Shown here piece by piece: positions 1 to 64,000 of a DNA stretch of 64,000 nt. The notes under the pieces were generated by a model that saw only the letters and a program-made list of their open reading frames with translations, ran no database searches and was not told the DNA's origin. The stretch lies in assembly GCF_040144835.1 (NCBI RefSeq), contig NZ_CP151632.1:1922001-1986000 (forward strand). The letters are read 5' to 3'. The DNA is from Microbacterium sp. LWS13-1.2. Its GTDB lineage: Bacteria; Actinomycetota; Actinomycetes; Actinomycetales; Microbacteriaceae. A program made the translations under genes and the position numbers. The first letter of the stretch is position 1, and every line of letters begins with the position of its first letter.

Positions 1-164
1 CCGACAGGTGTCCTCCGCGGGCGCGTTGTGAACGCGCTCATGTGCTCCGAGAGAGACCACGACGGCGTCGGCTGACGCTGCGCGGCGGATGTGATCCCTC
101 ACTTCCGCGAAGTTGCGCGAGATTTCCCGACCGAAGGACCCGCACAAACTCCCGCGTTACGCAA

Positions 165-180
165 ATGTTACCGCTCACAT
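165..180. promoter_or_regulatory. Candidate LacI-type operator 1 of the sugar ABC operon
   Basis: The 16-base site ATGTTACCGCTCACAT has ATGT/ACAT ends and a central CG, the usual form of LacI-family operators. A second site with the same outer bases lies 32 bases further (centre to centre) in the opposite orientation. Both precede the binding-protein gene, whose operon ends with a LacI-family gene. Role as operator is inferred. Confidence 0.6.
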
Positions 181-196
181 CTTGTGCTACCCCCGA

Positions 197-212
197 ATGT
201 GAAGGCTAACAT
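197..212. promoter_or_regulatory. Candidate LacI-type operator 2 of the sugar ABC operon
   Basis: ATGTGAAGGCTAACAT on the + strand; its reverse complement shares ATGTTA-N-C-N-N-TCACAT with operator 1. It lies 83 bases before the ytfQ start. The two sites are about three helical turns apart, which suits cooperative binding on one DNA face. Confidence 0.6.
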
Positions 213-295
213 TCAGGCGGACGGGCGGCATGGGTGCGGCCCGGTGCACAGTGATACCGGCGTCGATGCCGGACCCGAACGAGGAGGTTTTGGGA

Positions 296-1273
296 ATGAA
301 GAACAGGATTCTCGCCGGTGCAGCGCTTCTGGGAGCGATGGCACTGGTGGCCACAGGCTGCGCGAGCCCGGGCAACGGGGCCGGCGCAGGTGGCGACGAG
401 CTCGTGACGGTCGGCTTCGCGCAGACCGGTTCCGAGTCGGGCTGGCGGAGCGCCAACACCGAGTCGATGAAGGAGGCATTCTCCGAAGACAACGGCTTCG
501 AGCTCATCTTCAACGCCGCCGACAACGACCCGGCGGCGCAGATCGCGGCGGTCCGCGACTTCATCAGCCGGGGCGTCGACGCGATCGTCATCGCCCCGAT
601 CGTGGAGGACGGGTGGGACGACGTGCTCCAGGAGGCGTCGGATGCCGGCATCCCGGTCGTGCTGGAAGACCGCACGGTCACCTCATCCGACGATCTCTTC
701 GCCAGCTGGGTCGGCCTCGACTTCAAGAAGGAGGGCGTGACCGCCGGCGAGTGGGCGGCCGAGAACTTCGCCGACACTCCGACGAAGATGGTCGTGCTCG
801 AGGGCACCACGGGCTCCGCGCCTGCGAACGACCGCGCCGAGGGATTCAACGAGGCGATCGAGGGCACGGCCATCGAGACGATCGACTCGCAGACCGGCGA
901 CTTCACGCGCGACGGCGGCAAGACGGTCATGGAGGGCTTCCTTCAGAAGTACGGCGTGGACGGCATCGACCTTCTGTACGCGCACAACGACGATATGGCG
1001 CTGGGCGCGATCGAAGCGATCGAAGCGGCAGGCGGCGTACCCGGCGAGGACATCAAGATCATCTCGATCGACGCGGTGCATGACGGCATGCAGGCCCTCG
1101 TCGACGGCAAGATCAACTTCATCGTGGAGTGCAACCCGCTGCTCGGCGAGCTCGCCGCGGGCCTCGTGACCGACGTCCTCGACGGCAAGGACGTCGAGAA
1201 GGAGGTCTATGTCGAGGACCAGTCCTTCACGCAGGAGCAGGCCGCCGAGGTCATCGACTCCCGCGCGTACTGA
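296..1273 (+). CDS. ytfQ: Sugar ABC transporter substrate-binding lipoprotein (YtfQ-like)
   Basis: A 325-residue periplasmic-binding-protein-type sugar receptor, expected to be lipid-anchored outside the membrane and to deliver a monosaccharide to the YtfT/YjfF permease. The start at 296 follows a GAGGAGG ribosome site at 281-287. Residues 1-22 form a lipoprotein signal ending ATG-Cys22. The body has the two-lobe pattern of the RbsB/YtfQ family (FISRGVDAIVIAPIVEDGW, an LLYAHNDDMALGAIEAI hinge segment, ISIDAVHDGMQALVDGKINF). It is the first gene of a ytfQRT-yjfF-type operon, and a strong hairpin separates it from the ATPase gene. Galactofuranose specificity is inferred from the permeases and was not tested. 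Confidence 0.9.
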   Translation: MKNRILAGAALLGAMALVATGCASPGNGAGAGGDELVTVGFAQTGSESGWRSANTESMKEAFSEDNGFELIFNAADNDPAAQIAAVRDFISRGVDAIVIAPIVEDGWDDVLQEASDAGIPVVLEDRTVTSSDDLFASWVGLDFKKEGVTAGEWAAENFADTPTKMVVLEGTTGSAPANDRAEGFNEAIEGTAIETIDSQTGDFTRDGGKTVMEGFLQKYGVDGIDLLYAHNDDMALGAIEAIEAAGGVPGEDIKIISIDAVHDGMQALVDGKINFIVECNPLLGELAAGLVTDVLDGKDVEKEVYVEDQSFTQEQAAEVIDSRAY

Positions 1274-1285
1274 TCCCCGTCCCCG

Positions 1286-1325
1286 CGTCCGTCGGGGATC
1301 GGCTGAGGCCGATCCCCGACGGACG
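1286..1325 (+). terminator. Intra-operon hairpin after the binding-protein gene
   Basis: A near-perfect inverted repeat with an 18-base-pair stem and a 4-base TGAG loop lies in the 75-base gap between ytfQ and the ATPase gene. No T run follows. Such hairpins in ABC operons usually stabilise the upstream message or partly terminate transcription, so that receptor exceeds transporter. That role is inferred. Confidence 0.7.
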
Positions 1326-1348
1326 TCGGACTCGACACGAAAGCACGG

Positions 1349-2887
1349 ATGCGCATGATCGTCAACGAAGACACCCCCGCCGTCGCGATGCGGGGCATCA
1401 CCATCAGCTTCCCCGGCGTCCTCGCCCTCGATCACGTCGACTTCACGCTGCGCCGCGGTGAGATCCACTCCCTCATGGGCGAGAACGGCGCCGGGAAGTC
1501 GACTCTCATCAAGGCCCTGACCGGCGTGTACCAGATCGACAGCGGCACGATCGCCGTCGACGGCGAGGAGCGGGTGTTCTCGGCGACCGCGGACGCGCAG
1601 GCAGCGGGGATCTCCACCGTCTACCAGGAGGTCAACCTCTGCGCCAACCTCTCGGTCGGCGAGAACGTGATGCTCGGGCACGAGCCGAGAGGCCGCGCGG
1701 GCATCGACTGGAAGGCCGTCCACCGGCTCGCCGCCCAGCACCTCGCGGGCCTCGGCCTCACGATCGATACGCGGTCGATCCTCTCGAGCCACTCCATCGC
1801 GATCCAGCAGCTCGTCGCGATCAGCCGCGCCATGGTGCTCGACGCCAGGGTGCTCATCCTCGACGAGCCGACCTCGAGCCTCGACCGCGGCGAGGTCGAG
1901 CGCCTGTTCGCGGTCATCCGAGAGCTCCGCGACCACGGCGTCGCGATCCTGTTCGTCAGCCACTTCCTCGACCAGGTCTACGAGATCTCCGACCGCATCA
2001 CGGTGCTGCGCAACGGCCGGCTCGTCGGAGAGCACATCGCGACGGATCTGCCGCGCGACAGCCTCGTGAGCCAGATGATCGGGCGCGAGCTCGACGAGCT
2101 CGCCGCCATCTCGCGCACCGCCGACCGCGTCATCGACCGCTCTGCGGCGCCGGTGCTGCGCGCCACCGGAGTCGGACGCAGAGGGATGCTGGAGCCCAGC
2201 GACCTCGACATCTACGAGGGCGAGGTCGTCGGCCTCGCCGGGCTCCTCGGCTCGGGCCGCACCGAGCTCGTGCGACTGCTGTACGGCGCCGACAAGGCCG
2301 ACTCGGGAACCGTCGAGATGGGCGGTCGGCCCGCACGTCTCACCTCCCCCCGCCACGCGATCGACCATCGCATCGCGTTCTCCTCCGAGGACCGCCGCGC
2401 CGAAGGGGTCATCGCCGACCTGACGGTCGCCGAGAACATCGTGCTCGGCATCCAGGCGAAGCGGGGATGGATGCGCCCGGTGCGCCGCGCGGAGCGCGAC
2501 CAGGTGGTCTCGGAGTACATCTCGGCACTCGGAGTCCGGCCGGCCGACCCGGACATGCTGGTGCGCAATCTGTCGGGCGGGAACCAGCAGAAGGTGCTGC
2601 TCGCCCGATGGCTGGCGACCGCGCCGCAGCTGATCATCCTCGACGAGCCCACCCGCGGCATCGACGTCGGGGCGAAGGCCGACATCCAGCGCAAGGTCGC
2701 CGAGCTCTCGGCGCAGGGGCTCTCGGTCATCTTCATCTCATCGGAGCTCGAAGAAGTGCTTCGATTGGCACAGCGAGTCGTCGTCATGCGCGATCGACGC
2801 CGCATCGGCGAGCTGGACTCCAGCACCGTCGACCTCGATCTGCTCATCGACTACATCGCCAACGAGGGCGAGGGGAGCGCAGCGTGA
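1349..2887 (+). CDS. ytfR: Sugar ABC transporter ATPase, two ABC domains (YtfR-like, copy 1)
   Basis: A 512-residue cytoplasmic ATPase of the RbsA/YtfR type with two fused ABC domains, powering sugar import. Domain 1 has Walker A at residues 44-52 (GENGAGKST), a family-typical altered signature (SHSIAIQQLVAISRA) and Walker B LILDEPTSS. Domain 2 has the usual degenerate Walker A (GLLGSGRTEL), a classical signature LSGGNQQKVLLAR and Walker B IILDEPTRGIDVG. The ribosome site is weak, and a second ATG at 1355 is possible. It overlaps the next gene by GTGA, so the two are translationally coupled. A second full-length homologue lies at 5032-6561 in the same operon. Confidence 0.92.
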   Translation: MRMIVNEDTPAVAMRGITISFPGVLALDHVDFTLRRGEIHSLMGENGAGKSTLIKALTGVYQIDSGTIAVDGEERVFSATADAQAAGISTVYQEVNLCANLSVGENVMLGHEPRGRAGIDWKAVHRLAAQHLAGLGLTIDTRSILSSHSIAIQQLVAISRAMVLDARVLILDEPTSSLDRGEVERLFAVIRELRDHGVAILFVSHFLDQVYEISDRITVLRNGRLVGEHIATDLPRDSLVSQMIGRELDELAAISRTADRVIDRSAAPVLRATGVGRRGMLEPSDLDIYEGEVVGLAGLLGSGRTELVRLLYGADKADSGTVEMGGRPARLTSPRHAIDHRIAFSSEDRRAEGVIADLTVAENIVLGIQAKRGWMRPVRRAERDQVVSEYISALGVRPADPDMLVRNLSGGNQQKVLLARWLATAPQLIILDEPTRGIDVGAKADIQRKVAELSAQGLSVIFISSELEEVLRLAQRVVVMRDRRRIGELDSSTVDLDLLIDYIANEGEGSAA

Positions 2888-3966
2888 AGAAGCTCGTCAC
2901 ACACCGGCTGTTCTGGCCGGTCGCGGCCCTGCTCGCACTGATCGTGGTCAACACGATCGCGCGACCGCAGTTCATCAGCATCACCGTGCGGGACGGCCAG
3001 CTGTACGGAGCGCTCATCGACATCCTCCGCAACAGCGCGCCGCTCATGCTCGTGGCCCTCGGCATGACGATCGTCATCGCCACCCGGGGCATCGATCTCT
3101 CGGTCGGCGCCATCATGGCTGTCTCCGGCGCGGTGGCGCTGACGATCATCGACACCTCCGGCGATCCGGGCAGCGGCGCCACCGTCGCCGTCGCGCTCCT
3201 GGTCGGCATCCTGGTGGCCCTCGTCCTGGGCGTGTGGAACGGCTTCCTCATCGCGGTGCTGGGCATCCAGCCGATCATCGCGACCCTCGTGCTCATGCTC
3301 GCGGGCCGCGGCGTGGCTCTGCTCATCACCGACGGGTTCATCACCACGGTCACCAGCGCGCCCTACAAGTTCATCGCAACGGGCTACGTCATCGGACTCC
3401 CGTTCGCCCTGTTCATCTCCATCGCGGCGATCGCGGTCATCGCACTGCTCGAGCGGCGCACCGCGCTCGGCGTGCTCACGGAGTCCGTCGGCATCAACCC
3501 CGAGGCGAGCCGGCTGGCGGGCGTCCGTGCCCGCGGGATCGTCTTCGGCGCCTACGCCGCGAGCGGCGTGCTGGCCGGCATGGCGGGTGTCCTCTACAGC
3601 TCGAACATCATGGCTGCCGACGCGAATGCCGCGGGGCTGTACATCGAGCTCTATGCGATCCTCGCCGTCGTGCTGGGCGGCACATCGCTCATGGGAGGCA
3701 AGTTCACCATCGCGGGCACGGTCGTCGGCGTCCTCACGATCCAGACGCTCGAGTCCACCATCCTGTTCCTCGGCGTGCCGTCGGCGCAGGCGCCCGTGTT
3801 CTTCGCAGCGGTCGTGATCGTGGTCGTCCTCGTCCAGTCGCCGCGGCTGCACCGGTTCGCCCGCGGGCTGATCGCCTCGCGCCGCTCCGGCGGCGGCGGT
3901 CCGAGCACGCCCGCACCCACACCCTCGACCACGACGGAGCCGACGAAGGCGGAGGCGGTCCGATGA
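2884..3966 (+). CDS. ytfT: Sugar ABC transporter permease (YtfT-like)
   Basis: A 360-residue membrane permease. It resembles E. coli YtfT over its length: ALGMTIVIATRGIDLSVGAI, WNGFLIAVLGIQPIIATLVL, GRGVALLIT, and AILAVVLGGTSLMGGKF match YtfT signatures. It would form half of the translocation pore. About ten hydrophobic segments are visible. The GTG start at 2884 overlaps the ATPase stop by four bases. The C-terminal 35 residues are a soluble Pro/Thr-rich tail (TPAPTPSTTTEPTK), absent from E. coli YtfT as I recall it. It overlaps the next permease gene by ATGA. Confidence 0.92.
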   Translation: MKKLVTHRLFWPVAALLALIVVNTIARPQFISITVRDGQLYGALIDILRNSAPLMLVALGMTIVIATRGIDLSVGAIMAVSGAVALTIIDTSGDPGSGATVAVALLVGILVALVLGVWNGFLIAVLGIQPIIATLVLMLAGRGVALLITDGFITTVTSAPYKFIATGYVIGLPFALFISIAAIAVIALLERRTALGVLTESVGINPEASRLAGVRARGIVFGAYAASGVLAGMAGVLYSSNIMAADANAAGLYIELYAILAVVLGGTSLMGGKFTIAGTVVGVLTIQTLESTILFLGVPSAQAPVFFAAVVIVVVLVQSPRLHRFARGLIASRRSGGGGPSTPAPTPSTTTEPTKAEAVR

Positions 3967-4982
3967 CCACGACGACTCAGACCGAGGCCGGGCGCCCGAC
4001 GCTCGGCGCCCGCTATGCGACCTTCCTGAGCCGTCACTCGTCGCTCATGCCGACGTTCGCGGCCATCGTGATCCTGATCGTGCTCCTCGTGGGCGCGCAG
4101 TTCGCGTTCGGCAACTTCATCACGCCTCGCAACCTCTCGGCGCTGCTGCTGAACAACGCCTACCTGCTGATACTCGCCGTTGGCCTGACGTTCGTGATCC
4201 TGACGGGCGGCATCGACCTGTCGGTCGGGTCCGTGATGGCGTTCACCGGCATCCTGTGCGCGAAGCTGCTGGCCGAGGGGCTTCCCGCGATCGTGGCGAT
4301 TCCGCTCATGCTGCTCGGCGGCGCCGCGATAGGCCTGCTGATAGGCGTGCTCGTGCACTACTTCGACGTGCAGCCGTTCATCGCCTCGCTCGCCGGCCTG
4401 TTCCTGGCTCGCGGCCTCGCGTTCGTCGTCAGCCTGTCGTCGATCCGTGTCGAGGACCCCGCGGTGCTGTGGCTGCAGCGCACTCGGCTCACGGTGGGCG
4501 ACTGGTACCTGACGCCCACCGGCATCCTCGCCCTCCTCATCGTCGCGATCGGCGTCTTCGTCACGCAGTGGACGCGCTTCGGCCGCACGATCTACGCCAT
4601 CGGCGGCAACGAGCAGTCGGCTCGGCTGATGGGCCTTCCGGTGGCGCGGACGAAGATCCTCGTCTACGTGATCAGCGGCGTCTGCGGCGGCCTCGCGGGC
4701 CTCGTCCTCACGGCCTACTCCGGCGCCGGCTACCCGCTCAACGGCGTCGGCACAGAGCTCGACGCGATCGCCGCGGTGGTCATCGGCGGCACGCTCCTCA
4801 CGGGCGGGTCCGGCTATGTGATCGGCTCGATGATCGGCGTGCTCGTGTACGGCGTGATCAAGACCATCATCGCGTTCATGGGCGCGGAGCAGTCGTGGAC
4901 CCGCATCATCATCGGCGGGCTGCTTCTGGTGTTCATCGTCGTGCAGCGGTTCATCGTCACCCGGTCCGACCGTCGCCGATGA
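3963..4982 (+). CDS. yjfF: Sugar ABC transporter permease (YjfF-like)
   Basis: A 339-residue second permease, most like YjfF: AVGLTFVILTGGIDLSVGSV, AYSGAGYPLNGVGTELDAIA and AAVVIGGTLLTGGSGYVIG are close to the E. coli YjfF signatures. It would pair with the YtfT-like protein as a heterodimeric channel. A cytoplasmic Thr-rich N-terminus of about 25 residues precedes the first membrane span. The start overlaps the previous stop (ATGA), and the reading frame ends 49 bases before the second ATPase gene. Confidence 0.92.
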   Translation: MTTTTQTEAGRPTLGARYATFLSRHSSLMPTFAAIVILIVLLVGAQFAFGNFITPRNLSALLLNNAYLLILAVGLTFVILTGGIDLSVGSVMAFTGILCAKLLAEGLPAIVAIPLMLLGGAAIGLLIGVLVHYFDVQPFIASLAGLFLARGLAFVVSLSSIRVEDPAVLWLQRTRLTVGDWYLTPTGILALLIVAIGVFVTQWTRFGRTIYAIGGNEQSARLMGLPVARTKILVYVISGVCGGLAGLVLTAYSGAGYPLNGVGTELDAIAAVVIGGTLLTGGSGYVIGSMIGVLVYGVIKTIIAFMGAEQSWTRIIIGGLLLVFIVVQRFIVTRSDRRR

Positions 4983-5019
4983 CCCGAGTGCCATGAGCGG
5001 ACCCGTTCGCGTCGCACGA

Positions 5020-5025
5020 CATAAT
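5020..5025 (+). promoter_or_regulatory. Possible -10 element of an internal leaderless promoter
   Basis: CATAAT lies exactly six bases before the ATG at 5032, the spacing seen at several other genes of this window that look leaderless. No good -35 box is visible. It could give the second ATPase and the lacI gene their own transcript. Confidence 0.35.
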
Positions 5026-5031
5026 GGCGTG

Positions 5032-6561
5032 ATGGACGAGCGGCGTCCGCTCATGGAACTCACCGGGGCGACGGTAAGGTTCGGCGCGGAGACCGCGCTC
5101 GACGCCGTGCGCTTCCGCGTGTTCCCCGGCGAGGTGCACTCGCTCATGGGAGAGAACGGCGCCGGCAAGTCGACGCTCATCAAGGCGCTCACCGGGGCGC
5201 TGCACCTCGACATCGGACGCATCGAGCTCGACGGGCAACCCGTCCGGTTCGGGACACCGGCCGACGCGCTGCGCGCGGGGATCAGCACGGTCTACCAGGA
5301 GATCGACCTGCTGCCGAATCTCACCGTGGCCGAGAACATCTGCCTCGGCCGCGAGCCGCGCCGCTTCGGCACGATCCGCTGGTCGGCGATGCGCGAGCGT
5401 GCTGCCGAGGTGCTCTCGGGACTCGGGCTGACGATCGATCCGGCGTCGATGCTCGGCAGCCACTCGCTCGCCGTCCAGCAGCTCGTCGCCATCGCGCGGG
5501 CGATCTCGATCGACGTGCGGGTGCTCGTGCTGGACGAGCCCACCTCGAGCCTCGACATCGACGAGGTGGCCGAGCTCTTCCGCGTCATGCGCGACCTCAA
5601 GGAGCGCGGCGTCGCGATCATCTTCATCTCCCACTTCCTCGACCAGGTCTACGAGATCGCCGACCGCATCACCGTCCTCCGGGGTGGCCGGCTCGTCGGC
5701 GAGTACCTGCCGACGGAGCTGTTGCGCATAGACCTCGTCGAGAAGATGCTGGGGCGCAGCCTCTCGGACCTCGGCACACGCGATCGCGTCGACGCCGCCC
5801 CGGAGGCGGCATCCGCTCTGCTCAATGCTCACGGCGTGACGGTCTCTCCCGGCATCGCCGACGCCGACGTCGCGCTGCATGAGGGCGAGGTGCTCGGGCT
5901 TGCGGGACTCCTCGGCTCGGGACGGACCGAGCTGGCGCGCGCGCTCACCGGAGCCGACCGGCTGGACGCGGGGATCATCACGATCAGCGGAAGGCGGGTC
6001 GAGCAGAGAAGCCCTCGCGAGGCGATCGCGTTCGGCATCGTCTACTCGTCGGAGAACCGCCGCACCGAGGGCATCATCAGCGAGCTCAGCGTGCAGGACA
6101 ACATCACCCTCGCGCTGCAGGCGGAGCGAGGCGTGTTCCGGCGCATGCGGGATCAGCGCCGCCGGGAACTCGCGATGAGCTGGATCGAGGCGCTCGACAT
6201 CCGGCCGGCCGACCCGGACCGCCCCGCGGGCACGCTGTCCGGCGGCAACCAGCAGAAGGTGCTGCTGGCACGACTGCTCGCGCTCTCACCGCGCGTGCTC
6301 GTCCTCGACGAGCCGACGCGCGGCATCGACGTCGGAGCCAAGGTCGAGATCCAGAACCTCGTGGGCGAGCTCGCCGACAACGGGCTGTCGGTGGTGTTCA
6401 TCTCGGCCGAGCTCGAGGAGGTGCTGCGCGTCGCCAGCCGCGTCGCGATCCTGCGTGGCGGCCGCGTGGTCGACACACTGCCGTCCGACTCGCTCACCGT
6501 CGAGTCCCTCATGGCGCTCGTCGCACAGGCCGACGACGCCGACGAGGAGGGAGTACGGTGA
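5032..6561 (+). CDS. Second two-domain sugar ABC ATPase in the same operon (YtfR-like, copy 2)
   Basis: A 509-residue paralogue of the ATPase at 1349-2887, with the same architecture: Walker A GENGAGKST, altered first signature SHSLAVQQLVAIARA, Walker B LVLDEPTSS, then GLLGSGRTEL, LSGGNQQKVLLAR and LVLDEPTRGIDVG. All nucleotide-binding motifs are intact, so it is not a decaying copy. The ATG at 5032 is preferred because it aligns with copy 1 and has CATAAT six bases upstream; an upstream in-frame ATG at 4993 is the alternative. It overlaps the lacI gene by GTGA. It may replace copy 1 in the transporter, pair with it, or serve an orphan permease elsewhere. Confidence 0.88.
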   Translation: MDERRPLMELTGATVRFGAETALDAVRFRVFPGEVHSLMGENGAGKSTLIKALTGALHLDIGRIELDGQPVRFGTPADALRAGISTVYQEIDLLPNLTVAENICLGREPRRFGTIRWSAMRERAAEVLSGLGLTIDPASMLGSHSLAVQQLVAIARAISIDVRVLVLDEPTSSLDIDEVAELFRVMRDLKERGVAIIFISHFLDQVYEIADRITVLRGGRLVGEYLPTELLRIDLVEKMLGRSLSDLGTRDRVDAAPEAASALLNAHGVTVSPGIADADVALHEGEVLGLAGLLGSGRTELARALTGADRLDAGIITISGRRVEQRSPREAIAFGIVYSSENRRTEGIISELSVQDNITLALQAERGVFRRMRDQRRRELAMSWIEALDIRPADPDRPAGTLSGGNQQKVLLARLLALSPRVLVLDEPTRGIDVGAKVEIQNLVGELADNGLSVVFISAELEEVLRVASRVAILRGGRVVDTLPSDSLTVESLMALVAQADDADEEGVR

Positions 6562-7607
6562 CCGACGAGAAGCAGGCGCGCTCCGCGAACATCTTCGACG
6601 TCGCCCGGCTCGCGGGCGTCTCGCACCAGACGGTCTCGCGGGTGCTCAACGACCTGCCCAACGTGCGCCCCGCCACGCGCGCACGGGTGGAGCAGGCGAT
6701 CGCACAGCTGCGGTACAGCCCCTCCCCCGCGGCCCGTGCCCTCGTCACCCGCCGCACCCGAACGATCGGCCTCGTCGCGCCAGGGGTCTCGGACTACGGC
6801 CCGACGTCGGTGGCCACGGCCTTCAACTTCGCGGCCCGGGCGGAGCGCTACAGCGTCGAGACGGTGAGTGCTCTCGATCCCGACCCTGCCGCCGTGCGAG
6901 AGGTGATCGAGTCGCTGCTCCGCCAGCGCGTCGACGCGATCGTGCTCATCGTCGTCGACATCGGCGTGCTCGAGGTCGTCCGGGGCCTCGATCTCAGCAT
7001 CCCGGTAGTCGCCGCCGCCGCGACCGCGCGCAGGAGCCCCCTCATCGTCTCGATCGATCAGTACCGCGGCGCCCGCTCGGCTGTCCGACACCTCGCCGAG
7101 CTCGGCCACACGCGCATCCTCCACCTCGCCGGGCCGCAGCGCGCTCCGGATGCCGTGGAGCGCATCCGCGGCTGGCGCGACGAGCTGGGGTCGCGGCGCC
7201 TCGAGGTCGTCGAGCCGCGGCACGGCGACTGGTCCGCCGCGAGCGGGTACCGGCTGGGCGCCGATCTCGACATCGGCCCCGGGGCGGCGGTGTTCGCATC
7301 GAACGACCACATGTCCATCGGTCTGCTGTCCGCGCTGCGCGAGCGCGGGCTGCGCGTCCCCGAGGACGTCAGCGTGGTCGGCTTCGACGACGTGCCCGAG
7401 GCGGGCTACCTCTACCCGGCGCTCACCACCGTGCGCCAGGACTTCGCGAGCCTCGGCGAGCTCATGATGCAGAAGGTGCTGATCGCGGTGGAGGAGCCCG
7501 ACAGCGTCACCGAGGACACGCCGCTGCCCACCCATCTGATCGTCCGCAACTCGACCCGGCCGCAGGGCCCCACACCATCGGCAGCTGAGCGCCTCTCCCC
7601 TTCGTAG
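6558..7607 (+). CDS. LacI-family transcriptional repressor of the sugar operon
   Basis: A 349-residue regulator with an N-terminal LacI helix-turn-helix (NIFDVARLAGVSHQTVSRVL, about residues 12-31, followed by the hinge helix SPSPAARALVTRRT) and a sugar-binding effector domain (LAELGHTRILHLAGP, FASNDHMSIGLLSALRERG, VVGFDDVPEAGYLYPALTTV). Translation is coupled to the second ATPase gene by a GTGA overlap, so it is made with the transporter. It probably represses the operon through the paired sites at 165-212 and is released by the transported sugar. Operator assignment is inferred. Confidence 0.9.
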   Translation: MTDEKQARSANIFDVARLAGVSHQTVSRVLNDLPNVRPATRARVEQAIAQLRYSPSPAARALVTRRTRTIGLVAPGVSDYGPTSVATAFNFAARAERYSVETVSALDPDPAAVREVIESLLRQRVDAIVLIVVDIGVLEVVRGLDLSIPVVAAAATARRSPLIVSIDQYRGARSAVRHLAELGHTRILHLAGPQRAPDAVERIRGWRDELGSRRLEVVEPRHGDWSAASGYRLGADLDIGPGAAVFASNDHMSIGLLSALRERGLRVPEDVSVVGFDDVPEAGYLYPALTTVRQDFASLGELMMQKVLIAVEEPDSVTEDTPLPTHLIVRNSTRPQGPTPSAAERLSPS

Positions 7608-7625
7608 CGGCCTGCCCGGCGGGCC

Positions 7626-8675
7626 CTACGGCGTGGCGCCGGCGAGCAGCCGCCGCATCTCGGCCATCGCCTCTTCGGACTGCGCCAGGAGGGCGCGAAG
7701 CCGCTCGGCCGTCTCCCCCGGGTCGGCGGGCATCTCGTCGGCGGCCGCGACCGGTGGAACGTCCGCGCCGCCTTCCACCGTAGCGGCGGCGGCCGAGACA
7801 CCGGCGTTCACGGCACCCGCCGCGGCACCGGCGGCGACCCCCTTCGCCGCGTGGCGCGCGATCGACGGCTGCGCGGTCTCCGCAGCCGGCGCCCCCGCGG
7901 TGGCTGCGTCGGACTGCTCGTCGCCCGGATCGGCGAGCGCGGCATCCGTCTCCGCAGCCTCGGCTCCGCCCCTGCCCGGTCCGAGGAAGAGGTTGGCCAG
8001 GTAACCGGTGAAGGTGCCGAAGATGCCGACGCCGACCACGATGATGAGTGCGCCGATGAGCCGGCCGGCATTGGTGACCGGGTACTGATCGCCGTAGCCG
8101 ACGGTCGAGATCGTGACGAGGGTGTACCAGAGCGCATCGGAGGCCGTCGTGATGTTGGCTCCGTCCGCGTGCTCCTCGACCGCCAGGATCGTGATGCTCC
8201 CGAACTGCAGCACGAGCACGCCCATCAAGAGCAGCGTCATCAGCGCGCTGTTGGCGCGGTCATGGATGAGCGTCGCCCAGACCGTCCGCGGACCGAGGTC
8301 GCGCAGGAGCCGGAAGACGCGCAGCAGACGGAACAGGCGGAGGATCTTGAACTGCGGGAACGGCAGGCTCGCCAGCAGATCGGCCCAGCCGAAGCCACGG
8401 AAGAAGTAGCGCCCCGCGGACGGCGCGGTCGAGATCCGGTAGATGAAGTCGCCCAGGAAGATCGCGCTGAACAGGGCGTTCATCACCGACAGCACGAGTT
8501 CGACCGCGTTGTCGCCCGCGATCACGTAGACGAGCACCAGGTTGACGATCGACAGGATCGACAGCGCGCCGATGAAGATCTCGTACGCGGTGTTCTTCAG
8601 CTCGGAGCGCGCCGCGGCGCGCAGTCGGGCGCGCTCACGAGAGCGTTCGCGGATCTCGGAGAGGGAACGGGCCAT
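7626..8675 (-). CDS. Voltage-gated-type potassium channel
   Basis: A 349-residue membrane protein of the six-transmembrane K+ channel type. Residues 111-126 form an arginine-rich S4-like helix (RLFRLLRVFRLLRDL with its flanks), and the selectivity filter is TVGYGD at 191-196, followed by an inner helix with a glycine-rich bend (IVVGVGIFGTF). The N-terminus is basic and cytoplasmic (RERSRERARLRAA). The C-terminal 130 residues are Ala/Pro/Glu-rich, without a recognisable RCK or cyclic-nucleotide domain, and end in a short charged helix. The start at 8675 is chosen because conserved sequence begins there; the frame stays open further upstream. It converges on the lacI gene with only 18 bases between stops. 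Confidence 0.88.
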   Translation of the reverse strand: MARSLSEIRERSRERARLRAAARSELKNTAYEIFIGALSILSIVNLVLVYVIAGDNAVELVLSVMNALFSAIFLGDFIYRISTAPSAGRYFFRGFGWADLLASLPFPQFKILRLFRLLRVFRLLRDLGPRTVWATLIHDRANSALMTLLLMGVLVLQFGSITILAVEEHADGANITTASDALWYTLVTISTVGYGDQYPVTNAGRLIGALIIVVGVGIFGTFTGYLANLFLGPGRGGAEAAETDAALADPGDEQSDAATAGAPAAETAQPSIARHAAKGVAAGAAAGAVNAGVSAAAATVEGGADVPPVAAADEMPADPGETAERLRALLAQSEEAMAEMRRLLAGATP

Positions 8676-8788
8676 GTCGGCTCCTCGGATCGGGCCATGC
8701 CGGACACCCTCCGGCTGAGGCCCCATTGTCCTCGTACCGATCCCCGCCGCGCGACCGGCTCGTCGCGGTCGCGCGAGGTCGACCGTGC

Positions 8789-9541
8789 TCAGTCCAGGAC
8801 TGTCGCGCGCTCCCCGGCCTCGACCCGGACGGCGAGGCGATTCCCTGCCGGCGGCAGCGGGCACACGTAGTGGTCGCTGAACGCGCACGGCGGCAGGTAG
8901 GCGTTGTTGAAGTCGACGGTGACCGACCCGTCGGCGGCCGGCGCGTCGATCTCGAGGAAGCGGAAGCGGTAGGCGTCGACGTTGCTCGTGGCATCCGCGA
9001 TGACGGCGCTCAGACCGGACGACGGATCGCCGGTGACTGTCAGCGCCACGCGCGCGCCGCCCACCTCGAGGGCGATCGTGCCGACCGCGGGCTCTTCCCG
9101 CTCGTACCCGTCGACGCTGCGGATGACGTTGATCTGTCCTTCGGGCGCGGGGTGGAACACACCGGTGAGCGCCCACGCGTCGTCATGAGGGAACGACAGG
9201 ATGCCGCGCAGCCGCGTGCGCCCCGGAACCTCGGGGTCGAACACGCGCAGCGCCGGTGCACCCTCGCGGCTGATCGCCTTCAGCCGCAGGCGTCCGACGT
9301 CGAGGTGCTCTCCAGGTGCCAAGACGATCTCGTCGCGTGGGGCGTCCGGCGCCTGTGCGCGCAGACCCGTACCGCCCACCCGGTCGTCCACCGCGCGCCA
9401 GAGGCCCGGTGCACCGTCGTACGCGCGGGGCTCGGCATCCAGCCAGTGCGTGTGGCGCAGCGCGGCGACGCCGTGCGTGGACGACACGGCGTGCCAGCGG
9501 GCGTCGGTCACGGTGTCGGGGGTACTCGTGGGGAGGGTCAT
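8789..9541 (-). CDS. DUF1684-family protein
   Basis: A 250-residue soluble protein. The C-terminal motif FNNAYLPPCAFSDHYVCPLP followed by AGNRLAVRVEAGE is the hallmark of the DUF1684 family, whose biochemical role is not established. The N-terminal half has the HWLDAEPRAYDGAPGLWRAV and PGRTRLRGILSF segments typical of the family. No signal peptide or membrane span is seen. The start at 9541 lies where homology begins, with GGACC-rich sequence upstream but no clear ribosome site. It is transcribed divergently from the padR gene. Confidence 0.75.
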   Translation of the reverse strand: MTLPTSTPDTVTDARWHAVSSTHGVAALRHTHWLDAEPRAYDGAPGLWRAVDDRVGGTGLRAQAPDAPRDEIVLAPGEHLDVGRLRLKAISREGAPALRVFDPEVPGRTRLRGILSFPHDDAWALTGVFHPAPEGQINVIRSVDGYEREEPAVGTIALEVGGARVALTVTGDPSSGLSAVIADATSNVDAYRFRFLEIDAPAADGSVTVDFNNAYLPPCAFSDHYVCPLPPAGNRLAVRVEAGERATVLD

Positions 9542-9673
9542 GCGGGTCCTTCGTCCGGAGTGGGCGGCGATTCGCCCTCCCCATCCCAACACGCCGCGGG
9601 CGAACGCATTCCCGCGCGCCGCGCGCGACTGTCACGCGGCGTCATGCGTTTTACCTTGCAGTTCTAGATAACT

Positions 9674-9689
9674 TGTACTTCTATGTACA
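9674..9689. promoter_or_regulatory. Candidate PadR operator
   Basis: TGTAC-N6-GTACA is a perfect inverted repeat ending in ATGTACAT, in an AT-rich stretch directly upstream of the padR gene. PadR-family repressors commonly bind ATGT/ACAT-ended dyads, so autoregulation is likely. A TTGCAG hexamer at 9656-9661 may be the -35 box. Confidence 0.5.
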
Positions 9690-9715
9690 TAGGGCTTCTA
9701 CGTATGGAGGACGAT

Positions 9716-10090
9716 GTGAAGATCGGCAAAGACCTGGTCGCCGCGGCAGCGACGCCGATGGTGCTCGGCATCCTCGCCGACGGCGAGTCGTACGGCTACG
9801 CCATCCTGCAGCGCGTGGGCGAGCTCTCGGGCGGCGAGCTGGAGTGGAGCGACGGCATGCTCTACCCCCTGCTGCACCGACTGGAGCGGGTCGGGCATGT
9901 GGAGTCGTCCTGGGGGGCCTCCCCCAGTGGTCGTCCGCGCAAGCACTACCGTCTCAGCGCCAGCGGTCGCGCGGCGTTCGCCGAACAGCGGCAGCAGTGG
10001 GCGGTGGTGAGCCGGGCGCTGCAGCGGGTGTGGTCGGATCGCGACGGCGGCACCGACTTCGCCGGCGCCCCGGCGTTCGGGGGTGCGTGA
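9716..10090 (+). CDS. PadR-family transcriptional regulator
   Basis: A 124-residue winged-helix regulator. It has the PadR core (PMVLGILADGESYGYAILQR, then EWSDGMLYPLLHRLERVGHV and a GRPRKHYRLSASGRAAF wing). The GTG at 9716 is preferred because family members usually begin with KIGKDLVAA and GGAGG lies at 9706-9710; ATG codons at 9683 and 9704 are in frame and possible. The stop overlaps the possible GTG start of the next gene. It most likely represses its own two-gene operon; PadR/membrane-protein pairs of this kind often respond to cell-envelope stress or drugs. Confidence 0.88.
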   Translation: MKIGKDLVAAAATPMVLGILADGESYGYAILQRVGELSGGELEWSDGMLYPLLHRLERVGHVESSWGASPSGRPRKHYRLSASGRAAFAEQRQQWAVVSRALQRVWSDRDGGTDFAGAPAFGGA

Positions 10091-10091
10091 C

Positions 10092-11471
10092 ATGGCGGAC
10101 CACCTCGAGCCCCGCATCGAAGACCAGATCTCGGCGTGGCGAGCGTACGTCTCGCGCCCCGAGGCGATCGACGGCCGCGACGTCGACGAGCTCGAAGACC
10201 ACCTGCGCGGCCAGATCGATCGGCTCGAGGCCTCCGGCCTCGACGGCGACGAGGCGTTCCTCGTCGCCGTGAAGCGGCTCGGCGGACTCGACGACCTCTC
10301 TCGCGAGTTCGCGCGCGAGCACTCCGAGCGCCTCTGGAAGCAGCTGATGGTCCCGGGCGAGCCGCCCGCGCCGCGCAGCGGCGGCGGCCTTCCGCTCGCC
10401 GTCGGGCTCGCGATCGGTGCGGGCCTGGCGATCCAGATCCCGGCGCTGTTCGGCATCCGCTTCGGCGACGACGGTGCCTTCTACGCGCGCTTCGCGGCGC
10501 TGCTCGTGCTGCCGTTCCTCGCGACGTACTTCCTGGTGCGCCGCCGGGCGTCCGTGCCCACCGTCGCGGTGGTGGCAGTCCCGTTCTTTCTCGCGGCCGT
10601 CGTGATGGCGGTCTACCCTTTCGCACCGGACGGCGCGACGCTCGTGCTCGCCGCGACGCATGTCGCCGTGGCGCTGTGGATCGTGACCGGGATCGCGTAC
10701 ATCGACGGGCGCGTGAGATCGACCCGCGCCCGCATGGACTTCATCCGGTTCACCGGCGAATGGGTGGTCTACCTCGCCCTCATCGCGCTCGGCGGCGGCG
10801 TGCTCGTCGCGCTCACCATGGGCGTGTTCTCGGCGATCGGCCTCGACGCCGAGTGGTTCGTCGAGCAGTTCATGGTGCCGTGCGGCGTCGCCGGAGCGGT
10901 CGTCGTCGCCGCATGGCTGGTCGAGGCGAAGCAGAGCGTCATCGAGAACATCGCCCCGGTGCTGACCAAGCTGTTCACGCCGCTGTTCACACTGCTGCTG
11001 CTCGCCTTCATCGTCGCGGGACTCCTGCAGGGGAACCTCGTCGGCGGAGGCGAGATCGAGGCCTTCGGCCAGCGCGACCTGCTGATCCTCTTCGACATCG
11101 TGCTGGTGGTCGTCGTAGGCCTGCTCCTCTACGCGCTATCGGCCCGCGAGCCGCTCGCGCCGCCGTCGTGGTTCGACCGGCTGCAATTGCTCATGGTGGG
11201 GGCGGCGCTCGTCGTCGACATCTTGGTGCTCGTCGCGATGATCGGTCGGATCGCCGAGTGGGGCGCGAGTCCCAACAAGCTCGCCTCGCTCGGGCTCAAC
11301 GTCATCATGCTCGCGAACCTCGTCGGCGCCGCGTGGCTGCAGCTCCGGTTCGCGATGCGCCGCGCGCCGTTCGAGCGCTTGGAACGGTGGCAGACGGGCT
11401 TCCTGCCGGTCTACCTCGTGTGGGCGGCCATCGTCGTCGTGGCGTTCCCGCCGCTGTTCGCGTTCGCCTAG
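10092..11471 (+). CDS. Permease-prefix-domain membrane protein, PadR partner
   Basis: A 459-residue protein. The first 90 residues are a soluble helical domain (YVSRPEAIDGRDVDELEDHL, then FLVAVKRLGGLDDLSREFAR) matching the permease-prefix/HAAS-type domain usually encoded beside padR. About ten hydrophobic segments follow. The exact function is unknown; it is probably an envelope-stress or signalling membrane protein. The ATG at 10092 follows the padR stop directly; a GTG at 10083 would overlap it. The next gene is convergent. Confidence 0.7.
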   Translation: MADHLEPRIEDQISAWRAYVSRPEAIDGRDVDELEDHLRGQIDRLEASGLDGDEAFLVAVKRLGGLDDLSREFAREHSERLWKQLMVPGEPPAPRSGGGLPLAVGLAIGAGLAIQIPALFGIRFGDDGAFYARFAALLVLPFLATYFLVRRRASVPTVAVVAVPFFLAAVVMAVYPFAPDGATLVLAATHVAVALWIVTGIAYIDGRVRSTRARMDFIRFTGEWVVYLALIALGGGVLVALTMGVFSAIGLDAEWFVEQFMVPCGVAGAVVVAAWLVEAKQSVIENIAPVLTKLFTPLFTLLLLAFIVAGLLQGNLVGGGEIEAFGQRDLLILFDIVLVVVVGLLLYALSAREPLAPPSWFDRLQLLMVGAALVVDILVLVAMIGRIAEWGASPNKLASLGLNVIMLANLVGAAWLQLRFAMRRAPFERLERWQTGFLPVYLVWAAIVVVAFPPLFAFA

Positions 11472-11501
11472 ACCACGCAGGAGGATCGGCAGGTCGGCTG
11501 A

Positions 11502-11852
11502 TTAATAGTCCTCGGGTGCGAGGTCGCCCTGGCCCGTGTCGCCGAGCTCGGCGATCTCCGGGCTGAACCCCTGGGTGTCGGGCTGCATCGCCGCAGACGG
11601 CAGGTCCTCGCGCGGCACCTCCTCGTCATCGGAGGGCAGGTGCGCCGGATCGTCGCCGGTGGCCGTCTCGATGTCCGGATCCTCGCCCACCTCGAGCGCG
11701 GTCGTTCGATCCCACTCGGCCTGCGCCGGGTCGCGGGTGGGGTCCGGTTCGATGGACGTGTCGCGATCGCGGAGCGGCTGCACTCCCGCCTGCTCCGTCC
11801 CGAGCTGACCGTCGGGCGCCGCGGGGATGTCTGCGGGAAGGCTGTCGGACAT
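11502..11852 (-). CDS. Small acidic, probably disordered protein
   Basis: A 116-residue protein very rich in Asp, Glu, Pro and Gly, with almost no hydrophobic clusters, so probably unstructured in the cytoplasm. I do not recognise a family. A clear ribosome site (GAGGAG, 5-10 bases before the ATG) supports translation. It follows the SRPBCC gene with a 27-base gap on the same strand and is probably co-transcribed with it. Confidence 0.65.
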   Translation of the reverse strand: MSDSLPADIPAAPDGQLGTEQAGVQPLRDRDTSIEPDPTRDPAQAEWDRTTALEVGEDPDIETATGDDPAHLPSDDEEVPREDLPSAAMQPDTQGFSPEIAELGDTGQGDLAPEDY

Positions 11853-11879
11853 CGTGGTTCTCCTCTTCTCGAGCTCGGT

Positions 11880-12353
11880 TCAGACGTCGCGCGTCGGCGT
11901 GCCGTGGATCTCACCGCGCCAGCCGCCCGTCTCGCGGCCGCGCTCCTCGATGAACTCCTTGAAGCGCTCAAGGTCCTTCTTCGCGGCCCGCTCGTCGATG
12001 CCGAGCGCGGCGCCGGCCTTCTCGGTGAAGGACTCGGGCACCCACGTCATCTCGAGGGAGACCCGAGCGCCGTCCCCCGCCGGCACGAAGCCGACACGGC
12101 CGGTGTGGAGCTTCTCACCGTGGCTCGCCCACGAGATGTGGTCGTCGGGCACCTGATCGGTGATGGTGGCGTCGAACTCGCGCTCGACTCCCCCGATGTT
12201 CACGATCCAGTGGGTGCGCTGGTCGTCGAGCTGGTCGATGCGCTCCACCGCGGACATGAAGCGCGGGAACTCCTCGAACTGCGTCCACTGGTCGTACACG
12301 GCCCGGATCGGGGCGTCCACGTCGATCTCTGCTGTCACAATGCTGGTTGCCAT
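11880..12353 (-). CDS. SRPBCC-family (polyketide cyclase/START-like) protein
   Basis: A 157-residue helix-grip protein. It has the typical opening STREAM IVTAEIDVDAPIRAVYDQWTQF, then EFPRFMSAVERIDQLDD, a DHISWAS core and VSLEMTWVPES, as in cyclase/dehydrase-like SRPBCC proteins that bind hydrophobic ligands. The catalytic role is unknown. The C-terminus is helical and charged (KKDLERFKEFIEERG). The start at 12353 has a GAGGAG ribosome site. The downstream acidic protein is probably in the same transcript. Confidence 0.75.
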   Translation of the reverse strand: MATSIVTAEIDVDAPIRAVYDQWTQFEEFPRFMSAVERIDQLDDQRTHWIVNIGGVEREFDATITDQVPDDHISWASHGEKLHTGRVGFVPAGDGARVSLEMTWVPESFTEKAGAALGIDERAAKKDLERFKEFIEERGRETGGWRGEIHGTPTRDV

Positions 12354-12532
12354 GACGGCTCCTCTCACTGGAACAGCCACCGTACGAAACCAGGCGGTGC
12401 CGAGCCACGGGGTTGACTCCACGAAAGGCGGCGGGTAACGCCCGCCTCGGTGACCGGTAGGCAGCGGACGCCGGCAATCGGCTGACCCTCCGGATCCCGC
12501 GCCCGCCTATGCGGCGTGTCGGCGATGCGGCC

Positions 12533-12538
12533 TAGTCT
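12533..12538 (+). promoter_or_regulatory. -10 element of a leaderless promoter before the dinB uORF
   Basis: TAGTCT, preceded by GGCC, lies six bases before the ATG at 12545. The same layout occurs before 13734, 23397 and 28219. No LexA-type palindrome was found near it. Confidence 0.45.
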
Positions 12539-12544
12539 CGTCTC

Positions 12545-12574
12545 ATGCGCCGGTCGCGAGAGGCGGGGTCATGA
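12545..12574 (+). CDS. Nine-codon upstream ORF overlapping the dinB start
   Basis: An ATG six bases after the TAGTCT hexamer opens a frame encoding MRRSREAGS. Its TGA overlaps the polymerase ATG (ATGA at 12571-12574). If the transcript is leaderless it would begin at this ATG, and translation of the small frame would couple to dinB. The GAGAGGCGGGG before the dinB start lies inside the frame. It could also be chance; no conservation can be checked here. Confidence 0.35.
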   Translation: MRRSREAGS

Positions 12575-13671
12575 ATGCGGATGCCGCGGTGCCGACGCCC
12601 GCGGCCAAGCCCTGGGTGCTGCACGTCGATCTCGACCAGTTCATCGCGGCAGTCGAGGTGCTGCGCCGGCCGGAGCTCGCCGGCAAGCCGGTCATCGTCG
12701 GTGGCCGCGGAGACCCCACGGAGCGCGCCGTCGTCTCGACCGCGTCGTACGAGGCGCGCGAGTTCGGCGTCGGGTCGGGGATGCCGCTGCGCATCGCGGC
12801 ACGGAAGATCCCGGATGCCGTCATCCTTCCGGTCGACGCACCGCTGTACCTGGCAGCGTCCGAGCAGGTCATGGCGACCCTGCGCGCCCAGCCCGGTGCC
12901 GTGGTGCAGGTGCTCGGCTGGGACGAGGCGTTCGTCGGCGCCGAGACCGACGACCCCGAGGCGTACGCGCGCCGCCTGCAGCAGGACGTGCTCGACCGCA
13001 CGCGGCTGCACTGCTCGGTCGGCATCGGCGACACGCTCGTGCGCGCCAAGGTCGCGACAGGCTTCGGCAAACCGCGCGGCACCTTCCGGCTGACCGCCGA
13101 CAACTGGCTCGAGGTGATGGGCGAGCGTCCGACGATCGAGCTCTGGGGCGTCGGGTCCAAGGTGTCGAAGCGGCTCGCGCTGCTCGGCGTCCGCACCGTC
13201 GCCGAGCTCGCCGTCGCCGACGAGACGGCACTGACGGGCGAGTTCGGGCCGCGCATGGGCCTCTGGTACCGGCAGCTCGGCCGCGGCGACGGCTCGGCCG
13301 TCGTCGACGACACGCCCTGGGTCGCCCGCGGGCACAGCAAGGAGACCACGTTCCAGGCCGACATCGTCGATCCGGCCGAGATCGAGGCGGCCGCCCGGAG
13401 CCTGCTCGACCAGGTGCTGGACGAGGTGGCCGCCGATGACCGCCCGGTCGTCGGCCTCGGGCTCAAGGTGCGCTACGCCCCGTTCCTGACCAAGACCTTC
13501 ACGAAGAAGATCCCCTCGACCGCCGACCGCGCCGTCGTGCTGGCGCGGACCCTCGAGCTCGTCGCGAAGATCGAACCGGGCCGCCCGATCCGCCTGCTCG
13601 GCGTGCGCGCCGAGATGGCGATGCCCGACGACGCCCGCGAGGGACACACGCCGACCCGCGGCGGGTGGTGA
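12571..13671 (+). CDS. dinB: Y-family DNA polymerase IV, DinB2-like
   Basis: A 366-residue error-prone polymerase for translesion synthesis. Catalytic residues are present: DLD at 20-22 and WDEAF at 117-121 (Asp118, Glu119). The thumb/helix-hairpin part (ELWGVGSKVSKRLALLGVRT) and little finger (GHSKETTFQADI) follow, with no clear beta-clamp peptide at the C-terminus. The steric-gate position, an aromatic residue in DinB and Dpo4, is Ile25 (DLDQFIAAVE). Mycobacterial DinB2 carries a leucine there and accepts ribonucleotides readily, and the GGRGDPTE segment also recalls DinB2. Poor sugar discrimination is therefore likely, by inference. Confidence 0.88.
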   Translation: MNADAAVPTPAAKPWVLHVDLDQFIAAVEVLRRPELAGKPVIVGGRGDPTERAVVSTASYEAREFGVGSGMPLRIAARKIPDAVILPVDAPLYLAASEQVMATLRAQPGAVVQVLGWDEAFVGAETDDPEAYARRLQQDVLDRTRLHCSVGIGDTLVRAKVATGFGKPRGTFRLTADNWLEVMGERPTIELWGVGSKVSKRLALLGVRTVAELAVADETALTGEFGPRMGLWYRQLGRGDGSAVVDDTPWVARGHSKETTFQADIVDPAEIEAAARSLLDQVLDEVAADDRPVVGLGLKVRYAPFLTKTFTKKIPSTADRAVVLARTLELVAKIEPGRPIRLLGVRAEMAMPDDAREGHTPTRGGW

Positions 13672-13697
13672 TCACACCCGCCGGGCACTCGCAGAGC

Positions 13698-13727
13698 CTG
13701 TCACCGGCGCTCCGGGCGGCCTAGCGT
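13698..13727 (+). promoter_or_regulatory. Leaderless promoter of the MmyB-type regulator
   Basis: CTGTCA at 13698-13703 and TAGCGT at 13722-13727 are 18 bases apart. The hexamer ends six bases before the ATG at 13734, so transcription would begin at or next to the start codon. Confidence 0.5.
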
Positions 13728-13733
13728 GGAGTC

Positions 13734-14645
13734 ATGGCTGACATTCGTGCCGAGGTGAAGGAGTTCCTGAGCTCGCGCCGCGCCCGGGTCACCCCCGAGC
13801 AGGCGGGACTGCCTGCGTATGGCGGCAACCGCCGCGTCGCGGGACTGCGTCGCGAGGAGGTGGCGATGCTCGCCGGCGTCTCGGTGGACTACTACGTGCG
13901 TCTCGAACGCGGCAACCTCGCGGGCGCCTCGGAGGGCGTGCTGGATGCGATCGCCCGCACCCTCCAGCTCGACGAGGCGGAGCGCCAGTATCTGTTCGAT
14001 CTCGCCCGTGCCGCCGGTCCGGCGCGCAGGCCCGTACGGCGCGCTGCATCGACCGTGCGCCCCGCCGTCACGCAGGTGCTCGATGCGATCACCGAGGCGC
14101 CGGCGTGGGTCCGCAACGGCCGGCACGACATCATCGCGGCGAACCTCCTCGCCCGCGCGCTGTACTCCCCCGTGTTCGACGACCCGCGGCGGCCGGTGAA
14201 CACCACCCGCTTCGCCTACCTGAATCCCGCGGCCCGTGAGTTCTGGCGCGACTACGACCAGATCACCCACGACTCCGCCGCGATGCTGCGGATGGAGGCG
14301 GGTCGGAACCCCCATGATCCCGACCTCATCCGGCTCGTCGGAGAGCTGTCGACGCAGAGCGAGCTGTTCCGCGAGCGGTGGGCGTCGCGCGACGTGAAGT
14401 TCCACCGCAGCAGCCTGAAGCGCCTGCACCATCCGGTGGTCGGCGACCTCGATCTCAACTACGAGCCCATGGACCTGCCCAGCGAACCGGGCCTCGTGCT
14501 GAACGTCTACACCGCCCCGCAGATCTCGTCGTCCGCCGATGCCCTCAAGCTGCTGGCGTCGTGGGCGGCGACGCAGGCGGCAGAGTTCGCCGCCCACGAC
14601 GCCACGGTCGCGGAGACGGATGCCGCAGCCGCGTCCGCGCGCTGA
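13734..14645 (+). CDS. XRE-family regulator with MmyB-like ligand domain
   Basis: A 303-residue transcription factor. Residues 1-85 form an XRE-type helix-turn-helix with the MmyB-family signature (YGGNRRVAGLRREEVAMLAG, VDYYVRLERGNLAGASE). The C-terminal PAS-like MmyB domain has its usual landmarks (DIIAANLLARALYSPVF, NTTRFAYLNPAAREFWRDY, LRMEAGRNPHDPDLIRLVGE, GSP-like turn DLDLNYEPMDLP). These regulators often sit beside a short-chain or aldo/keto reductase that they control; here an aldo/keto reductase gene converges from the right. The ligand may be a fatty acid-like molecule. Confidence 0.9.
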   Translation: MADIRAEVKEFLSSRRARVTPEQAGLPAYGGNRRVAGLRREEVAMLAGVSVDYYVRLERGNLAGASEGVLDAIARTLQLDEAERQYLFDLARAAGPARRPVRRAASTVRPAVTQVLDAITEAPAWVRNGRHDIIAANLLARALYSPVFDDPRRPVNTTRFAYLNPAAREFWRDYDQITHDSAAMLRMEAGRNPHDPDLIRLVGELSTQSELFRERWASRDVKFHRSSLKRLHHPVVGDLDLNYEPMDLPSEPGLVLNVYTAPQISSSADALKLLASWAATQAAEFAAHDATVAETDAAAASAR

Positions 14646-14670
14646 CCTCCGGCATCCGTCCCCGCGGTCG

Positions 14671-15804
<1,134 letters not shown>

Positions 15805-18429
15805 TCATGCAGCCGCGTTGATCGCCTCGAACAGGTTCTTGAACGAGGTGAGCGCGCTCTGCGACGGGTTCGCCGCCGTGCGCGCGGCTTCGCCGGCCTG
15901 GATCACGGCGCCGACCGTGGCGTCGGCCGTGCCGTCGCCATCGGTGTCGACCGGATCGCTCAGCGCGATCGACCCGTCGGCGACATTGAGCCAGAGCGAC
16001 AGCAGATGCGCGTCGAACTGGTTCTCCGCGTTCTTCGTCTGCTTCGGCCACAGCGCCGACACGGCATGCGGAATCGTCGTCAACGGCACCTTCTCGTCGA
16101 AGACGGCGCTCAGCACCCGCACGACCGAGAGAAGGCACAGCTTCTCGTCGACCGTGTGCAGCGCGCTGCGCTTCTCGCGGTAGTCGGTCTGCCACACGCC
16201 CAGCGTTCCGGCATCGGTGCTGGTGCCGAGGATCACGACCTGGACCTCGTCGGATGCCGAACCCCCGTCGTCGTCCGACACCTCGACGCCGGTGGTCGCC
16301 GCGCACGCGATCGCGTACGTGTGCGGCGCGGCATCCGTCACGTCCCGAGGCTGGATGCTCGGGCTCGGGTCGCCATCGGCGGCCGGCGGGTTCACCAGGC
16401 TCGTGTGACTGGCGGTCGCGCCGTCACCGAAGTCCCACGCGAACACGAGGTCGTCGCTGCCCGGGTCGGTGCCCCGAGCCTCGAACGCCACCGGCTCGCC
16501 GGCGGTGCCGAACACGATGTCCTGTCCGTTCCACGACGTCGTCGGCGGTCCGGTGATCTCGGCCGTCGGGGCGACGTTGGCCACCGTTGCGGTGCCCGTG
16601 TCGGAGCCCGCTCCGCCGTCGTCGTCGGTGACGGTGAGGGTGACCGGGAACGAGCCGTCGTCGCCGTAGACGTGCGTCGCCTCGACCGCGGTGCCTGTCA
16701 CCGTGGCTGCGGTGACGGTGCCGTCGCCCCAGTCCACACTGGCCGTGTGCGTGTCGTTCACACCCGGGTCGGCGAAGTGCGCCGCGAGCGTGACGACGGC
16801 GTTCTCGTCAGCTCCGGTCACCGTGTCGACCACGACCGCAGGGGGCACGTTGTCGACGTGCAGCGAGAACGACGTCTGGCCCGTTTCACCCTTGTCGTCC
16901 GTGGCGGTGATGGTCACCGTCTCGTCGGCGGGTCCCTCGGGCGGTGTGTACGACCACGACCACGACGAGCCCGAAGGCGTCACCGTGCCGATCGTCGCCG
17001 TGAGGGCGGTGATGGTGCCATCGGCATCCGTCGCCGTTCCGGTGTTCGTCGCCTGCGTCCCCTCGTCCACCGTCACCGCGACGTCGTCGGCGGTGACCAT
17101 CGGGGCCGCGTTCGGCGATTGCAGCGCCGCGAGCAGGTCGAGGCGCGGCGTGGTGTTCGTCGTCGTCCCGGCTGCGTTCGTGGTGTAGGTGATGGGCACG
17201 CCCGTCGAGGTGATGTCGGCCAGCAGGTTAGCGATCGGCCGTGACGGATAGGCCGACCGCAGCACAGCCAGTGCTCCGGCCACGAACGGCGTCGACATGG
17301 ATGTGCCGCTCTTGCTGCCGTACACGTCATCGTCGATCGCGGAGTCGATCGACGATCCCGGCGCCATCACGTCCAGCAGCGCACCTCTGTTGCCCGAGTT
17401 CGTGGTCGTGTCGTCGTCGTTCGTGCGACCGACGGTGAACGCCGTCGAGATGCATCCCGGTGCCCCCACGGCGTTGAGGAACGAGTTGTTTCCCGAGGCG
17501 ATGACGGTCGCGATACCGGAAGCCAGGTTGCTGTCGATCGCGGCCTTGCGCGTGTCGCCGTCGCAGGCCGACGAGTTGTTGCCGCCGCCGAGGCTCATGT
17601 TGCTGGCCACGACGTTCCACCCCGGGTTCGCCGCCGCCTGGCCTCGCACCCAGTCGAGTCCCTGGATCTGGTCCGAGACGTAAGACAGCACGCAGGGCGC
17701 AGGGTTCGGCGCGCAGTCGCTCGCCACGTTGACGCGCGTGAACACCTGCACGGCGATGATCTGGGCGTCGGGTGCGACGCCGTTGCCCGGCGGCGATCCG
17801 CCGGCGTCGTCGGCCGCACGGCCGGCTGCGATGCCGGCGACGTGGGTGCCGTGGTCGCAGATGTTGCCGCCGCCGTCGACGCAGGTGGCGTTGTTGTCGC
17901 TGTCGATGTCGGCGGACGTGTCCTCGGTCGTGCCGTCGGGGCAGAGGCTCGCCTCATCGCCGTCGCCGTCGTCGTCCCCGGGGTCGGAGAAGCAGTGCTG
18001 GGCGACGATGCGGGATCCGAAGAACGGATGGTCGGCATCGATGCCGGAATCGAGGATCGCCACGGTGGCACCGGCGCCCGTGTAGCCGAGCGCCTGCACG
18101 TCGTCGCCGTTCACGACCGGCAGCGTGCTGGCGAGAGCCGGCGGATCGGCGAAGTCCTCGACGACGCCGACGACGTGCGGGTTGTTCTTCAGCCCCCGCA
18201 GCGCCGGCTGCGGCACCTCCATGATCACGTACGGCATCGTCGCCGTCTTCGTCACATCGGTCGCACCCCCGGCGACTCCTCGCACGACGTCGTCGGCCGA
18301 CGCCTTGCGGTCGAGCTGGACGATGACGCGCACCCGATCCGGTGGAGCGGCGTACGCGGGTGGACTGACGGCCACCACCCCGAGCGTCACCGCACACACG
18401 GCGAGTATGGAGACGATTCTGGACCTCAT
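15805..18429 (-). CDS. Secreted S8 serine peptidase (subtilisin) with PKD-like repeats
   Basis: An 874-residue extracellular protease. Signal peptide 1-27 ends AYA. An inhibitor-I9-like propeptide follows (RVRVIVQLDR to about residue 105). The catalytic domain has Asp127 (AILDSGID), His193 (HGTHVAG), the oxyanion Asn near 314 (IASGNNSF) and Ser377 (GTSMSTPFVAG), all intact. An insertion between Asp and His is rich in Asp and Cys (GDDDGDGDEASLCPDG), possibly a calcium-binding, disulfide-bridged loop. The C-terminal part carries three PKD/Ig-like repeats (VTVDEGTQATNTG, DWGDGTVTAATV, FAWDFGDGATAS) and a terminal helical region. It has no LPXTG signal, so it is probably released. Confidence 0.93.
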   Translation of the reverse strand: MRSRIVSILAVCAVTLGVVAVSPPAYAAPPDRVRVIVQLDRKASADDVVRGVAGGATDVTKTATMPYVIMEVPQPALRGLKNNPHVVGVVEDFADPPALASTLPVVNGDDVQALGYTGAGATVAILDSGIDADHPFFGSRIVAQHCFSDPGDDDGDGDEASLCPDGTTEDTSADIDSDNNATCVDGGGNICDHGTHVAGIAAGRAADDAGGSPPGNGVAPDAQIIAVQVFTRVNVASDCAPNPAPCVLSYVSDQIQGLDWVRGQAAANPGWNVVASNMSLGGGNNSSACDGDTRKAAIDSNLASGIATVIASGNNSFLNAVGAPGCISTAFTVGRTNDDDTTTNSGNRGALLDVMAPGSSIDSAIDDDVYGSKSGTSMSTPFVAGALAVLRSAYPSRPIANLLADITSTGVPITYTTNAAGTTTNTTPRLDLLAALQSPNAAPMVTADDVAVTVDEGTQATNTGTATDADGTITALTATIGTVTPSGSSWSWSYTPPEGPADETVTITATDDKGETGQTSFSLHVDNVPPAVVVDTVTGADENAVVTLAAHFADPGVNDTHTASVDWGDGTVTAATVTGTAVEATHVYGDDGSFPVTLTVTDDDGGAGSDTGTATVANVAPTAEITGPPTTSWNGQDIVFGTAGEPVAFEARGTDPGSDDLVFAWDFGDGATASHTSLVNPPAADGDPSPSIQPRDVTDAAPHTYAIACAATTGVEVSDDDGGSASDEVQVVILGTSTDAGTLGVWQTDYREKRSALHTVDEKLCLLSVVRVLSAVFDEKVPLTTIPHAVSALWPKQTKNAENQFDAHLLSLWLNVADGSIALSDPVDTDGDGTADATVGAVIQAGEAARTAANPSQSALTSFKNLFEAINAAA

Positions 18430-18630
18430 GATGGTTCCCTCCATCCATCGGCGCGTCCCTTCCGGGCGCACGCCCGGTGGTACCTCCACCACGGGCAAGG
18501 AGGGTCCGCCGACCGCGGTGATACTCGCGAGACCCGGTCGACGGCACGCCGAGGACGGTCGAGCGACCGGCAGGCCGAGGCCGCCGCACGACCGGCGCGG
18601 CGCGGGGCTGCCGGCGGTCGCCCGCCCGGC

Positions 18631-20292
18631 TCAGCGGAAGTCGGCCAGCGCCCGGTGCACCGACGCGACCGCGCTGGAGCCCTCGCCGACGGCGGCGGCG
18701 ACGCGCTTCATCGACCCGCGGCGCACGTCCCCGGCCGCGAAGATCCGCGGCACGGAGGTCTCGAACGGCAGCGGCTCCCTTCCGAGCCCCTGCCAGCGCT
18801 GGAGCGACTGGACCGACACGTCGGTGCCGGTGCGGAGGAACCCGTCGGCATCGCGGTCGAGATCGGCGAGCCACGACGTGGCGGGCTCCGCGCCGATGAA
18901 GCAGAAGAGCCCGCGCGCCGCGACATCCCCCACCGAATCGATGCTCACGCGCTCGAGGGTGGACCGGCCGTCCAGCCCCACGACGCGCGAGCCGGTGTGG
19001 ACGTCGATGCGCGGATCCTCGAGCAGGCGATCCACGAGATACGACGACATCCGCGTGCCGAGGTCGGAGCCGCGCACCACCAGGTGGACGGGGCAGCCGT
19101 TCGCGGCGAGATACAGCGACGCCTGGCCGGCGGAGTTCGCGCCGCCCACGACGACGACGGGCGACTCGAAGACCTGGCGCAGTTCGAGCGGCGTCGCCGC
19201 GTAGTAGATGCCGGCGCCCTCGAACTCGTTCCAACGCTCCAGGTCGAGGGTGCGGTAGGCGGCGCCGGATGTGACGATCACGGTCCGCGTGCGAATGAGG
19301 CGCCCGTCGGTGAGAGCGATGTCGATGTCGTCGCCGACGGGTCGGAGGTCGACGGCCTCGCAGGGCGCATAGACGCGGACCCCGAACTTCAGCGCCTGGA
19401 GCGACGCCTGGCCGATCAGATCGCCGCCGCTGACTCCGAACGGGAATCCGAGGAAGTTCTCGATCCTCGACGTCGCCGCCGCCTGCCCGCCCGGCGCGAC
19501 GGCATCCAGCAGCACCGTGTCGAGACCTTCGGACGCACCGTAGATGGCCGCGGCCAGACCGGCCGGCCCGCCGCCGACGACGACGAGATCGACGACCTCG
19601 TCGGCGCGCGCCTGATAGCTCAGCCCGAGGCGCTCCGCGACCATGCCCGGCGTCGCGCGCGCCATCGGCTCGCCCTGGATGAACGCCACCGGCAGATCCT
19701 CGAGGCCGATGCCGTGCTCACCGAGCGTCCAGAGATCGCCGGGCGCCAGTTCGATCGCGGTGTGCACCAGATCGACCCGCTCCGCGAAGCGTCGGAGGGT
19801 GAGGAACTCGCGCGATGAACGGGGTCCGACCAGCTTCAGGGTCAGCGCAGCAGGTCCGCGGCGGAGGATCTCGCGTCGAGCCCAGAGGGCGTGCAGCACG
19901 ATGTCGCACAGCTCATCGTCCTCCGCCATCAGCAGACGCAGCCGGGAGCGGCTCACCCGCAGCATCCGGCCCGGCTTCGAAGCGCGCGCCGACAGGAACG
20001 CCCCCTGCCCGTTCAGCAGGCCCAGCTCGCCGACGAAGCTGCGCGAACCCATCGTGCCGACCACCGTCTCGTCGACCCAGCCGAAGGAGACACGGACGAT
20101 CTCGATCTCGCCGGTGTCGACCAGGATCAGGTCGTAGTCGAGGTCGCCGGCCTGGAAGAGGTACTCGCCCTCCGCGACCTCCTGCGGCTCGCCGAAGGCG
20201 AGGAGCCGGTCCCACTGCGCGTCTGTCAGGGCCGGCTTCATCATGCGTTCGATCTCACGCTGCTTCGCCGGCGAGATCTCGTGAGAGGTCAT
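18631..20292 (-). CDS. Cyclic-nucleotide-domain/thioredoxin-reductase-like flavoprotein lacking CxxC
   Basis: A 553-residue fusion. Residues 1-140 form a cyclic-nucleotide-binding-type domain (VAEGEYLFQAGDLDYDLILV, GSRSFVGELGLLNGQ). From about 215 there is a thioredoxin-reductase-like FAD/NAD(P)H module: dinucleotide motif VVVGGGPAGLAAAIYGASEG, second motif VVVVGGANSAGQASLYLA, and C-terminal FAD motif IFAAGDVRRGSMKRVAAAVG. The redox CATC of thioredoxin reductase is replaced by AATP (GIYYAATPLE), so classical disulfide reduction is not possible. The CNB domain may regulate it. It is translationally coupled (ATGA) to the upstream UBP zinc-finger gene. Its electron acceptor is unknown. Confidence 0.88.
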   Translation of the reverse strand: MTSHEISPAKQREIERMMKPALTDAQWDRLLAFGEPQEVAEGEYLFQAGDLDYDLILVDTGEIEIVRVSFGWVDETVVGTMGSRSFVGELGLLNGQGAFLSARASKPGRMLRVSRSRLRLLMAEDDELCDIVLHALWARREILRRGPAALTLKLVGPRSSREFLTLRRFAERVDLVHTAIELAPGDLWTLGEHGIGLEDLPVAFIQGEPMARATPGMVAERLGLSYQARADEVVDLVVVGGGPAGLAAAIYGASEGLDTVLLDAVAPGGQAAATSRIENFLGFPFGVSGGDLIGQASLQALKFGVRVYAPCEAVDLRPVGDDIDIALTDGRLIRTRTVIVTSGAAYRTLDLERWNEFEGAGIYYAATPLELRQVFESPVVVVGGANSAGQASLYLAANGCPVHLVVRGSDLGTRMSSYLVDRLLEDPRIDVHTGSRVVGLDGRSTLERVSIDSVGDVAARGLFCFIGAEPATSWLADLDRDADGFLRTGTDVSVQSLQRWQGLGREPLPFETSVPRIFAAGDVRRGSMKRVAAAVGEGSSAVASVHRALADFR

Positions 20293-20636
20293 CGGTGGAT
20301 CAACTCCCGCCAGTCGGCGGGCAGCCTGCCCGCCGGGCCGGGCGACGGCTGCGTGACCGGTCGCGAGACGGGCGGCGCGAGGGCGGGCCCGTTGACGTAG
20401 TCGCCGGCGACGTAGTCCCAGAACCAGTCCTCGCCCGGCTCGAAGCTGCGCACGTAGCGGTGCCCCCTCGTGCGGAAGTGCGCCGTCGCGTGCTGCGCCG
20501 GCGACGTGTCGCAGCATGCGACGTGCCCGCACACTGCGCACCGCCGCAGGTGCACCCACCAACCGCCGACGGCGTCGCACTCCGCGCACCCCTCGCCCGA
20601 GGGCGGCACGGTGGGGTCGATCTCATCCAGGCTCAT
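20289..20636 (-). CDS. UBP-type zinc-finger protein
   Basis: A 115-residue protein with a UBP zinc finger: CAEC near residue 17, then WWVHLRRCAVCGHVACCD, QHATAHFRTRGHRYVRSFEP and the aromatic WFWDY. In eukaryotes this domain binds ubiquitin C-termini; in bacteria its ligand is unknown. The ATG at 20636 is preferred; an upstream start at 20666 is possible. The stop overlaps the flavoprotein start by four bases, so the proteins are made together and probably act together. Confidence 0.85.
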   Translation of the reverse strand: MSLDEIDPTVPPSGEGCAECDAVGGWWVHLRRCAVCGHVACCDTSPAQHATAHFRTRGHRYVRSFEPGEDWFWDYVAGDYVNGPALAPPVSRPVTQPSPGPAGRLPADWRELIHR

Positions 20637-20712
20637 CGGGCCTGCCTCTCGTCCTACGCGTTCCATCGGTGCGATGCTAACGCGCCCGGGGGCAGGCGTG
20701 GCCGAGATCCCG

Positions 20713-21564
20713 TCAGTCGAACGCGGCGGGCGTCTCGCGGGGGTAGGCGCCGCCGGAGAGCTTCACCAGCTGCGCGTGGGCGTACTCGCAGACGAGCGCG
20801 TGGCGGTAGACCATCCGCGGCACATCGACGTTCGAGTCCATCCAGAGGCTCATGCCCGCGAGCTTCCAATGCCGGAACGTGTCGTCGTCGCACACGAGCG
20901 CCAGGATCTCGAGGAACGAGTCGTCGAACCGGATCGAGTGCACCGCTCGGCGGTACTCCTCGACGGTGAGGGCCATCGAGAACGGGATGTTCATGAAGCA
21001 CAGCGCCGTCTGGATGTCGAGGTTGAGCAGCCGGCGCCGCCGCCGCTCGGCATCCAGATGCGGGATGTCGAGTTGGGTGAAGTCGAGGTGCTCCGGCGGG
21101 GTCAGCGGGATCCCGTCGAGCGCGATCAGCACGTCGTACACGTTGACGTCGTGCTCGACGACGGCCGAGTCTCCGAGCCCTGCGAGCGTCTCGGGGCGAA
21201 GCGTCACCGGCTCCATCTCGACCGAGGTGTTGCGGATGATGAAGTTGACGAGATTGGTCTCGACCACGAAATGCCGGATGAGCAGCTCGACGGCATCGGG
21301 CGAGACGAACCGGCGGAGGAACCACACGCACAGCGTGTCCATCGTGCGCAGCGGCATCCATCGGAACGGCAGCACGCGCTTGACGATCGAGACGAGCGCG
21401 ACGAGGACGCGCGACACCACGCGAGCGACGGGATAGAGCCAGCGGCGCGAGAGGCGTCGCTGGTCGTCGATGATCTGCCGCACGAGCGCGCGGTCGAGGG
21501 GCACCGAGGGATCGGCGTACACCGCTTCCCACATGCTCGGGTCCGTCCGCACGAACTGCGGCAT
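20713..21564 (-). CDS. Unrecognised protein, third gene of the KAS III/diiron operon
   Basis: A 283-residue protein that I cannot assign to a family. It has a hydrophobic N-terminal third (WLYPVARVVSRVLVALVSIV) that may contact the membrane, then His/Glu/Asp-rich helical segments (RHFVVETNLVNFIIRN, VEHDVNVYDVLIALDG, VEEYRRAVHSIRFDDSF, MVYRHALVCEYAHAQLVKL). The histidines and carboxylates could bind metal, but no known motif is clear. It starts one base after the stop of the diiron gene, so it is certainly expressed with it. It may be a further oxygenase or a scaffold for lipid-like substrates. Confidence 0.75.
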   Translation of the reverse strand: MPQFVRTDPSMWEAVYADPSVPLDRALVRQIIDDQRRLSRRWLYPVARVVSRVLVALVSIVKRVLPFRWMPLRTMDTLCVWFLRRFVSPDAVELLIRHFVVETNLVNFIIRNTSVEMEPVTLRPETLAGLGDSAVVEHDVNVYDVLIALDGIPLTPPEHLDFTQLDIPHLDAERRRRRLLNLDIQTALCFMNIPFSMALTVEEYRRAVHSIRFDDSFLEILALVCDDDTFRHWKLAGMSLWMDSNVDVPRMVYRHALVCEYAHAQLVKLSGGAYPRETPAAFD

Positions 21565-21565
21565 G

Positions 21566-22258
21566 TCAGCGATCCAGTTCCTCGAGCTGCAGCGCGTAGA
21601 GCCGGGCGACCACCTGCGCGCAGCGCACGATCTCGTCAGCCGCCCGCGCATCGATCGCACCCGAGGTGATGATGGCCTCGAGGTTGCCGGTGTGCTCGGT
21701 GTCGGCATCCTGGTGATAGCGCATGAATTGCACCTGGTTGTCGGCGAGCCCCAGCACCTCCTGGAATCGCGCGGCCCAGCCCGCCGCACGCCTGGCGCCG
21801 AGCCCTTCGATGATGAACATCGCGCCGAGGAGCCCTACCGGATTCGGCCGGCCGGCGTAGTGGAACATGTAGGCCGAGAGCGCCTCCGAGCCGATGTTCT
21901 TCCGGCCCGCGCGCAGCTCGTCGAGCGAGCCGCCGATCGCGACGTAGTCGCGCTCGAGCATGAGATGGTCGCGGTGCTCCTCCTCTGCGTGGCGGATCGC
22001 CGCCGAACGCAGCTCGAAATGGTCGCCATCGAAGCTGGATGCCGCACGCGAGATCCACGGCGACCCGTCGACGACCTGCTGGCGGAGGTTGAACAGCAGC
22101 CGCCGGTAGTCGTCGAGGGTCACGGTGCCTTCGGCCAGCCGCGCGAGGATGGGGACGCGCTCGAGACGCCCCTCGAGCTCGACCCAGACGTCGGCGAGTC
22201 GTTCGAACAGCGTGTCGGCGGCCGAGGCCTCGGCCGAGGCGGTCGTCGTGATGCTCAT
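21566..22258 (-). CDS. Heme-oxygenase-like diiron (HDO/TENA-fold) redox protein
   Basis: A 230-residue all-helical protein of the iron-containing redox (HDO) family. Likely metal ligands are in place: Glu92-94 with His95/His98 (AEEEHRDHL), Glu151 (FIIEGLG) and His182/Asp186/His189 (YHQDADTEHTG). Known HDO enzymes include UndA (fatty acid to terminal alkene) and N-oxygenases. It lies between the KAS III-like gene (ATGA overlap) and an unknown gene (1-base gap), which suggests it oxidises an acyl product made by the former. The substrate is not known. Confidence 0.85.
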   Translation of the reverse strand: MSITTTASAEASAADTLFERLADVWVELEGRLERVPILARLAEGTVTLDDYRRLLFNLRQQVVDGSPWISRAASSFDGDHFELRSAAIRHAEEEHRDHLMLERDYVAIGGSLDELRAGRKNIGSEALSAYMFHYAGRPNPVGLLGAMFIIEGLGARRAAGWAARFQEVLGLADNQVQFMRYHQDADTEHTGNLEAIITSGAIDARAADEIVRCAQVVARLYALQLEELDR

Positions 22259-23397
22259 GGCGTTGCTCCTTGCTGATGCGGTGGGGCGACCACCGTGAGG
22301 TGGGCGAAGGCGAAAGAGAATCGTCCCGACTCGGGCACGGCCAGGAGCACCGTCTCGCGCGGCGCGAACCGGCCGGTCCGCCACGCCTCCTCGAGGGCGA
22401 TGAAGATGCTGGCGGATCCGGTGTTCCCGCGGGTCTCGAGATTCGAGAACCAGCGGTCGGTGTCGAGCGTCGGGATGCGGCGACGCAGCGCCTCGAACGC
22501 GACGTCGCGGAACATGTTCGTGCTGTAGTGGCACACGACGTGATCGAGATGCCGCACGTCGACGAGTCCGATGTCGACCAGCTCCTCGAACTGGCGGATG
22601 CCGGCATCCGCCAGATCGTCGAGCATGCCCACGTCCTGGCGCAGGAGGAACATCCCCGCGGCCTCGGCGTCGGCGATGTCGACGTCCTGCCAGGTGCCGC
22701 CGACGACAGGCTCGGGCCCCGTCATTCCGGCGCGCATGCAGACATCGTGCTCATGGGCGAGCGAGACGTGCCGCACCCAGTCGACGCGCAGGGACGGCTT
22801 GTCGGGATGCGGCTGGAACTCCACGACGACGGCGCCGGCGCCGTCCGACAGCATCCACCGCAGGAAGTGGGAGTCCATGCCGGCGCGGATGCCGTCGTAC
22901 CGGCGCTGCCGGAGGCTCCGACTGGGCAGCTCCGAGCCGACGACGGCGGCGCGCGGGTGATCGCCGAGCCGGATCTTGCTGACGGCGGCATCGAGCGCCG
23001 CCAGACTGGACGCGCACACCCCCGACGCCGACAGCAGCTGCATCGGCCCGCCGCCGAGACGCCCGTGCACCATCGACGCGAAGCCCGGAACGAGGACGTC
23101 GCCCATCGTGGTCGCGCACGCCAGCATCCGGATGTCCGCCGCATCGATGCCGCGATCGTCGAGCGCCGCGCGCAGCGCCTTGACCGCGAGCTCCTCGTTG
23201 AGCTCGGTCGGCTCGCCGTGCTCGTCGAGCGCGTAGTGCCGCTGACGGATGCCGTTCGATTCCAGGATGCGGCGCCGGATGCGCTCGGTGACGGGGTCGT
23301 CGCCGCCGAGCCGGGCCGCGATGCCGTCGTTGTCCACGGGCGCGCCGGGAAGGTACCGGCCGAAACCGGTGAGGTAGGCATTCGCCGTCGCGCCCAT
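22255..23397 (-). CDS. 3-oxoacyl-ACP synthase III (KAS III)-like enzyme
   Basis: A 380-residue thiolase-fold condensing or acyl-transfer enzyme. The triad is Cys128 (ASGVCASSLA), His290 (VVCHYSTNMF) and Asn325 (ETRGNTGSAS). The His motif HYSTN differs from the HQAN of housekeeping FabH, which is common in specialised KAS III proteins that transfer acyl groups. The ATG at 23397 has no ribosome site but has TAGTGT six bases upstream, so the operon is probably led by a leaderless mRNA. It heads a three-gene operon with an HDO diiron protein and an unknown protein. Confidence 0.88.
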   Translation of the reverse strand: MGATANAYLTGFGRYLPGAPVDNDGIAARLGGDDPVTERIRRRILESNGIRQRHYALDEHGEPTELNEELAVKALRAALDDRGIDAADIRMLACATTMGDVLVPGFASMVHGRLGGGPMQLLSASGVCASSLAALDAAVSKIRLGDHPRAAVVGSELPSRSLRQRRYDGIRAGMDSHFLRWMLSDGAGAVVVEFQPHPDKPSLRVDWVRHVSLAHEHDVCMRAGMTGPEPVVGGTWQDVDIADAEAAGMFLLRQDVGMLDDLADAGIRQFEELVDIGLVDVRHLDHVVCHYSTNMFRDVAFEALRRRIPTLDTDRWFSNLETRGNTGSASIFIALEEAWRTGRFAPRETVLLAVPESGRFSFAFAHLTVVAPPHQQGATP

Positions 23398-23403
23398 GTG
23401 ACG

Positions 23404-23409
23404 ACACTA
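23404..23409 (-). promoter_or_regulatory. -10 element of the leaderless KAS III operon promoter
   Basis: On the minus strand TAGTGT, preceded by GGCC, ends six bases before the ATG at 23397. No ribosome site lies between them. The arrangement matches that before 12545 and 13734. Confidence 0.45.
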
Positions 23410-23544
23410 GGCCCGGCGCCACGCTCAGCCCGCCGTGACGTGGCGGGTGCACCGTGTGGATCATGCCGGGCGGAGGAGCCCGACCGGCCAGCGCCCGTTC
23501 GTGACGGCATTACCGAGCGTCCTCATTATTGACTATAATCGGTG

Positions 23545-24081
23545 ATATCGAAATGGTCCAAGTCACCTTGCTCAACCATCTGGGCGCGACGGTCGCCACC
23601 ACCGCCGGCAGCGCGAACGCACAGTTCGTGCGCGAACTCGGTGCGGACATCGTCATCGACTATCGGTCCGAAGACTTCGCGCAGCAGCTCAGCGACTTCG
23701 ACCTCGTGCTCGACGGCGTCGGCGGCGAGAAACCTGGAGAGGTCGCTGCGCATCCTGAAGCCCGGCGGGCGCGCCATCGGCATCGCGGGCCCTCCCGACC
23801 CCCAGTTCGCGCGGGATGCCGGACTCAGCCCCCTCGTGCGGCTCGTGGTCCGCGGCCACAGCCGGAAGGTGCGCAGGCACGCGCGCAAGCTCGGCGTCAG
23901 TTACGAGTTCCTGTTCATGCACGCCAGCGGCGACCAATTGCGCGACATCACCCGGCTGGTCGACGACGGCGTGCTGCGGCCCGTGGTCGGCCCAGTGCTT
24001 CCCTTCGACCAGACCGCCGAGGCGCTCCGGCTCGCGGCCGCGGGCGGCTCACGCGGGAAGACGGTGGTGAGCATGCTGTAG
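23545..24081 (+). pseudogene. Truncated, frameshifted zinc-type alcohol dehydrogenase/quinone reductase
   Basis: The C-terminal half of an MDR-type NADPH oxidoreductase. The Rossmann domain begins abruptly at VQVTLLNHLGATVATTAGSA and runs in one frame to FDLVLDGVGGE, then continues in another frame as NLERSLRILKPGGRAIGIAG to GKTVVSML. An extra A in the AAA run at 23730-23732 causes the shift; removing it restores the reading frame. The N-terminal catalytic half is absent, and an AT-rich patch (TTGACTATAAT at 23529-23539) marks the break. It is a remnant and not a working gene. Confidence 0.85.
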
Positions 24082-24196
24082 CGGCCGGATCGCTCAGCCG
24101 GCCAGCTGTACCCCGAGCCAGGTTCTCGCCTTCGCCACCTCCCCCGACCGGCGGTCGAAGCGTCCTGACCCCGTCGGCACGGGCCCGCGGCATCCG

Positions 24197-25576
24197 TCAG
24201 CCTGCCCGCCGCGGCCGCAGCAACGACGCCAGGCCTGTCAAGAGCGCGACGGCCGCGGCGAACCAGTAGCCGGACGCGAAGGCGGCAAAACCGGGAGCCA
24301 GCAGGGCCGCCGCCGCCACGCTGGACACTGCGGACACCCCCGCGGCGGCGCCGAACTCGTGGAAGGTGCTCAGCGCGCCCGACGCGACGCCGGCTTCGGC
24401 CGGCTCGACCGCGGAGAACATGCTGCCCGCGGCCGCGACGAACACCGCGCCGACGCCGAAGCCCGCCACGCTCGTGCCGACGATCAGCACCGTCATGGAG
24501 AAGACCCCCGCGGCTGCCGCGAGTCCTGCAGCGGTGATGAGCAGCCCCGTCACCGAGACCGTCCGCACGCCCCACCGCGGGATGATGCGGCCGCCGAGCG
24601 TGGCGCCGAGGATGGTGCCGGCGGCGACAGGCAGGAACGACAGCCCGGTCTCCAGGGCGGTGAACCCGTGGAGGTGCTGCAGTGAGAACGAGCCGAGGAA
24701 GAACACCGAGATCATCAGGGCGGCCGCGACGAAGATCAGCCCCAGCCCGCGCAGCACGGGTCCTCGCCTGAGCATCGCCGGCTCGATGAGCGGGGCGGCG
24801 GCGGTGCGGATCCGCCACACGAAGAGCCCGTATCCCACGAGCGCGGCACAGATCGCGATCAGCGTGGCAGCGCTCAACCAGCCCTCATCGCCGGCGGCGG
24901 CGAGTCCGTACACCGCGGCGCCCGTCGCGGCCGTCACCAGCGCCGCGCCGACCACGTCGAGGCGGCCGCCGGATCCGGGCAGCGGTCGGACCGATCTCAC
25001 CAGACCGATCAGCAACAGGATGCCGACGGGCACGTTGATGAAGAACACCCACGGCCACCCCGGCCCGGCGGTCAGCAGGCCACCGAGCAGCACGCCGATG
25101 GCGGCACCCGCGCCGCCGAGCGCCGACCACACGCCGAGGGCACGGGTCAGCTCCGCACCGGCGAACGTGCGCACGATCACCGACAGCGCTGCGGGCGACA
25201 TGGCAGCCGCGCCCACTCCCTGGAGCGCGCGGGCGAGCAGCAGCACCTCGCCACTGCCCGCCAGTCCCGCGAGCAGCGAGGCGACGACGAACACTGACAG
25301 GCCTGCCAGCACCACGCGCCGCGGCCCCAGGATGTCGGCGGCCTTGCCGCCGAGCAGCATCAAGCCGCCGAAGACCAGGGCGTAGACGCTCGCGACCCAC
25401 GCGACCGTCGTCCGGTCCAGCCCGAGTTCGGCTTGCATCTCGGGCAGCGCGATCGCGACGACCGTGACATCGACGATCAGCATCAGCTGCGCCACGCCCA
25501 GCAGGGCGAGGATGCGCCAGCGGGACGGATCGGTGGTGGGGAGGGCCTTCGCTGCCGTGGGATCTGAAGTGTGCAC
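24197..25576 (-). CDS. MFS drug exporter of the EmrB/QacA (DHA2) type
   Basis: A 459-residue proton-driven exporter with about 14 hydrophobic segments. Motifs include LMLIVDVTVVAIALPEMQAE at the first span, GGKAADILGPRRVVLAG (motif A) and ALQGVGAAAMSPAALSVIV, then LGGAGAAIGVLLGGLL (motif C) and WPWVFFINVPVGILLLIG, all typical of DHA2 drug transporters. The GTG at 25576 is preferred because it has GAAAGG at a good distance. The ATG at 25603 falls inside the 42-base operator. The neighbouring TetR gene on the same strand probably represses it. The export substrate is unknown. Confidence 0.9.
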   Translation of the reverse strand: MHTSDPTAAKALPTTDPSRWRILALLGVAQLMLIVDVTVVAIALPEMQAELGLDRTTVAWVASVYALVFGGLMLLGGKAADILGPRRVVLAGLSVFVVASLLAGLAGSGEVLLLARALQGVGAAAMSPAALSVIVRTFAGAELTRALGVWSALGGAGAAIGVLLGGLLTAGPGWPWVFFINVPVGILLLIGLVRSVRPLPGSGGRLDVVGAALVTAATGAAVYGLAAAGDEGWLSAATLIAICAALVGYGLFVWRIRTAAAPLIEPAMLRRGPVLRGLGLIFVAAALMISVFFLGSFSLQHLHGFTALETGLSFLPVAAGTILGATLGGRIIPRWGVRTVSVTGLLITAAGLAAAAGVFSMTVLIVGTSVAGFGVGAVFVAAAGSMFSAVEPAEAGVASGALSTFHEFGAAAGVSAVSSVAAAALLAPGFAAFASGYWFAAAVALLTGLASLLRPRRAG

Positions 25577-25597
25577 GACGACGACCTTTCGCAAGTT

Positions 25598-25639
25598 GAA
25601 CATCTGTGTACGAGTACAATAACTCGTACATGCATGTTC
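25598..25639. promoter_or_regulatory. 42-base TetR-type operator before the MFS gene
   Basis: Two nested inverted repeats share one centre (25618.5). The outer arms are GAACAT/ATGTTC and the inner arms TGTACGAGT/ACTCGTACA; 15 of 18 arm positions pair. A -10-like TATTGT on the minus strand lies in the middle. A similar element lies upstream of 26553 (see 26496-26536). Confidence 0.8.
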
Positions 25640-25783
25640 GACAAGAGGTGTTGTTGCGACGTCGGCGCGAGCGGCGCTGGGCACGGCGGACCCGCCGAGC
25701 ACCGAACAGCGCGGCGACGGCGGCATCCACATCTGAGGCCGAAGCCGAGGCCGAGCCGATGAGCTCGAGCCGATGAGCCGGTA

Positions 25784-26395
25784 TCAGGCGGCGAGCGCGG
25801 CGAGGATCGTGTCGCGCACCAGGGCGGGCGCCTCGTCGGCGGTGATCTCGCCACGATGGACCGCAGCCGAGGCCCCGTGCAGGATCGCCTGGATGACGCT
25901 GATCTGCCAGTCGATGGGAACGTCGCGGCGGAACTCGCCGGCGTCGCGTCCTCGCTCGAGCAGCGCCCGGACGCGGGCCGCCGGCTCGTCGTGGGCACGA
26001 CGGATCTGCTCGGGGGGCAGCGCTTGCGAAGCCGCGACGACGACAGCACCGAACCTATGGGTGAGGTGCCAGGTGGCCTCGAGCAGACGCGCGAGAGCCT
26101 CGCGGGGGTCGCCGTCGAGGTCGAGATCGGCCAGCGCCTCATCGGTCTGGGCGATCGCGCGATCGACGACCTCGCGGATGAGCGTCGCGCGAGAGTCGAA
26201 GTGACCGTAGAGCGTCACCCGTCCGACGTTCGCGGCCTTGGCGATGTCATTGATGCTCGCGTCGGGGTCGACCGCGAGGAGTCGGGTGGCGGCGGCGACG
26301 ATCGCCTCGATGTTGCGCACGGCATCCGCGCGCTTCGTACGATCCTGGGAGGACGCACCCGCGGGTTCAGTGATGTTAGTTCCCGCTGCAGCCAC
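25784..26395 (-). CDS. TetR-family repressor
   Basis: A 203-residue regulator. The TetR helix-turn-helix is at about residues 45-70 (INDIAKAANVGRVTLYGHFD, then SRATLIREVVDRA), and the all-helical ligand domain follows. The GTG start at 26395 has GGGAGGG upstream. It lies between an MFS exporter and a divergent membrane-protein/acetyltransferase pair, and similar long dyads precede both targets. It therefore probably represses the exporter, the pair and itself until a toxic ligand binds. Confidence 0.9.
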   Translation of the reverse strand: MAAAGTNITEPAGASSQDRTKRADAVRNIEAIVAAATRLLAVDPDASINDIAKAANVGRVTLYGHFDSRATLIREVVDRAIAQTDEALADLDLDGDPREALARLLEATWHLTHRFGAVVVAASQALPPEQIRRAHDEPAARVRALLERGRDAGEFRRDVPIDWQISVIQAILHGASAAVHRGEITADEAPALVRDTILAALAA

Positions 26396-26488
26396 GGAGC
26401 CCTCCCAAACCAGACAGTCATGTGCACTTTAGCCTGCTGGAGCGTCGCCTTAGGCTCGTTCAGCGCGATGGCTGAGGAAGGGCTTCCG

Positions 26489-26517
26489 TTAACTCGAACA
26501 CCGGAGTACAGTTTAAT
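26489..26517 (+). promoter_or_regulatory. Promoter of the membrane-protein/acetyltransferase operon
   Basis: TTAACT at 26489-26494 and TTTAAT at 26512-26517 are 17 bases apart, a good sigma-70-type promoter in an otherwise GC-rich window. The TetR-type dyad at 26496-26536 covers the spacer, the -10 and the start region. Confidence 0.6.
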
Positions 26518-26536
26518 AACCCGTTTACCCGTGTTC
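26496..26536. promoter_or_regulatory. Second TetR-type operator, between tetR and the membrane-protein gene
   Basis: A 41-base element with GAACAC/GTGTTC ends. It aligns with the 25598-25639 operator: GAACA at the left, TAC nine to twelve bases in, AATAAC near the centre, CGT to its right, and TGTTC at the end. It lies in the divergent gap between tetR and the gene at 26553, so it can control both. Confidence 0.65.
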
Positions 26537-26552
26537 CAGAAAGGGGTGGGAG

Positions 26553-27143
26553 ATGGATGCCGTCCTCACGCAGGACTCGCCCGACAGCGCACTGGCACGC
26601 CGGCGTGCGGGTACCTGGTGGCAGATCGCATGGCCCATCGCGCTCGCCGTACTGGTCGCCGCCGCCACTGCGTACGGGTTGACGGATGGCCGCGACGTCG
26701 CTCCGGTGGTCGCGGCATCCGGTCTCGTCTATCTCGCTGCAGCCGCCACGCAGCGGCGGTGGGCGGCGTGGGTCGCCTTCGGCATCGCGTTCGCTCTCAT
26801 CTCGCTGGACAAGTTCGCAGATCTGGATGCCATGCCGTGGCTGCTGCTGCTGGCCGGAGTCCTGGTCGTTGCAGGACCCGCCTCGCGCCGCGCCCATCCC
26901 TGGTGGGCGCTGCCGCTGCAGACGGCGGCGATGCTCGTGCTCGGCGCGACCGCCGTGCTGGCCCTGCAGCTCGATCCGACCGTCGGCGGGCTGCTGGTCT
27001 CGGCCGCGCTGCTCGGCCACGCCGCGTGGGACGCTCACCACCACCGCACCGGACGCGTCGTCGATCAAGCGCTCGCCCGCTTCTGCGCCGTGCTCGACGT
27101 CCTCGTCGCGATCCTCGTCGGCGTCGTCACCCTCACTGCATGA
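26553..27143 (+). CDS. Small integral membrane protein
   Basis: A 196-residue protein with about six hydrophobic segments (AWPIALAVLVAAATAYGL, VAPVVAASGLVYLAAA, AAWVAFGIAFALISL, WLLLLAGVLVVAGP, AAMLVLGATAVLAL, AVLDVLVAILVGVVTL) joined by short loops, and a His-rich loop (DAHHHRTGR). I do not recognise a characterised family. The ATG follows AAAGGGGTGGGAG. It overlaps the acetyltransferase gene by ATGA and is probably de-repressed with the MFS exporter by the nearby TetR. Confidence 0.75.
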   Translation: MDAVLTQDSPDSALARRRAGTWWQIAWPIALAVLVAAATAYGLTDGRDVAPVVAASGLVYLAAAATQRRWAAWVAFGIAFALISLDKFADLDAMPWLLLLAGVLVVAGPASRRAHPWWALPLQTAAMLVLGATAVLALQLDPTVGGLLVSAALLGHAAWDAHHHRTGRVVDQALARFCAVLDVLVAILVGVVTLTA

Positions 27144-27721
27144 CGACCGCAGCGGCGGCGCGCCGACACGCGCTGCGGATCGCCACCGACGCAGGAGTGC
27201 TGCTGCGCCGGCCGCACGAAGCGGACGCCGCGGGCGTGTTCGCCGCCCACGGCGACCCCACCGTCTACCGCTACGACCCTGAGGAGACGCACACCGACGT
27301 CGAGCACTCCGCGCGCTTCCTGGAGCCGATGCTCGAGCACTGGGCGGAACACGGGTTCGGTTACTGGGCGGTGCTCATCCCTGCCTCGGACTGGCCGGAG
27401 GGCGTGCCCGGAGCCGACGTCGACGACGGCGCGCGGGTGTTCGCCGGTCTCGGCGGCATCCGGAATCACAGGATGGCGGGCCAGCCCGTGCTGAACGTCT
27501 ACTACCGCTTCGCCCCGGCCGCGCAGGGGCGAGGACTGGCACGCATCGTCGTGGATCAGGCGCTCGTGCTCGCGCCCCTCGTCGCGCCGGGCACCGATGT
27601 CGTGGTGCGCACCCGTCCGGCGAACGCGGTCGCGCGCCATGTCGCCGAACGCGCCGGTTTCCTCGACGAGGGTCTGGAGCCCGGCACCACCGACATGCAG
27701 CTGCTGCGCTACCGCTTCTGA
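27140..27721 (+). CDS. GNAT-family N-acetyltransferase
   Basis: A 193-residue acetyltransferase of the RimJ/RimL-like type. It begins with the strand LLRRPHEADAAGVFAAHGDP and has the acetyl-CoA loop (Q-GRG in AAQGRGLARIVVDQAL) and the C-terminal core VRTRPANAVARHVAERAGFL. The substrate is unknown; in a TetR/MFS setting it may acetylate the toxic compound. The start overlaps the membrane-protein stop (ATGA). Confidence 0.87.
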   Translation: MTTAAAARRHALRIATDAGVLLRRPHEADAAGVFAAHGDPTVYRYDPEETHTDVEHSARFLEPMLEHWAEHGFGYWAVLIPASDWPEGVPGADVDDGARVFAGLGGIRNHRMAGQPVLNVYYRFAPAAQGRGLARIVVDQALVLAPLVAPGTDVVVRTRPANAVARHVAERAGFLDEGLEPGTTDMQLLRYRF

Positions 27722-27766
27722 CGACCTCGTCCCGGGGACGGGCAGCGGACCGCATGGCGTCGGCCG

Positions 27767-28135
27767 TCAGGATGCACGGCGCTCGGCGGCATCCATGGCT
27801 CGGAGGAGGTCGGTGAGCACGGCAGCGACCGTCGCTTCGAGGACCTCTTCCGGCGTGCCGTCGAAGGTGTACAGCCTGCTGCCGGTCTGCCCGTGGACCC
27901 ACCACCCGATGTAGACCGTTCCCGGATCCCGGCCCTCCTCGCTGTCGGGTCCGCCCACACCGGTCGTCGCGACGGCGGCATCCGCGTCCAGCTGCGCTGC
28001 CACACCGGCGGCCATCTCCTCCGCGCACCGGGCGCTCACCACCGGCCCCGGCGACACCGCCAGCACCTTCTGCTTCACCGCGGTCGCATAGGCGACCACC
28101 CCGCCGTGCAGTCGTGCAGCACTGCTCGAGCCTGG
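27767..28135 (-). pseudogene. cinA: 5'-truncated cinA (nicotinamide-nucleotide amidase C-terminal domain)
   Basis: The last 110-120 residues of a CinA/PncC-type protein: LHGGVVAYATAVKQKVLAVS, EEMAAGVAAQL, AVATTGVGGPDSEEGRDPGT and VYIGWW are recognisable. Homology reaches up only to about GSSSAARLHGG (near 28135); the upstream frame is unrelated, and the conserved AES-TGG active-site segment is missing. The possible GTG start at 28099 would give 110 residues, against about 160 for the family. The protein is probably inactive. The divergent gene at 28219 is also broken. Confidence 0.75.
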
Positions 28136-28218
28136 GTCCGGCCCACGCTGGCGCGAGACCCGTCTCGGATCTGGTCGGGAACTAACGCCGAGCCGGAGGT
28201 TCGGCTAGCGTCTGGCGA

Positions 28219-28952
28219 ATGGTGAGCAGCGACTACTGGGATGCCGAGACAGCTCGACGCTATGAGGCGTCCGCGGCGGATATGTTCGCGCCAGAGATAC
28301 TCGAACCCACGGTCGACTTCCTCGCGGAACTCGCGGGCGACGGACCGGCTCTCGAATTCGCGATCGGGACCGGTCGAGTTGCGATCCCCTGGCGGCGCGC
28401 GGCATCCGTGTGGCCGGCATCGAGTTGTCGCAGCCGATGGCCGACCAGCTGCGGGCCGAGGCATCCGCCGACGAGACCCCCGTCACGGTCGGCGACATGG
28501 CGACCACCACGGTCTCGGGAGTCTTCTCGCTCGTCTACGTCGTGTGGAACAGCATCGGCAATCTCCGCACCCAGGACGAGCAGGTGGCGTGCTTCCAGAA
28601 CGCCGCCGACCATCTCGCGCCCGGCGGACGTTTCGTCATCGAGTTGTGGGTGCCGCCGCTGCGGCGGTTCCCACCCGGACAGACTGCGGTCCCGTTCGAC
28701 GTCAGCGACTCCCACCTCGGCTTCGACACGATGGATCCCGTCACGCAGCAGGGCACCTCGCACCACTACACGCGGGACAACGACGGCTCGATCCGGTACG
28801 GCGCGAGCAACTTCCGCTTCATCTGGCCCGCCGAGTGCGACCTCATGGCGCGACTGGCGGGTCTCGTGTTCGAGGGTCGAAACGAGGATTGGAAGCGCAC
28901 GCTCTTCACCTCCGACACCACCAGCCACGTGTCGGTATGGCGCAAGCCATGA
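28219..28952 (+). pseudogene. Frameshifted SAM-dependent methyltransferase
   Basis: A class I methyltransferase. The N-terminal part (YWDAETARRYEASAADMF, then ALEFAIGTGRVAIP with the SAM-binding glycine loop) is in one frame. The rest (VAGIELSQPMADQL, VTVGDMATTTVSGVFSLVYV, HLAPGGRFVIELWVPPL, to SVWRKP) is in another. One C appears to be missing from the CCCC run at 28386-28389; adding it gives a single 244-residue protein. The gene is either recently broken or carries a sequencing error. TAGCGT at 28206-28211 ends seven bases before the ATG, again suggesting a leaderless transcript. Confidence 0.82.
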
Positions 28953-28984
28953 GCCGCACGCACGCCGCGGTAGAACCTGCATCC

Positions 28985-29344
28985 TCAGCCCGGGCCGTCC
29001 GGATGCGCGAGATCGTAGGCGCGAGCGAGCTTCTGGGGGACGACCATGCGCCAGGCGTCCACGACGAGCTCACGGGCCTCTGCGGGCTCCAGTGATGCAA
29101 GATCCGCGTGCACCCAGTTGAAGCGCAGGTCGGTCGCCGATGGCATCTGGAACTTGCGTGGATCGCCCCCGACGAGCGCCGCCCGCTCCTCCTTCGGGAA
29201 GGCGAAACCCATCACGCTCTCGTCGAGCGAGAACGCCACGTACACGATCTGACCCACGCGGAACTTCAACCTCCCGTGCACATAGACGGGGTACGAGCGC
29301 TCCAGCTGCGTACCCAGCGCTCGAACGTCCTCGATCACCGCCAT
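28985..29344 (-). CDS. MmcQ/YjbR-family protein
   Basis: A 119-residue alpha/beta protein of the MmcQ/YjbR family (CyaY-like fold). Typical segments are VYVHGRLKFRVGQIVYVAFS, MGFAFPKEERAALV and FNWVHADLASLEPAEARELV. The family is often described as DNA-binding, but its role is not settled. It appears intact, unlike its neighbours on both sides. The start at 29344 has no strong ribosome site. Confidence 0.82.
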   Translation of the reverse strand: MAVIEDVRALGTQLERSYPVYVHGRLKFRVGQIVYVAFSLDESVMGFAFPKEERAALVGGDPRKFQMPSATDLRFNWVHADLASLEPAEARELVVDAWRMVVPQKLARAYDLAHPDGPG

Positions 29345-29471
29345 TCTCAGATCCCCGCCGGGACATCCGTCGTGATCCGCGTCACCCTGGATTCGCGACG
29401 TTCGATTCTGTTCACCAGCCGAGCATGACGAACTCGCCTGCGCAGATCAATGAATCCACCGTCGCGGGGCG

Positions 29472-29730
29472 CTACGTCCGCCCGACCATCGCGTCGGCGT
29501 GGTCGGCGACCCACGCGACGAGTGGGCGCATCCGCTCCATGAGGTCGCGGCCGGGCGGGGTGAGGCTGTACTCCACGTGGGGAGGAACGGCCGGCAGCGA
29601 CTCCCGATGCACGAGGCCGTCGGCGGCGAGGGTGCGAAGCGTCGAGGCGAGCATCTTCTCGCTGATGCCGTCGACCTGTCGGCGCAGCTCGCCCCACCGC
29701 AGCGTTCCGTCGGAGAGCGCAGAGAGGCCG
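29472..29730 (-). pseudogene. 5'-truncated HxlR-family regulator
   Basis: The C-terminal two thirds of an HxlR winged helix: SALSDGTLRWGELRRQVDGI, SEKMLASTLRTLAADGLVHR, LPAVPPHVEYSLTPPGRDL and an ending at DAMVGRT. The family N-terminus (with its CP and GGKW-like motifs) is missing; the upstream frame codes unrelated Pro/Arg-rich sequence. The longest open start is an internal ATG at 29654, giving 60 residues, too short to fold as HxlR. It is probably a remnant. Confidence 0.65.
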
Positions 29731-29886
29731 GCCCGCGGGCGAAGACACCGGGCGGGCCGCCCAGGACGGTCCGATCATCACCGGCCAGAACCCCGCGTCA
29801 TCGTCCTCCATGGCGAAAGCCCTGATCGCATTGCTGCACGTGGCGGCATGGCGGGACGCCGCGCGCGGGCTCGAACGAAGCCCCCC

Positions 29887-31368
29887 TCACACCGCGGCAG
29901 CGGAGCCGAGGCGGACTTCGGCACGTGCCGGGACGACGACCGCGTGTGTCCCAGCCATCCGTTCGAGCACGCGGACCACCTGGCAGGAGTACCCGAATTC
30001 GTTGTCATACCAGACGTAGAGCACGAGGTTCACGCCATCGGCGATCGTGGCGAGCCCGTCCACGATCCCGGCGCGGTGCGACCCGACGAAGTCGCTGGAA
30101 ACCACCTCTGGCGACTCCACATAGTCGATCTGCTGACGCAGCTGTGAGTGCAGCGAGACCCGCCGCAGGTAGTCGTTGACCTCGTCGCGCGCGGCGGGAC
30201 GCTCAAGCGTGAGATGGAGGATCGCCAGCGACACATCGGGGGTGGGGACTCGGATGCTCGACCCAGTGAGCCTGCCTGCCAACTGCGGCAATGCCTTGGC
30301 GACGGCCTCGGCCGCACCGGTCTCCGTGATCACCATGTTCAGGACCGCCGAGCGTCCGCGCCGGTCGCCCCTGTGGAAATTGTCGGTGAGGTTCTGGTCG
30401 TTGGTGAACGAGTGCACCGTCTCGACGTGGCCGCGCGCGACGCCGTAGGCCTCGTCGATCGCGGCGAGCACCGGCGTGATGGCGTTCGTCGTGCACGACG
30501 CCGCCGACAGGATGCGGTCGTCTTGCGTGATCGCATCGTCGTTGATGCCGTGCACGATGTTCTTCACCGGCGCCTTGCCCGGCGCCGTCAGCAGCACTCG
30601 CGACACTCCGGTGCTCGACAGGTGCTGGGCGAGCCCTGCCTGGTCGCGCCACCGGCCGGTGTTGTCCACGACGATCGCGTCGTCGATGCCATAAGCGGTG
30701 TAGTCGATGATCGCCGGGTCGTCCGCATAGATCACCTGGATGCGGGTGCCGTTCGCGATGAGCACGTCCGCCTCGTGATCCACTGTCACTGATCCGGCGA
30801 ACGGACCGTGCACCGAGTCGCGCGCGAGAAGACTCGCGCGTTTCGAGAGGTCGTTGTCGGACCCGCGCCGCACGACGATGGCCCGCAGTCGCAGTCCGTG
30901 GCCGCTTCCCGCTTGACTGATGAGAATGCGTGCCAGGAGGCGACCGATGCGGCCGAACCCGTATAGGACCACGTCCGCGCTCGCCCGCAGCGGACTCGCG
31001 GTCGGGACCCTCGCCAGCTCGGCGCGGACGTGACGGACCGCGTCGACGCCGTCGCCCGCTTCGCGCAGCGACGCGGCGAGGCGCGCGATGTCAATCGACG
31101 CCGGTCCCGGCCGGATCTCGCGCAGGGCTGCGAGCACCACACCGCTCTGCGCCAGCGTCAGCTCGTCGTGTCCGAGCTCGCGCGCCCGGTCGTGCATCTC
31201 GATCACGCCGGTCGCCGACAGGTTGATGAGCCGGTGACCGTGGATCGAGGTCACCACGCCGTGGTCGCGGTACAGCCCGCCGATCAACGGGATCAGGGAC
31301 TCCGCGATCTCTTCACGCGCGACCCACTCGTCGCGATGAGCGTGGAATGCGAATGCAAATGCAGACAT
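29887..31368 (-). CDS. gap: Long-form glyceraldehyde-3-phosphate dehydrogenase
   Basis: A 493-residue GAPDH with an N-terminal extension of about 130 residues, as in the long actinobacterial GapB/GapX type that works mainly in gluconeogenesis. The Rossmann motif GFGRIGRL is at 137-144, the catalytic Cys292 in SAASCTTNAITP and His319 in ETVHSFTNDQ. The C-terminal VWYDNEFGYSCQVVRV is standard. The start at 31368 has GAGGAGAG upstream. It follows a decayed PEP-synthase gene on the same strand by 29 bases. It probably reduces 1,3-bisphosphoglycerate during growth on acids. Confidence 0.92.
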   Translation of the reverse strand: MSAFAFAFHAHRDEWVAREEIAESLIPLIGGLYRDHGVVTSIHGHRLINLSATGVIEMHDRARELGHDELTLAQSGVVLAALREIRPGPASIDIARLAASLREAGDGVDAVRHVRAELARVPTASPLRASADVVLYGFGRIGRLLARILISQAGSGHGLRLRAIVVRRGSDNDLSKRASLLARDSVHGPFAGSVTVDHEADVLIANGTRIQVIYADDPAIIDYTAYGIDDAIVVDNTGRWRDQAGLAQHLSSTGVSRVLLTAPGKAPVKNIVHGINDDAITQDDRILSAASCTTNAITPVLAAIDEAYGVARGHVETVHSFTNDQNLTDNFHRGDRRGRSAVLNMVITETGAAEAVAKALPQLAGRLTGSSIRVPTPDVSLAILHLTLERPAARDEVNDYLRRVSLHSQLRQQIDYVESPEVVSSDFVGSHRAGIVDGLATIADGVNLVLYVWYDNEFGYSCQVVRVLERMAGTHAVVVPARAEVRLGSAAAV

Positions 31369-31397
31369 CTCGTCTCTCCTCACAGCCGATCGTGTTG

Positions 31398-32315
31398 TCA
31401 GACAGTCCATCGGGTCAGCACCGTGGCATCCGTCTGCGCCCCTGACGACAGTGACAGCCACGTCTCGACCACGGTGTCGGGAATGAGCACGATCACCGGT
31501 TCGGGCGCGAACGCGGCGCCGAGAATCGAGACGCCTTCAGCGACCCGTCGGACGAAATACTCCCGAGGCGATGCGCAGGCGCTGATCCGCTCGGCAATCT
31601 CATCGCGCAGCGGCGACTCGAGGGTTTCGAGTTCCTGCAGCGCGCGGGGAATGCCCTGGTAGACGGATCCGATGTCGTCCTCGGCGCAGAACTCCGTCAC
31701 TTCTTGGGCGTCAACGAGGACGTGAGTGGCGTTGCCGCTGCCTTCGACGGCGGGGATGCCGAGCTCCCGCGCAATGATCGAGGTGTGGCAAGTGCGATCG
31801 CCGCGGGTGGTGACGATGGCGGAGGCGAGTTCCATGATGGGCTCCCAGTCCGGATCCGTCATGTCGGCAGGGCGCACGTCGCCTGACGGGAGCTGGTCTA
31901 TCTGGTCGGTCGCGGTCATGACGCGGACTGGTCCCGCGCCGATCTTCTGTCCGATCGCACGTCCCTCGCCCCACTCGTTGTCCAGCGGCCGGCCGTGGTA
32001 CTCCTCGATGATCAGCGCATGCCGAGCGAGCTCCTCGACCTCTGCATCCGAGATGCGGAACCCGGCGCGATCGGCGACGGCAACGCCCGTGATGACGGCG
32101 CTACCCCTCACGTGACGTCCATGCGCGTAGGCGGCGCGCATCTGAGCGGGGTACTGCTCGATGTCGCCCGCTTTGTGAACCTGACTCAACTGCGCAGACC
32201 ACATCGTCTCCAGGGCGACCGTGCTCCCGGTGCCGTCCCACACCGAGACCGCGGCCCGTGCTGTGAGCGCGCTGCTCCCGCGGGCTGCAGCCGCAGCCAT
32301 TGTGTCGAGGGTCAT
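31398..32315 (-). pseudogene. ppsA: Phosphoenolpyruvate synthase remnant with in-frame internal deletions
   Basis: A 305-codon open frame made of separated PEP-synthase pieces. They are SDAEVEELARHALIIEEYHG (end of the ATP-grasp domain), GEGRAIGQKIGAGPVRV, the swivelling His domain (RGDRTCHTSIIARELGIPAV, His177), then PRALQELETLESPLRDEIAE and SPREYFVRRVAEGVSILGAA from the C-terminal domain. Compared with PpsA (about 790 residues), sequence is missing at about residue 115, about residue 221 and after about 276, and most of the ATP-grasp domain is gone. All losses keep the frame open. AGAGG before the ATG still allows translation, but synthase activity is not possible. Confidence 0.7.
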
Positions 32316-32854
32316 CACCTCTCCGCTCTGCCCGATAGACCGGGCTATCACGGCAAAGCTATTTGGAATTCTTCGCCTCTTGCGGCACGAAATTGAGGAA
32401 AGATTCACACATTTCACCCCAGAGTAAGGATGCATCGCGGCCGTGACTGCGACCGTCACCTCACCGAGGCGCTCGCGGGCATCCGGATCGGTGGTTTTGG
32501 CCACGAAGCACGGGAGCCGTCGCGGATCCTGTGGATGAGCGCGTCCAGACCACGACGGGCGCAGGGAGCACACCTGCCGGGCGTGAGAACTCCAGCTCGG
32601 CCCGCGGCGCCCGACGACGATCTGGAGCGCGGGCGTCTTTTCGCCGCCGCCGCACAAGCCGTGCATGCGGTCGGTGGCCGGGAAGCGGCATCCGATTCCA
32701 AGCTCGCCCGCACGCTGGGAGCCTGAGGAGTCGTAGCGGGTTTCGTCTCGCTCCGCTCGCTCAACGACCGGGGGAGAGGCGTTTCGTCTCGCTTCGCGCG
32801 CGCGTCCGAACCAGCACCCGGTCGTTGAGCGAGGAGCGCCAGCGACGAGACGAA
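32316..32854. other. Non-coding stretch with an inverted repeat
   Basis: About 540 bases without a credible gene. The part next to 32316-32420 is AT-richer (GCTATTTGGAATTC region) and probably holds the old promoter of the PEP-synthase remnant. The middle holds only short shadow frames. The right part carries the inverted repeat described separately. Confidence 0.6.
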
Positions 32855-32855
32855 A
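32741..32855. repeat. Inverted repeat of the GGTCGTTGAGCGA...GACGAAA type
   Basis: Left arm 32741-32771 (TTTCGTCTCGCTCCGCTCGC then TCAACGACCGG) and right arm 32818-32855 (CCGGTCGTTGAGCGAGGAGC then GCCAGCGACGAGACGAAA) are complementary except for a short insertion in the right arm. A partial third copy of TTTCGTCTCGC lies at 32782-32792. I recall similar dispersed intergenic repeats in Microbacterium genomes. Confidence 0.7.
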
Positions 32856-32887
32856 CGCCCCGGACCTTTCGAGAAGGTCCGGGGCGT
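32855..32887 (-). terminator. Terminator of lpdA
   Basis: A perfect 14-base-pair stem (ACGCCCCGGACCTT with its complement) and a TCGAG loop, 15 bases after the lpdA stop. On the minus strand it is followed by TTTCG. The best intrinsic terminator in this half of the window. Confidence 0.8.
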
Positions 32888-32902
32888 TTCCGCGTCAGCT
32901 GA

Positions 32903-34303
32903 TCAGAGGTTGATCATGTGGCCGGCGAGGCCGTGGAAGGCCTCCTGCACGGCCTCCGACAGCGTCGGGTGCGTGTGGACGTTGCGCGCGGCCTCGAGAG
33001 CAGTGAGGTCCCACTTCTGGGCGAGCGTCAGCTCGGGCAGCAGCTCCGAGACGTCGGGGCCGATGAGGTGACCGCCGAGCAGCTCGAGGTGCTCGCCGTC
33101 CGCGATGAGCTTGACGAAGCCGATGGGCTCGCCCAGGCCGTTCGCCTTGCCGTTCGCCGAGAACGGGAACTTGGCGACCTTGACGTCGTAGCCGGCGTCG
33201 CGCGCCTGCTGCTCGGTGAGGCCGAACGAGGCGACCTGCGGCGAGCAGAACGTGGCGCGCGGCATCATGCGGTAGTCGCCGAGGGTCATCGTCTCGGTCT
33301 TGCCGATCGTCTCGGCGGCGACGACGCCCTGCGCCTCGGCCACGTGGGCCAGCTGCAGTTTGGCGGTGACGTCGCCGATCGCGTAGATGTGCGGCACGTT
33401 GGTGCGCATGTGGTCGTCGATGTCGATGGCGCCGCGGTCGGTGAGCTTCACGCCGGTGTTCTCGAGCCCGAAGCCCTCGACGTTTGCGGCGAAGCCGATC
33501 GACATCATGACCTTGTCGGCGTCGATCGACTGCGTCTCGCCGCCGGCCGCCGGGGTGTAGGTCACGGTGACGCGGTCGCCGTGGTCGGTGACCGTCTCGA
33601 CCTTGGTCGAGGTGAGGATGTCGACGCCGTAGCCCTTGTACTGGCGCGCGATCTCCTTGGAGACGTCGGCGTCCTCGTTGGGCAGGGCCCGGTCGAGGAA
33701 CTCGATGATCGTGACCTTGACGCCGTAGTTCACCATGACGAAGGCGAACTCCATGCCGATGGCGCCGGCGCCGACGATGACGATCGACTGCGGCAGGTCG
33801 CGGGCGAGGATCTGCTCCTCGTAGGTGACGATGTTGCCGCCGATCTGCACGCCGGGAAGCAGGCGGACCTTGGAGCCGGTGGAGATGATCGCGTTGTCGA
33901 AGGTGACGTCCTCGGTGGAGCCGTCGGCCTTGGTCACACGGATCGCGTTCGGACCGGTGAACGATCCGCGCCCCTCGTACTCGTCGACCTTGTTCTTCTT
34001 CATCAGGTAGTGGATGCCCTTGACGTGGGTATCGGCCACCTTGCGGCTGCGATCCCATGCGACCCCGAAGTCGAAGTGCACATCACCCGAGATGCCGAAC
34101 AGATCGGCCTTGTGGTGGAACTGGTGCGCGAGGTCGGCGTTCTTGAGCAGAGCCTTCGAGGGGATGCAGCCGACGTTGAGGCAGACACCGCCCCAGTACT
34201 TCTCTTCGATGATCGCGACCTTGAGGCCGAGCTGAGAAGCACGGACGGCCGCGACGTACCCGCCGGGCCCCGCGCCGAGGATGGCGACGTCGTAGTGAGG
34301 CAT
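32903..34303 (-). CDS. lpdA: Dihydrolipoyl dehydrogenase (E3)
   Basis: A 466-residue FAD disulfide reductase that reoxidises lipoamide in 2-oxoacid dehydrogenase complexes. The FAD motif [17 protein letters not shown] is at the N-terminus, the redox pair in [16 protein letters not shown], the NAD motif [14 protein letters not shown] in the middle, and the C-terminal active-site His-Glu in [12 protein letters not shown]. Length and motifs are standard. It lies alone, ends in a strong terminator and follows the island M24 gene by only 15 bases on the same strand, so it marks the edge between core genome and island. Confidence 0.95.
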
Positions 34304-34318
34304 ATCGTTATCCGCCGT

Positions 34319-35623
34319 TCAGTACTGGTTCGCGACGAAGAGCTCTTGCGCCGGGAACCTGGTGAGCACCTCGATGCCGTAGTCGGTGACAACGACCTCT
34401 TCCTCGATGCGCGCCGCCGAGATGCCATCGGACGCTGGGCAGTATGTCTCCATGGCGAACACCATCCCCGGTTTCAGCTCGACGGGATCCTTCATCGAGT
34501 TCAGCCGGGAAATGATCGGCCTCTCGTGCAGACCGAGGCCGAGACCGTGCGCGAACTGCAGACCGAAGGCGGCCAGTTCGTTCTCGAATCCGAAATCTTC
34601 GGCGGCCGGCAACACGCTGGCGACCTGGTCGCTTCCCACGCCCGGCTTGATCGCGTCCAGTGCGACGTCCATCCACTCCCTCGCCTGCTGGTATGCGTCC
34701 CGCTGGCTCGGGGTGGCCCAGCCGACGCCGAACGTGCGGTAGTAGCACGTGCGGTAGCCGTTGAACGAATGGATGATATCGAAGAAGGCCTGGTCGCCGG
34801 GGCGGATGATCCGGTCCGTGAAGTTGTGCGGGTGCGGGTTGCACCGCTCGCCCGAGATCGCATTGACGGCCTCGACCTGATCCGAGCCGTACTCATAGAG
34901 ACGCTTGTTCGCGAGCGCCACGATTTCGTTCTCCCGCACCCCAGGCTTCAGCGCCTCCGCAATGTCCTGGTAGACCCCGTCGACCATCGCCGCGGCCTGA
35001 TTGAGGAGCACGATCTCGTCCTGGCTCTTGATCACTCGGGCGTCGAGCATGGCCTGCTGGGCATCGACTACGGTGAGACCCTGGCGTTGCAGCTCGAACA
35101 GGAAGGGGGGCTCGACGATGTCGATGCCCAGTGGCGCGTCGGCGAGTCCGGCAGCCTTCAGCAGGGAGCGGATCTCCGAGACCGCATCTTTCATCAGCCC
35201 AGCACCTTCGGGTGCCACCGCGCCACGGAAGCCGAGGAATCCGGCTCGATAGTTCTCCTCGGGCACCCAGTCCGAGTACAGCTTGTGATGACGCACCGCC
35301 GAGCCGAAGTCCCACAGAATCGGATCGTGACCACGCATCAGGAGCGCGTAACGGATCATCTTGTCGCCGAGGGCACCCCCGATCCACGTCTGAGTGGTGT
35401 ACCGGATGTTGTAGAAGTCGAACAGCAGGAACGCGCCGCAGTCACTGCTCTCCAGTGCCGCCTTCGCGCGGGAGAGACGGTACTCGCGGAGCCGATCGAA
35501 GTCGACCCGGTGTTCGTAGTCGACGCCGTTCTGCCCCGGCGCTCCCAATGGACGCACGCCGGGCGGGCGCGTCACCGGTCGCTCGAAACGGCGGGCATCC
35601 CCGTGCGAGTGATGTGCGCCCAT
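34319..35623 (-). CDS. M24-fold (creatinase/ectoine-hydrolase-like) hydrolase, copy 1
   Basis: A 434-residue pita-bread-fold protein. An N-terminal creatinase-type domain (FDFYNIRYTTQ) leads to the catalytic domain. Of the five usual M24 metal ligands, Asp282, His359, Glu392 and Glu407 are present, but the second Asp is Cys293 (FNGYRTCYYRTFGVG). The same change occurs in the paralogue at 39848, so it is a family feature. Creatinase and ectoine hydrolase, which cut C-N bonds, have also lost that Asp; peptidase activity is therefore doubtful. The start overlaps the stop of the reductase gene (TGATG). Confidence 0.82.
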   Translation of the reverse strand: MGAHHSHGDARRFERPVTRPPGVRPLGAPGQNGVDYEHRVDFDRLREYRLSRAKAALESSDCGAFLLFDFYNIRYTTQTWIGGALGDKMIRYALLMRGHDPILWDFGSAVRHHKLYSDWVPEENYRAGFLGFRGAVAPEGAGLMKDAVSEIRSLLKAAGLADAPLGIDIVEPPFLFELQRQGLTVVDAQQAMLDARVIKSQDEIVLLNQAAAMVDGVYQDIAEALKPGVRENEIVALANKRLYEYGSDQVEAVNAISGERCNPHPHNFTDRIIRPGDQAFFDIIHSFNGYRTCYYRTFGVGWATPSQRDAYQQAREWMDVALDAIKPGVGSDQVASVLPAAEDFGFENELAAFGLQFAHGLGLGLHERPIISRLNSMKDPVELKPGMVFAMETYCPASDGISAARIEEEVVVTDYGIEVLTRFPAQELFVANQY

Positions 35624-36555
35624 CAGTCGGCTTCGAGTCCGTCGCTGACGGGCGCATCCTCGGAGGCAATGTCCAGGCCTGAACCCCGCGCCGCAGTGAG
35701 AAGCAGCGAGGCGAAGTCCTGGTCGATGTTTCCGTTGCCGACCTCCTGCGCAACGATGTTGCGCGTGACCGCCGCCACTGGCATGACGACGCCGAGGTCC
35801 TGGGCGGCGGCGAGTCCGAGGTCGAAGTCCTTCTGCAGAAGGACATTTGTGAAGGTGGGGGTGAAGTCCAGATTGACGAATGCGGGCGTCTTATACTGCG
35901 TGAACACCGATCCCATCACGGAGTCGTTGAGAAAAGTCAGGAATGCCTCTCGCGACACGCCAGCCTTCTCAGCGAGCACGGTGATCTCTGCGAGGGACTG
36001 GGTCACAACGCCGAGAAACACGTTGTGTGCGATCTTGACCGTACGGGCGACCTCACCTTCGCCGACGTAGGTCACGCCTCGCCCCCACGTCTCCAGCAGT
36101 GGCAGGGCCGCGTCGAAGACGTCGCGTGGTCCGGATGCCGCGACCGTGAGCTTGCCGATGGAGATCACCTTGGGGTTTCCCGAAACCGGGGTGGCGAGAA
36201 ACCCGACGCCCCGGGATTCCGCAATCTCTCGCACCCCGGCGCTCGCCTGTGACGACACCGTAGAGGCGTCCCCGAGGATCTTCGGAGCGCGACCCTCGTC
36301 GGTGAGAAGGCCGTCCTGACCGAGGATCACCTGCTCGAGGTCGTGGGAGGCAGAGACCATGCTGAACACGATGTCGCGACCGGCCAGCTCGACCGGCTTG
36401 TCTACGACCGATGCGCCGAACTCCACCAGAGACTCAGCCTTCTCGCGGGTCCGGTTGTATACCGCGACGTCGTACCCGGCGTCCAGGAGGCGCTTGGCCA
36501 ACTGATATCCCATGCGTCCCACACCGATCCACCCAACGGTCGGCTTCGCGGCCAT
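35623..36555 (-). CDS. NAD(P)-dependent beta-hydroxyacid dehydrogenase-like oxidoreductase, copy 1
   Basis: A 310-residue protein of the 3-hydroxyisobutyrate dehydrogenase/6-phosphogluconate dehydrogenase superfamily. The nucleotide motif is VGWIGVGRMGYQLAKRLLDA, the substrate motif DASTVSSQASAGVRE, and the catalytic Lys lies in ARTVKIAHNVFLG. It probably oxidises a hydroxy acid, or reduces an imine or aldehyde, formed in the island pathway. The start has GAGGAG. It is the first gene after operator A and is coupled to the M24 gene. Confidence 0.88.
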   Translation of the reverse strand: MAAKPTVGWIGVGRMGYQLAKRLLDAGYDVAVYNRTREKAESLVEFGASVVDKPVELAGRDIVFSMVSASHDLEQVILGQDGLLTDEGRAPKILGDASTVSSQASAGVREIAESRGVGFLATPVSGNPKVISIGKLTVAASGPRDVFDAALPLLETWGRGVTYVGEGEVARTVKIAHNVFLGVVTQSLAEITVLAEKAGVSREAFLTFLNDSVMGSVFTQYKTPAFVNLDFTPTFTNVLLQKDFDLGLAAAQDLGVVMPVAAVTRNIVAQEVGNGNIDQDFASLLLTAARGSGLDIASEDAPVSDGLEAD

Positions 36556-36569
36556 CTCTTCACTCCTCT

Positions 36570-36598
36570 GGCTAAACAATCGATTGCATTGATCGTAA
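36570..36598 (-). promoter_or_regulatory. Promoter with LacI operator A
   Basis: On the minus strand TTACGA (36598-36593) and TTAGCC (36575-36570) are 17 bases apart, and the palindrome CAATCGATTG (36577-36586) fills the spacer. The same palindrome occupies the promoter spacer at 46 and 52.7 kb. It starts 22 bases before the reductase gene. Confidence 0.65.
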
Positions 36599-36807
36599 GG
36601 GACCTGCGCTTCGCTCACAACCTGCGGCCACTATTGCGGAAGCCGCCACGGCACGGGCGCGCCGCGATCACCGCGCCCCGGCTCTTGCTCGACACGGGTC
36701 TGGGTCTGGTGCGGACACCGGATTCGACGTGCATCTCGACACATGAGTACCCGACTCCATCTGTCGAAGTCACCGATCGCCTGCGAACGCGTTCGCAACC
36801 CTGCGCC

Positions 36808-37611
36808 TCAGGCCCTTCCGGCGCGCACGGCCCGGATGGCCATCTGGATCGCGATGAACGCGAGAAAAGCCGCGAAGAGCGCGTTGGCGACCTGCGGCTC
36901 GAGCAGAGTGGCGATCCAGACACCGAGAGCAGTGGTGGCGCACGACGCGACCCCGACCACCCCAGCCGCGAGGAGGTCGACATTCGTACGCCGAATGTTG
37001 CCCACGGTGCCCGACACGGCGGTCGGGATCATCATGAGAAGCGACGTGCCTCTCGCCGTCAGGTCGCTCATTCCGAATCCCAACATCAGCGCAGGGACCA
37101 CGATGATGCCGCCACCCACCCCGATCAGCCCAGCGACGGTGCCGGTCACAACCCCCAATGCGACCAGTCCTGCCCCGCTCAACCACGAGAGTTCGAACAA
37201 CGCATCGCGGGACGGGATGACCAGGAACAAGCTGACGATCACGCCGACGAGGAAGGCGACGAACGCCCACCTCAGCGCGATCTGGGAGATCCTCGGTAGC
37301 AGCCAAGTTCCGATCTGAGCACCCACGACGGCGCCGGCGGCCAGCACCAACCCTGCGATCCAGTTCACCGATCCATTCAGCGCGTAGGCCACTACGCCTA
37401 CGGGAGCCGTCAGCACGATGGCAGCCAGCGAAGTGCCAGCCGCGCGACGCTGATCGAAGCCGAGGAAGAACACCAGCATCGGGACGATCACCGTGCCGCC
37501 ACCCACTCCGAACATCCCGGAAAGCGTGCCGGCCAGCAGGCCGATGCCGATGCAGATAGGCACGACTCGACTGACGGACGGGGCACCGCCGGTCGTACTC
37601 TGCTCGTTCAT
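36808..37611 (-). CDS. TauE/SafE-family anion exporter
   Basis: A 267-residue membrane protein with about eight hydrophobic segments in two repeats. Each repeat carries the family glycine motif (GLLAGTLSGMFGVGGGTVIV and GTVAGLIGVGGGIIVVPALM). Members export sulfite, sulfoacetate or small organic anions. In the island it may remove a toxic acid or sulfite by-product. The ATG at 37611 is preferred, with GAGGA upstream. The gap of 180 bases to the divergent hydrolase gene contains AT-rich promoter-like sequence. Confidence 0.85.
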   Translation of the reverse strand: MNEQSTTGGAPSVSRVVPICIGIGLLAGTLSGMFGVGGGTVIVPMLVFFLGFDQRRAAGTSLAAIVLTAPVGVVAYALNGSVNWIAGLVLAAGAVVGAQIGTWLLPRISQIALRWAFVAFLVGVIVSLFLVIPSRDALFELSWLSGAGLVALGVVTGTVAGLIGVGGGIIVVPALMLGFGMSDLTARGTSLLMMIPTAVSGTVGNIRRTNVDLLAAGVVGVASCATTALGVWIATLLEPQVANALFAAFLAFIAIQMAIRAVRAGRA

Positions 37612-37779
37612 AGGGGCACATCCTCGATTCATGAGACGCCCCAGGGCCGGTCCTGGCGCGACGATCTGCCGGCGATCGCGACAACCCGAAGGTTCTGACG
37701 GGCGTGTGCGTTCACCCTGACTTCACTGAACGATATCGCGCTTAGTATACGATTCCAACTCCAAACGCCGATCCTGGAC

Positions 37780-37785
37780 TATCCT
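37780..37785 (+). promoter_or_regulatory. -10 element of a leaderless promoter
   Basis: TATCCT ends six bases before the ATG at 37792, with no ribosome site between. Same geometry as at 12533, 13722 and 23404. Confidence 0.4.
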
Positions 37786-37791
37786 GGTTCA

Positions 37792-38433
37792 ATGCTGCTT
37801 ACCAAGTTCACTCACGCTACGGTGCGCTTCGAGAAAAACGACGCTACCGTCATCACGGACCCCGGCACCGTCAGTCCGGAATCTGCCGAGTTGCTCGCGA
37901 GCGCCCTCGGCGTCCTCGTGACGCACGAACATTTCGATCATTTCGACCCGGACGCGGTGCGGGAGGCGCTCGCGGTGAACCCGCAGCTCACGATCTACGG
38001 CCCGCCTGGTCTGGCGGCACTCGTGGAGGGGCATGACCATCGTTTCGTGACGGTAGCGCCGGGCGATTCCTTCAGCGTCGGTCCCTTCGCCGTTCAGGCG
38101 TTCGGGGGGACGCACGCCGTCATCCACCCAGACATGCCGACCGTTTCGAACATCTCGTTCCTCGTGGATGGCCGCGTGTTCCATCCGGGCGACTCGTACG
38201 CGCTTCCCGGTGTACCCGTCGAAACGCTGCTGATGCCGACGAGCGGTCCATGGACATCAATCCGGCAGGCTGTCGATTTCATACGTGGAGTCGCCCCCAC
38301 TCGCGCCATCCAGATCCACGAGCTCGAACTCAGCGAGGTGGGCCGAGAGTATGCGCTGTACTTCCTCGGCGTGGACGGTGTGGGAGGAGTACCGATCTCG
38401 GACCTGCCATATGGAGAGTCCGTCGAAGTCTGA
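37792..38433 (+). CDS. Metallo-beta-lactamase-fold hydrolase (UlaG/UPF0173-like)
   Basis: A 213-residue zinc hydrolase of the short MBL type. The metal motif is THEHFDHFD (His45, His47, Asp49, His50), with a later His in GGTHAVIH and Asp in FHPGDS. The C-terminal half (AVDFIRGVAPTRAIQIHELE) matches UlaG/UPF0173-like proteins acting on lactones or phosphoesters. No ribosome site is present, and the transcript is probably leaderless. In context it may open a lactone or lactam. Confidence 0.85.
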   Translation: MLLTKFTHATVRFEKNDATVITDPGTVSPESAELLASALGVLVTHEHFDHFDPDAVREALAVNPQLTIYGPPGLAALVEGHDHRFVTVAPGDSFSVGPFAVQAFGGTHAVIHPDMPTVSNISFLVDGRVFHPGDSYALPGVPVETLLMPTSGPWTSIRQAVDFIRGVAPTRAIQIHELELSEVGREYALYFLGVDGVGGVPISDLPYGESVEV

Positions 38434-38484
38434 AGTCTCGGCGTCGACGAACATGCCTCTCGGTTGACAGCCGCAAGTCGGCTA

Positions 38485-38529
38485 TTGACGCGCTGTCGGC
38501 CACCCCTCTAACCTGTCGCAAACGATTGC
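38485..38529 (+). promoter_or_regulatory. Promoter with LacI operator B
   Basis: TTGACG (38485-38490) and TAACCT (38509-38514) are 18 bases apart. GCAAACGATTGC (38518-38529) follows directly, where it would block initiation. It differs from the perfect GCAATCGATTGC by one base. It controls the esterase gene. Confidence 0.6.
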
Positions 38530-38688
38530 ACTCGCGATCACCCCTCACGAGGAACGCGCGCTGATTACCGCGTCAGTGCCTGCCTAGTTCACTGCTGTTC
38601 TCCCACCGCGCAGCGCGCGGATGATTGCTTCTGACAGCGGCCGAATCGCGTGCAGACCTCGTGTTCGCGCACGAGATGAGGAAAAGCA

Positions 38689-39735
38689 ATGATCAACCCG
38701 GCATCACGTCCTCGACGCGGAACAATTCTTCGCGCCCACCGATCAGCCAAGATAGGAGCGAGCGCAGCCGCATTGGCTCTCGCCGCGAGCCTCGCGTCGT
38801 GCGCGGGCTCTCCGACTGCGCAGCCGCCCACGGCGATCGAGGAGGAATGCTCCATCCCGCTGGAGCCCGGTGTCCACGAGGTGGCCTTGACATCCGGCGG
38901 CGGATCGCGGCCATTCCTGCTCTACGTGCCGACGTCCTATGACGGTCACACACCCGTCCCCGTCGTGATCAATGGCCATGGCAGTACCAGTGACGGCAGC
39001 GAGCAACTCGCATACAGCGCCATGATGCCGATCGCGGACTCACATGGCTTCGCCATCGCGGCGCCCACTGGCGCCGTCGAGTTCACCCGCGGATTCATCT
39101 GGAACTTCCCGGGCTTCCCGTTGTACGGCGGGACGAGCCTCGCTCCGGAGGGCACGCCCGACGACGATCTCATGATTCGCGACTTGATCGCCGCGTTGCC
39201 GCTGGCGATCTGCGCCGACGAGGCCCGTGTGTACGCCACCGGGTTCTCCGCGGGTGGCCGAATGGCCTCCCGGCTCGCCTGCGAGGACGCCGACCTGATT
39301 GCGGCCATCGGCGCGGTCGGTGGGCTGCGGGCAGGCCCCGAGCCTGACGCGACAGACTGCCACCCCTCCCGACCCGTGCCGGTGATCGCGTTCCACGGTG
39401 ATGCCGACCCCGTCAACAAGTTCGAGGGAGGTACCGGCACCTCGACGAACTTCGGCTACGGCGTTGAGGATGCCGTAGCACAGTGGGCCCTCATCAACGA
39501 ATGCGATTCGACCCCGACGCGCACGGCCGTCACCGCGACCGTCGATCTCAGCGCGTACTCAGATTGCTCGGACGGTAGCGAGGTGGCGTTCTACACCGTG
39601 GAAGGTGGCGGACACACCTGGCCCGGAAGCGGCTTCCTGCTCCCCGCGGACCAGTTCGGCGAGACCGACCAGTCGATCAACGCGAGCGAGTTGATGTGGG
39701 AGTTCTTCTCTCGGCATCGACTCCCCGCGAGCTGA
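38689..39735 (+). CDS. Secreted esterase lipoprotein of the PHB-depolymerase/LpqC type
   Basis: A 348-residue alpha/beta hydrolase. The signal peptide has a basic start and a lipobox ending LASCAG, so it is lipid-anchored outside the cell. The catalytic residues are Ser in YATGFSAGGRMAS, Asp in IAFHGDADPVNKF and His in EGGGHTWPG, as in feruloyl-esterase/LpqC family members. GAGGAAAAG precedes the ATG. As the only exported hydrolase of the island, it may release the pathway substrate from an ester outside the cell. It ends in a strong bidirectional terminator. Confidence 0.88.
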   Translation: MINPASRPRRGTILRAHRSAKIGASAAALALAASLASCAGSPTAQPPTAIEEECSIPLEPGVHEVALTSGGGSRPFLLYVPTSYDGHTPVPVVINGHGSTSDGSEQLAYSAMMPIADSHGFAIAAPTGAVEFTRGFIWNFPGFPLYGGTSLAPEGTPDDDLMIRDLIAALPLAICADEARVYATGFSAGGRMASRLACEDADLIAAIGAVGGLRAGPEPDATDCHPSRPVPVIAFHGDADPVNKFEGGTGTSTNFGYGVEDAVAQWALINECDSTPTRTAVTATVDLSAYSDCSDGSEVAFYTVEGGGHTWPGSGFLLPADQFGETDQSINASELMWEFFSRHRLPAS

Positions 39736-39742
39736 GCTGAAT

Positions 39743-39789
39743 GAGGTGTCTTGGCCCGTCCCCGAAGCCAACACGGGCCAAGACACCTC
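39743..39789. terminator. Bidirectional terminator between esterase and M24 copy 2
   Basis: A perfect 17-base-pair stem (GAGGTGTCTTGGCCCGT and its complement) with a 13-base loop, between two convergent genes. Short T/C-rich sequence follows on the + side. Confidence 0.8.
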
Positions 39790-39847
39790 TTCCGCGTCGC
39801 TCTCGCGCGCGGGGCTTTATCCGAGGCGATGAGCAGTCTGCGTACAG

Positions 39848-41230
39848 TCAGGCCTTCGCCTGACCCCAGGGCGTGTTGAGGTGCGATTGGGAATCGCGCT
39901 CGTTGTTGAGTGGCCCACCGACGGCGATATACCGCGGGCCAGCGATCAGGAGCTCCTCGGCGGGGAACTTGGTGATGACCTCACAGCCGTCCGCTGTGAC
40001 GACCACTTCCTCCTCGATGCGCGCCGCTCCCCAACCGTCCGCAGCGGGCCAGTAGGTCTCGAGTGCGAAGACCATCCCTTCCTTCAACTCCTCGGGGTGG
40101 TCGAAGGAGGTCAGTCGCGAGAAGATCGGCTTCTCCCAGATCGACAAACCGACGCCGTGGCCGTACTGGAGGGCGAAGGCAGCTTCTTCATTTTCGAAGC
40201 CGAACTCCTGCGCGGTCGGCCAGACAGCGCAGATATCAGCCGTGGTCGCGCCAGGACGCACCAGCGCGATCGCCCGGTCCATGTACTCGCGTGCGCGCGT
40301 GTAGGCGTCCTTCTGAGCACGTGACGCCGACCCGACGGCGAACGTCCGGTAATAGCAGGTTCGGTAGCCGTTCCAGCTGTGCAAGATGTCGAAGAAGGCC
40401 GGGTCGCCGGGGCGGATGAGCCGATCGCTGAAAACGTGGGGATGAGGCGAGCAGCGCTCGCCAGAGATCGCGTTGACGCCCTCGACATACTCGGATCCGA
40501 GATCGTAGAGCGTCTTGGCCACAAGCCCGACAGCCTCGTTCTCCCGGACGCCCGGGCGCAAGAACCGATAGAGCTCCTCATATGCCGAATCCACCATGGA
40601 CGCGGCCTGCGTCAGAAGGCGGATCTCGTCGTGCGTCTTTATCCGGCGTGCCTCCAAGAACACCTGCTGACCGTCCACGACCTGGATCCCCGCCCTCTGC
40701 AGAGCGAACAGGACGGGAAGTTCGATGACGTCGACGCCCAAGGGCTGGTTTGCAACACCGAACTTCTCCAGCTCCCGCTTGATCTTGCGTGCGACTTCGT
40801 CCGCGATTCCGGCATCGACCGGGAACGCGCCGCGCAGCGTGGAGATTCCCGCACGAGCGCCCGACTCAAGCCGAGGCCGCTTCGTACCCTCGTGGGGAGC
40901 GTGCGGATCGGCGTCCATCTCTGATGAAGTAACGTCCAGCCAAGGGTTGTACAGCGCGTGGTGTTTAGCAGCGGACCCGAAGTCCCAGGAGATGGGATCG
41001 GTGTTGCGAGTTAACAAGCTGAAGCGGATCAGCTTGTCCATCGCCCAGGTACCGATGTGGGTAGACGTCATGTAGCGGATGTTCGAGAAGTCGAAGGCCA
41101 AGACGGCTCCGAGCTCCGAAGCCTGCAGCTGCTCCTTGAGGCGACCAAGTCGCTCGTCTCGGAGTCGATCGAAGTCGACCCGCGCTTCCCAGTCGACGCC
41201 GTTCGTCCCCGTGGTTCCGGTGCTCTTCAT
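39848..41230 (-). CDS. M24-fold (creatinase/ectoine-hydrolase-like) hydrolase, copy 2
   Basis: A 460-residue paralogue of the protein at 34319-35623 (both have DFDRLR, NIRY, AISGERC-PHPH, NGYRTCYYRTF and HG-GL motifs). Asp281, His358, Glu391 and Glu406 are kept, and the second metal Asp is again Cys (Cys292). It has a short insertion near residues 100-125 and a C-terminal tail of about 30 residues, not present in copy 1. It probably hydrolyses a related C-N bond. AGGGAG lies before the ATG. A GTGTA-AC-TACAC palindrome is at 41276-41287 upstream. Confidence 0.82.
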   Translation of the reverse strand: MKSTGTTGTNGVDWEARVDFDRLRDERLGRLKEQLQASELGAVLAFDFSNIRYMTSTHIGTWAMDKLIRFSLLTRNTDPISWDFGSAAKHHALYNPWLDVTSSEMDADPHAPHEGTKRPRLESGARAGISTLRGAFPVDAGIADEVARKIKRELEKFGVANQPLGVDVIELPVLFALQRAGIQVVDGQQVFLEARRIKTHDEIRLLTQAASMVDSAYEELYRFLRPGVRENEAVGLVAKTLYDLGSEYVEGVNAISGERCSPHPHVFSDRLIRPGDPAFFDILHSWNGYRTCYYRTFAVGSASRAQKDAYTRAREYMDRAIALVRPGATTADICAVWPTAQEFGFENEEAAFALQYGHGVGLSIWEKPIFSRLTSFDHPEELKEGMVFALETYWPAADGWGAARIEEEVVVTADGCEVITKFPAEELLIAGPRYIAVGGPLNNERDSQSHLNTPWGQAKA

Positions 41231-41275
41231 GTCACTCCCTTGTATGGGAGCACGTGACGCCCCCTCGCACGTTAA

Positions 41276-41287
41276 GTGTAACTACAC
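41276..41287. promoter_or_regulatory. Palindrome upstream of M24 copy 2
   Basis: GTGTAACTACAC has perfect five-base arms, lies 46 bases before the start codon and differs from the LacI sites. It may bind the GntR or another island regulator. Function is inferred only from symmetry and position. Confidence 0.35.
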
Positions 41288-41359
41288 ATTGTGCACCGAG
41301 GCTACTGTCAAGACTCGCGCCCCAGACGTCGGACCCGACGATTCCGAAACACGTCGCGT

Positions 41360-42235
41360 TCACGATGATCTCGTCCGACCGAGTTCGGCGATCACCGACC
41401 AGTCAAGACCGGCGAGGGCAGGATCAGCTAGCGCGGTCTCGAACTGCGTGCGCAGTACCGGCGCGGTCGGCAAGCTCACCCGCCGCTCCGCGGCGAGCTG
41501 CTCCGCGAGCGTCAAGTCCTTCAGCCCGAGGGCAACGGTGAAGCCAGGCGGGTCGTACCGCCTGTCGGCGATGATGCGGCCATACACCTGATGGATCGGG
41601 CCGCCGAAGAAAGTGGAGGTGAATAGATCCACGAAGTCCGATCCGTCGACCCCCTCCGCCTCCACAAGCGCGATGCCTTCACCCATCGACTCGAGTGCGT
41701 GAAGCAGCATGAAGTTCATTGCGACCTTCACGGCGTTGGCCTGTCGCGGTGACTCCCCGAGAACCCAACGCCGAACACTGGCGGCCGCGAGCAGCGGGTC
41801 GACTTCTTCGACGGCCTCGCGCGGCCCCGCGACGAGGATGTTGAGTCCACCCTTCGCTGCCACCTCGGGCCGTCCCAGGACGGGAGCAGCGACGTACTTC
41901 ACATCCGCGTCAGAGAATCGGCGCGTGAGGAGATCCGCCATTTGCGCGCTCACGGAGGCCATGTTCACGTGCACCCTGCGTCGACCCGCGACCCCGATGT
42001 TCTCACGGCTCAAGACGGCGTCAGCAGCTGAGTCATCGGCCAGCATCGAAAAGGAGATCGGCGCCGCAAGGGCTTCCGCCGCAGACTCGGCTCGAGTCAT
42101 TCCTGCCGCGAGCAGCTCACTCTCCGCAGCAGTGCGGCTCCGGTTCCACACGGTGACCGAAGACCCCGCCTCTGCCATCCGGATCGAAATGGCCGCTCCC
42201 ATGCGACCCAGCCCCAAGAAACCGATCTGATTCAT
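41360..42235 (-). CDS. NAD(P)-dependent beta-hydroxyacid dehydrogenase-like oxidoreductase, copy 2
   Basis: A 291-residue homologue of the reductase at 35623. The nucleotide motif is IGFLGLGRMGAAISIRMAEA, followed by a substrate loop (NMASVSAQMADLL) and catalytic Lys in RQANAVKVAMNFML. Divergence from copy 1 is large, so the substrates probably differ. It lies downstream of the RidA and flavin-reductase genes on the same strand and upstream of M24 copy 2, repeating the reductase-M24 order of the first pair. Confidence 0.88.
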   Translation of the reverse strand: MNQIGFLGLGRMGAAISIRMAEAGSSVTVWNRSRTAAESELLAAGMTRAESAAEALAAPISFSMLADDSAADAVLSRENIGVAGRRRVHVNMASVSAQMADLLTRRFSDADVKYVAAPVLGRPEVAAKGGLNILVAGPREAVEEVDPLLAAASVRRWVLGESPRQANAVKVAMNFMLLHALESMGEGIALVEAEGVDGSDFVDLFTSTFFGGPIHQVYGRIIADRRYDPPGFTVALGLKDLTLAEQLAAERRVSLPTAPVLRTQFETALADPALAGLDWSVIAELGRTRSS

Positions 42236-42258
42236 AACAATTCCCGCCTTTCGCGGTA

Positions 42259-42645
42259 TTACACCGCAGCAATCGCGTCGATCTCGATCGTCGCGCCGTT
42301 GAAGAGCGACTCAACGCCGATAACCGTGCTCGCGGATGGTTCCGGCGTGGCGACGATCGCGTTGCGCGTTTCGCGCCATGTTGCGAGCTTCTCCTGGTCG
42401 AGCCCGACGATGTAGACGTTGACGCGCACGAGGTTCTGGTACGTCGCCCCTGCCGAGCGGAGTGCGCGCGCCAGCTCTGCGTAGGTGAGTTCGATGGCAC
42501 GCACGAAATCGTTGGGAACGGAGCCATCCTCCTCGAAGCCGACCTGCCCCGAGACGAACACGAGGTTTCTCGCCGCTACCCGCGCGCTGTCAGAGATCCC
42601 GGGAATCACCGGCGCCGGGACTCTGGTAATACGTTGCGAAGACAA
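42259..42645 (-). CDS. RidA-family deaminase, copy 1
   Basis: A 128-residue YjgF/YER057c/UK114 protein. RidA members hydrolyse reactive enamine/imine intermediates to ketones and ammonia. Family features are VAARNLVFVSGQVGFEEDG, YAELARALRSAGATYQNLVR and STVIGVESLFNGATIEIDAI; the usual catalytic Arg position after RVNVYIV is not obvious. The TTG at 42645 is preferred because AGGAGA lies six bases before it; the longer frame from ATG 42699 starts with unrelated sequence. It fits hydrolysis of an enamine formed by ring opening. Confidence 0.85.
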   Translation of the reverse strand: MSSQRITRVPAPVIPGISDSARVAARNLVFVSGQVGFEEDGSVPNDFVRAIELTYAELARALRSAGATYQNLVRVNVYIVGLDQEKLATWRETRNAIVATPEPSASTVIGVESLFNGATIEIDAIAAV

Positions 42646-42758
42646 TAGATTCTCCTGGTTCTCGTGACGAGTGGAGCGGCTTCGGGGGGCGGCTGACATC
42701 GCCGGGCCGATGGCTACGAGCCTGCTGGTGCACTCACCGTCGCGTCGGGCGTCATGCC

Positions 42759-43322
42759 CTAGTCGTCACGTCCGTACACCCTGTGGAAGTGCGAGGTTGT
42801 GGTCGTGGGAAGCTCCGACGTGCCGTTGAGGACGTGCCAGCGCCGGTTGTGGTACACCAACGGTGTGGGCTCGCCGGCGTCGCCGTCGGGGTGGGGTTTG
42901 GCTTCGATCGCCTCGACGATGAGAACGGTCGAGCCGTGGACATCGATGCGTTGCATGACGCGGCCGCGAAGCCATGTCGCGCCGGGATAGTAGGGTTCCC
43001 CCGTCGGCAGACGTCCCCACTCGATCTCGTCTCCGAACCTCGCAGCACCGCTGCGTGAGCCGAGCTTCGCGAGCGCGACATGATCAGACGCCAAGAGGTG
43101 CACAACGACGGTTTCAGCCTTGCGGATGGTGGGAGTACTCGACGAGATCGCCGAGGCCGAGAACATCAGGGTGGGCGGGTCGATCGAGATCGATGCCACC
43201 GAGCTGACCGTCATCGCGACCGGCCCCTCCCCCGCGTCCGCCGTGACAACGGCGACACCCGCCGGGTGCGATCGGAACGCGAATCGGAACTGCTCAGCCG
43301 AGATGCGCGGTTCTGACTGCAT
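42759..43322 (-). CDS. Flavin reductase of a two-component monooxygenase, copy 1
   Basis: A 187-residue NAD(P)H:flavin reductase of the HpaC/RutF type that supplies reduced FMN or FAD. Marker segments are [40 protein letters not shown] and the C-terminal PLVYHNRRWHVLNG. Two close paralogues are in the window (end of 46414-48843, and 54332). GGAGGAATTCG precedes the ATG. It lies directly downstream of the monooxygenase gene at 43365, its likely partner. Confidence 0.92.
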   Translation of the reverse strand: MQSEPRISAEQFRFAFRSHPAGVAVVTADAGEGPVAMTVSSVASISIDPPTLMFSASAISSSTPTIRKAETVVVHLLASDHVALAKLGSRSGAARFGDEIEWGRLPTGEPYYPGATWLRGRVMQRIDVHGSTVLIVEAIEAKPHPDGDAGEPTPLVYHNRRWHVLNGTSELPTTTTSHFHRVYGRDD

Positions 43323-43364
43323 CGAATTCCTCCGTGCCTGTTGTCATCGTCGACAGGGGGTTGT

Positions 43365-44567
43365 TCATACGATGGGCAGCACGAATCGTGCGTCGTCCTC
43401 GCGTCCCAGGAGGATCTTCCCGTACGCCTCGTATCCGCTGGCCGCGAGGGTGTGCCCGTGCCGGGCAGCGGTGGCCTGATCACGCCAGATCCGCTGCAAC
43501 GGCGAGACCTCTGCGAACCCGCTCGAGCCGTGAGCCGTCACGAGTTCATTGATCACATTGGTGACCGTCTCCACCACCCACGCTGCCTTGGCACGCATCT
43601 CGATGCGCGTCGCATAGGGCGCGTAAGTGCCGTCCACGGTTGCGGCGTAGATCTCGTCGGCGACTTGCTGCGCGACCGACTCCGCAGCGCTCAGATTCAC
43701 GCTGGCCTTCGCGATGACGGTCTGAAAGATCGCCGAGTCGGCCTGCTTCTCGTAGCCGGTGTAGGCGATCGCCTTGCCCTCCGCCTTCGAGATGACGAAA
43801 TCGAGTGCCGCCCGCCCCATGCCCAGGTGGGGACCGACCAGCTTCATAAACAGCGAGGGGACGAAAACGGTCTGGTACGTGGCCTCGGAGTTGCTACCGA
43901 GGTAGCCTCCCTCGACAGCCGCCGTCAGGGGAAAGACCCGGTGCGCGGGCACGAAGACGTCCTGCGCGACCTGTGTGACGCTCGCCGTGGACTTCATCCC
44001 GGCGACAAACCAGTTGTCCTCATAGCTCAGCTCGGCAGTGGGAATCAGCGCCAAGCCCGCATCCACGATGTCCCCGGCCTCATTCTTGAGCGGGATACCC
44101 AGCAAGGACCACGTTGCATGCATGCTGCCGGTGCCGTACGCCCACCTACCCGTCACACGGTAGCCGCCGTCGACCAACACCGCCTCGGAAGTCGTCGCCA
44201 GCACGATCGAGATGAGCGCATCTACACCACCCTCGCCACCCCAGACATCAGCCTGAGCCCGGTCGTCCATCAAACTCACAACCCAGGCTCCCGAGTCCAG
44301 GATCCCATCCACCCAACCCAGGCTTCCATCGCCCCGGCCGATCGCGCGTGCAACAGCGTTCGCCTCCCGCGTGTTGGCAGCAAGACCACCAAACCTCTCA
44401 GGTACAGACACAGTGAACGCACCAGTAGCGACAACCGCCGCGAACACCTCCTCGTCGATGCGTCGCGCCTGATCACCGCCCTGACCACTCGCGATCAAAC
44501 GCGGACGAATCGCATCGATACGGTCAATGATCGCCGAGATCTCCGGCCGGATACCAGCATCAACCAT
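43365..44567 (-). CDS. Acyl-CoA-dehydrogenase-fold flavin monooxygenase, copy 1
   Basis: A 400-residue oxygenase component of the group D (HsaA/DszC-like) type that uses reduced flavin from a separate reductase. Segments are FTVSVPERFGGLAANTREAN, DGSLGWVDGILDSGAWVV, YRVTGRWAYGTGSMHATWSL and the C-terminal VTAHGSSGFAEVSPLQRIWRD. The acyl-CoA-dehydrogenase catalytic Glu is not evident. It is the first gene of a minus-strand operon with its flavin reductase, RidA and reductase. Ring hydroxylation or ring opening is the likely reaction; the substrate is unknown. Confidence 0.88.
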   Translation of the reverse strand: MVDAGIRPEISAIIDRIDAIRPRLIASGQGGDQARRIDEEVFAAVVATGAFTVSVPERFGGLAANTREANAVARAIGRGDGSLGWVDGILDSGAWVVSLMDDRAQADVWGGEGGVDALISIVLATTSEAVLVDGGYRVTGRWAYGTGSMHATWSLLGIPLKNEAGDIVDAGLALIPTAELSYEDNWFVAGMKSTASVTQVAQDVFVPAHRVFPLTAAVEGGYLGSNSEATYQTVFVPSLFMKLVGPHLGMGRAALDFVISKAEGKAIAYTGYEKQADSAIFQTVIAKASVNLSAAESVAQQVADEIYAATVDGTYAPYATRIEMRAKAAWVVETVTNVINELVTAHGSSGFAEVSPLQRIWRDQATAARHGHTLAASGYEAYGKILLGREDDARFVLPIV

Positions 44568-44619
44568 GTCAACCCACTTTCCATCGCAGCGCGATCGATG
44601 TTGTTAACCAAAACATGAC

Positions 44620-44640
44620 AGAGCGCGCTCTCTATGTCAA
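44620..44640 (-). promoter_or_regulatory. Promoter region of monooxygenase copy 1 with a palindrome
   Basis: On the minus strand TTGACA (44640-44635) is a good -35 box, followed at once by the perfect 12-base palindrome AGAGCGCGCTCT (44620-44631) in the spacer. The -10 is poorly defined. This palindrome is unlike the CAATCGATTG sites, so another regulator may act here. Confidence 0.45.
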
Positions 44641-44728
44641 TCTATACTGAACGTCTTGCCGCTTCCGCGGGGAACCGAGCGTGCGTGGCGCCTGCGCATC
44701 TGAAGACGCGACGCCCTTCGGGGGAACC

Positions 44729-46189
44729 TCATCTCAGTGTCGGCTCGATGTGCCGATACATTCCCCGCCAAGGGGCGGCCTCTTCGAAGCGGGCGCACGC
44801 GGACATCAGCAGATCGTCTTCGAACCGCGGTGCGATCAGCTGAATACCGAAGGGCAGTCCCTCGATGAGCCCGCCCGGCAGGGATGCCGCAGGATGGCCG
44901 GTGAAGTTGGTAAGGAACGTGAGGCACCAGCCGATGAGCGGATCCACGGCGCGGCCTTCGATTTCCGAAGGCCCCACCGTCTCACCATCTGCGCGATTGA
45001 GCACGGGAAGCGCACCGACGGTCGGCGAGGCGATGAGGTCCACGGAGTCGAAAATGCCCTCGATGTCGTCCAGCACCGCAGTCCGCATCGTCTGGTCCGC
45101 GTGGAGCGATGCCGGGCCGGCCGCCGCCGCGACCTCCATCCACCGCGTCACCGGTTCCGGAAGCTGCGGGCGCATGTCGAGCCCGAATTCGCCGAAGGCG
45201 GTCACCGTAGCGAGGTTCCCTGCGCTGATCATCCGGCTCCACAAGTCGCTCAGTTCTCGCAGCGGATGCGACAGTTCCACGTCGAGCGGCACGATGATCG
45301 CCCCCTGCTCTTCGAACGCGCGCAAGGATGACTCGACAGCCGCGACGATTCGACGATCGACCGAGAAAATCCCGAAGTCGCTCGTGAAGCCGATCCGCTT
45401 TCCAGCGATCTTCCCCTCGAGCGCCGCGGACCACGCGACCCGTTCGCGCAGCGAGAAGGGATCCCGCCGGTCTCTTCCACTGAGAGCATCGAGCGCGAGC
45501 GCGGCGTCGGCGACAGTCCGCGTGATCGGCCCCTCGTACACGAATGGCGCCGTCGCGGCGAAGGCGTTGGGCCGGATGACCATGGGCACTCGACCGAATG
45601 TCGGCTGGAATCCGAACGTGCCACTCCAGGCGGAAGGAATCCGGATCGATCCGCCTCCATCCGTTCCATCTGCGATCGGCAAGACGCCCGCAGCGACCAG
45701 AGCCGCACTGCCACCCGACGAGCCCCCACTGTTGCGATCAAGGCTGAACGGATTCCTGGTCGCCCCGAAGACCGCGTTGTCACAGGTGCCCCGGAAACCG
45801 AGGGCCGGGCTGTTTGTCGCCCCCACCATGATCGCTCCGGCGGCCTCCATCCGTTGCGGATACAACGACCGGTCCGAGGCGACGAAGGTGCCTTTGAGCA
45901 GGGCACCGCCGAACGTTGCGGGCCATCCGGGATAGGTGTTATAGAGGTCCTTCATCACGGTCGGGACACCCGCAAGAAGCCCGACGTCCTCGCCGGCATC
46001 GAGCCGCCGCTGCACGCTCCGCGCCGACCTCAGCGCACCGTCAGGATCGATGTGTGCGAAGGCGTTGAGGTGCGGCTCAGATATCTCGACGCGAGCGAGA
46101 GTCGATTCGACGACTTCGGTGACGCTGAGCGCGCGGGAAGCGATCGCGAGTGAGATCTCGCTCGCCGACATATCCGAGAGATCCGACAT
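44729..46189 (-). CDS. Amidase-signature-family amidase
   Basis: A 486-residue amide hydrolase. The Ser-cisSer-Lys triad is intact: Lys80 (VPTVMKDLYNT), Ser157 (NSGGSSGGSAALVAAG) and Ser181 (GTDGGGSIRIPSA). The C-terminal part (TNFTGHPAASLPGG, LPFGIQLIAPRFEDDLLMSA) is standard. It would release ammonia or a carboxylate from an amide formed by ring cleavage. It lies right after the LacI operator at 46236-46251, so its expression is probably induced by the pathway substrate. Confidence 0.93.
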   Translation of the reverse strand: MSDLSDMSASEISLAIASRALSVTEVVESTLARVEISEPHLNAFAHIDPDGALRSARSVQRRLDAGEDVGLLAGVPTVMKDLYNTYPGWPATFGGALLKGTFVASDRSLYPQRMEAAGAIMVGATNSPALGFRGTCDNAVFGATRNPFSLDRNSGGSSGGSAALVAAGVLPIADGTDGGGSIRIPSAWSGTFGFQPTFGRVPMVIRPNAFAATAPFVYEGPITRTVADAALALDALSGRDRRDPFSLRERVAWSAALEGKIAGKRIGFTSDFGIFSVDRRIVAAVESSLRAFEEQGAIIVPLDVELSHPLRELSDLWSRMISAGNLATVTAFGEFGLDMRPQLPEPVTRWMEVAAAAGPASLHADQTMRTAVLDDIEGIFDSVDLIASPTVGALPVLNRADGETVGPSEIEGRAVDPLIGWCLTFLTNFTGHPAASLPGGLIEGLPFGIQLIAPRFEDDLLMSACARFEEAAPWRGMYRHIEPTLR

Positions 46190-46231
46190 CGTTGCCTCCG
46201 CTTCGCTCTCACCGCATTGTCCGGTGTCGGT

Positions 46232-46261
46232 ACATTAGCAATCGATTGCTAGGGCATACAA
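46232..46261 (-). promoter_or_regulatory. Promoter with LacI operator C (best copy)
   Basis: A perfect 16-base palindrome, TAGCAATCGATTGCTA (46236-46251), lies between TTGTAT (46261-46256) and TAATGT (46237-46232) on the minus strand, spacer 18. It drives the amidase gene and also lies upstream of the divergent PEPCK fusion gene. Confidence 0.75.
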
Positions 46262-46413
46262 CCCCCAAAAGTGTTCAGTAGGGGTCTTGACGCGTGCTCG
46301 ATGTTCAATGAGTATGAACGTTACGCAGCTTCTTGATGGCTGGAACAGCAACCTGCGTCCAGGCGGATGAGAACGACGGCCGGTATGGCAATCGCACCAA
46401 AGGAGGAGCGACG

Positions 46414-48843
46414 ATGGGAACGACGTTGTCAGTACACCAGGCGACGCTCCCTGGGCTGGTCGCACTGCGCGCGTGGGTTGATGAGGTCGCTGCGCTGACC
46501 CGGCCCGCTCGTGTGCACTGGGTCGATGGTTCGCGGGCGGAGAACGACGCGCTGCTGCGTGAGATGGTCGACGAGGGCAAGCTCATCAAGCTCAACCCCG
46601 AGTGGCGCCCGGGCTCCTACCTGGCACGGTCGCATCCCAGTGATGTCGCTCGCACCGAGGGGCGCACGTTCATCGCGTCCGAGCGTGAGGAGGATGCCGG
46701 CCCGACGAACAATTGGGTAGCGCCGGACGAGATCCGCGCGACGATCACGCCGCTGTTCGAGGGTTCGATGGTCGGCCGCACGATGTACGTCGTGCCGTTC
46801 TCGATGGGCCCCGTCGGCGGGCCGCTCTCGCACATCGGTGTGCAGGTCACCGACAGTGCCTACGCCGTCACCTCGATCGGCATCATGACGCGCGTGGGCA
46901 CCGCCGTGCTGCGCGAGATCGCCGGCGGCGCCGCCTGGGTCAAGACCGTGCACACGGTCGGCGCGCCGCTGCAGCCGGGCCAGGCCGACGTGGCGTGGCC
47001 CTGCAACGACGAGAAGTACATCGTGCATTTCCCCGACACCCTCGAGGTCTGGTCGTACGGGTCGGGCTACGGCGGCAACGCGATCCTCGCGAAGAAGTGC
47101 TTCGCCCTGCGCATCGCCTCGGTGATCGGCCGCGACGAGGGCTGGCTCGCCGAGCACATGCTGCTCATCCGCGTGATCGACCCCGCGGGACGCGCCTACC
47201 ATCTCGCCGCGGCCTTCCCCTCGGCGTGTGGCAAGACGAACCTCGCGATGCTCCGCCCGACGATCCCCGGCTGGCGCGTCGAGACCCTCGGCGACGACAT
47301 CGCGTGGCTGCGTCCGGGTGAGGACGGCCGCCTGTGGGCGATCAACCCCGAGGCGGGGTTCTTCGGCGTCGCGCCGGGCACCGGCGCCTCGACCAACGTG
47401 ACCGCGGTCGAGACGCTCTGGGGCAACACGATCTTCACGAACGTCGCGCTGCGCCCCGACGGCGACGTCTGGTGGGAAGGCCTGACCGACGAGCCGCCGG
47501 CAGAGCTCACCGACTGGCAGGGCAACCCCTGGACACCGGCATCCGGTCGCCCCGCCGCCCACCCGAACTCGCGCTTCACCGTCGCCGCCGCGCAGTGCCC
47601 GCAGATCGCCGACGACTGGGATGCCCCACAGGGCGTGCCGCTCGACGCCATCCTCTTCGGCGGGCGCCGCGCCACCAACGTGCCGCTCGTCGTCGAGGCG
47701 ACCGACTGGACCCACGGCGTCTTCATGGGCTCGAACGTCTCGTCCGAACGCACCGCGGCCGCCGAGGGCACCGTCGGCGAACTGCGCCGCGACCCGTTCG
47801 CCATGCTGCCGTTCTGCGGCTACAACATGGCCGACTACTTCGCCCACTGGCTGAAAGTCGGGCACAAGCTGCGGTTCGATCGCGCGCCCCGCGTGTTCCA
47901 GGTCAACTGGTTCCGCAAGGGCACGGACGGACGCTTCCTGTGGCCCGGCTTCGGCGACAACTCGCGCGTGATCGACTGGATCATCCGCCGCATCGAGGGC
48001 GAGGTCGGCGCGATCGACAGCCCCATCGGCCGCCTCCCGCACACCGAGGACCTCAACCTCGGGGGCACCGACGTGACCCAGACCGACCTCGACGAGCTGT
48101 TCGCCGTCGACCCGCAGCTCTGGCTGCAAGAGGCCGACCTCACCGAGGAGTTCTACCGCACCTTCGAGGGACGCGTCCCCGCCCCCCTCTGGGCCGAACT
48201 CGCCGCCCTGCGGTACCGCCTGCAACGCAACACGAGTTCCACCGCTCCGACCGCGCAGCGCGCTTCCGACGGCAACAAAGAAGTTTTCGACGACAACAAT
48301 GAAAGGGCAGCAATCATGCAGCAGACAGTCGAGACAGTATCGGCCGATCAGTTCAAGCGTGCCTTCCGCAACCATCCGGCGGGAGTCGCCGTCGTTTCCG
48401 CCAGCGTCGACGGAGACCGCGCGGCACTCACCGTCAGCTCCCTCTCATCGTTGAGCGCGGAGCCTCCCCTCCTCGTCTTCTCCGTCTCGGACATGTCATC
48501 CAGTACCCCCGTGGTGCTTGCCGCGAAGACCGTCGTGGTGCACATGCTCGACGCGAACTGCGCGTGGCTGGCCAAACTCGGTGCCGAGCGCGGTGCGGAT
48601 CGATTCAGCGACGCGAACCGGTGGGCTATCTTCCCCGAGGGCGAACCGTTCTTCGTCGATGCGCCTGTGGTCATTCGCGCCCGCGTCGTCGATCACGTGC
48701 GTGCGGGCTCCTCAACCCTCTGCATCGTCGAGGCGATCGAGATCGTCGACCGTGACGCAGCCGAGTCAGACAGCGGGCGGCCTCTCGTGTACCACAACCG
48801 CACCTGGCACGAACTCGGTCCGGGCTCGACGCTGACCTGCTGA
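46414..48843 (+). CDS. pckG: GTP-dependent PEP carboxykinase fused in frame to a flavin reductase
   Basis: An 809-codon frame. Residues 1-608 are a complete GTP-type PEPCK: SACGKTN at 270-276 with catalytic Cys272, [28 protein letters not shown], and an ending at LAALRYRLQ. After a linker of about 25 residues, residues 635-809 are a full flavin reductase ([20 protein letters not shown] to [13 protein letters not shown]). The reductase part also has its own ATG at 48316 with GAAAGGG at 48301-48307, so it may be made alone as well. Base use turns AT-richer at the linker (about 48225-48315), suggesting that a captured pckG lost its stop at a recombination joint. AGGAGGAG precedes the first ATG. 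Confidence 0.88.
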
Positions 48844-48868
48844 TCGGGACGCACCCCCCCCCACGAAG

Positions 48869-48907
48869 AAGGACCGTGCTGACGATCGATTCGTCAGCAC
48901 GGTCCTT
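48869..48907. terminator. Bidirectional terminator between PEPCK fusion and RidA copy 2
   Basis: A perfect stem of at least 17 base pairs (AAGGACCGTGCTGACGA and its complement) with a TCGAT loop separates two convergent genes. It begins 25 bases after the fusion-gene stop. Confidence 0.8.
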
Positions 48908-48962
48908 CCCTATGTTTGTGGAACGCGTCGCCGATCTAATATGCGAGATGCGTCGCGGAAGC

Positions 48963-49388
48963 CTACGGTGCGATCCGTACCGCGGCGATCGCACTGACCT
49001 CGAAGCGCAGGTCCTCGGGGACCAGCCGAGCGATCTCGACTGTCGTGGTGGTGGTGAGGTGTGGGAGCTGTTCCTTCGTCACCGCTTCGACGATGCGGTT
49101 GTTGTTCGCAATGTCTTTCACGTACTTCGTCATGGAAACGACATCAGCAAGCGTCCCCCCGGCCTGATTGAGCACACGTTCCAGATTTCGGTAGGCCCGT
49201 CTGACTTCTGCGTCCATCGTCATTGAGGAATCTTCCTTGGTCGCCGGCCCCAGCACACCGGAGACGAAGACGAGTTCATGAGAGCCGGTGACCCTGACGG
49301 CCGGTATGAAGGGCAGCCCCGGGATTCCGTAGAGTTCCTCTGTGGAACCGACCGCCAGGATGTGGTCTCTGCCGCTGGATGAACGCAT
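48963..49388 (-). CDS. RidA-family deaminase, copy 2
   Basis: A 141-residue RidA-like protein: VTGSHELVFVSGVLGPATKE, RRAYRNLERVLNQAGGTLAD, VVSMTKYVKDI and HLTTTTTVEIARLVPEDLRF. Sequence is well diverged from copy 1, and the C-terminal ALV-P-ED pattern is closer to classical RidA. The ATG at 49388 has GGAAAGGA six bases upstream; an earlier ATG at 49403 is possible. It lies downstream of the lacI gene on the same strand, in the operon begun by monooxygenase copy 2. Confidence 0.87.
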   Translation of the reverse strand: MRSSSGRDHILAVGSTEELYGIPGLPFIPAVRVTGSHELVFVSGVLGPATKEDSSMTMDAEVRRAYRNLERVLNQAGGTLADVVSMTKYVKDIANNNRIVEAVTKEQLPHLTTTTTVEIARLVPEDLRFEVSAIAAVRIAP

Positions 49389-49474
49389 TGTTTTCCTTTC
49401 CATGCATGCCTCACGTCGGCATGTGGGGTGAACGAGGTTGAACATCGGGACGGTCCCGACGCCATGTGCTCTGC

Positions 49475-50500
49475 TTACGCAGGGGAGGGCGCGGTCGATC
49501 CGCGCATCATCAAAGTGACCGGCAGCGTGACCGTCTCCGGAGTTTGCGGTGTGCCTGAAAGCCAGTCCAGGAGCAATCGCGCGGCGCGCGCTCCCATCGC
49601 GGCCGCGGGCACGCGGACCGTAGACAGAGGCGGACAGAAGTCCTCGGCGAACTGAACGTCGTTGAACCCGATCACCGAGATGTCCCGTGGGCAGTCGACT
49701 CCCATCTGCCTCATCGCACGGAGAATACCCACCGCAATCACGTCGGTGCTCGCGACGACGCCCGTGACCCGGCGTTCGCCGCTGGAGAGCACCGACAGCA
49801 TCGCGGTGCGCCCCGCCTCGATCGACAACGCTTCGGCGACGACGATGCTACCTTCCACCCCATCCAAGGAACGGACAGCCGTCTCGAATGCCGCCGCGCG
49901 CGCCGAGCTGGTCGAGATGTTCATCGGGCCGGCGACGTGAAGCAAGTTCCGGTGCCCAAGCTCATGCAGCGCCTCCACCGCGGCTGTGATGCCGCTCGCA
50001 TCGTTGCCTGTGACCAGCGGGTACGGGACCGGTCCGGCGTCGCGGTTCAGCAGGACGACCTTGACGCCGGCTTGGTAGAGATCAGCGATCGGAGATTGCT
50101 CCCTCAGACCCGACGCCACTATCAGGCCGTCGACGCGCCGGTCCAAGAGCGAGTCGAGCGCGCCGCGCTCTCCCGCCTCGAATCCGTCGGTGTTGGCGAT
50201 GAGGGTGGAGTAACCCCGGGGCTGCAGTTCGGCTTCGATGCCCCTGACGATAGGTGGGAATAGGGGGTTAGTGATGTCGGGAATCACGACGCCGACCGTC
50301 ATCGAGCTGTTCGTGCGGAGACCGCGAGCGAGCGCATTCGGGACGTAGCCGAGCTGTTGCGCCGATCGAACGATCCGCTCGACGGTGTCAGCGTTGACCA
50401 AGGCCCGAGTGCCAGGATTCAGCGCACGAGATGCTGTGCCCGGATGAACGCCCGCAAGCTCGGCGACATCGGCGATCGTCGCCCGCCGCCCCGTGTTCAC
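49475..50500 (-). CDS. LacI-family regulator of the catabolic island
   Basis: A 341-residue repressor. The helix-turn-helix is ATIADVAELAGVHPGTASRA at residues 7-26, and the hinge helix is VPNALARGLRTN. The periplasmic-binding-like effector domain follows (VGVVIPDITNPLFPPIVRGI, RVDGLIVASGLREQ, GFNDVQFAEDFCPPLSTV). The GTG start has AGGGAG upstream. Five CAATCGATTG-type palindromes at promoters of this island are its probable operators, including one at the head of its own operon (52691-52700). The inducer is presumably the substrate or an early product. Confidence 0.9.
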   Translation of the reverse strand: MNTGRRATIADVAELAGVHPGTASRALNPGTRALVNADTVERIVRSAQQLGYVPNALARGLRTNSSMTVGVVIPDITNPLFPPIVRGIEAELQPRGYSTLIANTDGFEAGERGALDSLLDRRVDGLIVASGLREQSPIADLYQAGVKVVLLNRDAGPVPYPLVTGNDASGITAAVEALHELGHRNLLHVAGPMNISTSSARAAAFETAVRSLDGVEGSIVVAEALSIEAGRTAMLSVLSSGERRVTGVVASTDVIAVGILRAMRQMGVDCPRDISVIGFNDVQFAEDFCPPLSTVRVPAAAMGARAARLLLDWLSGTPQTPETVTLPVTLMMRGSTAPSPA

Positions 50501-50600
50501 GTTGTATCTCCCTGTCGCGGCCCGGGTCAGGCGCCCTCACTGCCGCCCGCAGTGTAGCAGGTGCTGCCACGCGAGGGAGGCGTCTGCCGGGGCCGGACAG

Positions 50601-51224
50601 TCAAGTCGTCAGATACTCTCGTGAGAGGTCCGGCAGTCCTCGACGGAGCGTAGACCGCGCGAACTCCTCAAAGTCGTCCAGCCATCTCTCGAGTAATTCG
50701 AACGTGGCCTGATCGGTGAGCTCGCCATCTTTGGTGAATTTCTCGGCGGCGTCATCCACGTAGACTTCGGGCCGACCCATGACCTCAAGATCCGAGTAGA
50801 GCGCTATCTTCCGCAGATCCATCTGGGCCCGGTTCGTGCCCATCATGCTGATCGACGCGCCGACGATTCCCAGTGGCTTGTGACGAAGCGTGTTCTTGGG
50901 TGGGACAGGCAGTGTCTGCCAATCGAAGAAGTTCTTGAGCAGCGCGGGCACGGAATAGCAGTACTCGGGCGTAGCGATGATAATGCCGTCAGCCTTCGTG
51001 ATCTGATCATGCACATGTCGCACGGCATCAGGAACGTCGCCGTAGGCGGCGTCGACGGACGCGAACGGGAGATCGGCCAGCCCATCAACGATGGTGATGT
51101 CGATCTTGCCCCGCCGCTCGGCCAGCGACACCAACGCACGAAGAAGACCGGTGTTGACGGAACCGGCACGCTGGCTACCAGATACCGCAGCGATCCGAAG
51201 TCGGTCCAGTGAATCTGCCATCAT
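50601..51224 (-). CDS. NAD(P)H-dependent FMN reductase (flavodoxin-fold)
   Basis: A 207-residue protein of the NADPH-dependent FMN reductase family. The FMN phosphate loop is SGSQRAGSVNTGLLRALVSL, and the isoalloxazine loop ATPEYCYSVPALLKNFFDW is characteristic (PEY-S-P-LKN-DW). It differs in fold from the three HpaC-type flavin reductases. It follows monooxygenase copy 2 on the same strand and may supply its reduced flavin. The double ATG at 51224/51221 leaves the exact start open. Confidence 0.9.
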   Translation of the reverse strand: MMADSLDRLRIAAVSGSQRAGSVNTGLLRALVSLAERRGKIDITIVDGLADLPFASVDAAYGDVPDAVRHVHDQITKADGIIIATPEYCYSVPALLKNFFDWQTLPVPPKNTLRHKPLGIVGASISMMGTNRAQMDLRKIALYSDLEVMGRPEVYVDDAAEKFTKDGELTDQATFELLERWLDDFEEFARSTLRRGLPDLSREYLTT

Positions 51225-51430
51225 TAACCACTTTCATCTTGAGCAGGTGCCCCATCCCCTGAACTGCCAGCCCGGCACAGCGTCAGAGAACGGGGCGGTG
51301 GAGACCAACGCCGAGTCGGCGTTGGTGCGGCCAGATTTCACCGGGTGCGGCCGTAGGTGCGGTGGTGCCAAACGACGAACTCGTGGCCGATCAGCGATGC
51401 TCTCGGCCGCCGTGCACAAGGGGTGACACG

Positions 51431-52621
51431 TCACAAAGTGGGAGCTATCGACTGCGTCTCGATTCCCAGAAGCTCGCGGCCGAAGACCTCGTTACCCACT
51501 CTGAGGGAGAGGCCGGCGTGTCGGCTGGCGACGGCGGCGTTTCGCCAGACCCGCTCGAGCGGATTGGATTGCGAGAACGTCGACGTGCCATGCGCGCTTG
51601 CCAGCGTGTCGACGGCGTCCCAACACGCTTGCGCGATATATGCACAGTCCGCTCGATTCTTCGTCTTTTCCTCGCTGGTGGGCAGCCGGGCTTCCGCGAC
51701 AATCCGGTCCATGTCGTCCGCCACGGCGAGCATTCTCAGGCGCGCGGTTTCCGCGATCTGCGCAGCCCGCCCCACCTCCACCTGAAAGGCCGCGGATTCC
51801 GCCTGGCTGCGGTACATCGTCGTGACGATCGGACGACTGGCCGCCTTCTCAAGTACCAGCTCAAGGGCGTACCCCAGCTCGCCGACGAGCGTGCTGACGA
51901 CGCCCACGTTCAGAACCGAGTAGATGTGCGACCGATAGATGCCCTTGCAGGCAGAGGCGTCATAGGCGCTCCAGCGCAGGATGCGGTGCTCCGGAACGTA
52001 GACATCGTTCACCACAGCAGTCGAGCTGGCGGTGGCACGCATGCCAGTGACGAACCACGTGTCGTCGACCACGATCTCCTCGCGCGGCACGAGGAAGAAT
52101 CCGAGCTGCGCACCGGGCCCGAGTGAGCCGCCAACCGGCGCCGTCACGAACACCCAATCTGCTGTCGTCACTCCCGACATGTAGGGCCAACGTCCGGTCA
52201 GCTTCATCCCACCCGGGGCGACCTCCGTGCGCCCAGCGGGAGCAAGGACACCCGCGCCTCGCACGTGGGGACCACCGGCCCACACCTCGGCCTGCGCTCG
52301 CTCGCTGAAGAGCGACATCACAAATGATCCCGCGTTACTGACACCGGCGAGCCAACCGGCTGCCGCGTCGCCTTCGCCGAGGGCGATGGCGACTTCGACC
52401 GCGGTTCGGAAAGATGTCTCCGGTCCACCGAACGCACGGGGGGTCCAGAGCGACATCAGTCCGGCATCCGTCATCGCATCGACATCGTCAGCGTCGAGCT
52501 GCCGATTGCTGTCCGCCGTTGCCGCATGTGCTCGCAGCCGCTCCCGCAGACTGCGAGCGTTCGCGATCACAGAATCGGTCGCGCCTGTCGGCGTCAGCCC
52601 CGCTGTCACATCGATCGTCAC
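51431..52621 (-). CDS. Acyl-CoA-dehydrogenase-fold flavin monooxygenase, copy 2
   Basis: A 396-residue group D flavin monooxygenase related to the protein at 43365: LMSLWTPRAFGGPETSFRTA, EGDAAAGWLAGVSNAGSFVM, MKLTGRWPYMSGVTTADWVF and SAHGTSTFSQSNPLERVWRN correspond segment by segment. The GTG at 52621 is preferred because AAAGGTGG lies just before it; the ATG at 52636 is the alternative. It heads an operon with an FMN reductase, lacI and RidA copy 2, under operator D. It is divergent from the amidohydrolase gene. Confidence 0.88.
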   Translation of the reverse strand: MTIDVTAGLTPTGATDSVIANARSLRERLRAHAATADSNRQLDADDVDAMTDAGLMSLWTPRAFGGPETSFRTAVEVAIALGEGDAAAGWLAGVSNAGSFVMSLFSERAQAEVWAGGPHVRGAGVLAPAGRTEVAPGGMKLTGRWPYMSGVTTADWVFVTAPVGGSLGPGAQLGFFLVPREEIVVDDTWFVTGMRATASSTAVVNDVYVPEHRILRWSAYDASACKGIYRSHIYSVLNVGVVSTLVGELGYALELVLEKAASRPIVTTMYRSQAESAAFQVEVGRAAQIAETARLRMLAVADDMDRIVAEARLPTSEEKTKNRADCAYIAQACWDAVDTLASAHGTSTFSQSNPLERVWRNAAVASRHAGLSLRVGNEVFGRELLGIETQSIAPTL

Positions 52622-52682
52622 GTCGCCACCTTTCATCGCTGTCGGTCCCGCTTCCGTGGGTGACCGATCTCGGATGCCGGTC

Positions 52683-52711
52683 AATCTACACAATCGATTG
52701 CAAACCATCAA
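52683..52711 (-). promoter_or_regulatory. Promoter with LacI operator D
   Basis: On the minus strand TTGATG (52711-52706) and TAGATT (52688-52683) have a 17-base spacer that contains CAATCGATTG (52691-52700). It controls monooxygenase copy 2 and the lacI gene behind it. Confidence 0.7.
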
Positions 52712-52801
52712 TAGCCGAATCTCCCGGTGTGGATGCGATCGCCCCAACCCCGCCTCGCCCGTCCCTCGACGCCGAGCTCAACTATGACAGGAGGAGGGAA
52801 A

Positions 52802-52837
52802 CAATCGATTGCGGTCTGGGAGCAGCAGATCTAGCAT
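52802..52837 (+). promoter_or_regulatory. Promoter with LacI operator E
   Basis: CAATCGATTG (52802-52811) overlaps a TTGCGG -35 box (52809-52814). TAGCAT (52832-52837) follows after 17 bases. It drives the amidohydrolase gene. Operators D and E are 111 bases apart centre to centre, so a repression loop is conceivable. Confidence 0.7.
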
Positions 52838-52886
52838 GCTGCTAAACCCCGTCGGCGGCGTGGGTGCCGGCAAAGGGAGGACCATC

Positions 52887-54278
52887 ATGACGCGACGCAC
52901 GATTCTCAAGGACGCTTACCTCTTGACCATGGACGAACGTCTGGGTCAGCGCACGGGCGACATCCTCATCGAAGACGGCGTCATCGCCGACGTCGCCGAC
53001 TCCATACGCATCGCTGACGCGGAGCTCGTGAACCTCGCCGGGGCCATCGTGATGCCCGGCATGATCGATACCCATATTCATCTGTGGCAGTCGGCGATCC
53101 GCGGCCTCGCGTCCGAGACATGGGGCCGCGAGTACTTCGGGCTGGTGCATCCGCTCTCCGGTCGCTACCGTCCCGCGGACATGTATGCGTCAACCTTGGG
53201 CGGGGCGATCGAGCTGCTCCACTCAGGTACGACCACCGTGTTCGATTTCTGCCATGCGACCAACTCGCCACAGCACGCCGAAGCGTCGCTGCGCGCCCTC
53301 GACGACTCGGGCATCAGAGGCATCTTCGGGTTCTGCTTCCGCCACCGACCCGAAGCCGGTATCACTGGCTTCACGACCTTTGACGAAAGGCATCAGGTAC
53401 TGGAGAAGCTGGTCGCCGAGTGGTCAGAGCACGAGCGGGTGTCTCTCGGCGTCGCGCTGAACAACATCGATCACGTCTCGCCGGAGGTCCACACCCGTGA
53501 GGTCGAGTCGGCACGACGGCTGGGCCTGCGCCAGAGCATCCACTCCAATCTGCCAGGGCAGGTTTCTCTCAGCGCAGGGGCGGGCCTGCTGGGCGAGGAC
53601 ATCAGCTGGGTGCATGCGGGTCCGATCGACGATGATGAGATCGACCTCCTCGTGGAGAGCGGCGGTTCGATCGCCTTCACCCCCGAGATCGAAGCGGCAA
53701 TGATGGGGATCGCTCCCCGAGTTGGAGCCGCCCGCCGTCGCGGCGTACCTGTTTCGATCGGGACCGATGTGCCTTCGGCACTCAACGGCAGCCTTCTCAC
53801 GCAGCTCCGGATCGCTCGAGCTGTCATTCACGCGGTGGATGGTCAGACAGAGCGCGCGCAGAATCGTTCGGGCACCCGCACCGCAAGGCACCCCAGCTTC
53901 GACACGATGGATCTTCTGCGGCTCGCGACGATCGACGGCGCCCGTGTCCTCGGGATGGCCGACACGATCGGAAGCATCTCCGTGGGCAAAGCGGCCGATC
54001 TTCTCGTCATCGACACCGCGCCCTTCGGCCTGGCAGCCGGTTCGGCGGCGGATTTCGTCGTCTACCAATCCACGGCCCGCAACTTGGCCGCTGTGTACGT
54101 CGGCGGCGAGGCGGTCGTCAGCGAGGGCCGCCACACGCGCGCGGACCTGCCGCGGGTGCGACAGCAACTCGATGAGACAAGGGATTGGGTGCTCGGGCGG
54201 TCCGCGGACAGCGAATGGCCGGAGATCGACGAGGAGACGCGAGCGCGCTACGAGGCTGGCCAGGGCAAGGCGTCTTGA
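52887..54278 (+). CDS. AtzA/TrzA-type metal-dependent amidohydrolase
   Basis: A 463-residue amidohydrolase-superfamily enzyme of the cytosine-deaminase/AtzA subgroup, which removes amino or chloro groups from N-heterocycles or opens them. Metal ligands are His63/His65 (MIDTHIHLWQ), His219 (RQSIHSNLPG), His243 (WVHAGPID) and Asp294 (IGTDVPSALNG). The C-terminal DLLRLATIDGARVLGMADTI and VGKAADLLVID segments are typical. AAAGGGAGG precedes the ATG. It is divergent from monooxygenase copy 2, and two LacI operators lie between them. Confidence 0.9.
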   Translation: MTRRTILKDAYLLTMDERLGQRTGDILIEDGVIADVADSIRIADAELVNLAGAIVMPGMIDTHIHLWQSAIRGLASETWGREYFGLVHPLSGRYRPADMYASTLGGAIELLHSGTTTVFDFCHATNSPQHAEASLRALDDSGIRGIFGFCFRHRPEAGITGFTTFDERHQVLEKLVAEWSEHERVSLGVALNNIDHVSPEVHTREVESARRLGLRQSIHSNLPGQVSLSAGAGLLGEDISWVHAGPIDDDEIDLLVESGGSIAFTPEIEAAMMGIAPRVGAARRRGVPVSIGTDVPSALNGSLLTQLRIARAVIHAVDGQTERAQNRSGTRTARHPSFDTMDLLRLATIDGARVLGMADTIGSISVGKAADLLVIDTAPFGLAAGSAADFVVYQSTARNLAAVYVGGEAVVSEGRHTRADLPRVRQQLDETRDWVLGRSADSEWPEIDEETRARYEAGQGKAS

Positions 54279-54331
54279 CTGCACACCTGGCGGCGTTGGC
54301 GCCGCTCGCGCCGGACCACCATGAGGCCTTC

Positions 54332-54895
54332 TCAGATCATCGACGCATCGCTCAGCACGTGCCAGGAACGATTGTGGTAGACGAGTGGCCCCACGCCGGA
54401 CGCATCTGACGATGATTCCGCAGAGGAGTTGGTTTCGATCGCCTTGACGACGTGGATCACAGCGTTCCCTGCCTCAACGCGGTGCACGACCTCACCCCGG
54501 ATCCACGTTCCACCGTCAGGGAAGACCGGCTCCCCCGTCGGAAGTCGACGCCACTTCGTAGGGTCCTGGAACCGGTCGACCCCCGTGGTCGCGCCCAGTT
54601 GAGCGAGCCACAACTGCTCGGCATTCAGCAGGTGCACAACCACGCTCGTCGCTCTGCGAAGCGCCGCAGTGCTTGACGACTGCGCCGACGCAGAGAATGC
54701 CATCAGCGGGGGCGACGCACTGATGGACGTGAGCGAACTCACGGTCATAGCGATGGGATCCCCGCCGGGGTCCGCCGTGACGACGGCGACGCCGGCGGGA
54801 TGGCTGCGGAAAGCCGCTCTGAAGGCGTCAGCGGTAAGGACATCGCTGCCCGGTTCCGTCACCTCAAGCACTTCGATGTGGCCAGTAGGATGCAT
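54332..54895 (-). CDS. Flavin reductase of a two-component monooxygenase, copy 3
   Basis: A 187-residue HpaC/RutF-type reductase, paralogous to those at 42759 and in the PEPCK fusion: [40 protein letters not shown] and GPLVYHNRSWHVLSD. The ATG at 54895 has AAGAGGAAC upstream; a longer frame to 54991 begins with unrelated Arg-rich sequence. No oxygenase gene lies next to it on the same strand, so it may serve monooxygenase copy 2. Confidence 0.9.
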   Translation of the reverse strand: MHPTGHIEVLEVTEPGSDVLTADAFRAAFRSHPAGVAVVTADPGGDPIAMTVSSLTSISASPPLMAFSASAQSSSTAALRRATSVVVHLLNAEQLWLAQLGATTGVDRFQDPTKWRRLPTGEPVFPDGGTWIRGEVVHRVEAGNAVIHVVKAIETNSSAESSSDASGVGPLVYHNRSWHVLSDASMI

Positions 54896-55005
54896 CTTGG
54901 TGTTCCTCTTTCTCCGTCGACGGGTCGAGTGCCGGATGGCTCTCACCCCGCTACCCCGATCCGCGTGTGGGCGCCCGGGGTGTTCACTCATTGTCTACAT
55001 GTTCT

Positions 55006-55020
55006 GTGTTACTTAAACAC
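55006..55020. promoter_or_regulatory. Dyad in the flavin reductase / XRE-cupin divergent region
   Basis: GTGTT-ACTTA-AACAC, perfect five-base arms, in an AT-rich patch of an otherwise featureless 277-base divergent region. It may be the operator of the XRE-cupin regulator at 55173. Only position and symmetry support this. Confidence 0.35.
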
Positions 55021-55172
55021 TCGGAAGATGTTTCGGGCCGATTTCGCGTGGCGAGCTGCGCGGTCGCGTGGGTCCGCGGAAAGGACGCGGCGTGTCACCC
55101 CGAATACGGACCTGGGGATCAATGACCGCGCTAGTGTGGGGGAATCCCTTTCGAGACGCGGAGTAGGTAGGT

Positions 55173-55859
55173 ATGTCGACGGCGAACGAGATCGGTGCCC
55201 GCCTGCGGCGTCAGCGTCAATCACGGGGCCTGAGCCTTCGCGCAGTCGCTCAAGAGCTCAAGGTTTCGGCGAGTCTGATCTCGCAGGTCGAAACAGGCAA
55301 GACGCAGCCGTCGGTAGCGACGCTGTACTCTCTTGCCACGTTGCTGTCGATATCTGTCGATGAGCTGCTCGGTCTGGAGCCGGCTGGCACGGCTCCCTCG
55401 CGATTGCCGATGGGGTCCGTCGTGCAGCGGGCCTCCGAGAACCCTGTCATCGAGATGGAGAACGGCGTCCGGTGGGAGAAACTCGCCATGGGTCCAGGCG
55501 GTCCCGCTGACGTTCTCCTTGTCACCTATCAGCCGGGGGCGGCCAGCTCCATCGAAGGACGGCTGATGCGCCACGTAGGTCTCGAGTACGCGTATCTGTT
55601 GGAAGGCTCCCTCACATTGCAGGTGGAGTTCGACACCTACGAGCTCAACGCCGGCGATTCATGGCATTTCGATTCGTCGAGGCCGCACATGGCCTCTAAT
55701 CACGGAGCCACACCCGCGATAGGAATCTGGTTCGTGGTGGGGCGCCATGGTGACTCCCTGCCGAACCCACAAGAGCCTCCTGTTTCCTCCCGCCAGTCGG
55801 CTCGTTCCACTGTCGACGTGCTGCGACGACTCGACGCGCTCGACGTTCTGGAGGAATGA
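55173..55859 (+). CDS. XRE-family regulator with C-terminal cupin domain
   Basis: A 228-residue transcription factor. Residues 5-65 are a canonical HTH_3 domain (IGARLRRQRQSRGLSLRAVA, VSASLISQVETGKTQPSVAT). The C-terminal cupin sensor has MRHVGLEYAYLLEGSLTLQV and AGDSWHFDSSRPH. Such proteins sense small molecules and often control amine, polyamine or amino-acid catabolism. GGAGTAGGT precedes the ATG. It is divergent from flavin reductase copy 3 and followed by a terminator. Confidence 0.9.
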   Translation: MSTANEIGARLRRQRQSRGLSLRAVAQELKVSASLISQVETGKTQPSVATLYSLATLLSISVDELLGLEPAGTAPSRLPMGSVVQRASENPVIEMENGVRWEKLAMGPGGPADVLLVTYQPGAASSIEGRLMRHVGLEYAYLLEGSLTLQVEFDTYELNAGDSWHFDSSRPHMASNHGATPAIGIWFVVGRHGDSLPNPQEPPVSSRQSARSTVDVLRRLDALDVLEE

Positions 55860-55889
55860 CCGGCAATCGTGCGATGACCGACAAAGCGT

Positions 55890-55919
55890 AGAGCCGGGGC
55901 GTAAACACACCCCGGCTCT
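55890..55919. terminator. Bidirectional terminator between XRE-cupin and SDR genes
   Basis: A perfect ten-base-pair stem AGAGCCGGGG/CCCCGGCTCT with a ten-base loop lies between two convergent genes, 31 bases after the XRE stop. Confidence 0.75.
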
Positions 55920-55958
55920 GCTGCGCTCACATATGCGCGCGATATCGAACTGCTCGAA

Positions 55959-56666
55959 TCAGCTGATCCGCCACCCGCGGTCGACGTTCAGGCTGTGCGC
56001 CGAGACGCCCTTGTTGAAGAGAAGGAACTTCGTAGCGTCCACGATGTCCTCCGTTGTCGCAAGCTCTCCACCCGGCGTCCGGGAGCGATAGCCCTCGAGA
56101 ACCTCACTGGGCTTCGCGGCCCAGAAGGGGCTGTCCCCGATGATTCCGGGGTGTAGGGAGTTCACGCGGATCGGCGCGAGTTCCAGCGCCATCGTATTCA
56201 TCAGCCCGTCCACGCCACCGTTGATGGTAGAGACCGTTGCGGAGCCCGGGTAAGGAGCGTCCTTCGCGCGCCCGCCGAAGAGGACGATCCCCGTGGCCAC
56301 GCTGGGCTCAAGCCGATCCAGGAGCGAGTGAACCGTCTCGGTGTAGCCGATCAGCTTCATCGTGACGACGTGTCGTGCGCGAGTGATGTCGAAGTCCCTC
56401 ACGGTGCTCACGTCACGCTCGACCGCACCCAGCACGACGCCGTCAAGCCCTCCGACATCCTTCAGCTGCTCAGCGATGCCCTCCGGCTCGGCGACGTCGA
56501 GCGCGATGCCCCGTGTGCGCCCACCAACGGTCGCCGCAACCTGCTCAGCAGACTCAAGCGAGCGACTCGTCAGGATCACCTCGTCGCCGGAGTTCGCCAA
56601 GTCGTTCGCCAGCGCGAGGCCGATTCCACTCGAACCGCCGACGATCAGGATCCTTCTTGCAGCCAT
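55959..56666 (-). CDS. Short-chain dehydrogenase-like protein lacking the catalytic Tyr/Lys
   Basis: A 235-residue Rossmann protein. The cofactor motif RILIVGGSSGIGLALANDLA and the LDVAEPEG segment are typical of classical SDRs, but the Tyr-x3-Lys site is replaced: the position aligning with YSASKAAVEGL reads VSTINGGVDGL. It may be a divergent SDR with a different active site, or a non-catalytic binder. The ATG at 56666 is preferred, with TTGGAG upstream. It lies between the XRE-cupin and lactonase genes. Confidence 0.82.
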   Translation of the reverse strand: MAARRILIVGGSSGIGLALANDLANSGDEVILTSRSLESAEQVAATVGGRTRGIALDVAEPEGIAEQLKDVGGLDGVVLGAVERDVSTVRDFDITRARHVVTMKLIGYTETVHSLLDRLEPSVATGIVLFGGRAKDAPYPGSATVSTINGGVDGLMNTMALELAPIRVNSLHPGIIGDSPFWAAKPSEVLEGYRSRTPGGELATTEDIVDATKFLLFNKGVSAHSLNVDRGWRIS

Positions 56667-56866
56667 GATGTTCTCCAATGAACGGTCGATTAGACCCGTT
56701 AGTGTTCAGCCCCAACGACTGACGTACAGTAATACTAAACTATGAACACTCTTGCGACGGCGAGCCCGCGGTCGCGCACGAAGTCAGAATCTCGAATCTC
56801 ACATGTTTCGTGCATCGACCGCGGGCGTTGTCGGCGCCAAGCGGGCTCCGCGGTGCTTCGCCAGAG

Positions 56867-57766
56867 TCAGAGCAGGAGCGTGCCATCGTTCTTGGGCGCG
56901 CGCGACGCATCGATCGCACGAAGGTTGACCTCGGTGACCGAGTTGCCGCTCTCCGCAACCCACGAGGTGTAGCGCCGCTTGATCTCCTGGTCGTGTCCAG
57001 GGATGATGCGGCTCGTCTCACCCTTGAGCTCGTCCCTGAAGGTCTTGTAGAGGTTGATCAGATTGAACGAATTTCCCTGGCCGTATCCCGGAACCCACAT
57101 GGTCTCGACGTTCTCGTAGAGGTAGACGATGTCCCCCGCGATCACGTATGGGCCGTTCTGCGTCTCGACCTTGAACCACTGGGAGCCGAACGTGTGTGAG
57201 TCGCGGGCGAGCCGTGCGGTCACGCCGGGAAGAAGCTCCTGGTCGCCCTTGACGAACCTGATCCTGCCGTCCGCGATGCCTTTCGCTGCGCGGGTGAGAT
57301 CCGTCGGGTCGAAGGAGGAGAAGATCCATGCGCGTTCCGCTTCGGAGGGGAGCTGGTTGGCGGTCTCGACCGCCTGAGACCATCCGACGTACTCGTCGAG
57401 CTGCACGTAGAGCTGGGCGTTGGGAAACGCCTCGAAGTTGCCCATGTGGTCGAAGTGCATGTGTGACACAAGGATCACCTCGATGTCCTCCGGGCGCAGA
57501 TCAACTCGCGCGAGGACCTCCTCGGGACTCTCCCACTTGGTGAACGGAAAGCGATCCAGCCAGTAGTCGTTGCGGAAGCCGCAGTCCACCAGTGCGACGT
57601 GCTGCTTACCGCCCACCTCGCCGCCGATGATGAGGGTGTACAGCATCGAGGCACGTTGGGCCCCCTCGTTGCTGTGCATGATGACGCCCCCCATGAAGTC
57701 GCCGGGCACATCTCCTTGACAGAACTCGAGTGAATAGATCGAGTAGTCGGTCTTACGTTCGCTCAT
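56867..57766 (-). CDS. Metallo-beta-lactamase-fold hydrolase (AHL-lactonase-like)
   Basis: A 299-residue zinc hydrolase. The metal site is SHMHFDHMGN (His102, His104, Asp106, His107), with further ligands in ARDSHTFGSQW and VIAGDIVYLYENV and a C-terminal IIPGHDQEIKRRY. This matches the N-acyl-homoserine-lactonase-like MBL branch, whose members open lactones of many kinds. In a catabolic cluster, hydrolysis of a lactone or lactam intermediate is more likely than quorum quenching. A dyad lies in its promoter (57819-57837). Confidence 0.88.
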   Translation of the reverse strand: MSERKTDYSIYSLEFCQGDVPGDFMGGVIMHSNEGAQRASMLYTLIIGGEVGGKQHVALVDCGFRNDYWLDRFPFTKWESPEEVLARVDLRPEDIEVILVSHMHFDHMGNFEAFPNAQLYVQLDEYVGWSQAVETANQLPSEAERAWIFSSFDPTDLTRAAKGIADGRIRFVKGDQELLPGVTARLARDSHTFGSQWFKVETQNGPYVIAGDIVYLYENVETMWVPGYGQGNSFNLINLYKTFRDELKGETSRIIPGHDQEIKRRYTSWVAESGNSVTEVNLRAIDASRAPKNDGTLLL

Positions 57767-57810
57767 GACGGGCCAGTCTTTCTGGAGTGGTTGAAGTTGC
57801 GGAGAAGGCG

Positions 57811-57837
57811 TAAGCTACGCTGCTCACAGTGTGCAGC
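57811..57837 (-). promoter_or_regulatory. Promoter and dyad upstream of the lactonase-like gene
   Basis: On the minus strand TTGCTG and TAGCTT are 16 bases apart. The spacer and -35 carry a near-palindrome with GCTGC/GCAGC ends and CAC/GTG inside (57819-57837). It differs from the LacI sites and may bind the neighbouring GntR protein. The rest of the 57767-58043 gap shows nothing else. Confidence 0.4.
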
Positions 57838-58043
57838 AAGAGTACACGCCCCGTTCGTCTGGGCGCAACGGTTCTCGAATACCCGACAGATCTGGCTCGA
57901 CTGCACAACGAGAGGCACGGCATCACGCCGCGCAGGTGGCCGCGTCTTATCAAGACAGTGTCGCCAGTCCGGGTTGGCAGCCGACCGCGCTGCGTTCGCG
58001 CTGTTCTGCTCGACCCATCAGGGATGTGGTGCGTCGGAGCGTG

Positions 58044-58688
58044 TTACAGGGTCGCTGCAACGAATGGCCCAGACGTGGCCCGCTGCACGTGTGCTGCCAT
58101 GAGCGCCTCAGCCAGCGGGCCGTCTCCAGCCGCTATAGCGGCACGGATCTCGTGATGATCCTGCCAGAGCCGCCTGGGGCCGGGCGCGATCGCAGCCGTG
58201 TTGATCCACTCGGAGCGACTGCTGAGCACGTGCACGAACGCGCCCAGAATGGCGTTGCCGCACGCCGAAGCCACCGCATCGTGGAACCGCGAGTTCAATC
58301 TGTGCTGCTCACTAGTCTCCCCGTGGTCCAGCGCTCTATCCCCTTCGGCGAGGATCGCATCGATCAGCGCAAGATCTGCGGGCGTATGGTGAAGCGCCGC
58401 CTCCCGGGCGGCCGGAGGCTCGAGGATGTTCCGGGCAGCCCGAACTTCGCGCACCACCTCTTCGGTGAGTAGCTGCACCCGAGGCGAGCCGTACAGCTTG
58501 AGGTCGACCATCCCCTCGGCGGCGAGAACGCGGAGAGCCTCCCGAACGGGAACCCTCGAGGTGCCGAATCTCATGGCAAGCGATGGTTCGGTCACCCGCG
58601 ATCCCGGCGCCAATTCACCGGAGATGATCAGGTCGCGGATCGCATCGACCAGTGCCCTGCCCCTCAGACCCGGATTACCCAAAAGCAT
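58044..58688 (-). CDS. GntR-family regulator, FCD subfamily
   Basis: A 214-residue regulator. The winged helix-turn-helix (LVDAIRDLIISGELAPGSRV, EPSLAMRFGTSRVPVREALR) is followed by an FCD ligand domain (NSRFHDAVASACGN, HHEIRAAIAAGDGPLAEALM). FCD proteins typically bind carboxylic acids, often with a metal held by Asp and His residues. GGGGAAGGG precedes the ATG. It lies just upstream of the MftD-like gene and ABC transporter region and probably controls them or the lactonase gene. Confidence 0.9.
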   Translation of the reverse strand: MLLGNPGLRGRALVDAIRDLIISGELAPGSRVTEPSLAMRFGTSRVPVREALRVLAAEGMVDLKLYGSPRVQLLTEEVVREVRAARNILEPPAAREAALHHTPADLALIDAILAEGDRALDHGETSEQHRLNSRFHDAVASACGNAILGAFVHVLSSRSEWINTAAIAPGPRRLWQDHHEIRAAIAAGDGPLAEALMAAHVQRATSGPFVAATL

Positions 58689-58739
58689 CCCTTCCCCTCG
58701 AGCATTCTCGCGTCCAACGTACTCGCTCAGCAGGTCGAT

Positions 58740-59927
58740 CTACTCTATGAGGAAGCCGTCGGGAATCACGAGGTCCTCGGGCGTGAGGTCATGGATCGAA
58801 GACTTTCCGAGCCCGATCAGGGTGCGTTCGATGGTGATACGGAACGTTTCCAGCACCTCGTAGACGCCCCGCTCCCCGTCAGTGGCCAGACCGTAGAACC
58901 ACGGCCGACCGATCATCACCGACTGTGCGCCCAACGCGAGGGCCTTGACGACATCCGTCCCGCGGCGCACACCGCTGTCGAATGTCACCTCGGCCTGGTC
59001 GCCGACCGCCTTCACGACGGCGGGAAGGAATCGCAGAGGCGACGGCGTGGTGTCGAGGTTGTTGCCGCCGTGGTTGGAGACGCCGATCGCTGTGGCGCCC
59101 ACGTCAAGGGCACGACGCGCGTCGTCGGGGGTCACCAACCCCTTGATCATGAAGGGGCCGCCCCACAAGTCGCTGAGCCACGCCATGTCATCCCACGTAG
59201 GGATGTGCGTACCCACCCATTCGTTCAGCGCTCCGACCAGGGTCGGCACGACGCCGTCCTTCTTGCTCATGTTGGGCGCGTAGAGGCCGGGCACACTCCC
59301 CCGCCGGAGGTAACGCAGGGTCCATCGGGGGTGGACCACCGCCGTCGGCGCGTACTTCATCATGGTCCCCAGGCCCAGTCCGTCTGGGTAGACGGGCGAA
59401 CCCCAATCGCGTGGTTGGTGTGCAACTCTGCCGCCGGAGAGGTCGAGCGTGAAGATGAGTCCCTTCACACCCGCCCGACGGAACCGCTCGACACGGTCCG
59501 CGATCGTGTCGCGGTCACCTGACAGGTATACATGCGCGAACGTGTTGGGATTGGCGCTGGCTACGTCTTCCACGGGCATCGAGGCGAAGTTGGCGAGACC
59601 GAGCGCGGTGCCGGCGCGCCGCGACGCCCGCGCGACACCCACTTCGCCATCAGGGTGCATCGCCTGCGCCGCCGCCGGAGCGATGACCACCGGCAGATCG
59701 ATGTTCTGGCCCATGAACGTGGTCTTGAGATCGGGGTGGAGCGGGATCTCCACACCCACGCGGGGGATCATCCCCACCTGCTCGAACGCCCGCAGATTAG
59801 CCCGGATCGTCGACCCGCCATCGCTTCCCGCCTCCAAGGCCGTGAAGACGTCCTTCGGGAGAAGCTTCTTCGCACGCGCGCGCGCCTCCGCAACGGTCTC
59901 GATCGGCTTGTGAGAGAAAAAACTCAT
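58740..59927 (-). CDS. FMN-dependent alpha-hydroxy-acid oxidoreductase, MftD-like
   Basis: A 395-residue TIM-barrel flavoprotein of the lactate/glycolate oxidase family. Several segments are closest to the mycofactocin enzyme MftD: ETVAEARARAKKLLPKDVFT, GEVGVARASRRAGTALGLAN, RDWGSPVYPDGL and SNHGGNNLDTTPSPLRFLPA. The catalytic His lies in SNHGG; the usual Arg of HGGRQ is Asn, as in MftD. GAGGAG precedes the ATG. No mycofactocin genes are in the window. It may oxidise a hydroxy acid or amine in the pathway. Confidence 0.87.
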   Translation of the reverse strand: MSFFSHKPIETVAEARARAKKLLPKDVFTALEAGSDGGSTIRANLRAFEQVGMIPRVGVEIPLHPDLKTTFMGQNIDLPVVIAPAAAQAMHPDGEVGVARASRRAGTALGLANFASMPVEDVASANPNTFAHVYLSGDRDTIADRVERFRRAGVKGLIFTLDLSGGRVAHQPRDWGSPVYPDGLGLGTMMKYAPTAVVHPRWTLRYLRRGSVPGLYAPNMSKKDGVVPTLVGALNEWVGTHIPTWDDMAWLSDLWGGPFMIKGLVTPDDARRALDVGATAIGVSNHGGNNLDTTPSPLRFLPAVVKAVGDQAEVTFDSGVRRGTDVVKALALGAQSVMIGRPWFYGLATDGERGVYEVLETFRITIERTLIGLGKSSIHDLTPEDLVIPDGFLIE

Positions 59928-59977
59928 TGCTGACTCCTCATCTCTGCTGCTCCGCCCCGGCAGCAGTCGTGTATTCG

Positions 59978-61084
59978 CTAGGTCGTTGCCGCACGCGGTG
60001 TGGCCACCACGCCGGTGAGGAAGGGATCGCGTGGTCGGAACGGCCATCGGGCCTCTCTGCCGCCAGTGATGCCGGACGGACGGAGGATGATGATCAAAAC
60101 CATCAGCGCCGCAACGACGACGAGACGGCTGCCCGAGGGAAGCGAAACGATCACCCCGCCGATCTGCACACCGTTCTCCAGCACACCCAGAACATGGTTC
60201 AACGCCGAGATGAGAAGCGTGCCGACGACCGCTCCCCAGAGCGACAGCATCCCGCCGACGATGAGCATGGCAATCGTGGTGAACGTGAAGTCCAAGCCGA
60301 ATTGGGAAGCCTGAATCACGCGGTTCGTCTGAGCCCACATCGCACCGCCAACACCCGCGAGCGCGCCCGAGACCGTGAACGCGATGATGCGGTGGCGAGT
60401 GATGCTGATTCCTGAGGCCGGGGCGGCCTGGGAGTTCTCTCGCGATGCGCGGAGCAGCCGCGCGCTACGACTCTGCCCATAACTCCAAGCGAGCACGATG
60501 ACGATGAGCGCTATCAACAATGTGCTCTGCAGATCGAAGCTTCGCGGAATTCCCGTCATCGATTGGCCTGATTTCGGCCCGATGGCGCTCCAATAGGTGA
60601 GGACCTGTACGACCAGCATGAGCAGCGCGAAGGTGGCGATACCGGCCTCCAGCCCGTGGAGGCGCATCAGCGCAAAGCCGCTGATGAGCGCCGTCACGCC
60701 GCCGACGGCGGCCGCAATGATCAGGGCGATAACGGGGTCCGCGGACGCCTCTGCCAGGAAGGGGGCTAGCTCGGGCATGACCGAGGACTTCACCAGGGGG
60801 CTGATCGTCAGCAGGGACATCGTCCAGGCACCCACCGCAACGAACGCGAGATGTCCGAAGGAAAGAACTCCGCTGTTACCAATGAACGACCACATCGCCA
60901 CGACGACGATCAAGGTGGCCAGAGCGTAGCTGAGATCGATTGCAGCGGCGGGCGACACGTTGCTCGCCAACAAGGCGAACAGCCAGACGACCACCATGGG
61001 CACGATGAGGGTCCACATGGACAGGAGAGGACCGGGCACCGTCCACCCGAAGCGGGAAGGGCGGGCACTTCGAGAGGGGGTCAT
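59978..61084 (-). CDS. livM: Branched-chain-amino-acid-type ABC permease (LivM-like)
   Basis: A 368-residue membrane protein with about ten hydrophobic segments. The LivM signatures are GNSGVLSFGHLAFVAVGAWT near the N-terminus and ASQFGLDFTFTTIAMLIVGG plus LSLWGAVVGTLLISALNHVL near the C-terminus. It would form the import channel with the LivH-like protein. The ATG at 61084 overlaps the livH stop by four bases. The transported solute is probably the pathway substrate, a polar amide or amino acid-like compound. Confidence 0.92.
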   Translation of the reverse strand: MTPSRSARPSRFGWTVPGPLLSMWTLIVPMVVVWLFALLASNVSPAAAIDLSYALATLIVVVAMWSFIGNSGVLSFGHLAFVAVGAWTMSLLTISPLVKSSVMPELAPFLAEASADPVIALIIAAAVGGVTALISGFALMRLHGLEAGIATFALLMLVVQVLTYWSAIGPKSGQSMTGIPRSFDLQSTLLIALIVIVLAWSYGQSRSARLLRASRENSQAAPASGISITRHRIIAFTVSGALAGVGGAMWAQTNRVIQASQFGLDFTFTTIAMLIVGGMLSLWGAVVGTLLISALNHVLGVLENGVQIGGVIVSLPSGSRLVVVAALMVLIIILRPSGITGGREARWPFRPRDPFLTGVVATPRAATT

Positions 61085-61965
61085 GTGCGTTCCTTGGCGG
61101 TACGTCCACCGAAGATTCCGTTGGGAACGATCAGGAGGACGACGATGACGAGTAGATAGACGAATGCAACGCGGAAGTCGTTGAATCCGGAGGGCAGCCA
61201 GGACGTGAACAGCGAAAGGGCGAACCCGACGGCGAACCCGCCGACCAGCGCCCCACCGATGCGGTTCAACCCGCCGATCACGGCACCTATAAGACCGAAC
61301 ACCGTCGCCTGGACACCGAAGGTCGGATCGACGGCGCCCGACTGCGCGGTCAGGATGAAGGCCACGGCTGCGGCGAGTATGCCGCTCATTCCCAGAGTCA
61401 CTGCGATGACAGCTCCCGATCGGATGCCGAGAATACGCGCCACTCGGAAGTCGGCGGAGGCGGCCTGCACCTGCAGGCCCATCCGTGACCGGGTGAGGAA
61501 TAGGTGTACGGCGAGGAGAAGGATGGCAGCCAGCACGATCGCGACGATGGCGAGCAGGCTGAGTCGCAGCCCTCCGACGTTCACCGATCTTGTCAACGCG
61601 GGGGCAACGGAGCCGCTCAGCACCCTCGCGCCGAAGATTCCCTCGTAGAAACGCTGCAGCAGGATACTCACTCCGAAGCTGGCGATCAGCAGGGCGGCGG
61701 GCGATTGCGATCTCATCCATCGGAAGACAGCGAGGTCCATCAACAGCGACAGGGCGACGGCAACGACGACCGAAGCCGCAAGCGCGAGCGGCCACGACAC
61801 CGGCCAGAGGAGGAGGAGCGCGTAGGCCGCCCCGGTGATGATCTCACCGTTGGCGAAGTTCGCGAGCCGCAGCACGCCGAAGACGAGTCCGATGCCCAGC
61901 GCGGCGAGGGCGTACACCGCCCCTGCTGAGGTGGCGTCGATGAGAGATTGAATGACGGGAATCAC
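61081..61965 (-). CDS. livH: Branched-chain-amino-acid-type ABC permease (LivH-like)
   Basis: A 294-residue membrane permease. The N-terminal ATSAGAVYALAALGIGLVFG with VLRLANFANGEIITGAAYAL is a textbook LivH opening, and AQSGAVDPTFGVQATVFGLI followed by GAVIGGLNRIGGALVGGFAV is the conserved core. The GTG start at 61965 overlaps the livF stop (GTGA). It is part of the coupled series livG-livF-livH-livM. Confidence 0.93.
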   Translation of the reverse strand: MIPVIQSLIDATSAGAVYALAALGIGLVFGVLRLANFANGEIITGAAYALLLLWPVSWPLALAASVVVAVALSLLMDLAVFRWMRSQSPAALLIASFGVSILLQRFYEGIFGARVLSGSVAPALTRSVNVGGLRLSLLAIVAIVLAAILLLAVHLFLTRSRMGLQVQAASADFRVARILGIRSGAVIAVTLGMSGILAAAVAFILTAQSGAVDPTFGVQATVFGLIGAVIGGLNRIGGALVGGFAVGFALSLFTSWLPSGFNDFRVAFVYLLVIVVLLIVPNGIFGGRTAKERT

Positions 61966-62690
61966 GATCCGAGGTACGCCTTCATGAGAAGCGCGGGGTC
62001 ATCCGCGTCGGTCGGGGAGAGTGTCATCGAGATGCGCCCTTCGCTTAGCACGTATGTTCTGGTCGCCGCGGCCACTGTCTGCTGCGCACGCTGCTCGACG
62101 ATGAGTACAGCTGTTCCACGAGCACAGATGCTCTCGATGGCACCGAAGACCGTATCCACTGCCGTCGGCGACAGGCCGAGCGAGGGCTCATCCAGCGCGA
62201 GAAGGGTCGGCGCCGCCAGCAGCGCACGTCCGATCGCCAGCTGCTGCTGCTGCCCTCCAGAGAGAAGCCCTGCAGGGCGATTCGAGAACTCGTTCAGAAT
62301 CGGGAAGAGCTCATACACCCATTCGAGATCGTCCGAAAGACCGCTTCGGTCGCGGCGGGCAGTCGAGCCGAGCCGGAGATTGTCCCGAACTGTGAGGCGA
62401 CCGAAAATATGGTGCCCTTCGGTCACCAGGGCCAGTCCCGTCCGAGCCACGCGCTCCGGAACCATCCGGCGCAGATCGATACCCCGCAAGCTGGTCTCCG
62501 CAGACTCGGATCGTACGGCGTTGACGATTCCGAGGAGGGTCGAAGATTTTCCGGCGCCATTGGGCCCGATGATGCCCACCAGCTCGCCAGCATCCACATG
62601 GAAGGTCACATCGCGCACGGCGGGAACGCCGCGGTATGCGACTTTCAGACCCGCTATCGTGAGCACTCGTTCGGTGTCATGCGTCGGCAT
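61962..62690 (-). CDS. livF: Branched-chain-amino-acid-type ABC ATPase (LivF-like)
   Basis: A 242-residue ABC ATPase. Walker A is GPNGAGKSS, the Q-loop region is VTEGHHIFGRLTVRDNLRLG (the LivF-typical PEGRxIFPxLTVxENL variant), the signature LLSGGQQQQLAIGRALLA, and Walker B LLALDEPSLGLSP. The start at 62690 lies inside the 3' end of livG (14-base overlap), which makes translational coupling likely. It pairs with LivG as an ATPase heterodimer. Confidence 0.93.
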   Translation of the reverse strand: MPTHDTERVLTIAGLKVAYRGVPAVRDVTFHVDAGELVGIIGPNGAGKSSTLLGIVNAVRSESAETSLRGIDLRRMVPERVARTGLALVTEGHHIFGRLTVRDNLRLGSTARRDRSGLSDDLEWVYELFPILNEFSNRPAGLLSGGQQQQLAIGRALLAAPTLLALDEPSLGLSPTAVDTVFGAIESICARGTAVLIVEQRAQQTVAAATRTYVLSEGRISMTLSPTDADDPALLMKAYLGS

Positions 62691-63474
62691 CGTGGCCTCC
62701 GTCTGCGATCTGCCGGGCTGCATTGCCCAGGTAGGAGGTGGCCAAGCGCTCGTCATGGCGGATCTCTTCGGGTGTTCCGTCGAGGACGTTCCGACCCGCG
62801 CCGAGGACGAAGATGTGGTCGCAACTACCGAAGACGAGCGGCATATTGTGATCGATCAGAAGCACTCCGATGCCACGCTCCGCGAGATCCCTCATCGTCG
62901 CGCGGAAGTGCTGTGCTTCGCCCTCGTTGAGACCCGCGGCAGGTTCGTCGAAGAGCACCCAGCTGGGTCGCGTCGCGAGCGCCCGCGCCACGCCGAGGCG
63001 ACGCTCGACGCCGTGCGGCAGATGATCCGCGCTGTGAAGTGCCCACTCTTCCAGCTGCAACTCCGACAGGACGTCCAAGGAGAGTGCACGAGCCTTTGAA
63101 CGGGACAGTCCGCAGGCCAGTGCAGTGACTTCGACATTCTCCATGACTGTGAGGAGAGGATAGAGATGCCCGTGCTGGAAGGTTCGGGCGATACCGCGGT
63201 GCGTCCTGCGCTGTGCCGACTCGTGTGGAAGCATTTGGCCGTCGATCTCGATGGCTCCCTCATCGGGCCGATCGAACCCGCTGAGGATGTTCACGAGCGT
63301 CGACTTGCCCGCGCCATTGGCGCCGATCAGGCCGGTCACCCGACCACGCGGGATCTCGATGTTCACATCTTGCAGCGCCTTCACACCGCGGTACGACCGC
63401 GTAATCCCGCGGCCCTGGAGCCGGACGCTGTCGCGCCCGGCTCCAGGGACACTGCGGACTTCAGTCATTGACAT
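62677..63474 (-). CDS. livG: Branched-chain-amino-acid-type ABC ATPase (LivG-like)
   Basis: A 265-residue ABC ATPase. Walker A is GANGAGKSTLVNILSG, the Q-loop is RGIARTFQHGHLYPLLTVME (LivG-typical), and Walker B WVLFDEPAAGLNEGE. The ABC signature is atypical: where LSYGQQRRLEIARAL is expected it reads LPHGVERRLGVARAL, so Ser-Gly-Gly is replaced by Pro-His-Gly. The C-terminal VLGAGRNVLDGTPEEIRHD follows the family. It overlaps the 3' end of the binding-protein gene. The ATG at 63468 is an alternative start. Confidence 0.9.
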   Translation of the reverse strand: MSMTEVRSVPGAGRDSVRLQGRGITRSYRGVKALQDVNIEIPRGRVTGLIGANGAGKSTLVNILSGFDRPDEGAIEIDGQMLPHESAQRRTHRGIARTFQHGHLYPLLTVMENVEVTALACGLSRSKARALSLDVLSELQLEEWALHSADHLPHGVERRLGVARALATRPSWVLFDEPAAGLNEGEAQHFRATMRDLAERGIGVLLIDHNMPLVFGSCDHIFVLGAGRNVLDGTPEEIRHDERLATSYLGNAARQIADGGHDADA

Positions 63475-64000
63475 TGATCTTCTCGGGAGCACGTCGCTCG
63501 ACGAACTTGAGCGTCCCGTCCTCGACGACGCGGACGCTCTGCGGCCGCTCGAGGGCGATGTGGTATTCCGGCGTGAACGTCGTCGGACCGACGAGGAGCT
63601 CCTCGTTGTCGAAGGTCACGAGCGCATCGGCCAGCTCCGCTCCGTCCCAGCTGCCCGCGATCTCGTAGCCGTTGACGATGGATTCGATCGCCGACGGCCC
63701 CATCACGAAGGTCCCCATGGTGGGTGCGCCGTACTCGGCGGTGTAACGGTCGAGGAACTCGTTCACGGCGGGGTCCGGGTCGTCGCCTGTCAGCGAGACG
63801 GGCCCAACGGTGTAATAGTCGCTCAGCCCGGGAATGGCATCGAGCCAGAACGTTCCGTCCATGCCGAAGCCGGAGATGACGGGAGCCGTGATTCCGCCGT
63901 CCCGCAAGTCCTTGGCCACCTGGGCACCGCCGGGCAGGTAGCCGCAGTTGAAGATCACATCGGGTGCGGTTCCGCCGGAGATCTTGGAAACGATCTCCGG
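63461..64000 (-). CDS. Branched-chain-amino-acid-type ABC substrate-binding protein (partial)
   Basis: The last 179 codons of a LivJ/K-type receptor, cut by the right edge of the window. Visible family features are SGGTAPDVIFNCGYLPGGAQ, KDLRDGGITAPVISGFGMDG, DYYTVGPVSLTGDDPDPAVN and MGPSAIESIVNGYEIAGSWD, ending in VERRAPEKINVND. It is encoded before the ATPases and permeases in a normal operon order. The binding pocket lies mostly outside the window. Confidence 0.88.
   Translation of the reverse strand, partial: PEIVSKISGGTAPDVIFNCGYLPGGAQVAKDLRDGGITAPVISGFGMDGTFWLDAIPGLSDYYTVGPVSLTGDDPDPAVNEFLDRYTAEYGAPTMGTFVMGPSAIESIVNGYEIAGSWDGAELADALVTFDNEELLVGPTTFTPEYHIALERPQSVRVVEDGTLKFVERRAPEKINVND

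Follow-up and report, generated by a model that had tools for sequence, protein, structure and literature searches.

What do the flavin monooxygenases, RidA-family proteins, M24 proteins and hydrolases clustered in the chromosome of Microbacterium sp. LWS13-1.2 degrade, and do they serve one pathway? The window, which is the whole stretch of 64,000 nucleotides that was analyzed, had been predicted to contain, in 34319..64000, a catabolic island with two-component monooxygenases for a nitrogen-containing ring, and our analysis bears this out. Every gene class named in the original prediction was recovered with Pfam and NCBIfam profiles, on gene calls made partly with a home-made caller. All three flavin reductases are present, with the correction that one is in frame with a complete GTP-dependent phosphoenolpyruvate carboxykinase (GTP-PEPCK), while an FMN-dependent alpha-hydroxyacid dehydrogenase (58740) and an SDR oxidoreductase (55959) had gone unlisted. 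The genes are as follows, with bxd positions numbered as in the relative G695 (see below).

32903..34303, minus: LPD, dihydrolipoyl dehydrogenase (E3), island copy of the housekeeping gene (TIGR01350, 547.6 bits, cut-off 408.8)
34319..35575, minus: M24 family protein 1, bxd position L (77%; PF00557, G695 order)
35623..36555, minus: beta-hydroxyacid dehydrogenase 1 (PF03446/PF14833; 87% in G696 locus b)
36808..37611, minus: TauE/SafE permease (PF01925)
37792..38433, plus: MBL-fold hydrolase (Lactamase_B_3; 75-77% in the G696 and G698 clusters)
38773..39735, plus: PHB-depolymerase-like esterase (NF050058, 154.6, cut-off 150)
39848..41230, minus: M24 family protein 2 (PF00557; 81-96% in relatives having one)
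41360..42235, minus: beta-hydroxyacid dehydrogenase 2, bxd position N (48%; PF03446)
42259..42609, minus: RidA-family protein 1, bxd position K (77%; PF01042)
42759..43322, minus: flavin reductase 1, bxd position J (72%; PF01613)
43365..44567, minus: FMO1, group D flavin monooxygenase, bxd position I (66%; PF08028)
44729..46189, minus: amidase (PF01425; 74% in G696 locus b)
46414..48843, plus: GTP-PEPCK in frame with an HpaC-type flavin reductase, which forms the C-terminal part
48963..49388, minus: RidA-family protein 2 (PF01042)
49475..50500, minus: LacI-family regulator (PF00356/PF13377; 79% in G696 locus b, 35-37% in G679 and G695)
50601..51224, minus: NADPH-FMN reductase, flavodoxin fold (PF03358)
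51431..52636, minus: FMO2, group D flavin monooxygenase (PF08028)
52836..54278, plus: amidohydrolase (PF01979), PRK08204-like below cut-off (365.9 versus 391 bits)
54332..54895, minus: flavin reductase 3 (PF01613)
55173..55859, plus: HTH-cupin regulator 1 (PF13560/PF07883)
55959..56666, minus: SDR oxidoreductase (PF00106; 75-82%, adjoining the lactonase in G694, G696 and G698)
56867..57766, minus: BxdA-like MBL lactonase, bxd position A (PF00753; HMHFDH motif present)
58044..58688, minus: GntR/FCD regulator (profile match)
58740..59927, minus: FMN-dependent alpha-hydroxyacid dehydrogenase, MftD-like (TIGR03966, 510.7, cut-off 470.85)
59978..64000, minus: Liv-type ABC importer, with two permeases, two ATPases and a binding protein ending at window-equivalent 64666 (72-94% in G694, G696 and G698, close to the lactonase)

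These genes, LPD (32903-34303) included, lie in a low-GC3 island that extends from ~33-34 kb to ~105 kb in window-equivalent coordinates, past the window end. Among genes of more than 150 aa, mean GC3 is 0.797 (SD 0.039) in 58 island genes versus 0.903 (SD 0.038) in 39 genes on the left side. The 41 kb of island beyond the window, which the original prediction had missed, encode a third M24 protein, a third FMO type, two more RidA proteins, an ALDH, E1 and E2 subunits, a VOC protein and a GH3 protein, as well as oligopeptide-type and sugar-type importers. Both FMO1 and FMO2 are flavin monooxygenases of the acyl-CoA-dehydrogenase fold (group D), and among the genes scanned no dioxygenase of the intradiol or two-domain extradiol type was recognized.

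The duplication of functions is mostly old paralogy, since the island paralogues have diverged (FMO1/2/3 31-35%, M24 proteins 55-58%, flavin reductases 47-54%, beta-hydroxyacid dehydrogenases 29%). FMO1 is an exception because a second copy, at window-equivalent 96739-97941 and 53 kb away, is 99.76% identical over 1260 bp. This repeat was the sole match above 75% when the 163-kb region was compared with itself by blastn (matches >150 bp), which rules out a single large tandem duplication. The comparison of the genome with itself covered the LPD, PEPCK-reductase and FMO1 proteins, window positions 34319-54000 and window-equivalent 83001-103000, so that further near-identical copies may have been missed.

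The likely substrate class is indicated by the lactonase at 56867-57766, which is 78-91% identical to proteins of seven other Microbacterium genomes (78% to G693/G695, 89-91% to G696a/G698). Lactonases of G693 and G695 head a cluster ordered like bxd, as far as the published text gives that order; bxd is the recently described benzoxazinoid-degradation cluster with which Microbacterium from maize roots breaks down a defence chemical of maize (Thoenen et al. 2024, PMC11297187). A BxdA-like gene occurs in 11 of the 366 genomes of the genus, LWS13-1.2 included, and pairwise identity within the close clade formed by our lactonase and those of the seven genomes is 76-100%; PMC11297187 gives 76.3-100% similarity for AMPO-forming microbacteria. 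The criterion for a bxd lactonase is ~60% similarity or more to BxdA, and ours was measured against G693/G695 (78%). Gene order, identity range and neighbors are thus the basis on which bxd membership is proposed. In G695, 15 consecutive called genes (13 enzymes and two regulators) match published bxd features, such as A lactonase, D ALDH, G VOC and N NAD(P) oxidoreductase. By blastp, the island has homologues for all 15 positions, 12 of them at at least 58%; C (37%), M (37%) and N (48%) match at the family level only, with no clear orthologue of C or M in the island. The contiguous A-O order of G695 is absent, the island genes being scattered over window-equivalent 34-104 kb. Four bxd architectures are reported in PMC11297187, and the order in our island is unlike any of the clusters that we saw.

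Comparison with known catabolic clusters, the check put forward with the original prediction, gave a match that the prediction itself had overlooked. In Microbacterium LMB2, transcript levels across the entire bxd cluster went up with MBOA (PMC11297187), and others have shown that BxdA converts MBOA to AMPO in vitro and that loss of the bxdA genes leaves Sphingobium with poor growth on MBOA. No literature was found for PDB 8x78, the closest solved homologue of the lactonase, and the matches listed for the bxd pathway, benzoxazolinone ring cleavage, Microbacterium DIMBOA-Glc glucosidase and benzoxazolinone hydrolase structures held no additional pathway literature. We consider it likely, with good confidence, that the gene set is a bxd-type island, enlarged and mosaic, for the catabolism of benzoxazolinones (cyclic carbamates like MBOA and BOA), which would make this the substrate class of the strain and would put a name to the substrates of an otherwise opaque gene set.

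The island might instead degrade another aminophenol-yielding compound (for example anilides, sulfonamide breakdown products or other cyclic carbamates), with a lactonase of different specificity. Among sulfonamide degraders, Microbacterium sp. BR1 and ‘Ca. Leucobacter sulfamidivorax’ GP do contain related FMO clusters, and SadB of such degraders is a 4-aminophenol monooxygenase with pocket residues Val and Trp (PMC6868719). FMO1 is 46-47% identical to three SadB-type FMOs (from BR1, GP and a Propionibacterium) carrying both residues, Val at XiaF S121 and Trp at XiaF A236, but in the alignment it has neither, showing Ile121 and Phe235 instead. FMO1 orthologues (E 1e-120 or better) are found in four of the 355 lactonase-less genomes, so that 4 of 15 FMO1 genomes lack a lactonase, in line with such a substrate; however, all 11 lactonase-bearing genomes contain FMO1 as well, and orthologues are borne by LWH10 (67%) and LMD1 (72%), strains with a published MBOA phenotype. 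We regard this alternative as quite unlikely and retain benzoxazolinones as the probable substrates.

How such an island might be controlled is suggested by the palindrome CAAWCGWTTG, which occurs only five times in the whole 4.33-Mb genome, each time intergenic and in an island promoter.

36577..36586, no strand: operator candidate CAATCGATTG, 22 bp ahead of beta-hydroxyacid dehydrogenase 1
38519..38528, no strand: operator candidate CAAACGATTG, ahead of the esterase
46239..46248, no strand: operator candidate CAATCGATTG, in the interval between the amidase and the divergent PEPCK-reductase gene
52691..52700, no strand: operator candidate CAATCGATTG, ahead of FMO2
52802..52811, no strand: operator candidate CAATCGATTG, ahead of the amidohydrolase

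The same motif lies upstream of bxd operons in relatives bearing the LacI gene. Stretches from 20 relatives (400 kb) contain 27 sites, versus at most six for each of 23 control half-sites, and all five sites in G695 precede bxd operons, one of them in the A-B interval. We presume that the LacI protein (49475..50500) reads this operator, which could serve to locate and probe the regulon. A point against the bxd reading is that our lactonase has no site ahead of it, while those of G693, G695, G679 and G696 locus b do. The second module yielded no shared gapped palindrome, none of the 12 listed half-site pairs recurring in more than one intergenic stretch.

The original prediction had offered sequential attack on one molecule or two related substrates. 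The latter fits best because the genes interleaved in our island are split in G696 between two loci that both have a BxdA-like lactonase, and because only one of the two gene sets in our island carries CAAWCGWTTG. The island thus probably consists of two interleaved, parallel bxd-type modules for two related benzoxazinoids. That two unrelated pathways became neighbors by chance would also account for an operator confined to one set, for the lack of counterparts of FMO2, the FMN reductase, the amidohydrolase and the amidase in the 15-gene G695 order, and for the low identity (31-35%) of FMO2 to the 15 other FMOs compared. Yet G696 has the FMO2/amidohydrolase/LacI set in one continuous run with M24_1, LPD, FMO1, a flavin reductase, RidA, SDR and a BxdA-like lactonase, and one operator site precedes the lactonase of that set, which makes chance improbable in our view.

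Two island genes are copies of housekeeping genes, also overlooked originally. Island LPD (GC3 0.95) shows no mismatch in 1398 bp to the chromosomal LPD at C1:841519, and identity runs from the ATG to ~263 bp past the stop, indicating that the 3' flank was copied too; this differs in G696 and G698. The PEPCK part of 46414..48843 is 99.887% identical to the chromosomal gene over 1777 bp. The reductase has a possible internal start at 48316, and since AAAGG is found ~9 nt upstream of the in-frame ATG at the junction, it may also be made separately. PEPCK and reductase form one frame in G694 too and are adjacent, with a stop between, in G696, so that a strain-specific read-through is rejected as a full account; in G698, PEPCK does not adjoin the reductase. 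In these relatives each island copy of LPD or PEPCK tracks the original of its own genome, which points to concerted evolution. In the LPD tree, forks among the G696 rows were left open, and two identical G000 rows, which fall on both test sides, were left free. Independent recent insertions in each genome could explain the ~263-bp flank seen here and not in G696 or G698, as well as the separate PEPCK of G698, but the 1.4 kb ahead of island LPD can be aligned between three genomes (83-84%), and in three genomes it is the same flavin reductase that follows PEPCK directly, so that the copies occupy common positions. Such insertions are, in our estimation, rather unlikely. We lean towards gene conversion, in which a horizontally spread island would keep E3 and GTP-PEPCK under the LacI-type operator of its pathway and the copies would be repeatedly overwritten by host versions, leaving the mobile pathway always equipped with host-adapted core enzymes; PEPCK is fused in frame to the flavin reductase in two lineages. 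As in tuf and other gene pairs (PMC6053082), paralogues within a genome are closer than orthologues between genomes; here, in contrast to those pairs, one member resides in an accessory catabolic island. Neither ‘dihydrolipo’ nor ‘phosphoenolpyruvate carboxykinase’ appears in the main text of that paper. The copies offer a clean natural case of the tuning of accessory pathways to host central metabolism.

Other pathways were considered. The Rut pathway resembles the island in having one RidA-type and one flavin-reductase-type protein, but, as originally argued, it does not match: the flavin reductases score 42-52 bits versus a RutF cut-off of 254.75, RidA_2 scores 30.4 versus a RutC cut-off of 169.1, and no luciferase-like family is among the Pfam matches of the genes scanned. 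The Pyr gene set was likewise correctly set aside, by comparison with what we take that set to be. A mycofactocin role for the MftD-like protein (58740..59927) is rejected, the best radical-SAM MftC match in the genome reaching 32.7 bits versus a cut-off of 265. The RidA homologues lack the catalytic Arg of canonical RidA imine deaminases, at the position where we take it to be: none aligns with the Arg of 3k0t in RidA_1, and the usual Arg appears, by eye, to be absent from RidA_2, 3 and 4. If the M24 metal ligands are where we assume, the M24 proteins are without one metal Asp, the second being Cys in M24 protein 1.

A pathway can be proposed. The Liv, oligopeptide-type and sugar-type importers would take up a benzoxazolinone or its glucoside, from which the GH3 beta-glucosidase beyond the window could release the aglycone, and the BxdA-like lactonase would open the carbamate ring to give an aminophenol. 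All later steps are predicted: FMO1 with a flavin reductase would hydroxylate the aminophenol; RidA-family, M24, beta-hydroxyacid dehydrogenase, VOC and ALDH proteins might remove the amino group and cleave the ring; a 2-oxoacid dehydrogenase complex dedicated to the pathway (E1 and E2 beyond the window, the LPD copy as E3) may yield an acyl-CoA; and the PEPCK copy may support gluconeogenesis. LacI would run one module through CAAWCGWTTG and other regulators the other. The island thereby supplies candidates for the steps past aminophenol.

Compared with bxd (PMC11297187), the island has homologues of the BxdA-like lactonase, both RidA proteins, both FMOs, flavin reductase, M24, ALDH, E1, E2, VOC, GntR, LacI, NAD(P) oxidoreductase and F420-type oxidoreductase. 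It differs in extending over ~70 kb, with two interleaved modules in scattered order where bxd comprises 15 genes, and in its three FMO types, three M24 proteins, Liv importer, amidase, amidohydrolase, and LPD and PEPCK copies, which would broaden bxd from a 15-gene cluster into a modular family.

Every gene class that the original prediction had listed for this catabolic island, from flavin monooxygenases to regulators, was found in the window by Pfam/NCBIfam. The source genome is a single 4.33-Mb contig, with the window at bases 1922001-1986000. GC content per 2-kb step is 0.67-0.73 up to 34 kb of the window and 0.62-0.68 beyond, while mean GC3 is 0.797 for 58 island genes vs 0.903 for 39 genes on the left side. 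On the right flank, similar gene types continue to 105 kb (window-equivalent, i.e., the same numbering continued past the window end): gamma-glutamyltransferase, oligopeptide importer, GH3, further FMO (group D flavin monooxygenase), RidA and M24 genes, a transketolase-like pair, sugar importer, amidohydrolase, a second FMO1, ALDH, E2, E1, VOC and GntR. A PEP-utiliser mobile-domain protein (window 31398-32315) lies beside the island edge, with a 52% paralogue at window-equivalent 121804-124185.

The presence of an AHL-lactonase-like MBL gene near FMO1 loci suggested that the MBL-fold protein at 56867-57766 corresponds to BxdA, the lactonase of maize-root Microbacterium that converts MBOA to AMPO (PMC11297187). 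The published bxdA-O cluster has 15 genes (13 enzymes and 2 regulators), four of which are identified by letter in the paper text: A lactonase, D ALDH, G VOC and N NAD(P) oxidoreductase (PMC11297187). A later study keeps BxdA as the first step, its passages on the subject giving no further pathway steps (PMC12483121). The genome of a relative, G695, has 15 consecutive called genes, from lactonase to F420-type oxidoreductase, which agree with the paper both in the identities of A, D, G and N and in numbering 13 + 2; we assigned the other letters from this order, which G693 repeats over the stretch compared (A to the start of I). All 15 positions have a homologue in the island.

Island homologues of the bxd positions, in G695 gene order, with identity to G695
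A, lactonase: 79%
B, RidA: 68%
C, FMO: 37%
D, ALDH: 72%
E, E2: 64%
F, E1: 86%
G, VOC: 78%
H, GntR: 71%
I, FMO: 66%
J, flavin reductase: 72%
K, RidA: 77%
L, M24: 77%
M, LacI: 37%
N, beta-hydroxyacid dehydrogenase (beta-HAD): 48%
O, F420-type oxidoreductase: 58%

Lactonase homologues occur in 11 of 366 genus genomes (E <=1e-40) and, in a sample of 398 genomes across the family, in 4 (E 1e-50), own genome included in both counts. Its close clade (ours and eight others, from seven genomes) shows 76-100% pairwise identity and 78-91% to ours, in line with the 76.3-100% similarity reported (PMC11297187). More distant lactonases (64-68%) occur in G489, G751 and G679; in the last, a bxd-like cluster (L066:3707-18767) with four CAAWCGWTTG sites has its lactonase (64% to ours) between FMO1 and GntR instead of first. 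The closest solved homologue is PDB 8x78, a 306-aa protein labelled 'Glyoxylase, beta-lactamase superfamily II', which aligns over 292 residues at 432 bits; our literature search found no paper on it.

For FMO1 (43365-44567), 1020 proteins reach E <=1e-60 of 7999 candidates scored; among the best 120 listed, relatives of 70-81% occur in Microbacterium, Herbiconiux, Arthrobacter, Nocardioides, Streptomyces and others. Within the genus, FMO1 at E <=1e-120 was found in 15 of 366 genomes, that is, 11/11 with the lactonase and 4/355 without, but these genomes are kin and the co-occurrences are not independent events. By strain name, orthologues are found in LWH10-1.2 (67%), LMD1 (72%) and LWH3-1.2 (78%); an MBOA phenotype is published for LWH10 and LMD1, LWH3 being unnamed in the text of that paper (PMC11297187). 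Half of the 24 FMO1 loci from a species-genome scan have nearby at least one of flavin reductase, RidA, M24, AHL-lactonase-like MBL or HTH-cupin regulator genes. The locus of Microbacterium sp. BR1 (L021) has E1, E2, ALDH, VOC and GntR in their place, and in most of the distant loci (FMO <48%) the FMO is the sole common gene. Over 1260 bp, comprising the gene and 28-29 bp on either side, the two FMO1 copies in our genome (43336-44595 and window-equivalent 96710-97969) share 99.76% identity, and comparison of both copies revealed no evident repeats at the ends. Relatives also have a second FMO1-like gene, with identities to ours of 67% (G694 and G699), 78% (G696) and, over part only, 69% (G593).

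In G696, counterparts of the island genes are split into two loci ~34 kb apart (14 kb of this gap being outside the stretches compared), each with its own BxdA-like lactonase. Locus one consists of amidohydrolase, FMO2, FMN reductase, LacI, RidA_2, PEPCK (GTP-PEP carboxykinase), flavin reductase, amidase, beta-HAD_1, M24_1, LPD (dihydrolipoyl dehydrogenase), FMO1, flavin reductase, RidA, SDR and lactonase (80%). The other contains sugar importer genes, M24_3, FMO3, RidA_3/4, Liv importer, alpha-hydroxyacid dehydrogenase, GntR, lactonase (89%), SDR, HTH-cupin, MBL, M24_2, beta-HAD_2, flavin reductase and FMO1. Amidase and beta-HAD_1 adjoin in G696; in the window, a second-set block (MBL 37792 to FMO1 44567) separates them. 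The chromosomal position of the clusters varies between genomes.

Two island genes are near-perfect copies of core genes. The LPD gene matches the chromosomal gene at 841519 without a difference over 1398 bp, and the identity starts at the ATG and extends ~263 bp beyond the stop. The PEPCK part (46450-48219) of a PEPCK-flavin reductase gene shares 99.887% identity over 1777 bp with the chromosomal gene at 3917287. Both have core-like GC3 (0.95 and 0.93, vs 0.80 for the reductase part), and the best matches of the PEPCK part among 120 relatives listed are Microbacterium-labelled proteins (up to 94-95%), which is the ground for placing the genome in Microbacterium. Same-position copies in relatives likewise resemble their own chromosomal genes: 97.85% (G696) and 99.93% (G698) for LPD, 97.3% (G696) and 91.5% (G694) for PEPCK. 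Among themselves, the three island LPDs share 92.4-94.5%; island PEPCKs of G696 and G694 are 89.4% and 81.8% identical to ours, and that of G696 is 92.9% identical to the G698 chromosomal gene. A clade of island copies is rejected for both LPD (p-AU 2.6e-46; 8 rows, 7 different) and PEPCK (p-AU 2.2e-56; 12 rows). That the 3' flank was copied along with LPD here argues against pure gene conversion. Concerted evolution is established for tuf and a number of other genes (PMC6053082). Two LPD copies occur in 3 of 5 genomes searched, and a second PEPCK adjoining a reductase in 3 of 12, with G699 showing a partial second PEPCK match at another place. PEPCK and reductase form a single frame here and in G694, and two frames in G696; none of the 120 PEPCK matches listed, of 7999, is near 800 aa, and one, of 1256 aa, is a multiple PEPCK. 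The PEPCK-reductase and RidA_2 genes converge, and the gap between them has a 41-bp stretch (48868-48908) that is 95% identical to its own reverse complement and is perhaps a bidirectional terminator.

A 14-mer common to two promoters led to the palindrome CAATCGATTG, with 4 exact sites in a 163-kb region vs 0.04 expected from base composition. CG-centred palindromes are typical for LacI regulators. Widened to CAAWCGWTTG using variants from relatives, the pattern has five sites in the whole 4.33-Mb genome, every one of them between genes of the island: upstream of beta-HAD_1, upstream of the esterase, in the amidase/PEPCK-reductase gap and two in the FMO2/amidohydrolase gap. The backward control pattern occurs once in the genome. 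Twenty stretches of relatives (400 kb) contain 27 sites, while 23 control half-sites of similar composition gave <=6 there and <=3 in our own region. LacI is found in three of these stretches, all with sites (6, 5 and 4); four others show sites but no LacI within the part covered, and 13 have neither. In G695, the five sites are upstream of M24 and of FMO (I), in the VOC/E1 gap, upstream of FMO (C) and in the RidA (B)/lactonase (A) gap. This placement before operons, together with the co-occurrence of LacI and sites in relatives, suggests that LacI probably runs the bxd operons via this candidate operator and, here, the first module including the LPD and PEPCK copies. The whole-genome search found no site before our own lactonase, which is of second-module type, nor did that of the relatives' stretches find any in the second locus of G696 or in G698.

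As for the chemistry, ring opening of MBOA to aminophenol by BxdA is published (PMC11297187). FMO1 with a flavin reductase would then hydroxylate the aminophenol, subsequent steps being guesses. SadB is a described 4-aminophenol monooxygenase (PMC6868719), and FMO1 is 46-47% identical to the three compared FMOs with both SadB residues, which come from BR1, GP and a Propionibacterium. At the positions of the SadB Val and Trp, FMO1 itself carries Ile and Phe, which makes it a neighbour and not SadB. The sulfonamide degraders BR1 and 'Ca. Leucobacter sulfamidivorax' GP (L023) each have three tandem FMOs, one of which carries both SadB pocket residues; those of BR1 lie near homologues of island E1, E2, ALDH and VOC, those of GP near RidA and flavin reductase. 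The RidA and M24 families have probably been repurposed, judging from sequence, since Arg is missing from RidA_1 (by alignment) and RidA_2-4 (by eye), and Cys replaces what we take to be the second metal Asp in all three island M24 proteins. Among relatives, a scan of 15 loci gave motif hits in all but two, and the same Cys is present in 13/13 of these hits, one of which does not have the last Glu motif. Within a locus, conservation of M24_2 exceeds that of FMO1 (87 vs 79% in L011, 90 vs 70% in L018). The nearest family is succinate-semialdehyde dehydrogenase for ALDH and pyruvate dehydrogenase for E1/E2, with every score under cut-off (the E1 family scan was made via E1 relatives in BR1 and G695), while LPD scores over its family cut-off.

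The GH3 beta-glucosidase (window-equivalent 75204-77615) adjoins the oligopeptide-type importer (69840-75092). This pair is kept near bxd-type genes in G694 (78-85%), and is a candidate for uptake of benzoxazinoid glucosides. The island is very probably a variant of the bxd-type cluster, and the new parts are the operator and the housekeeping gene copies.
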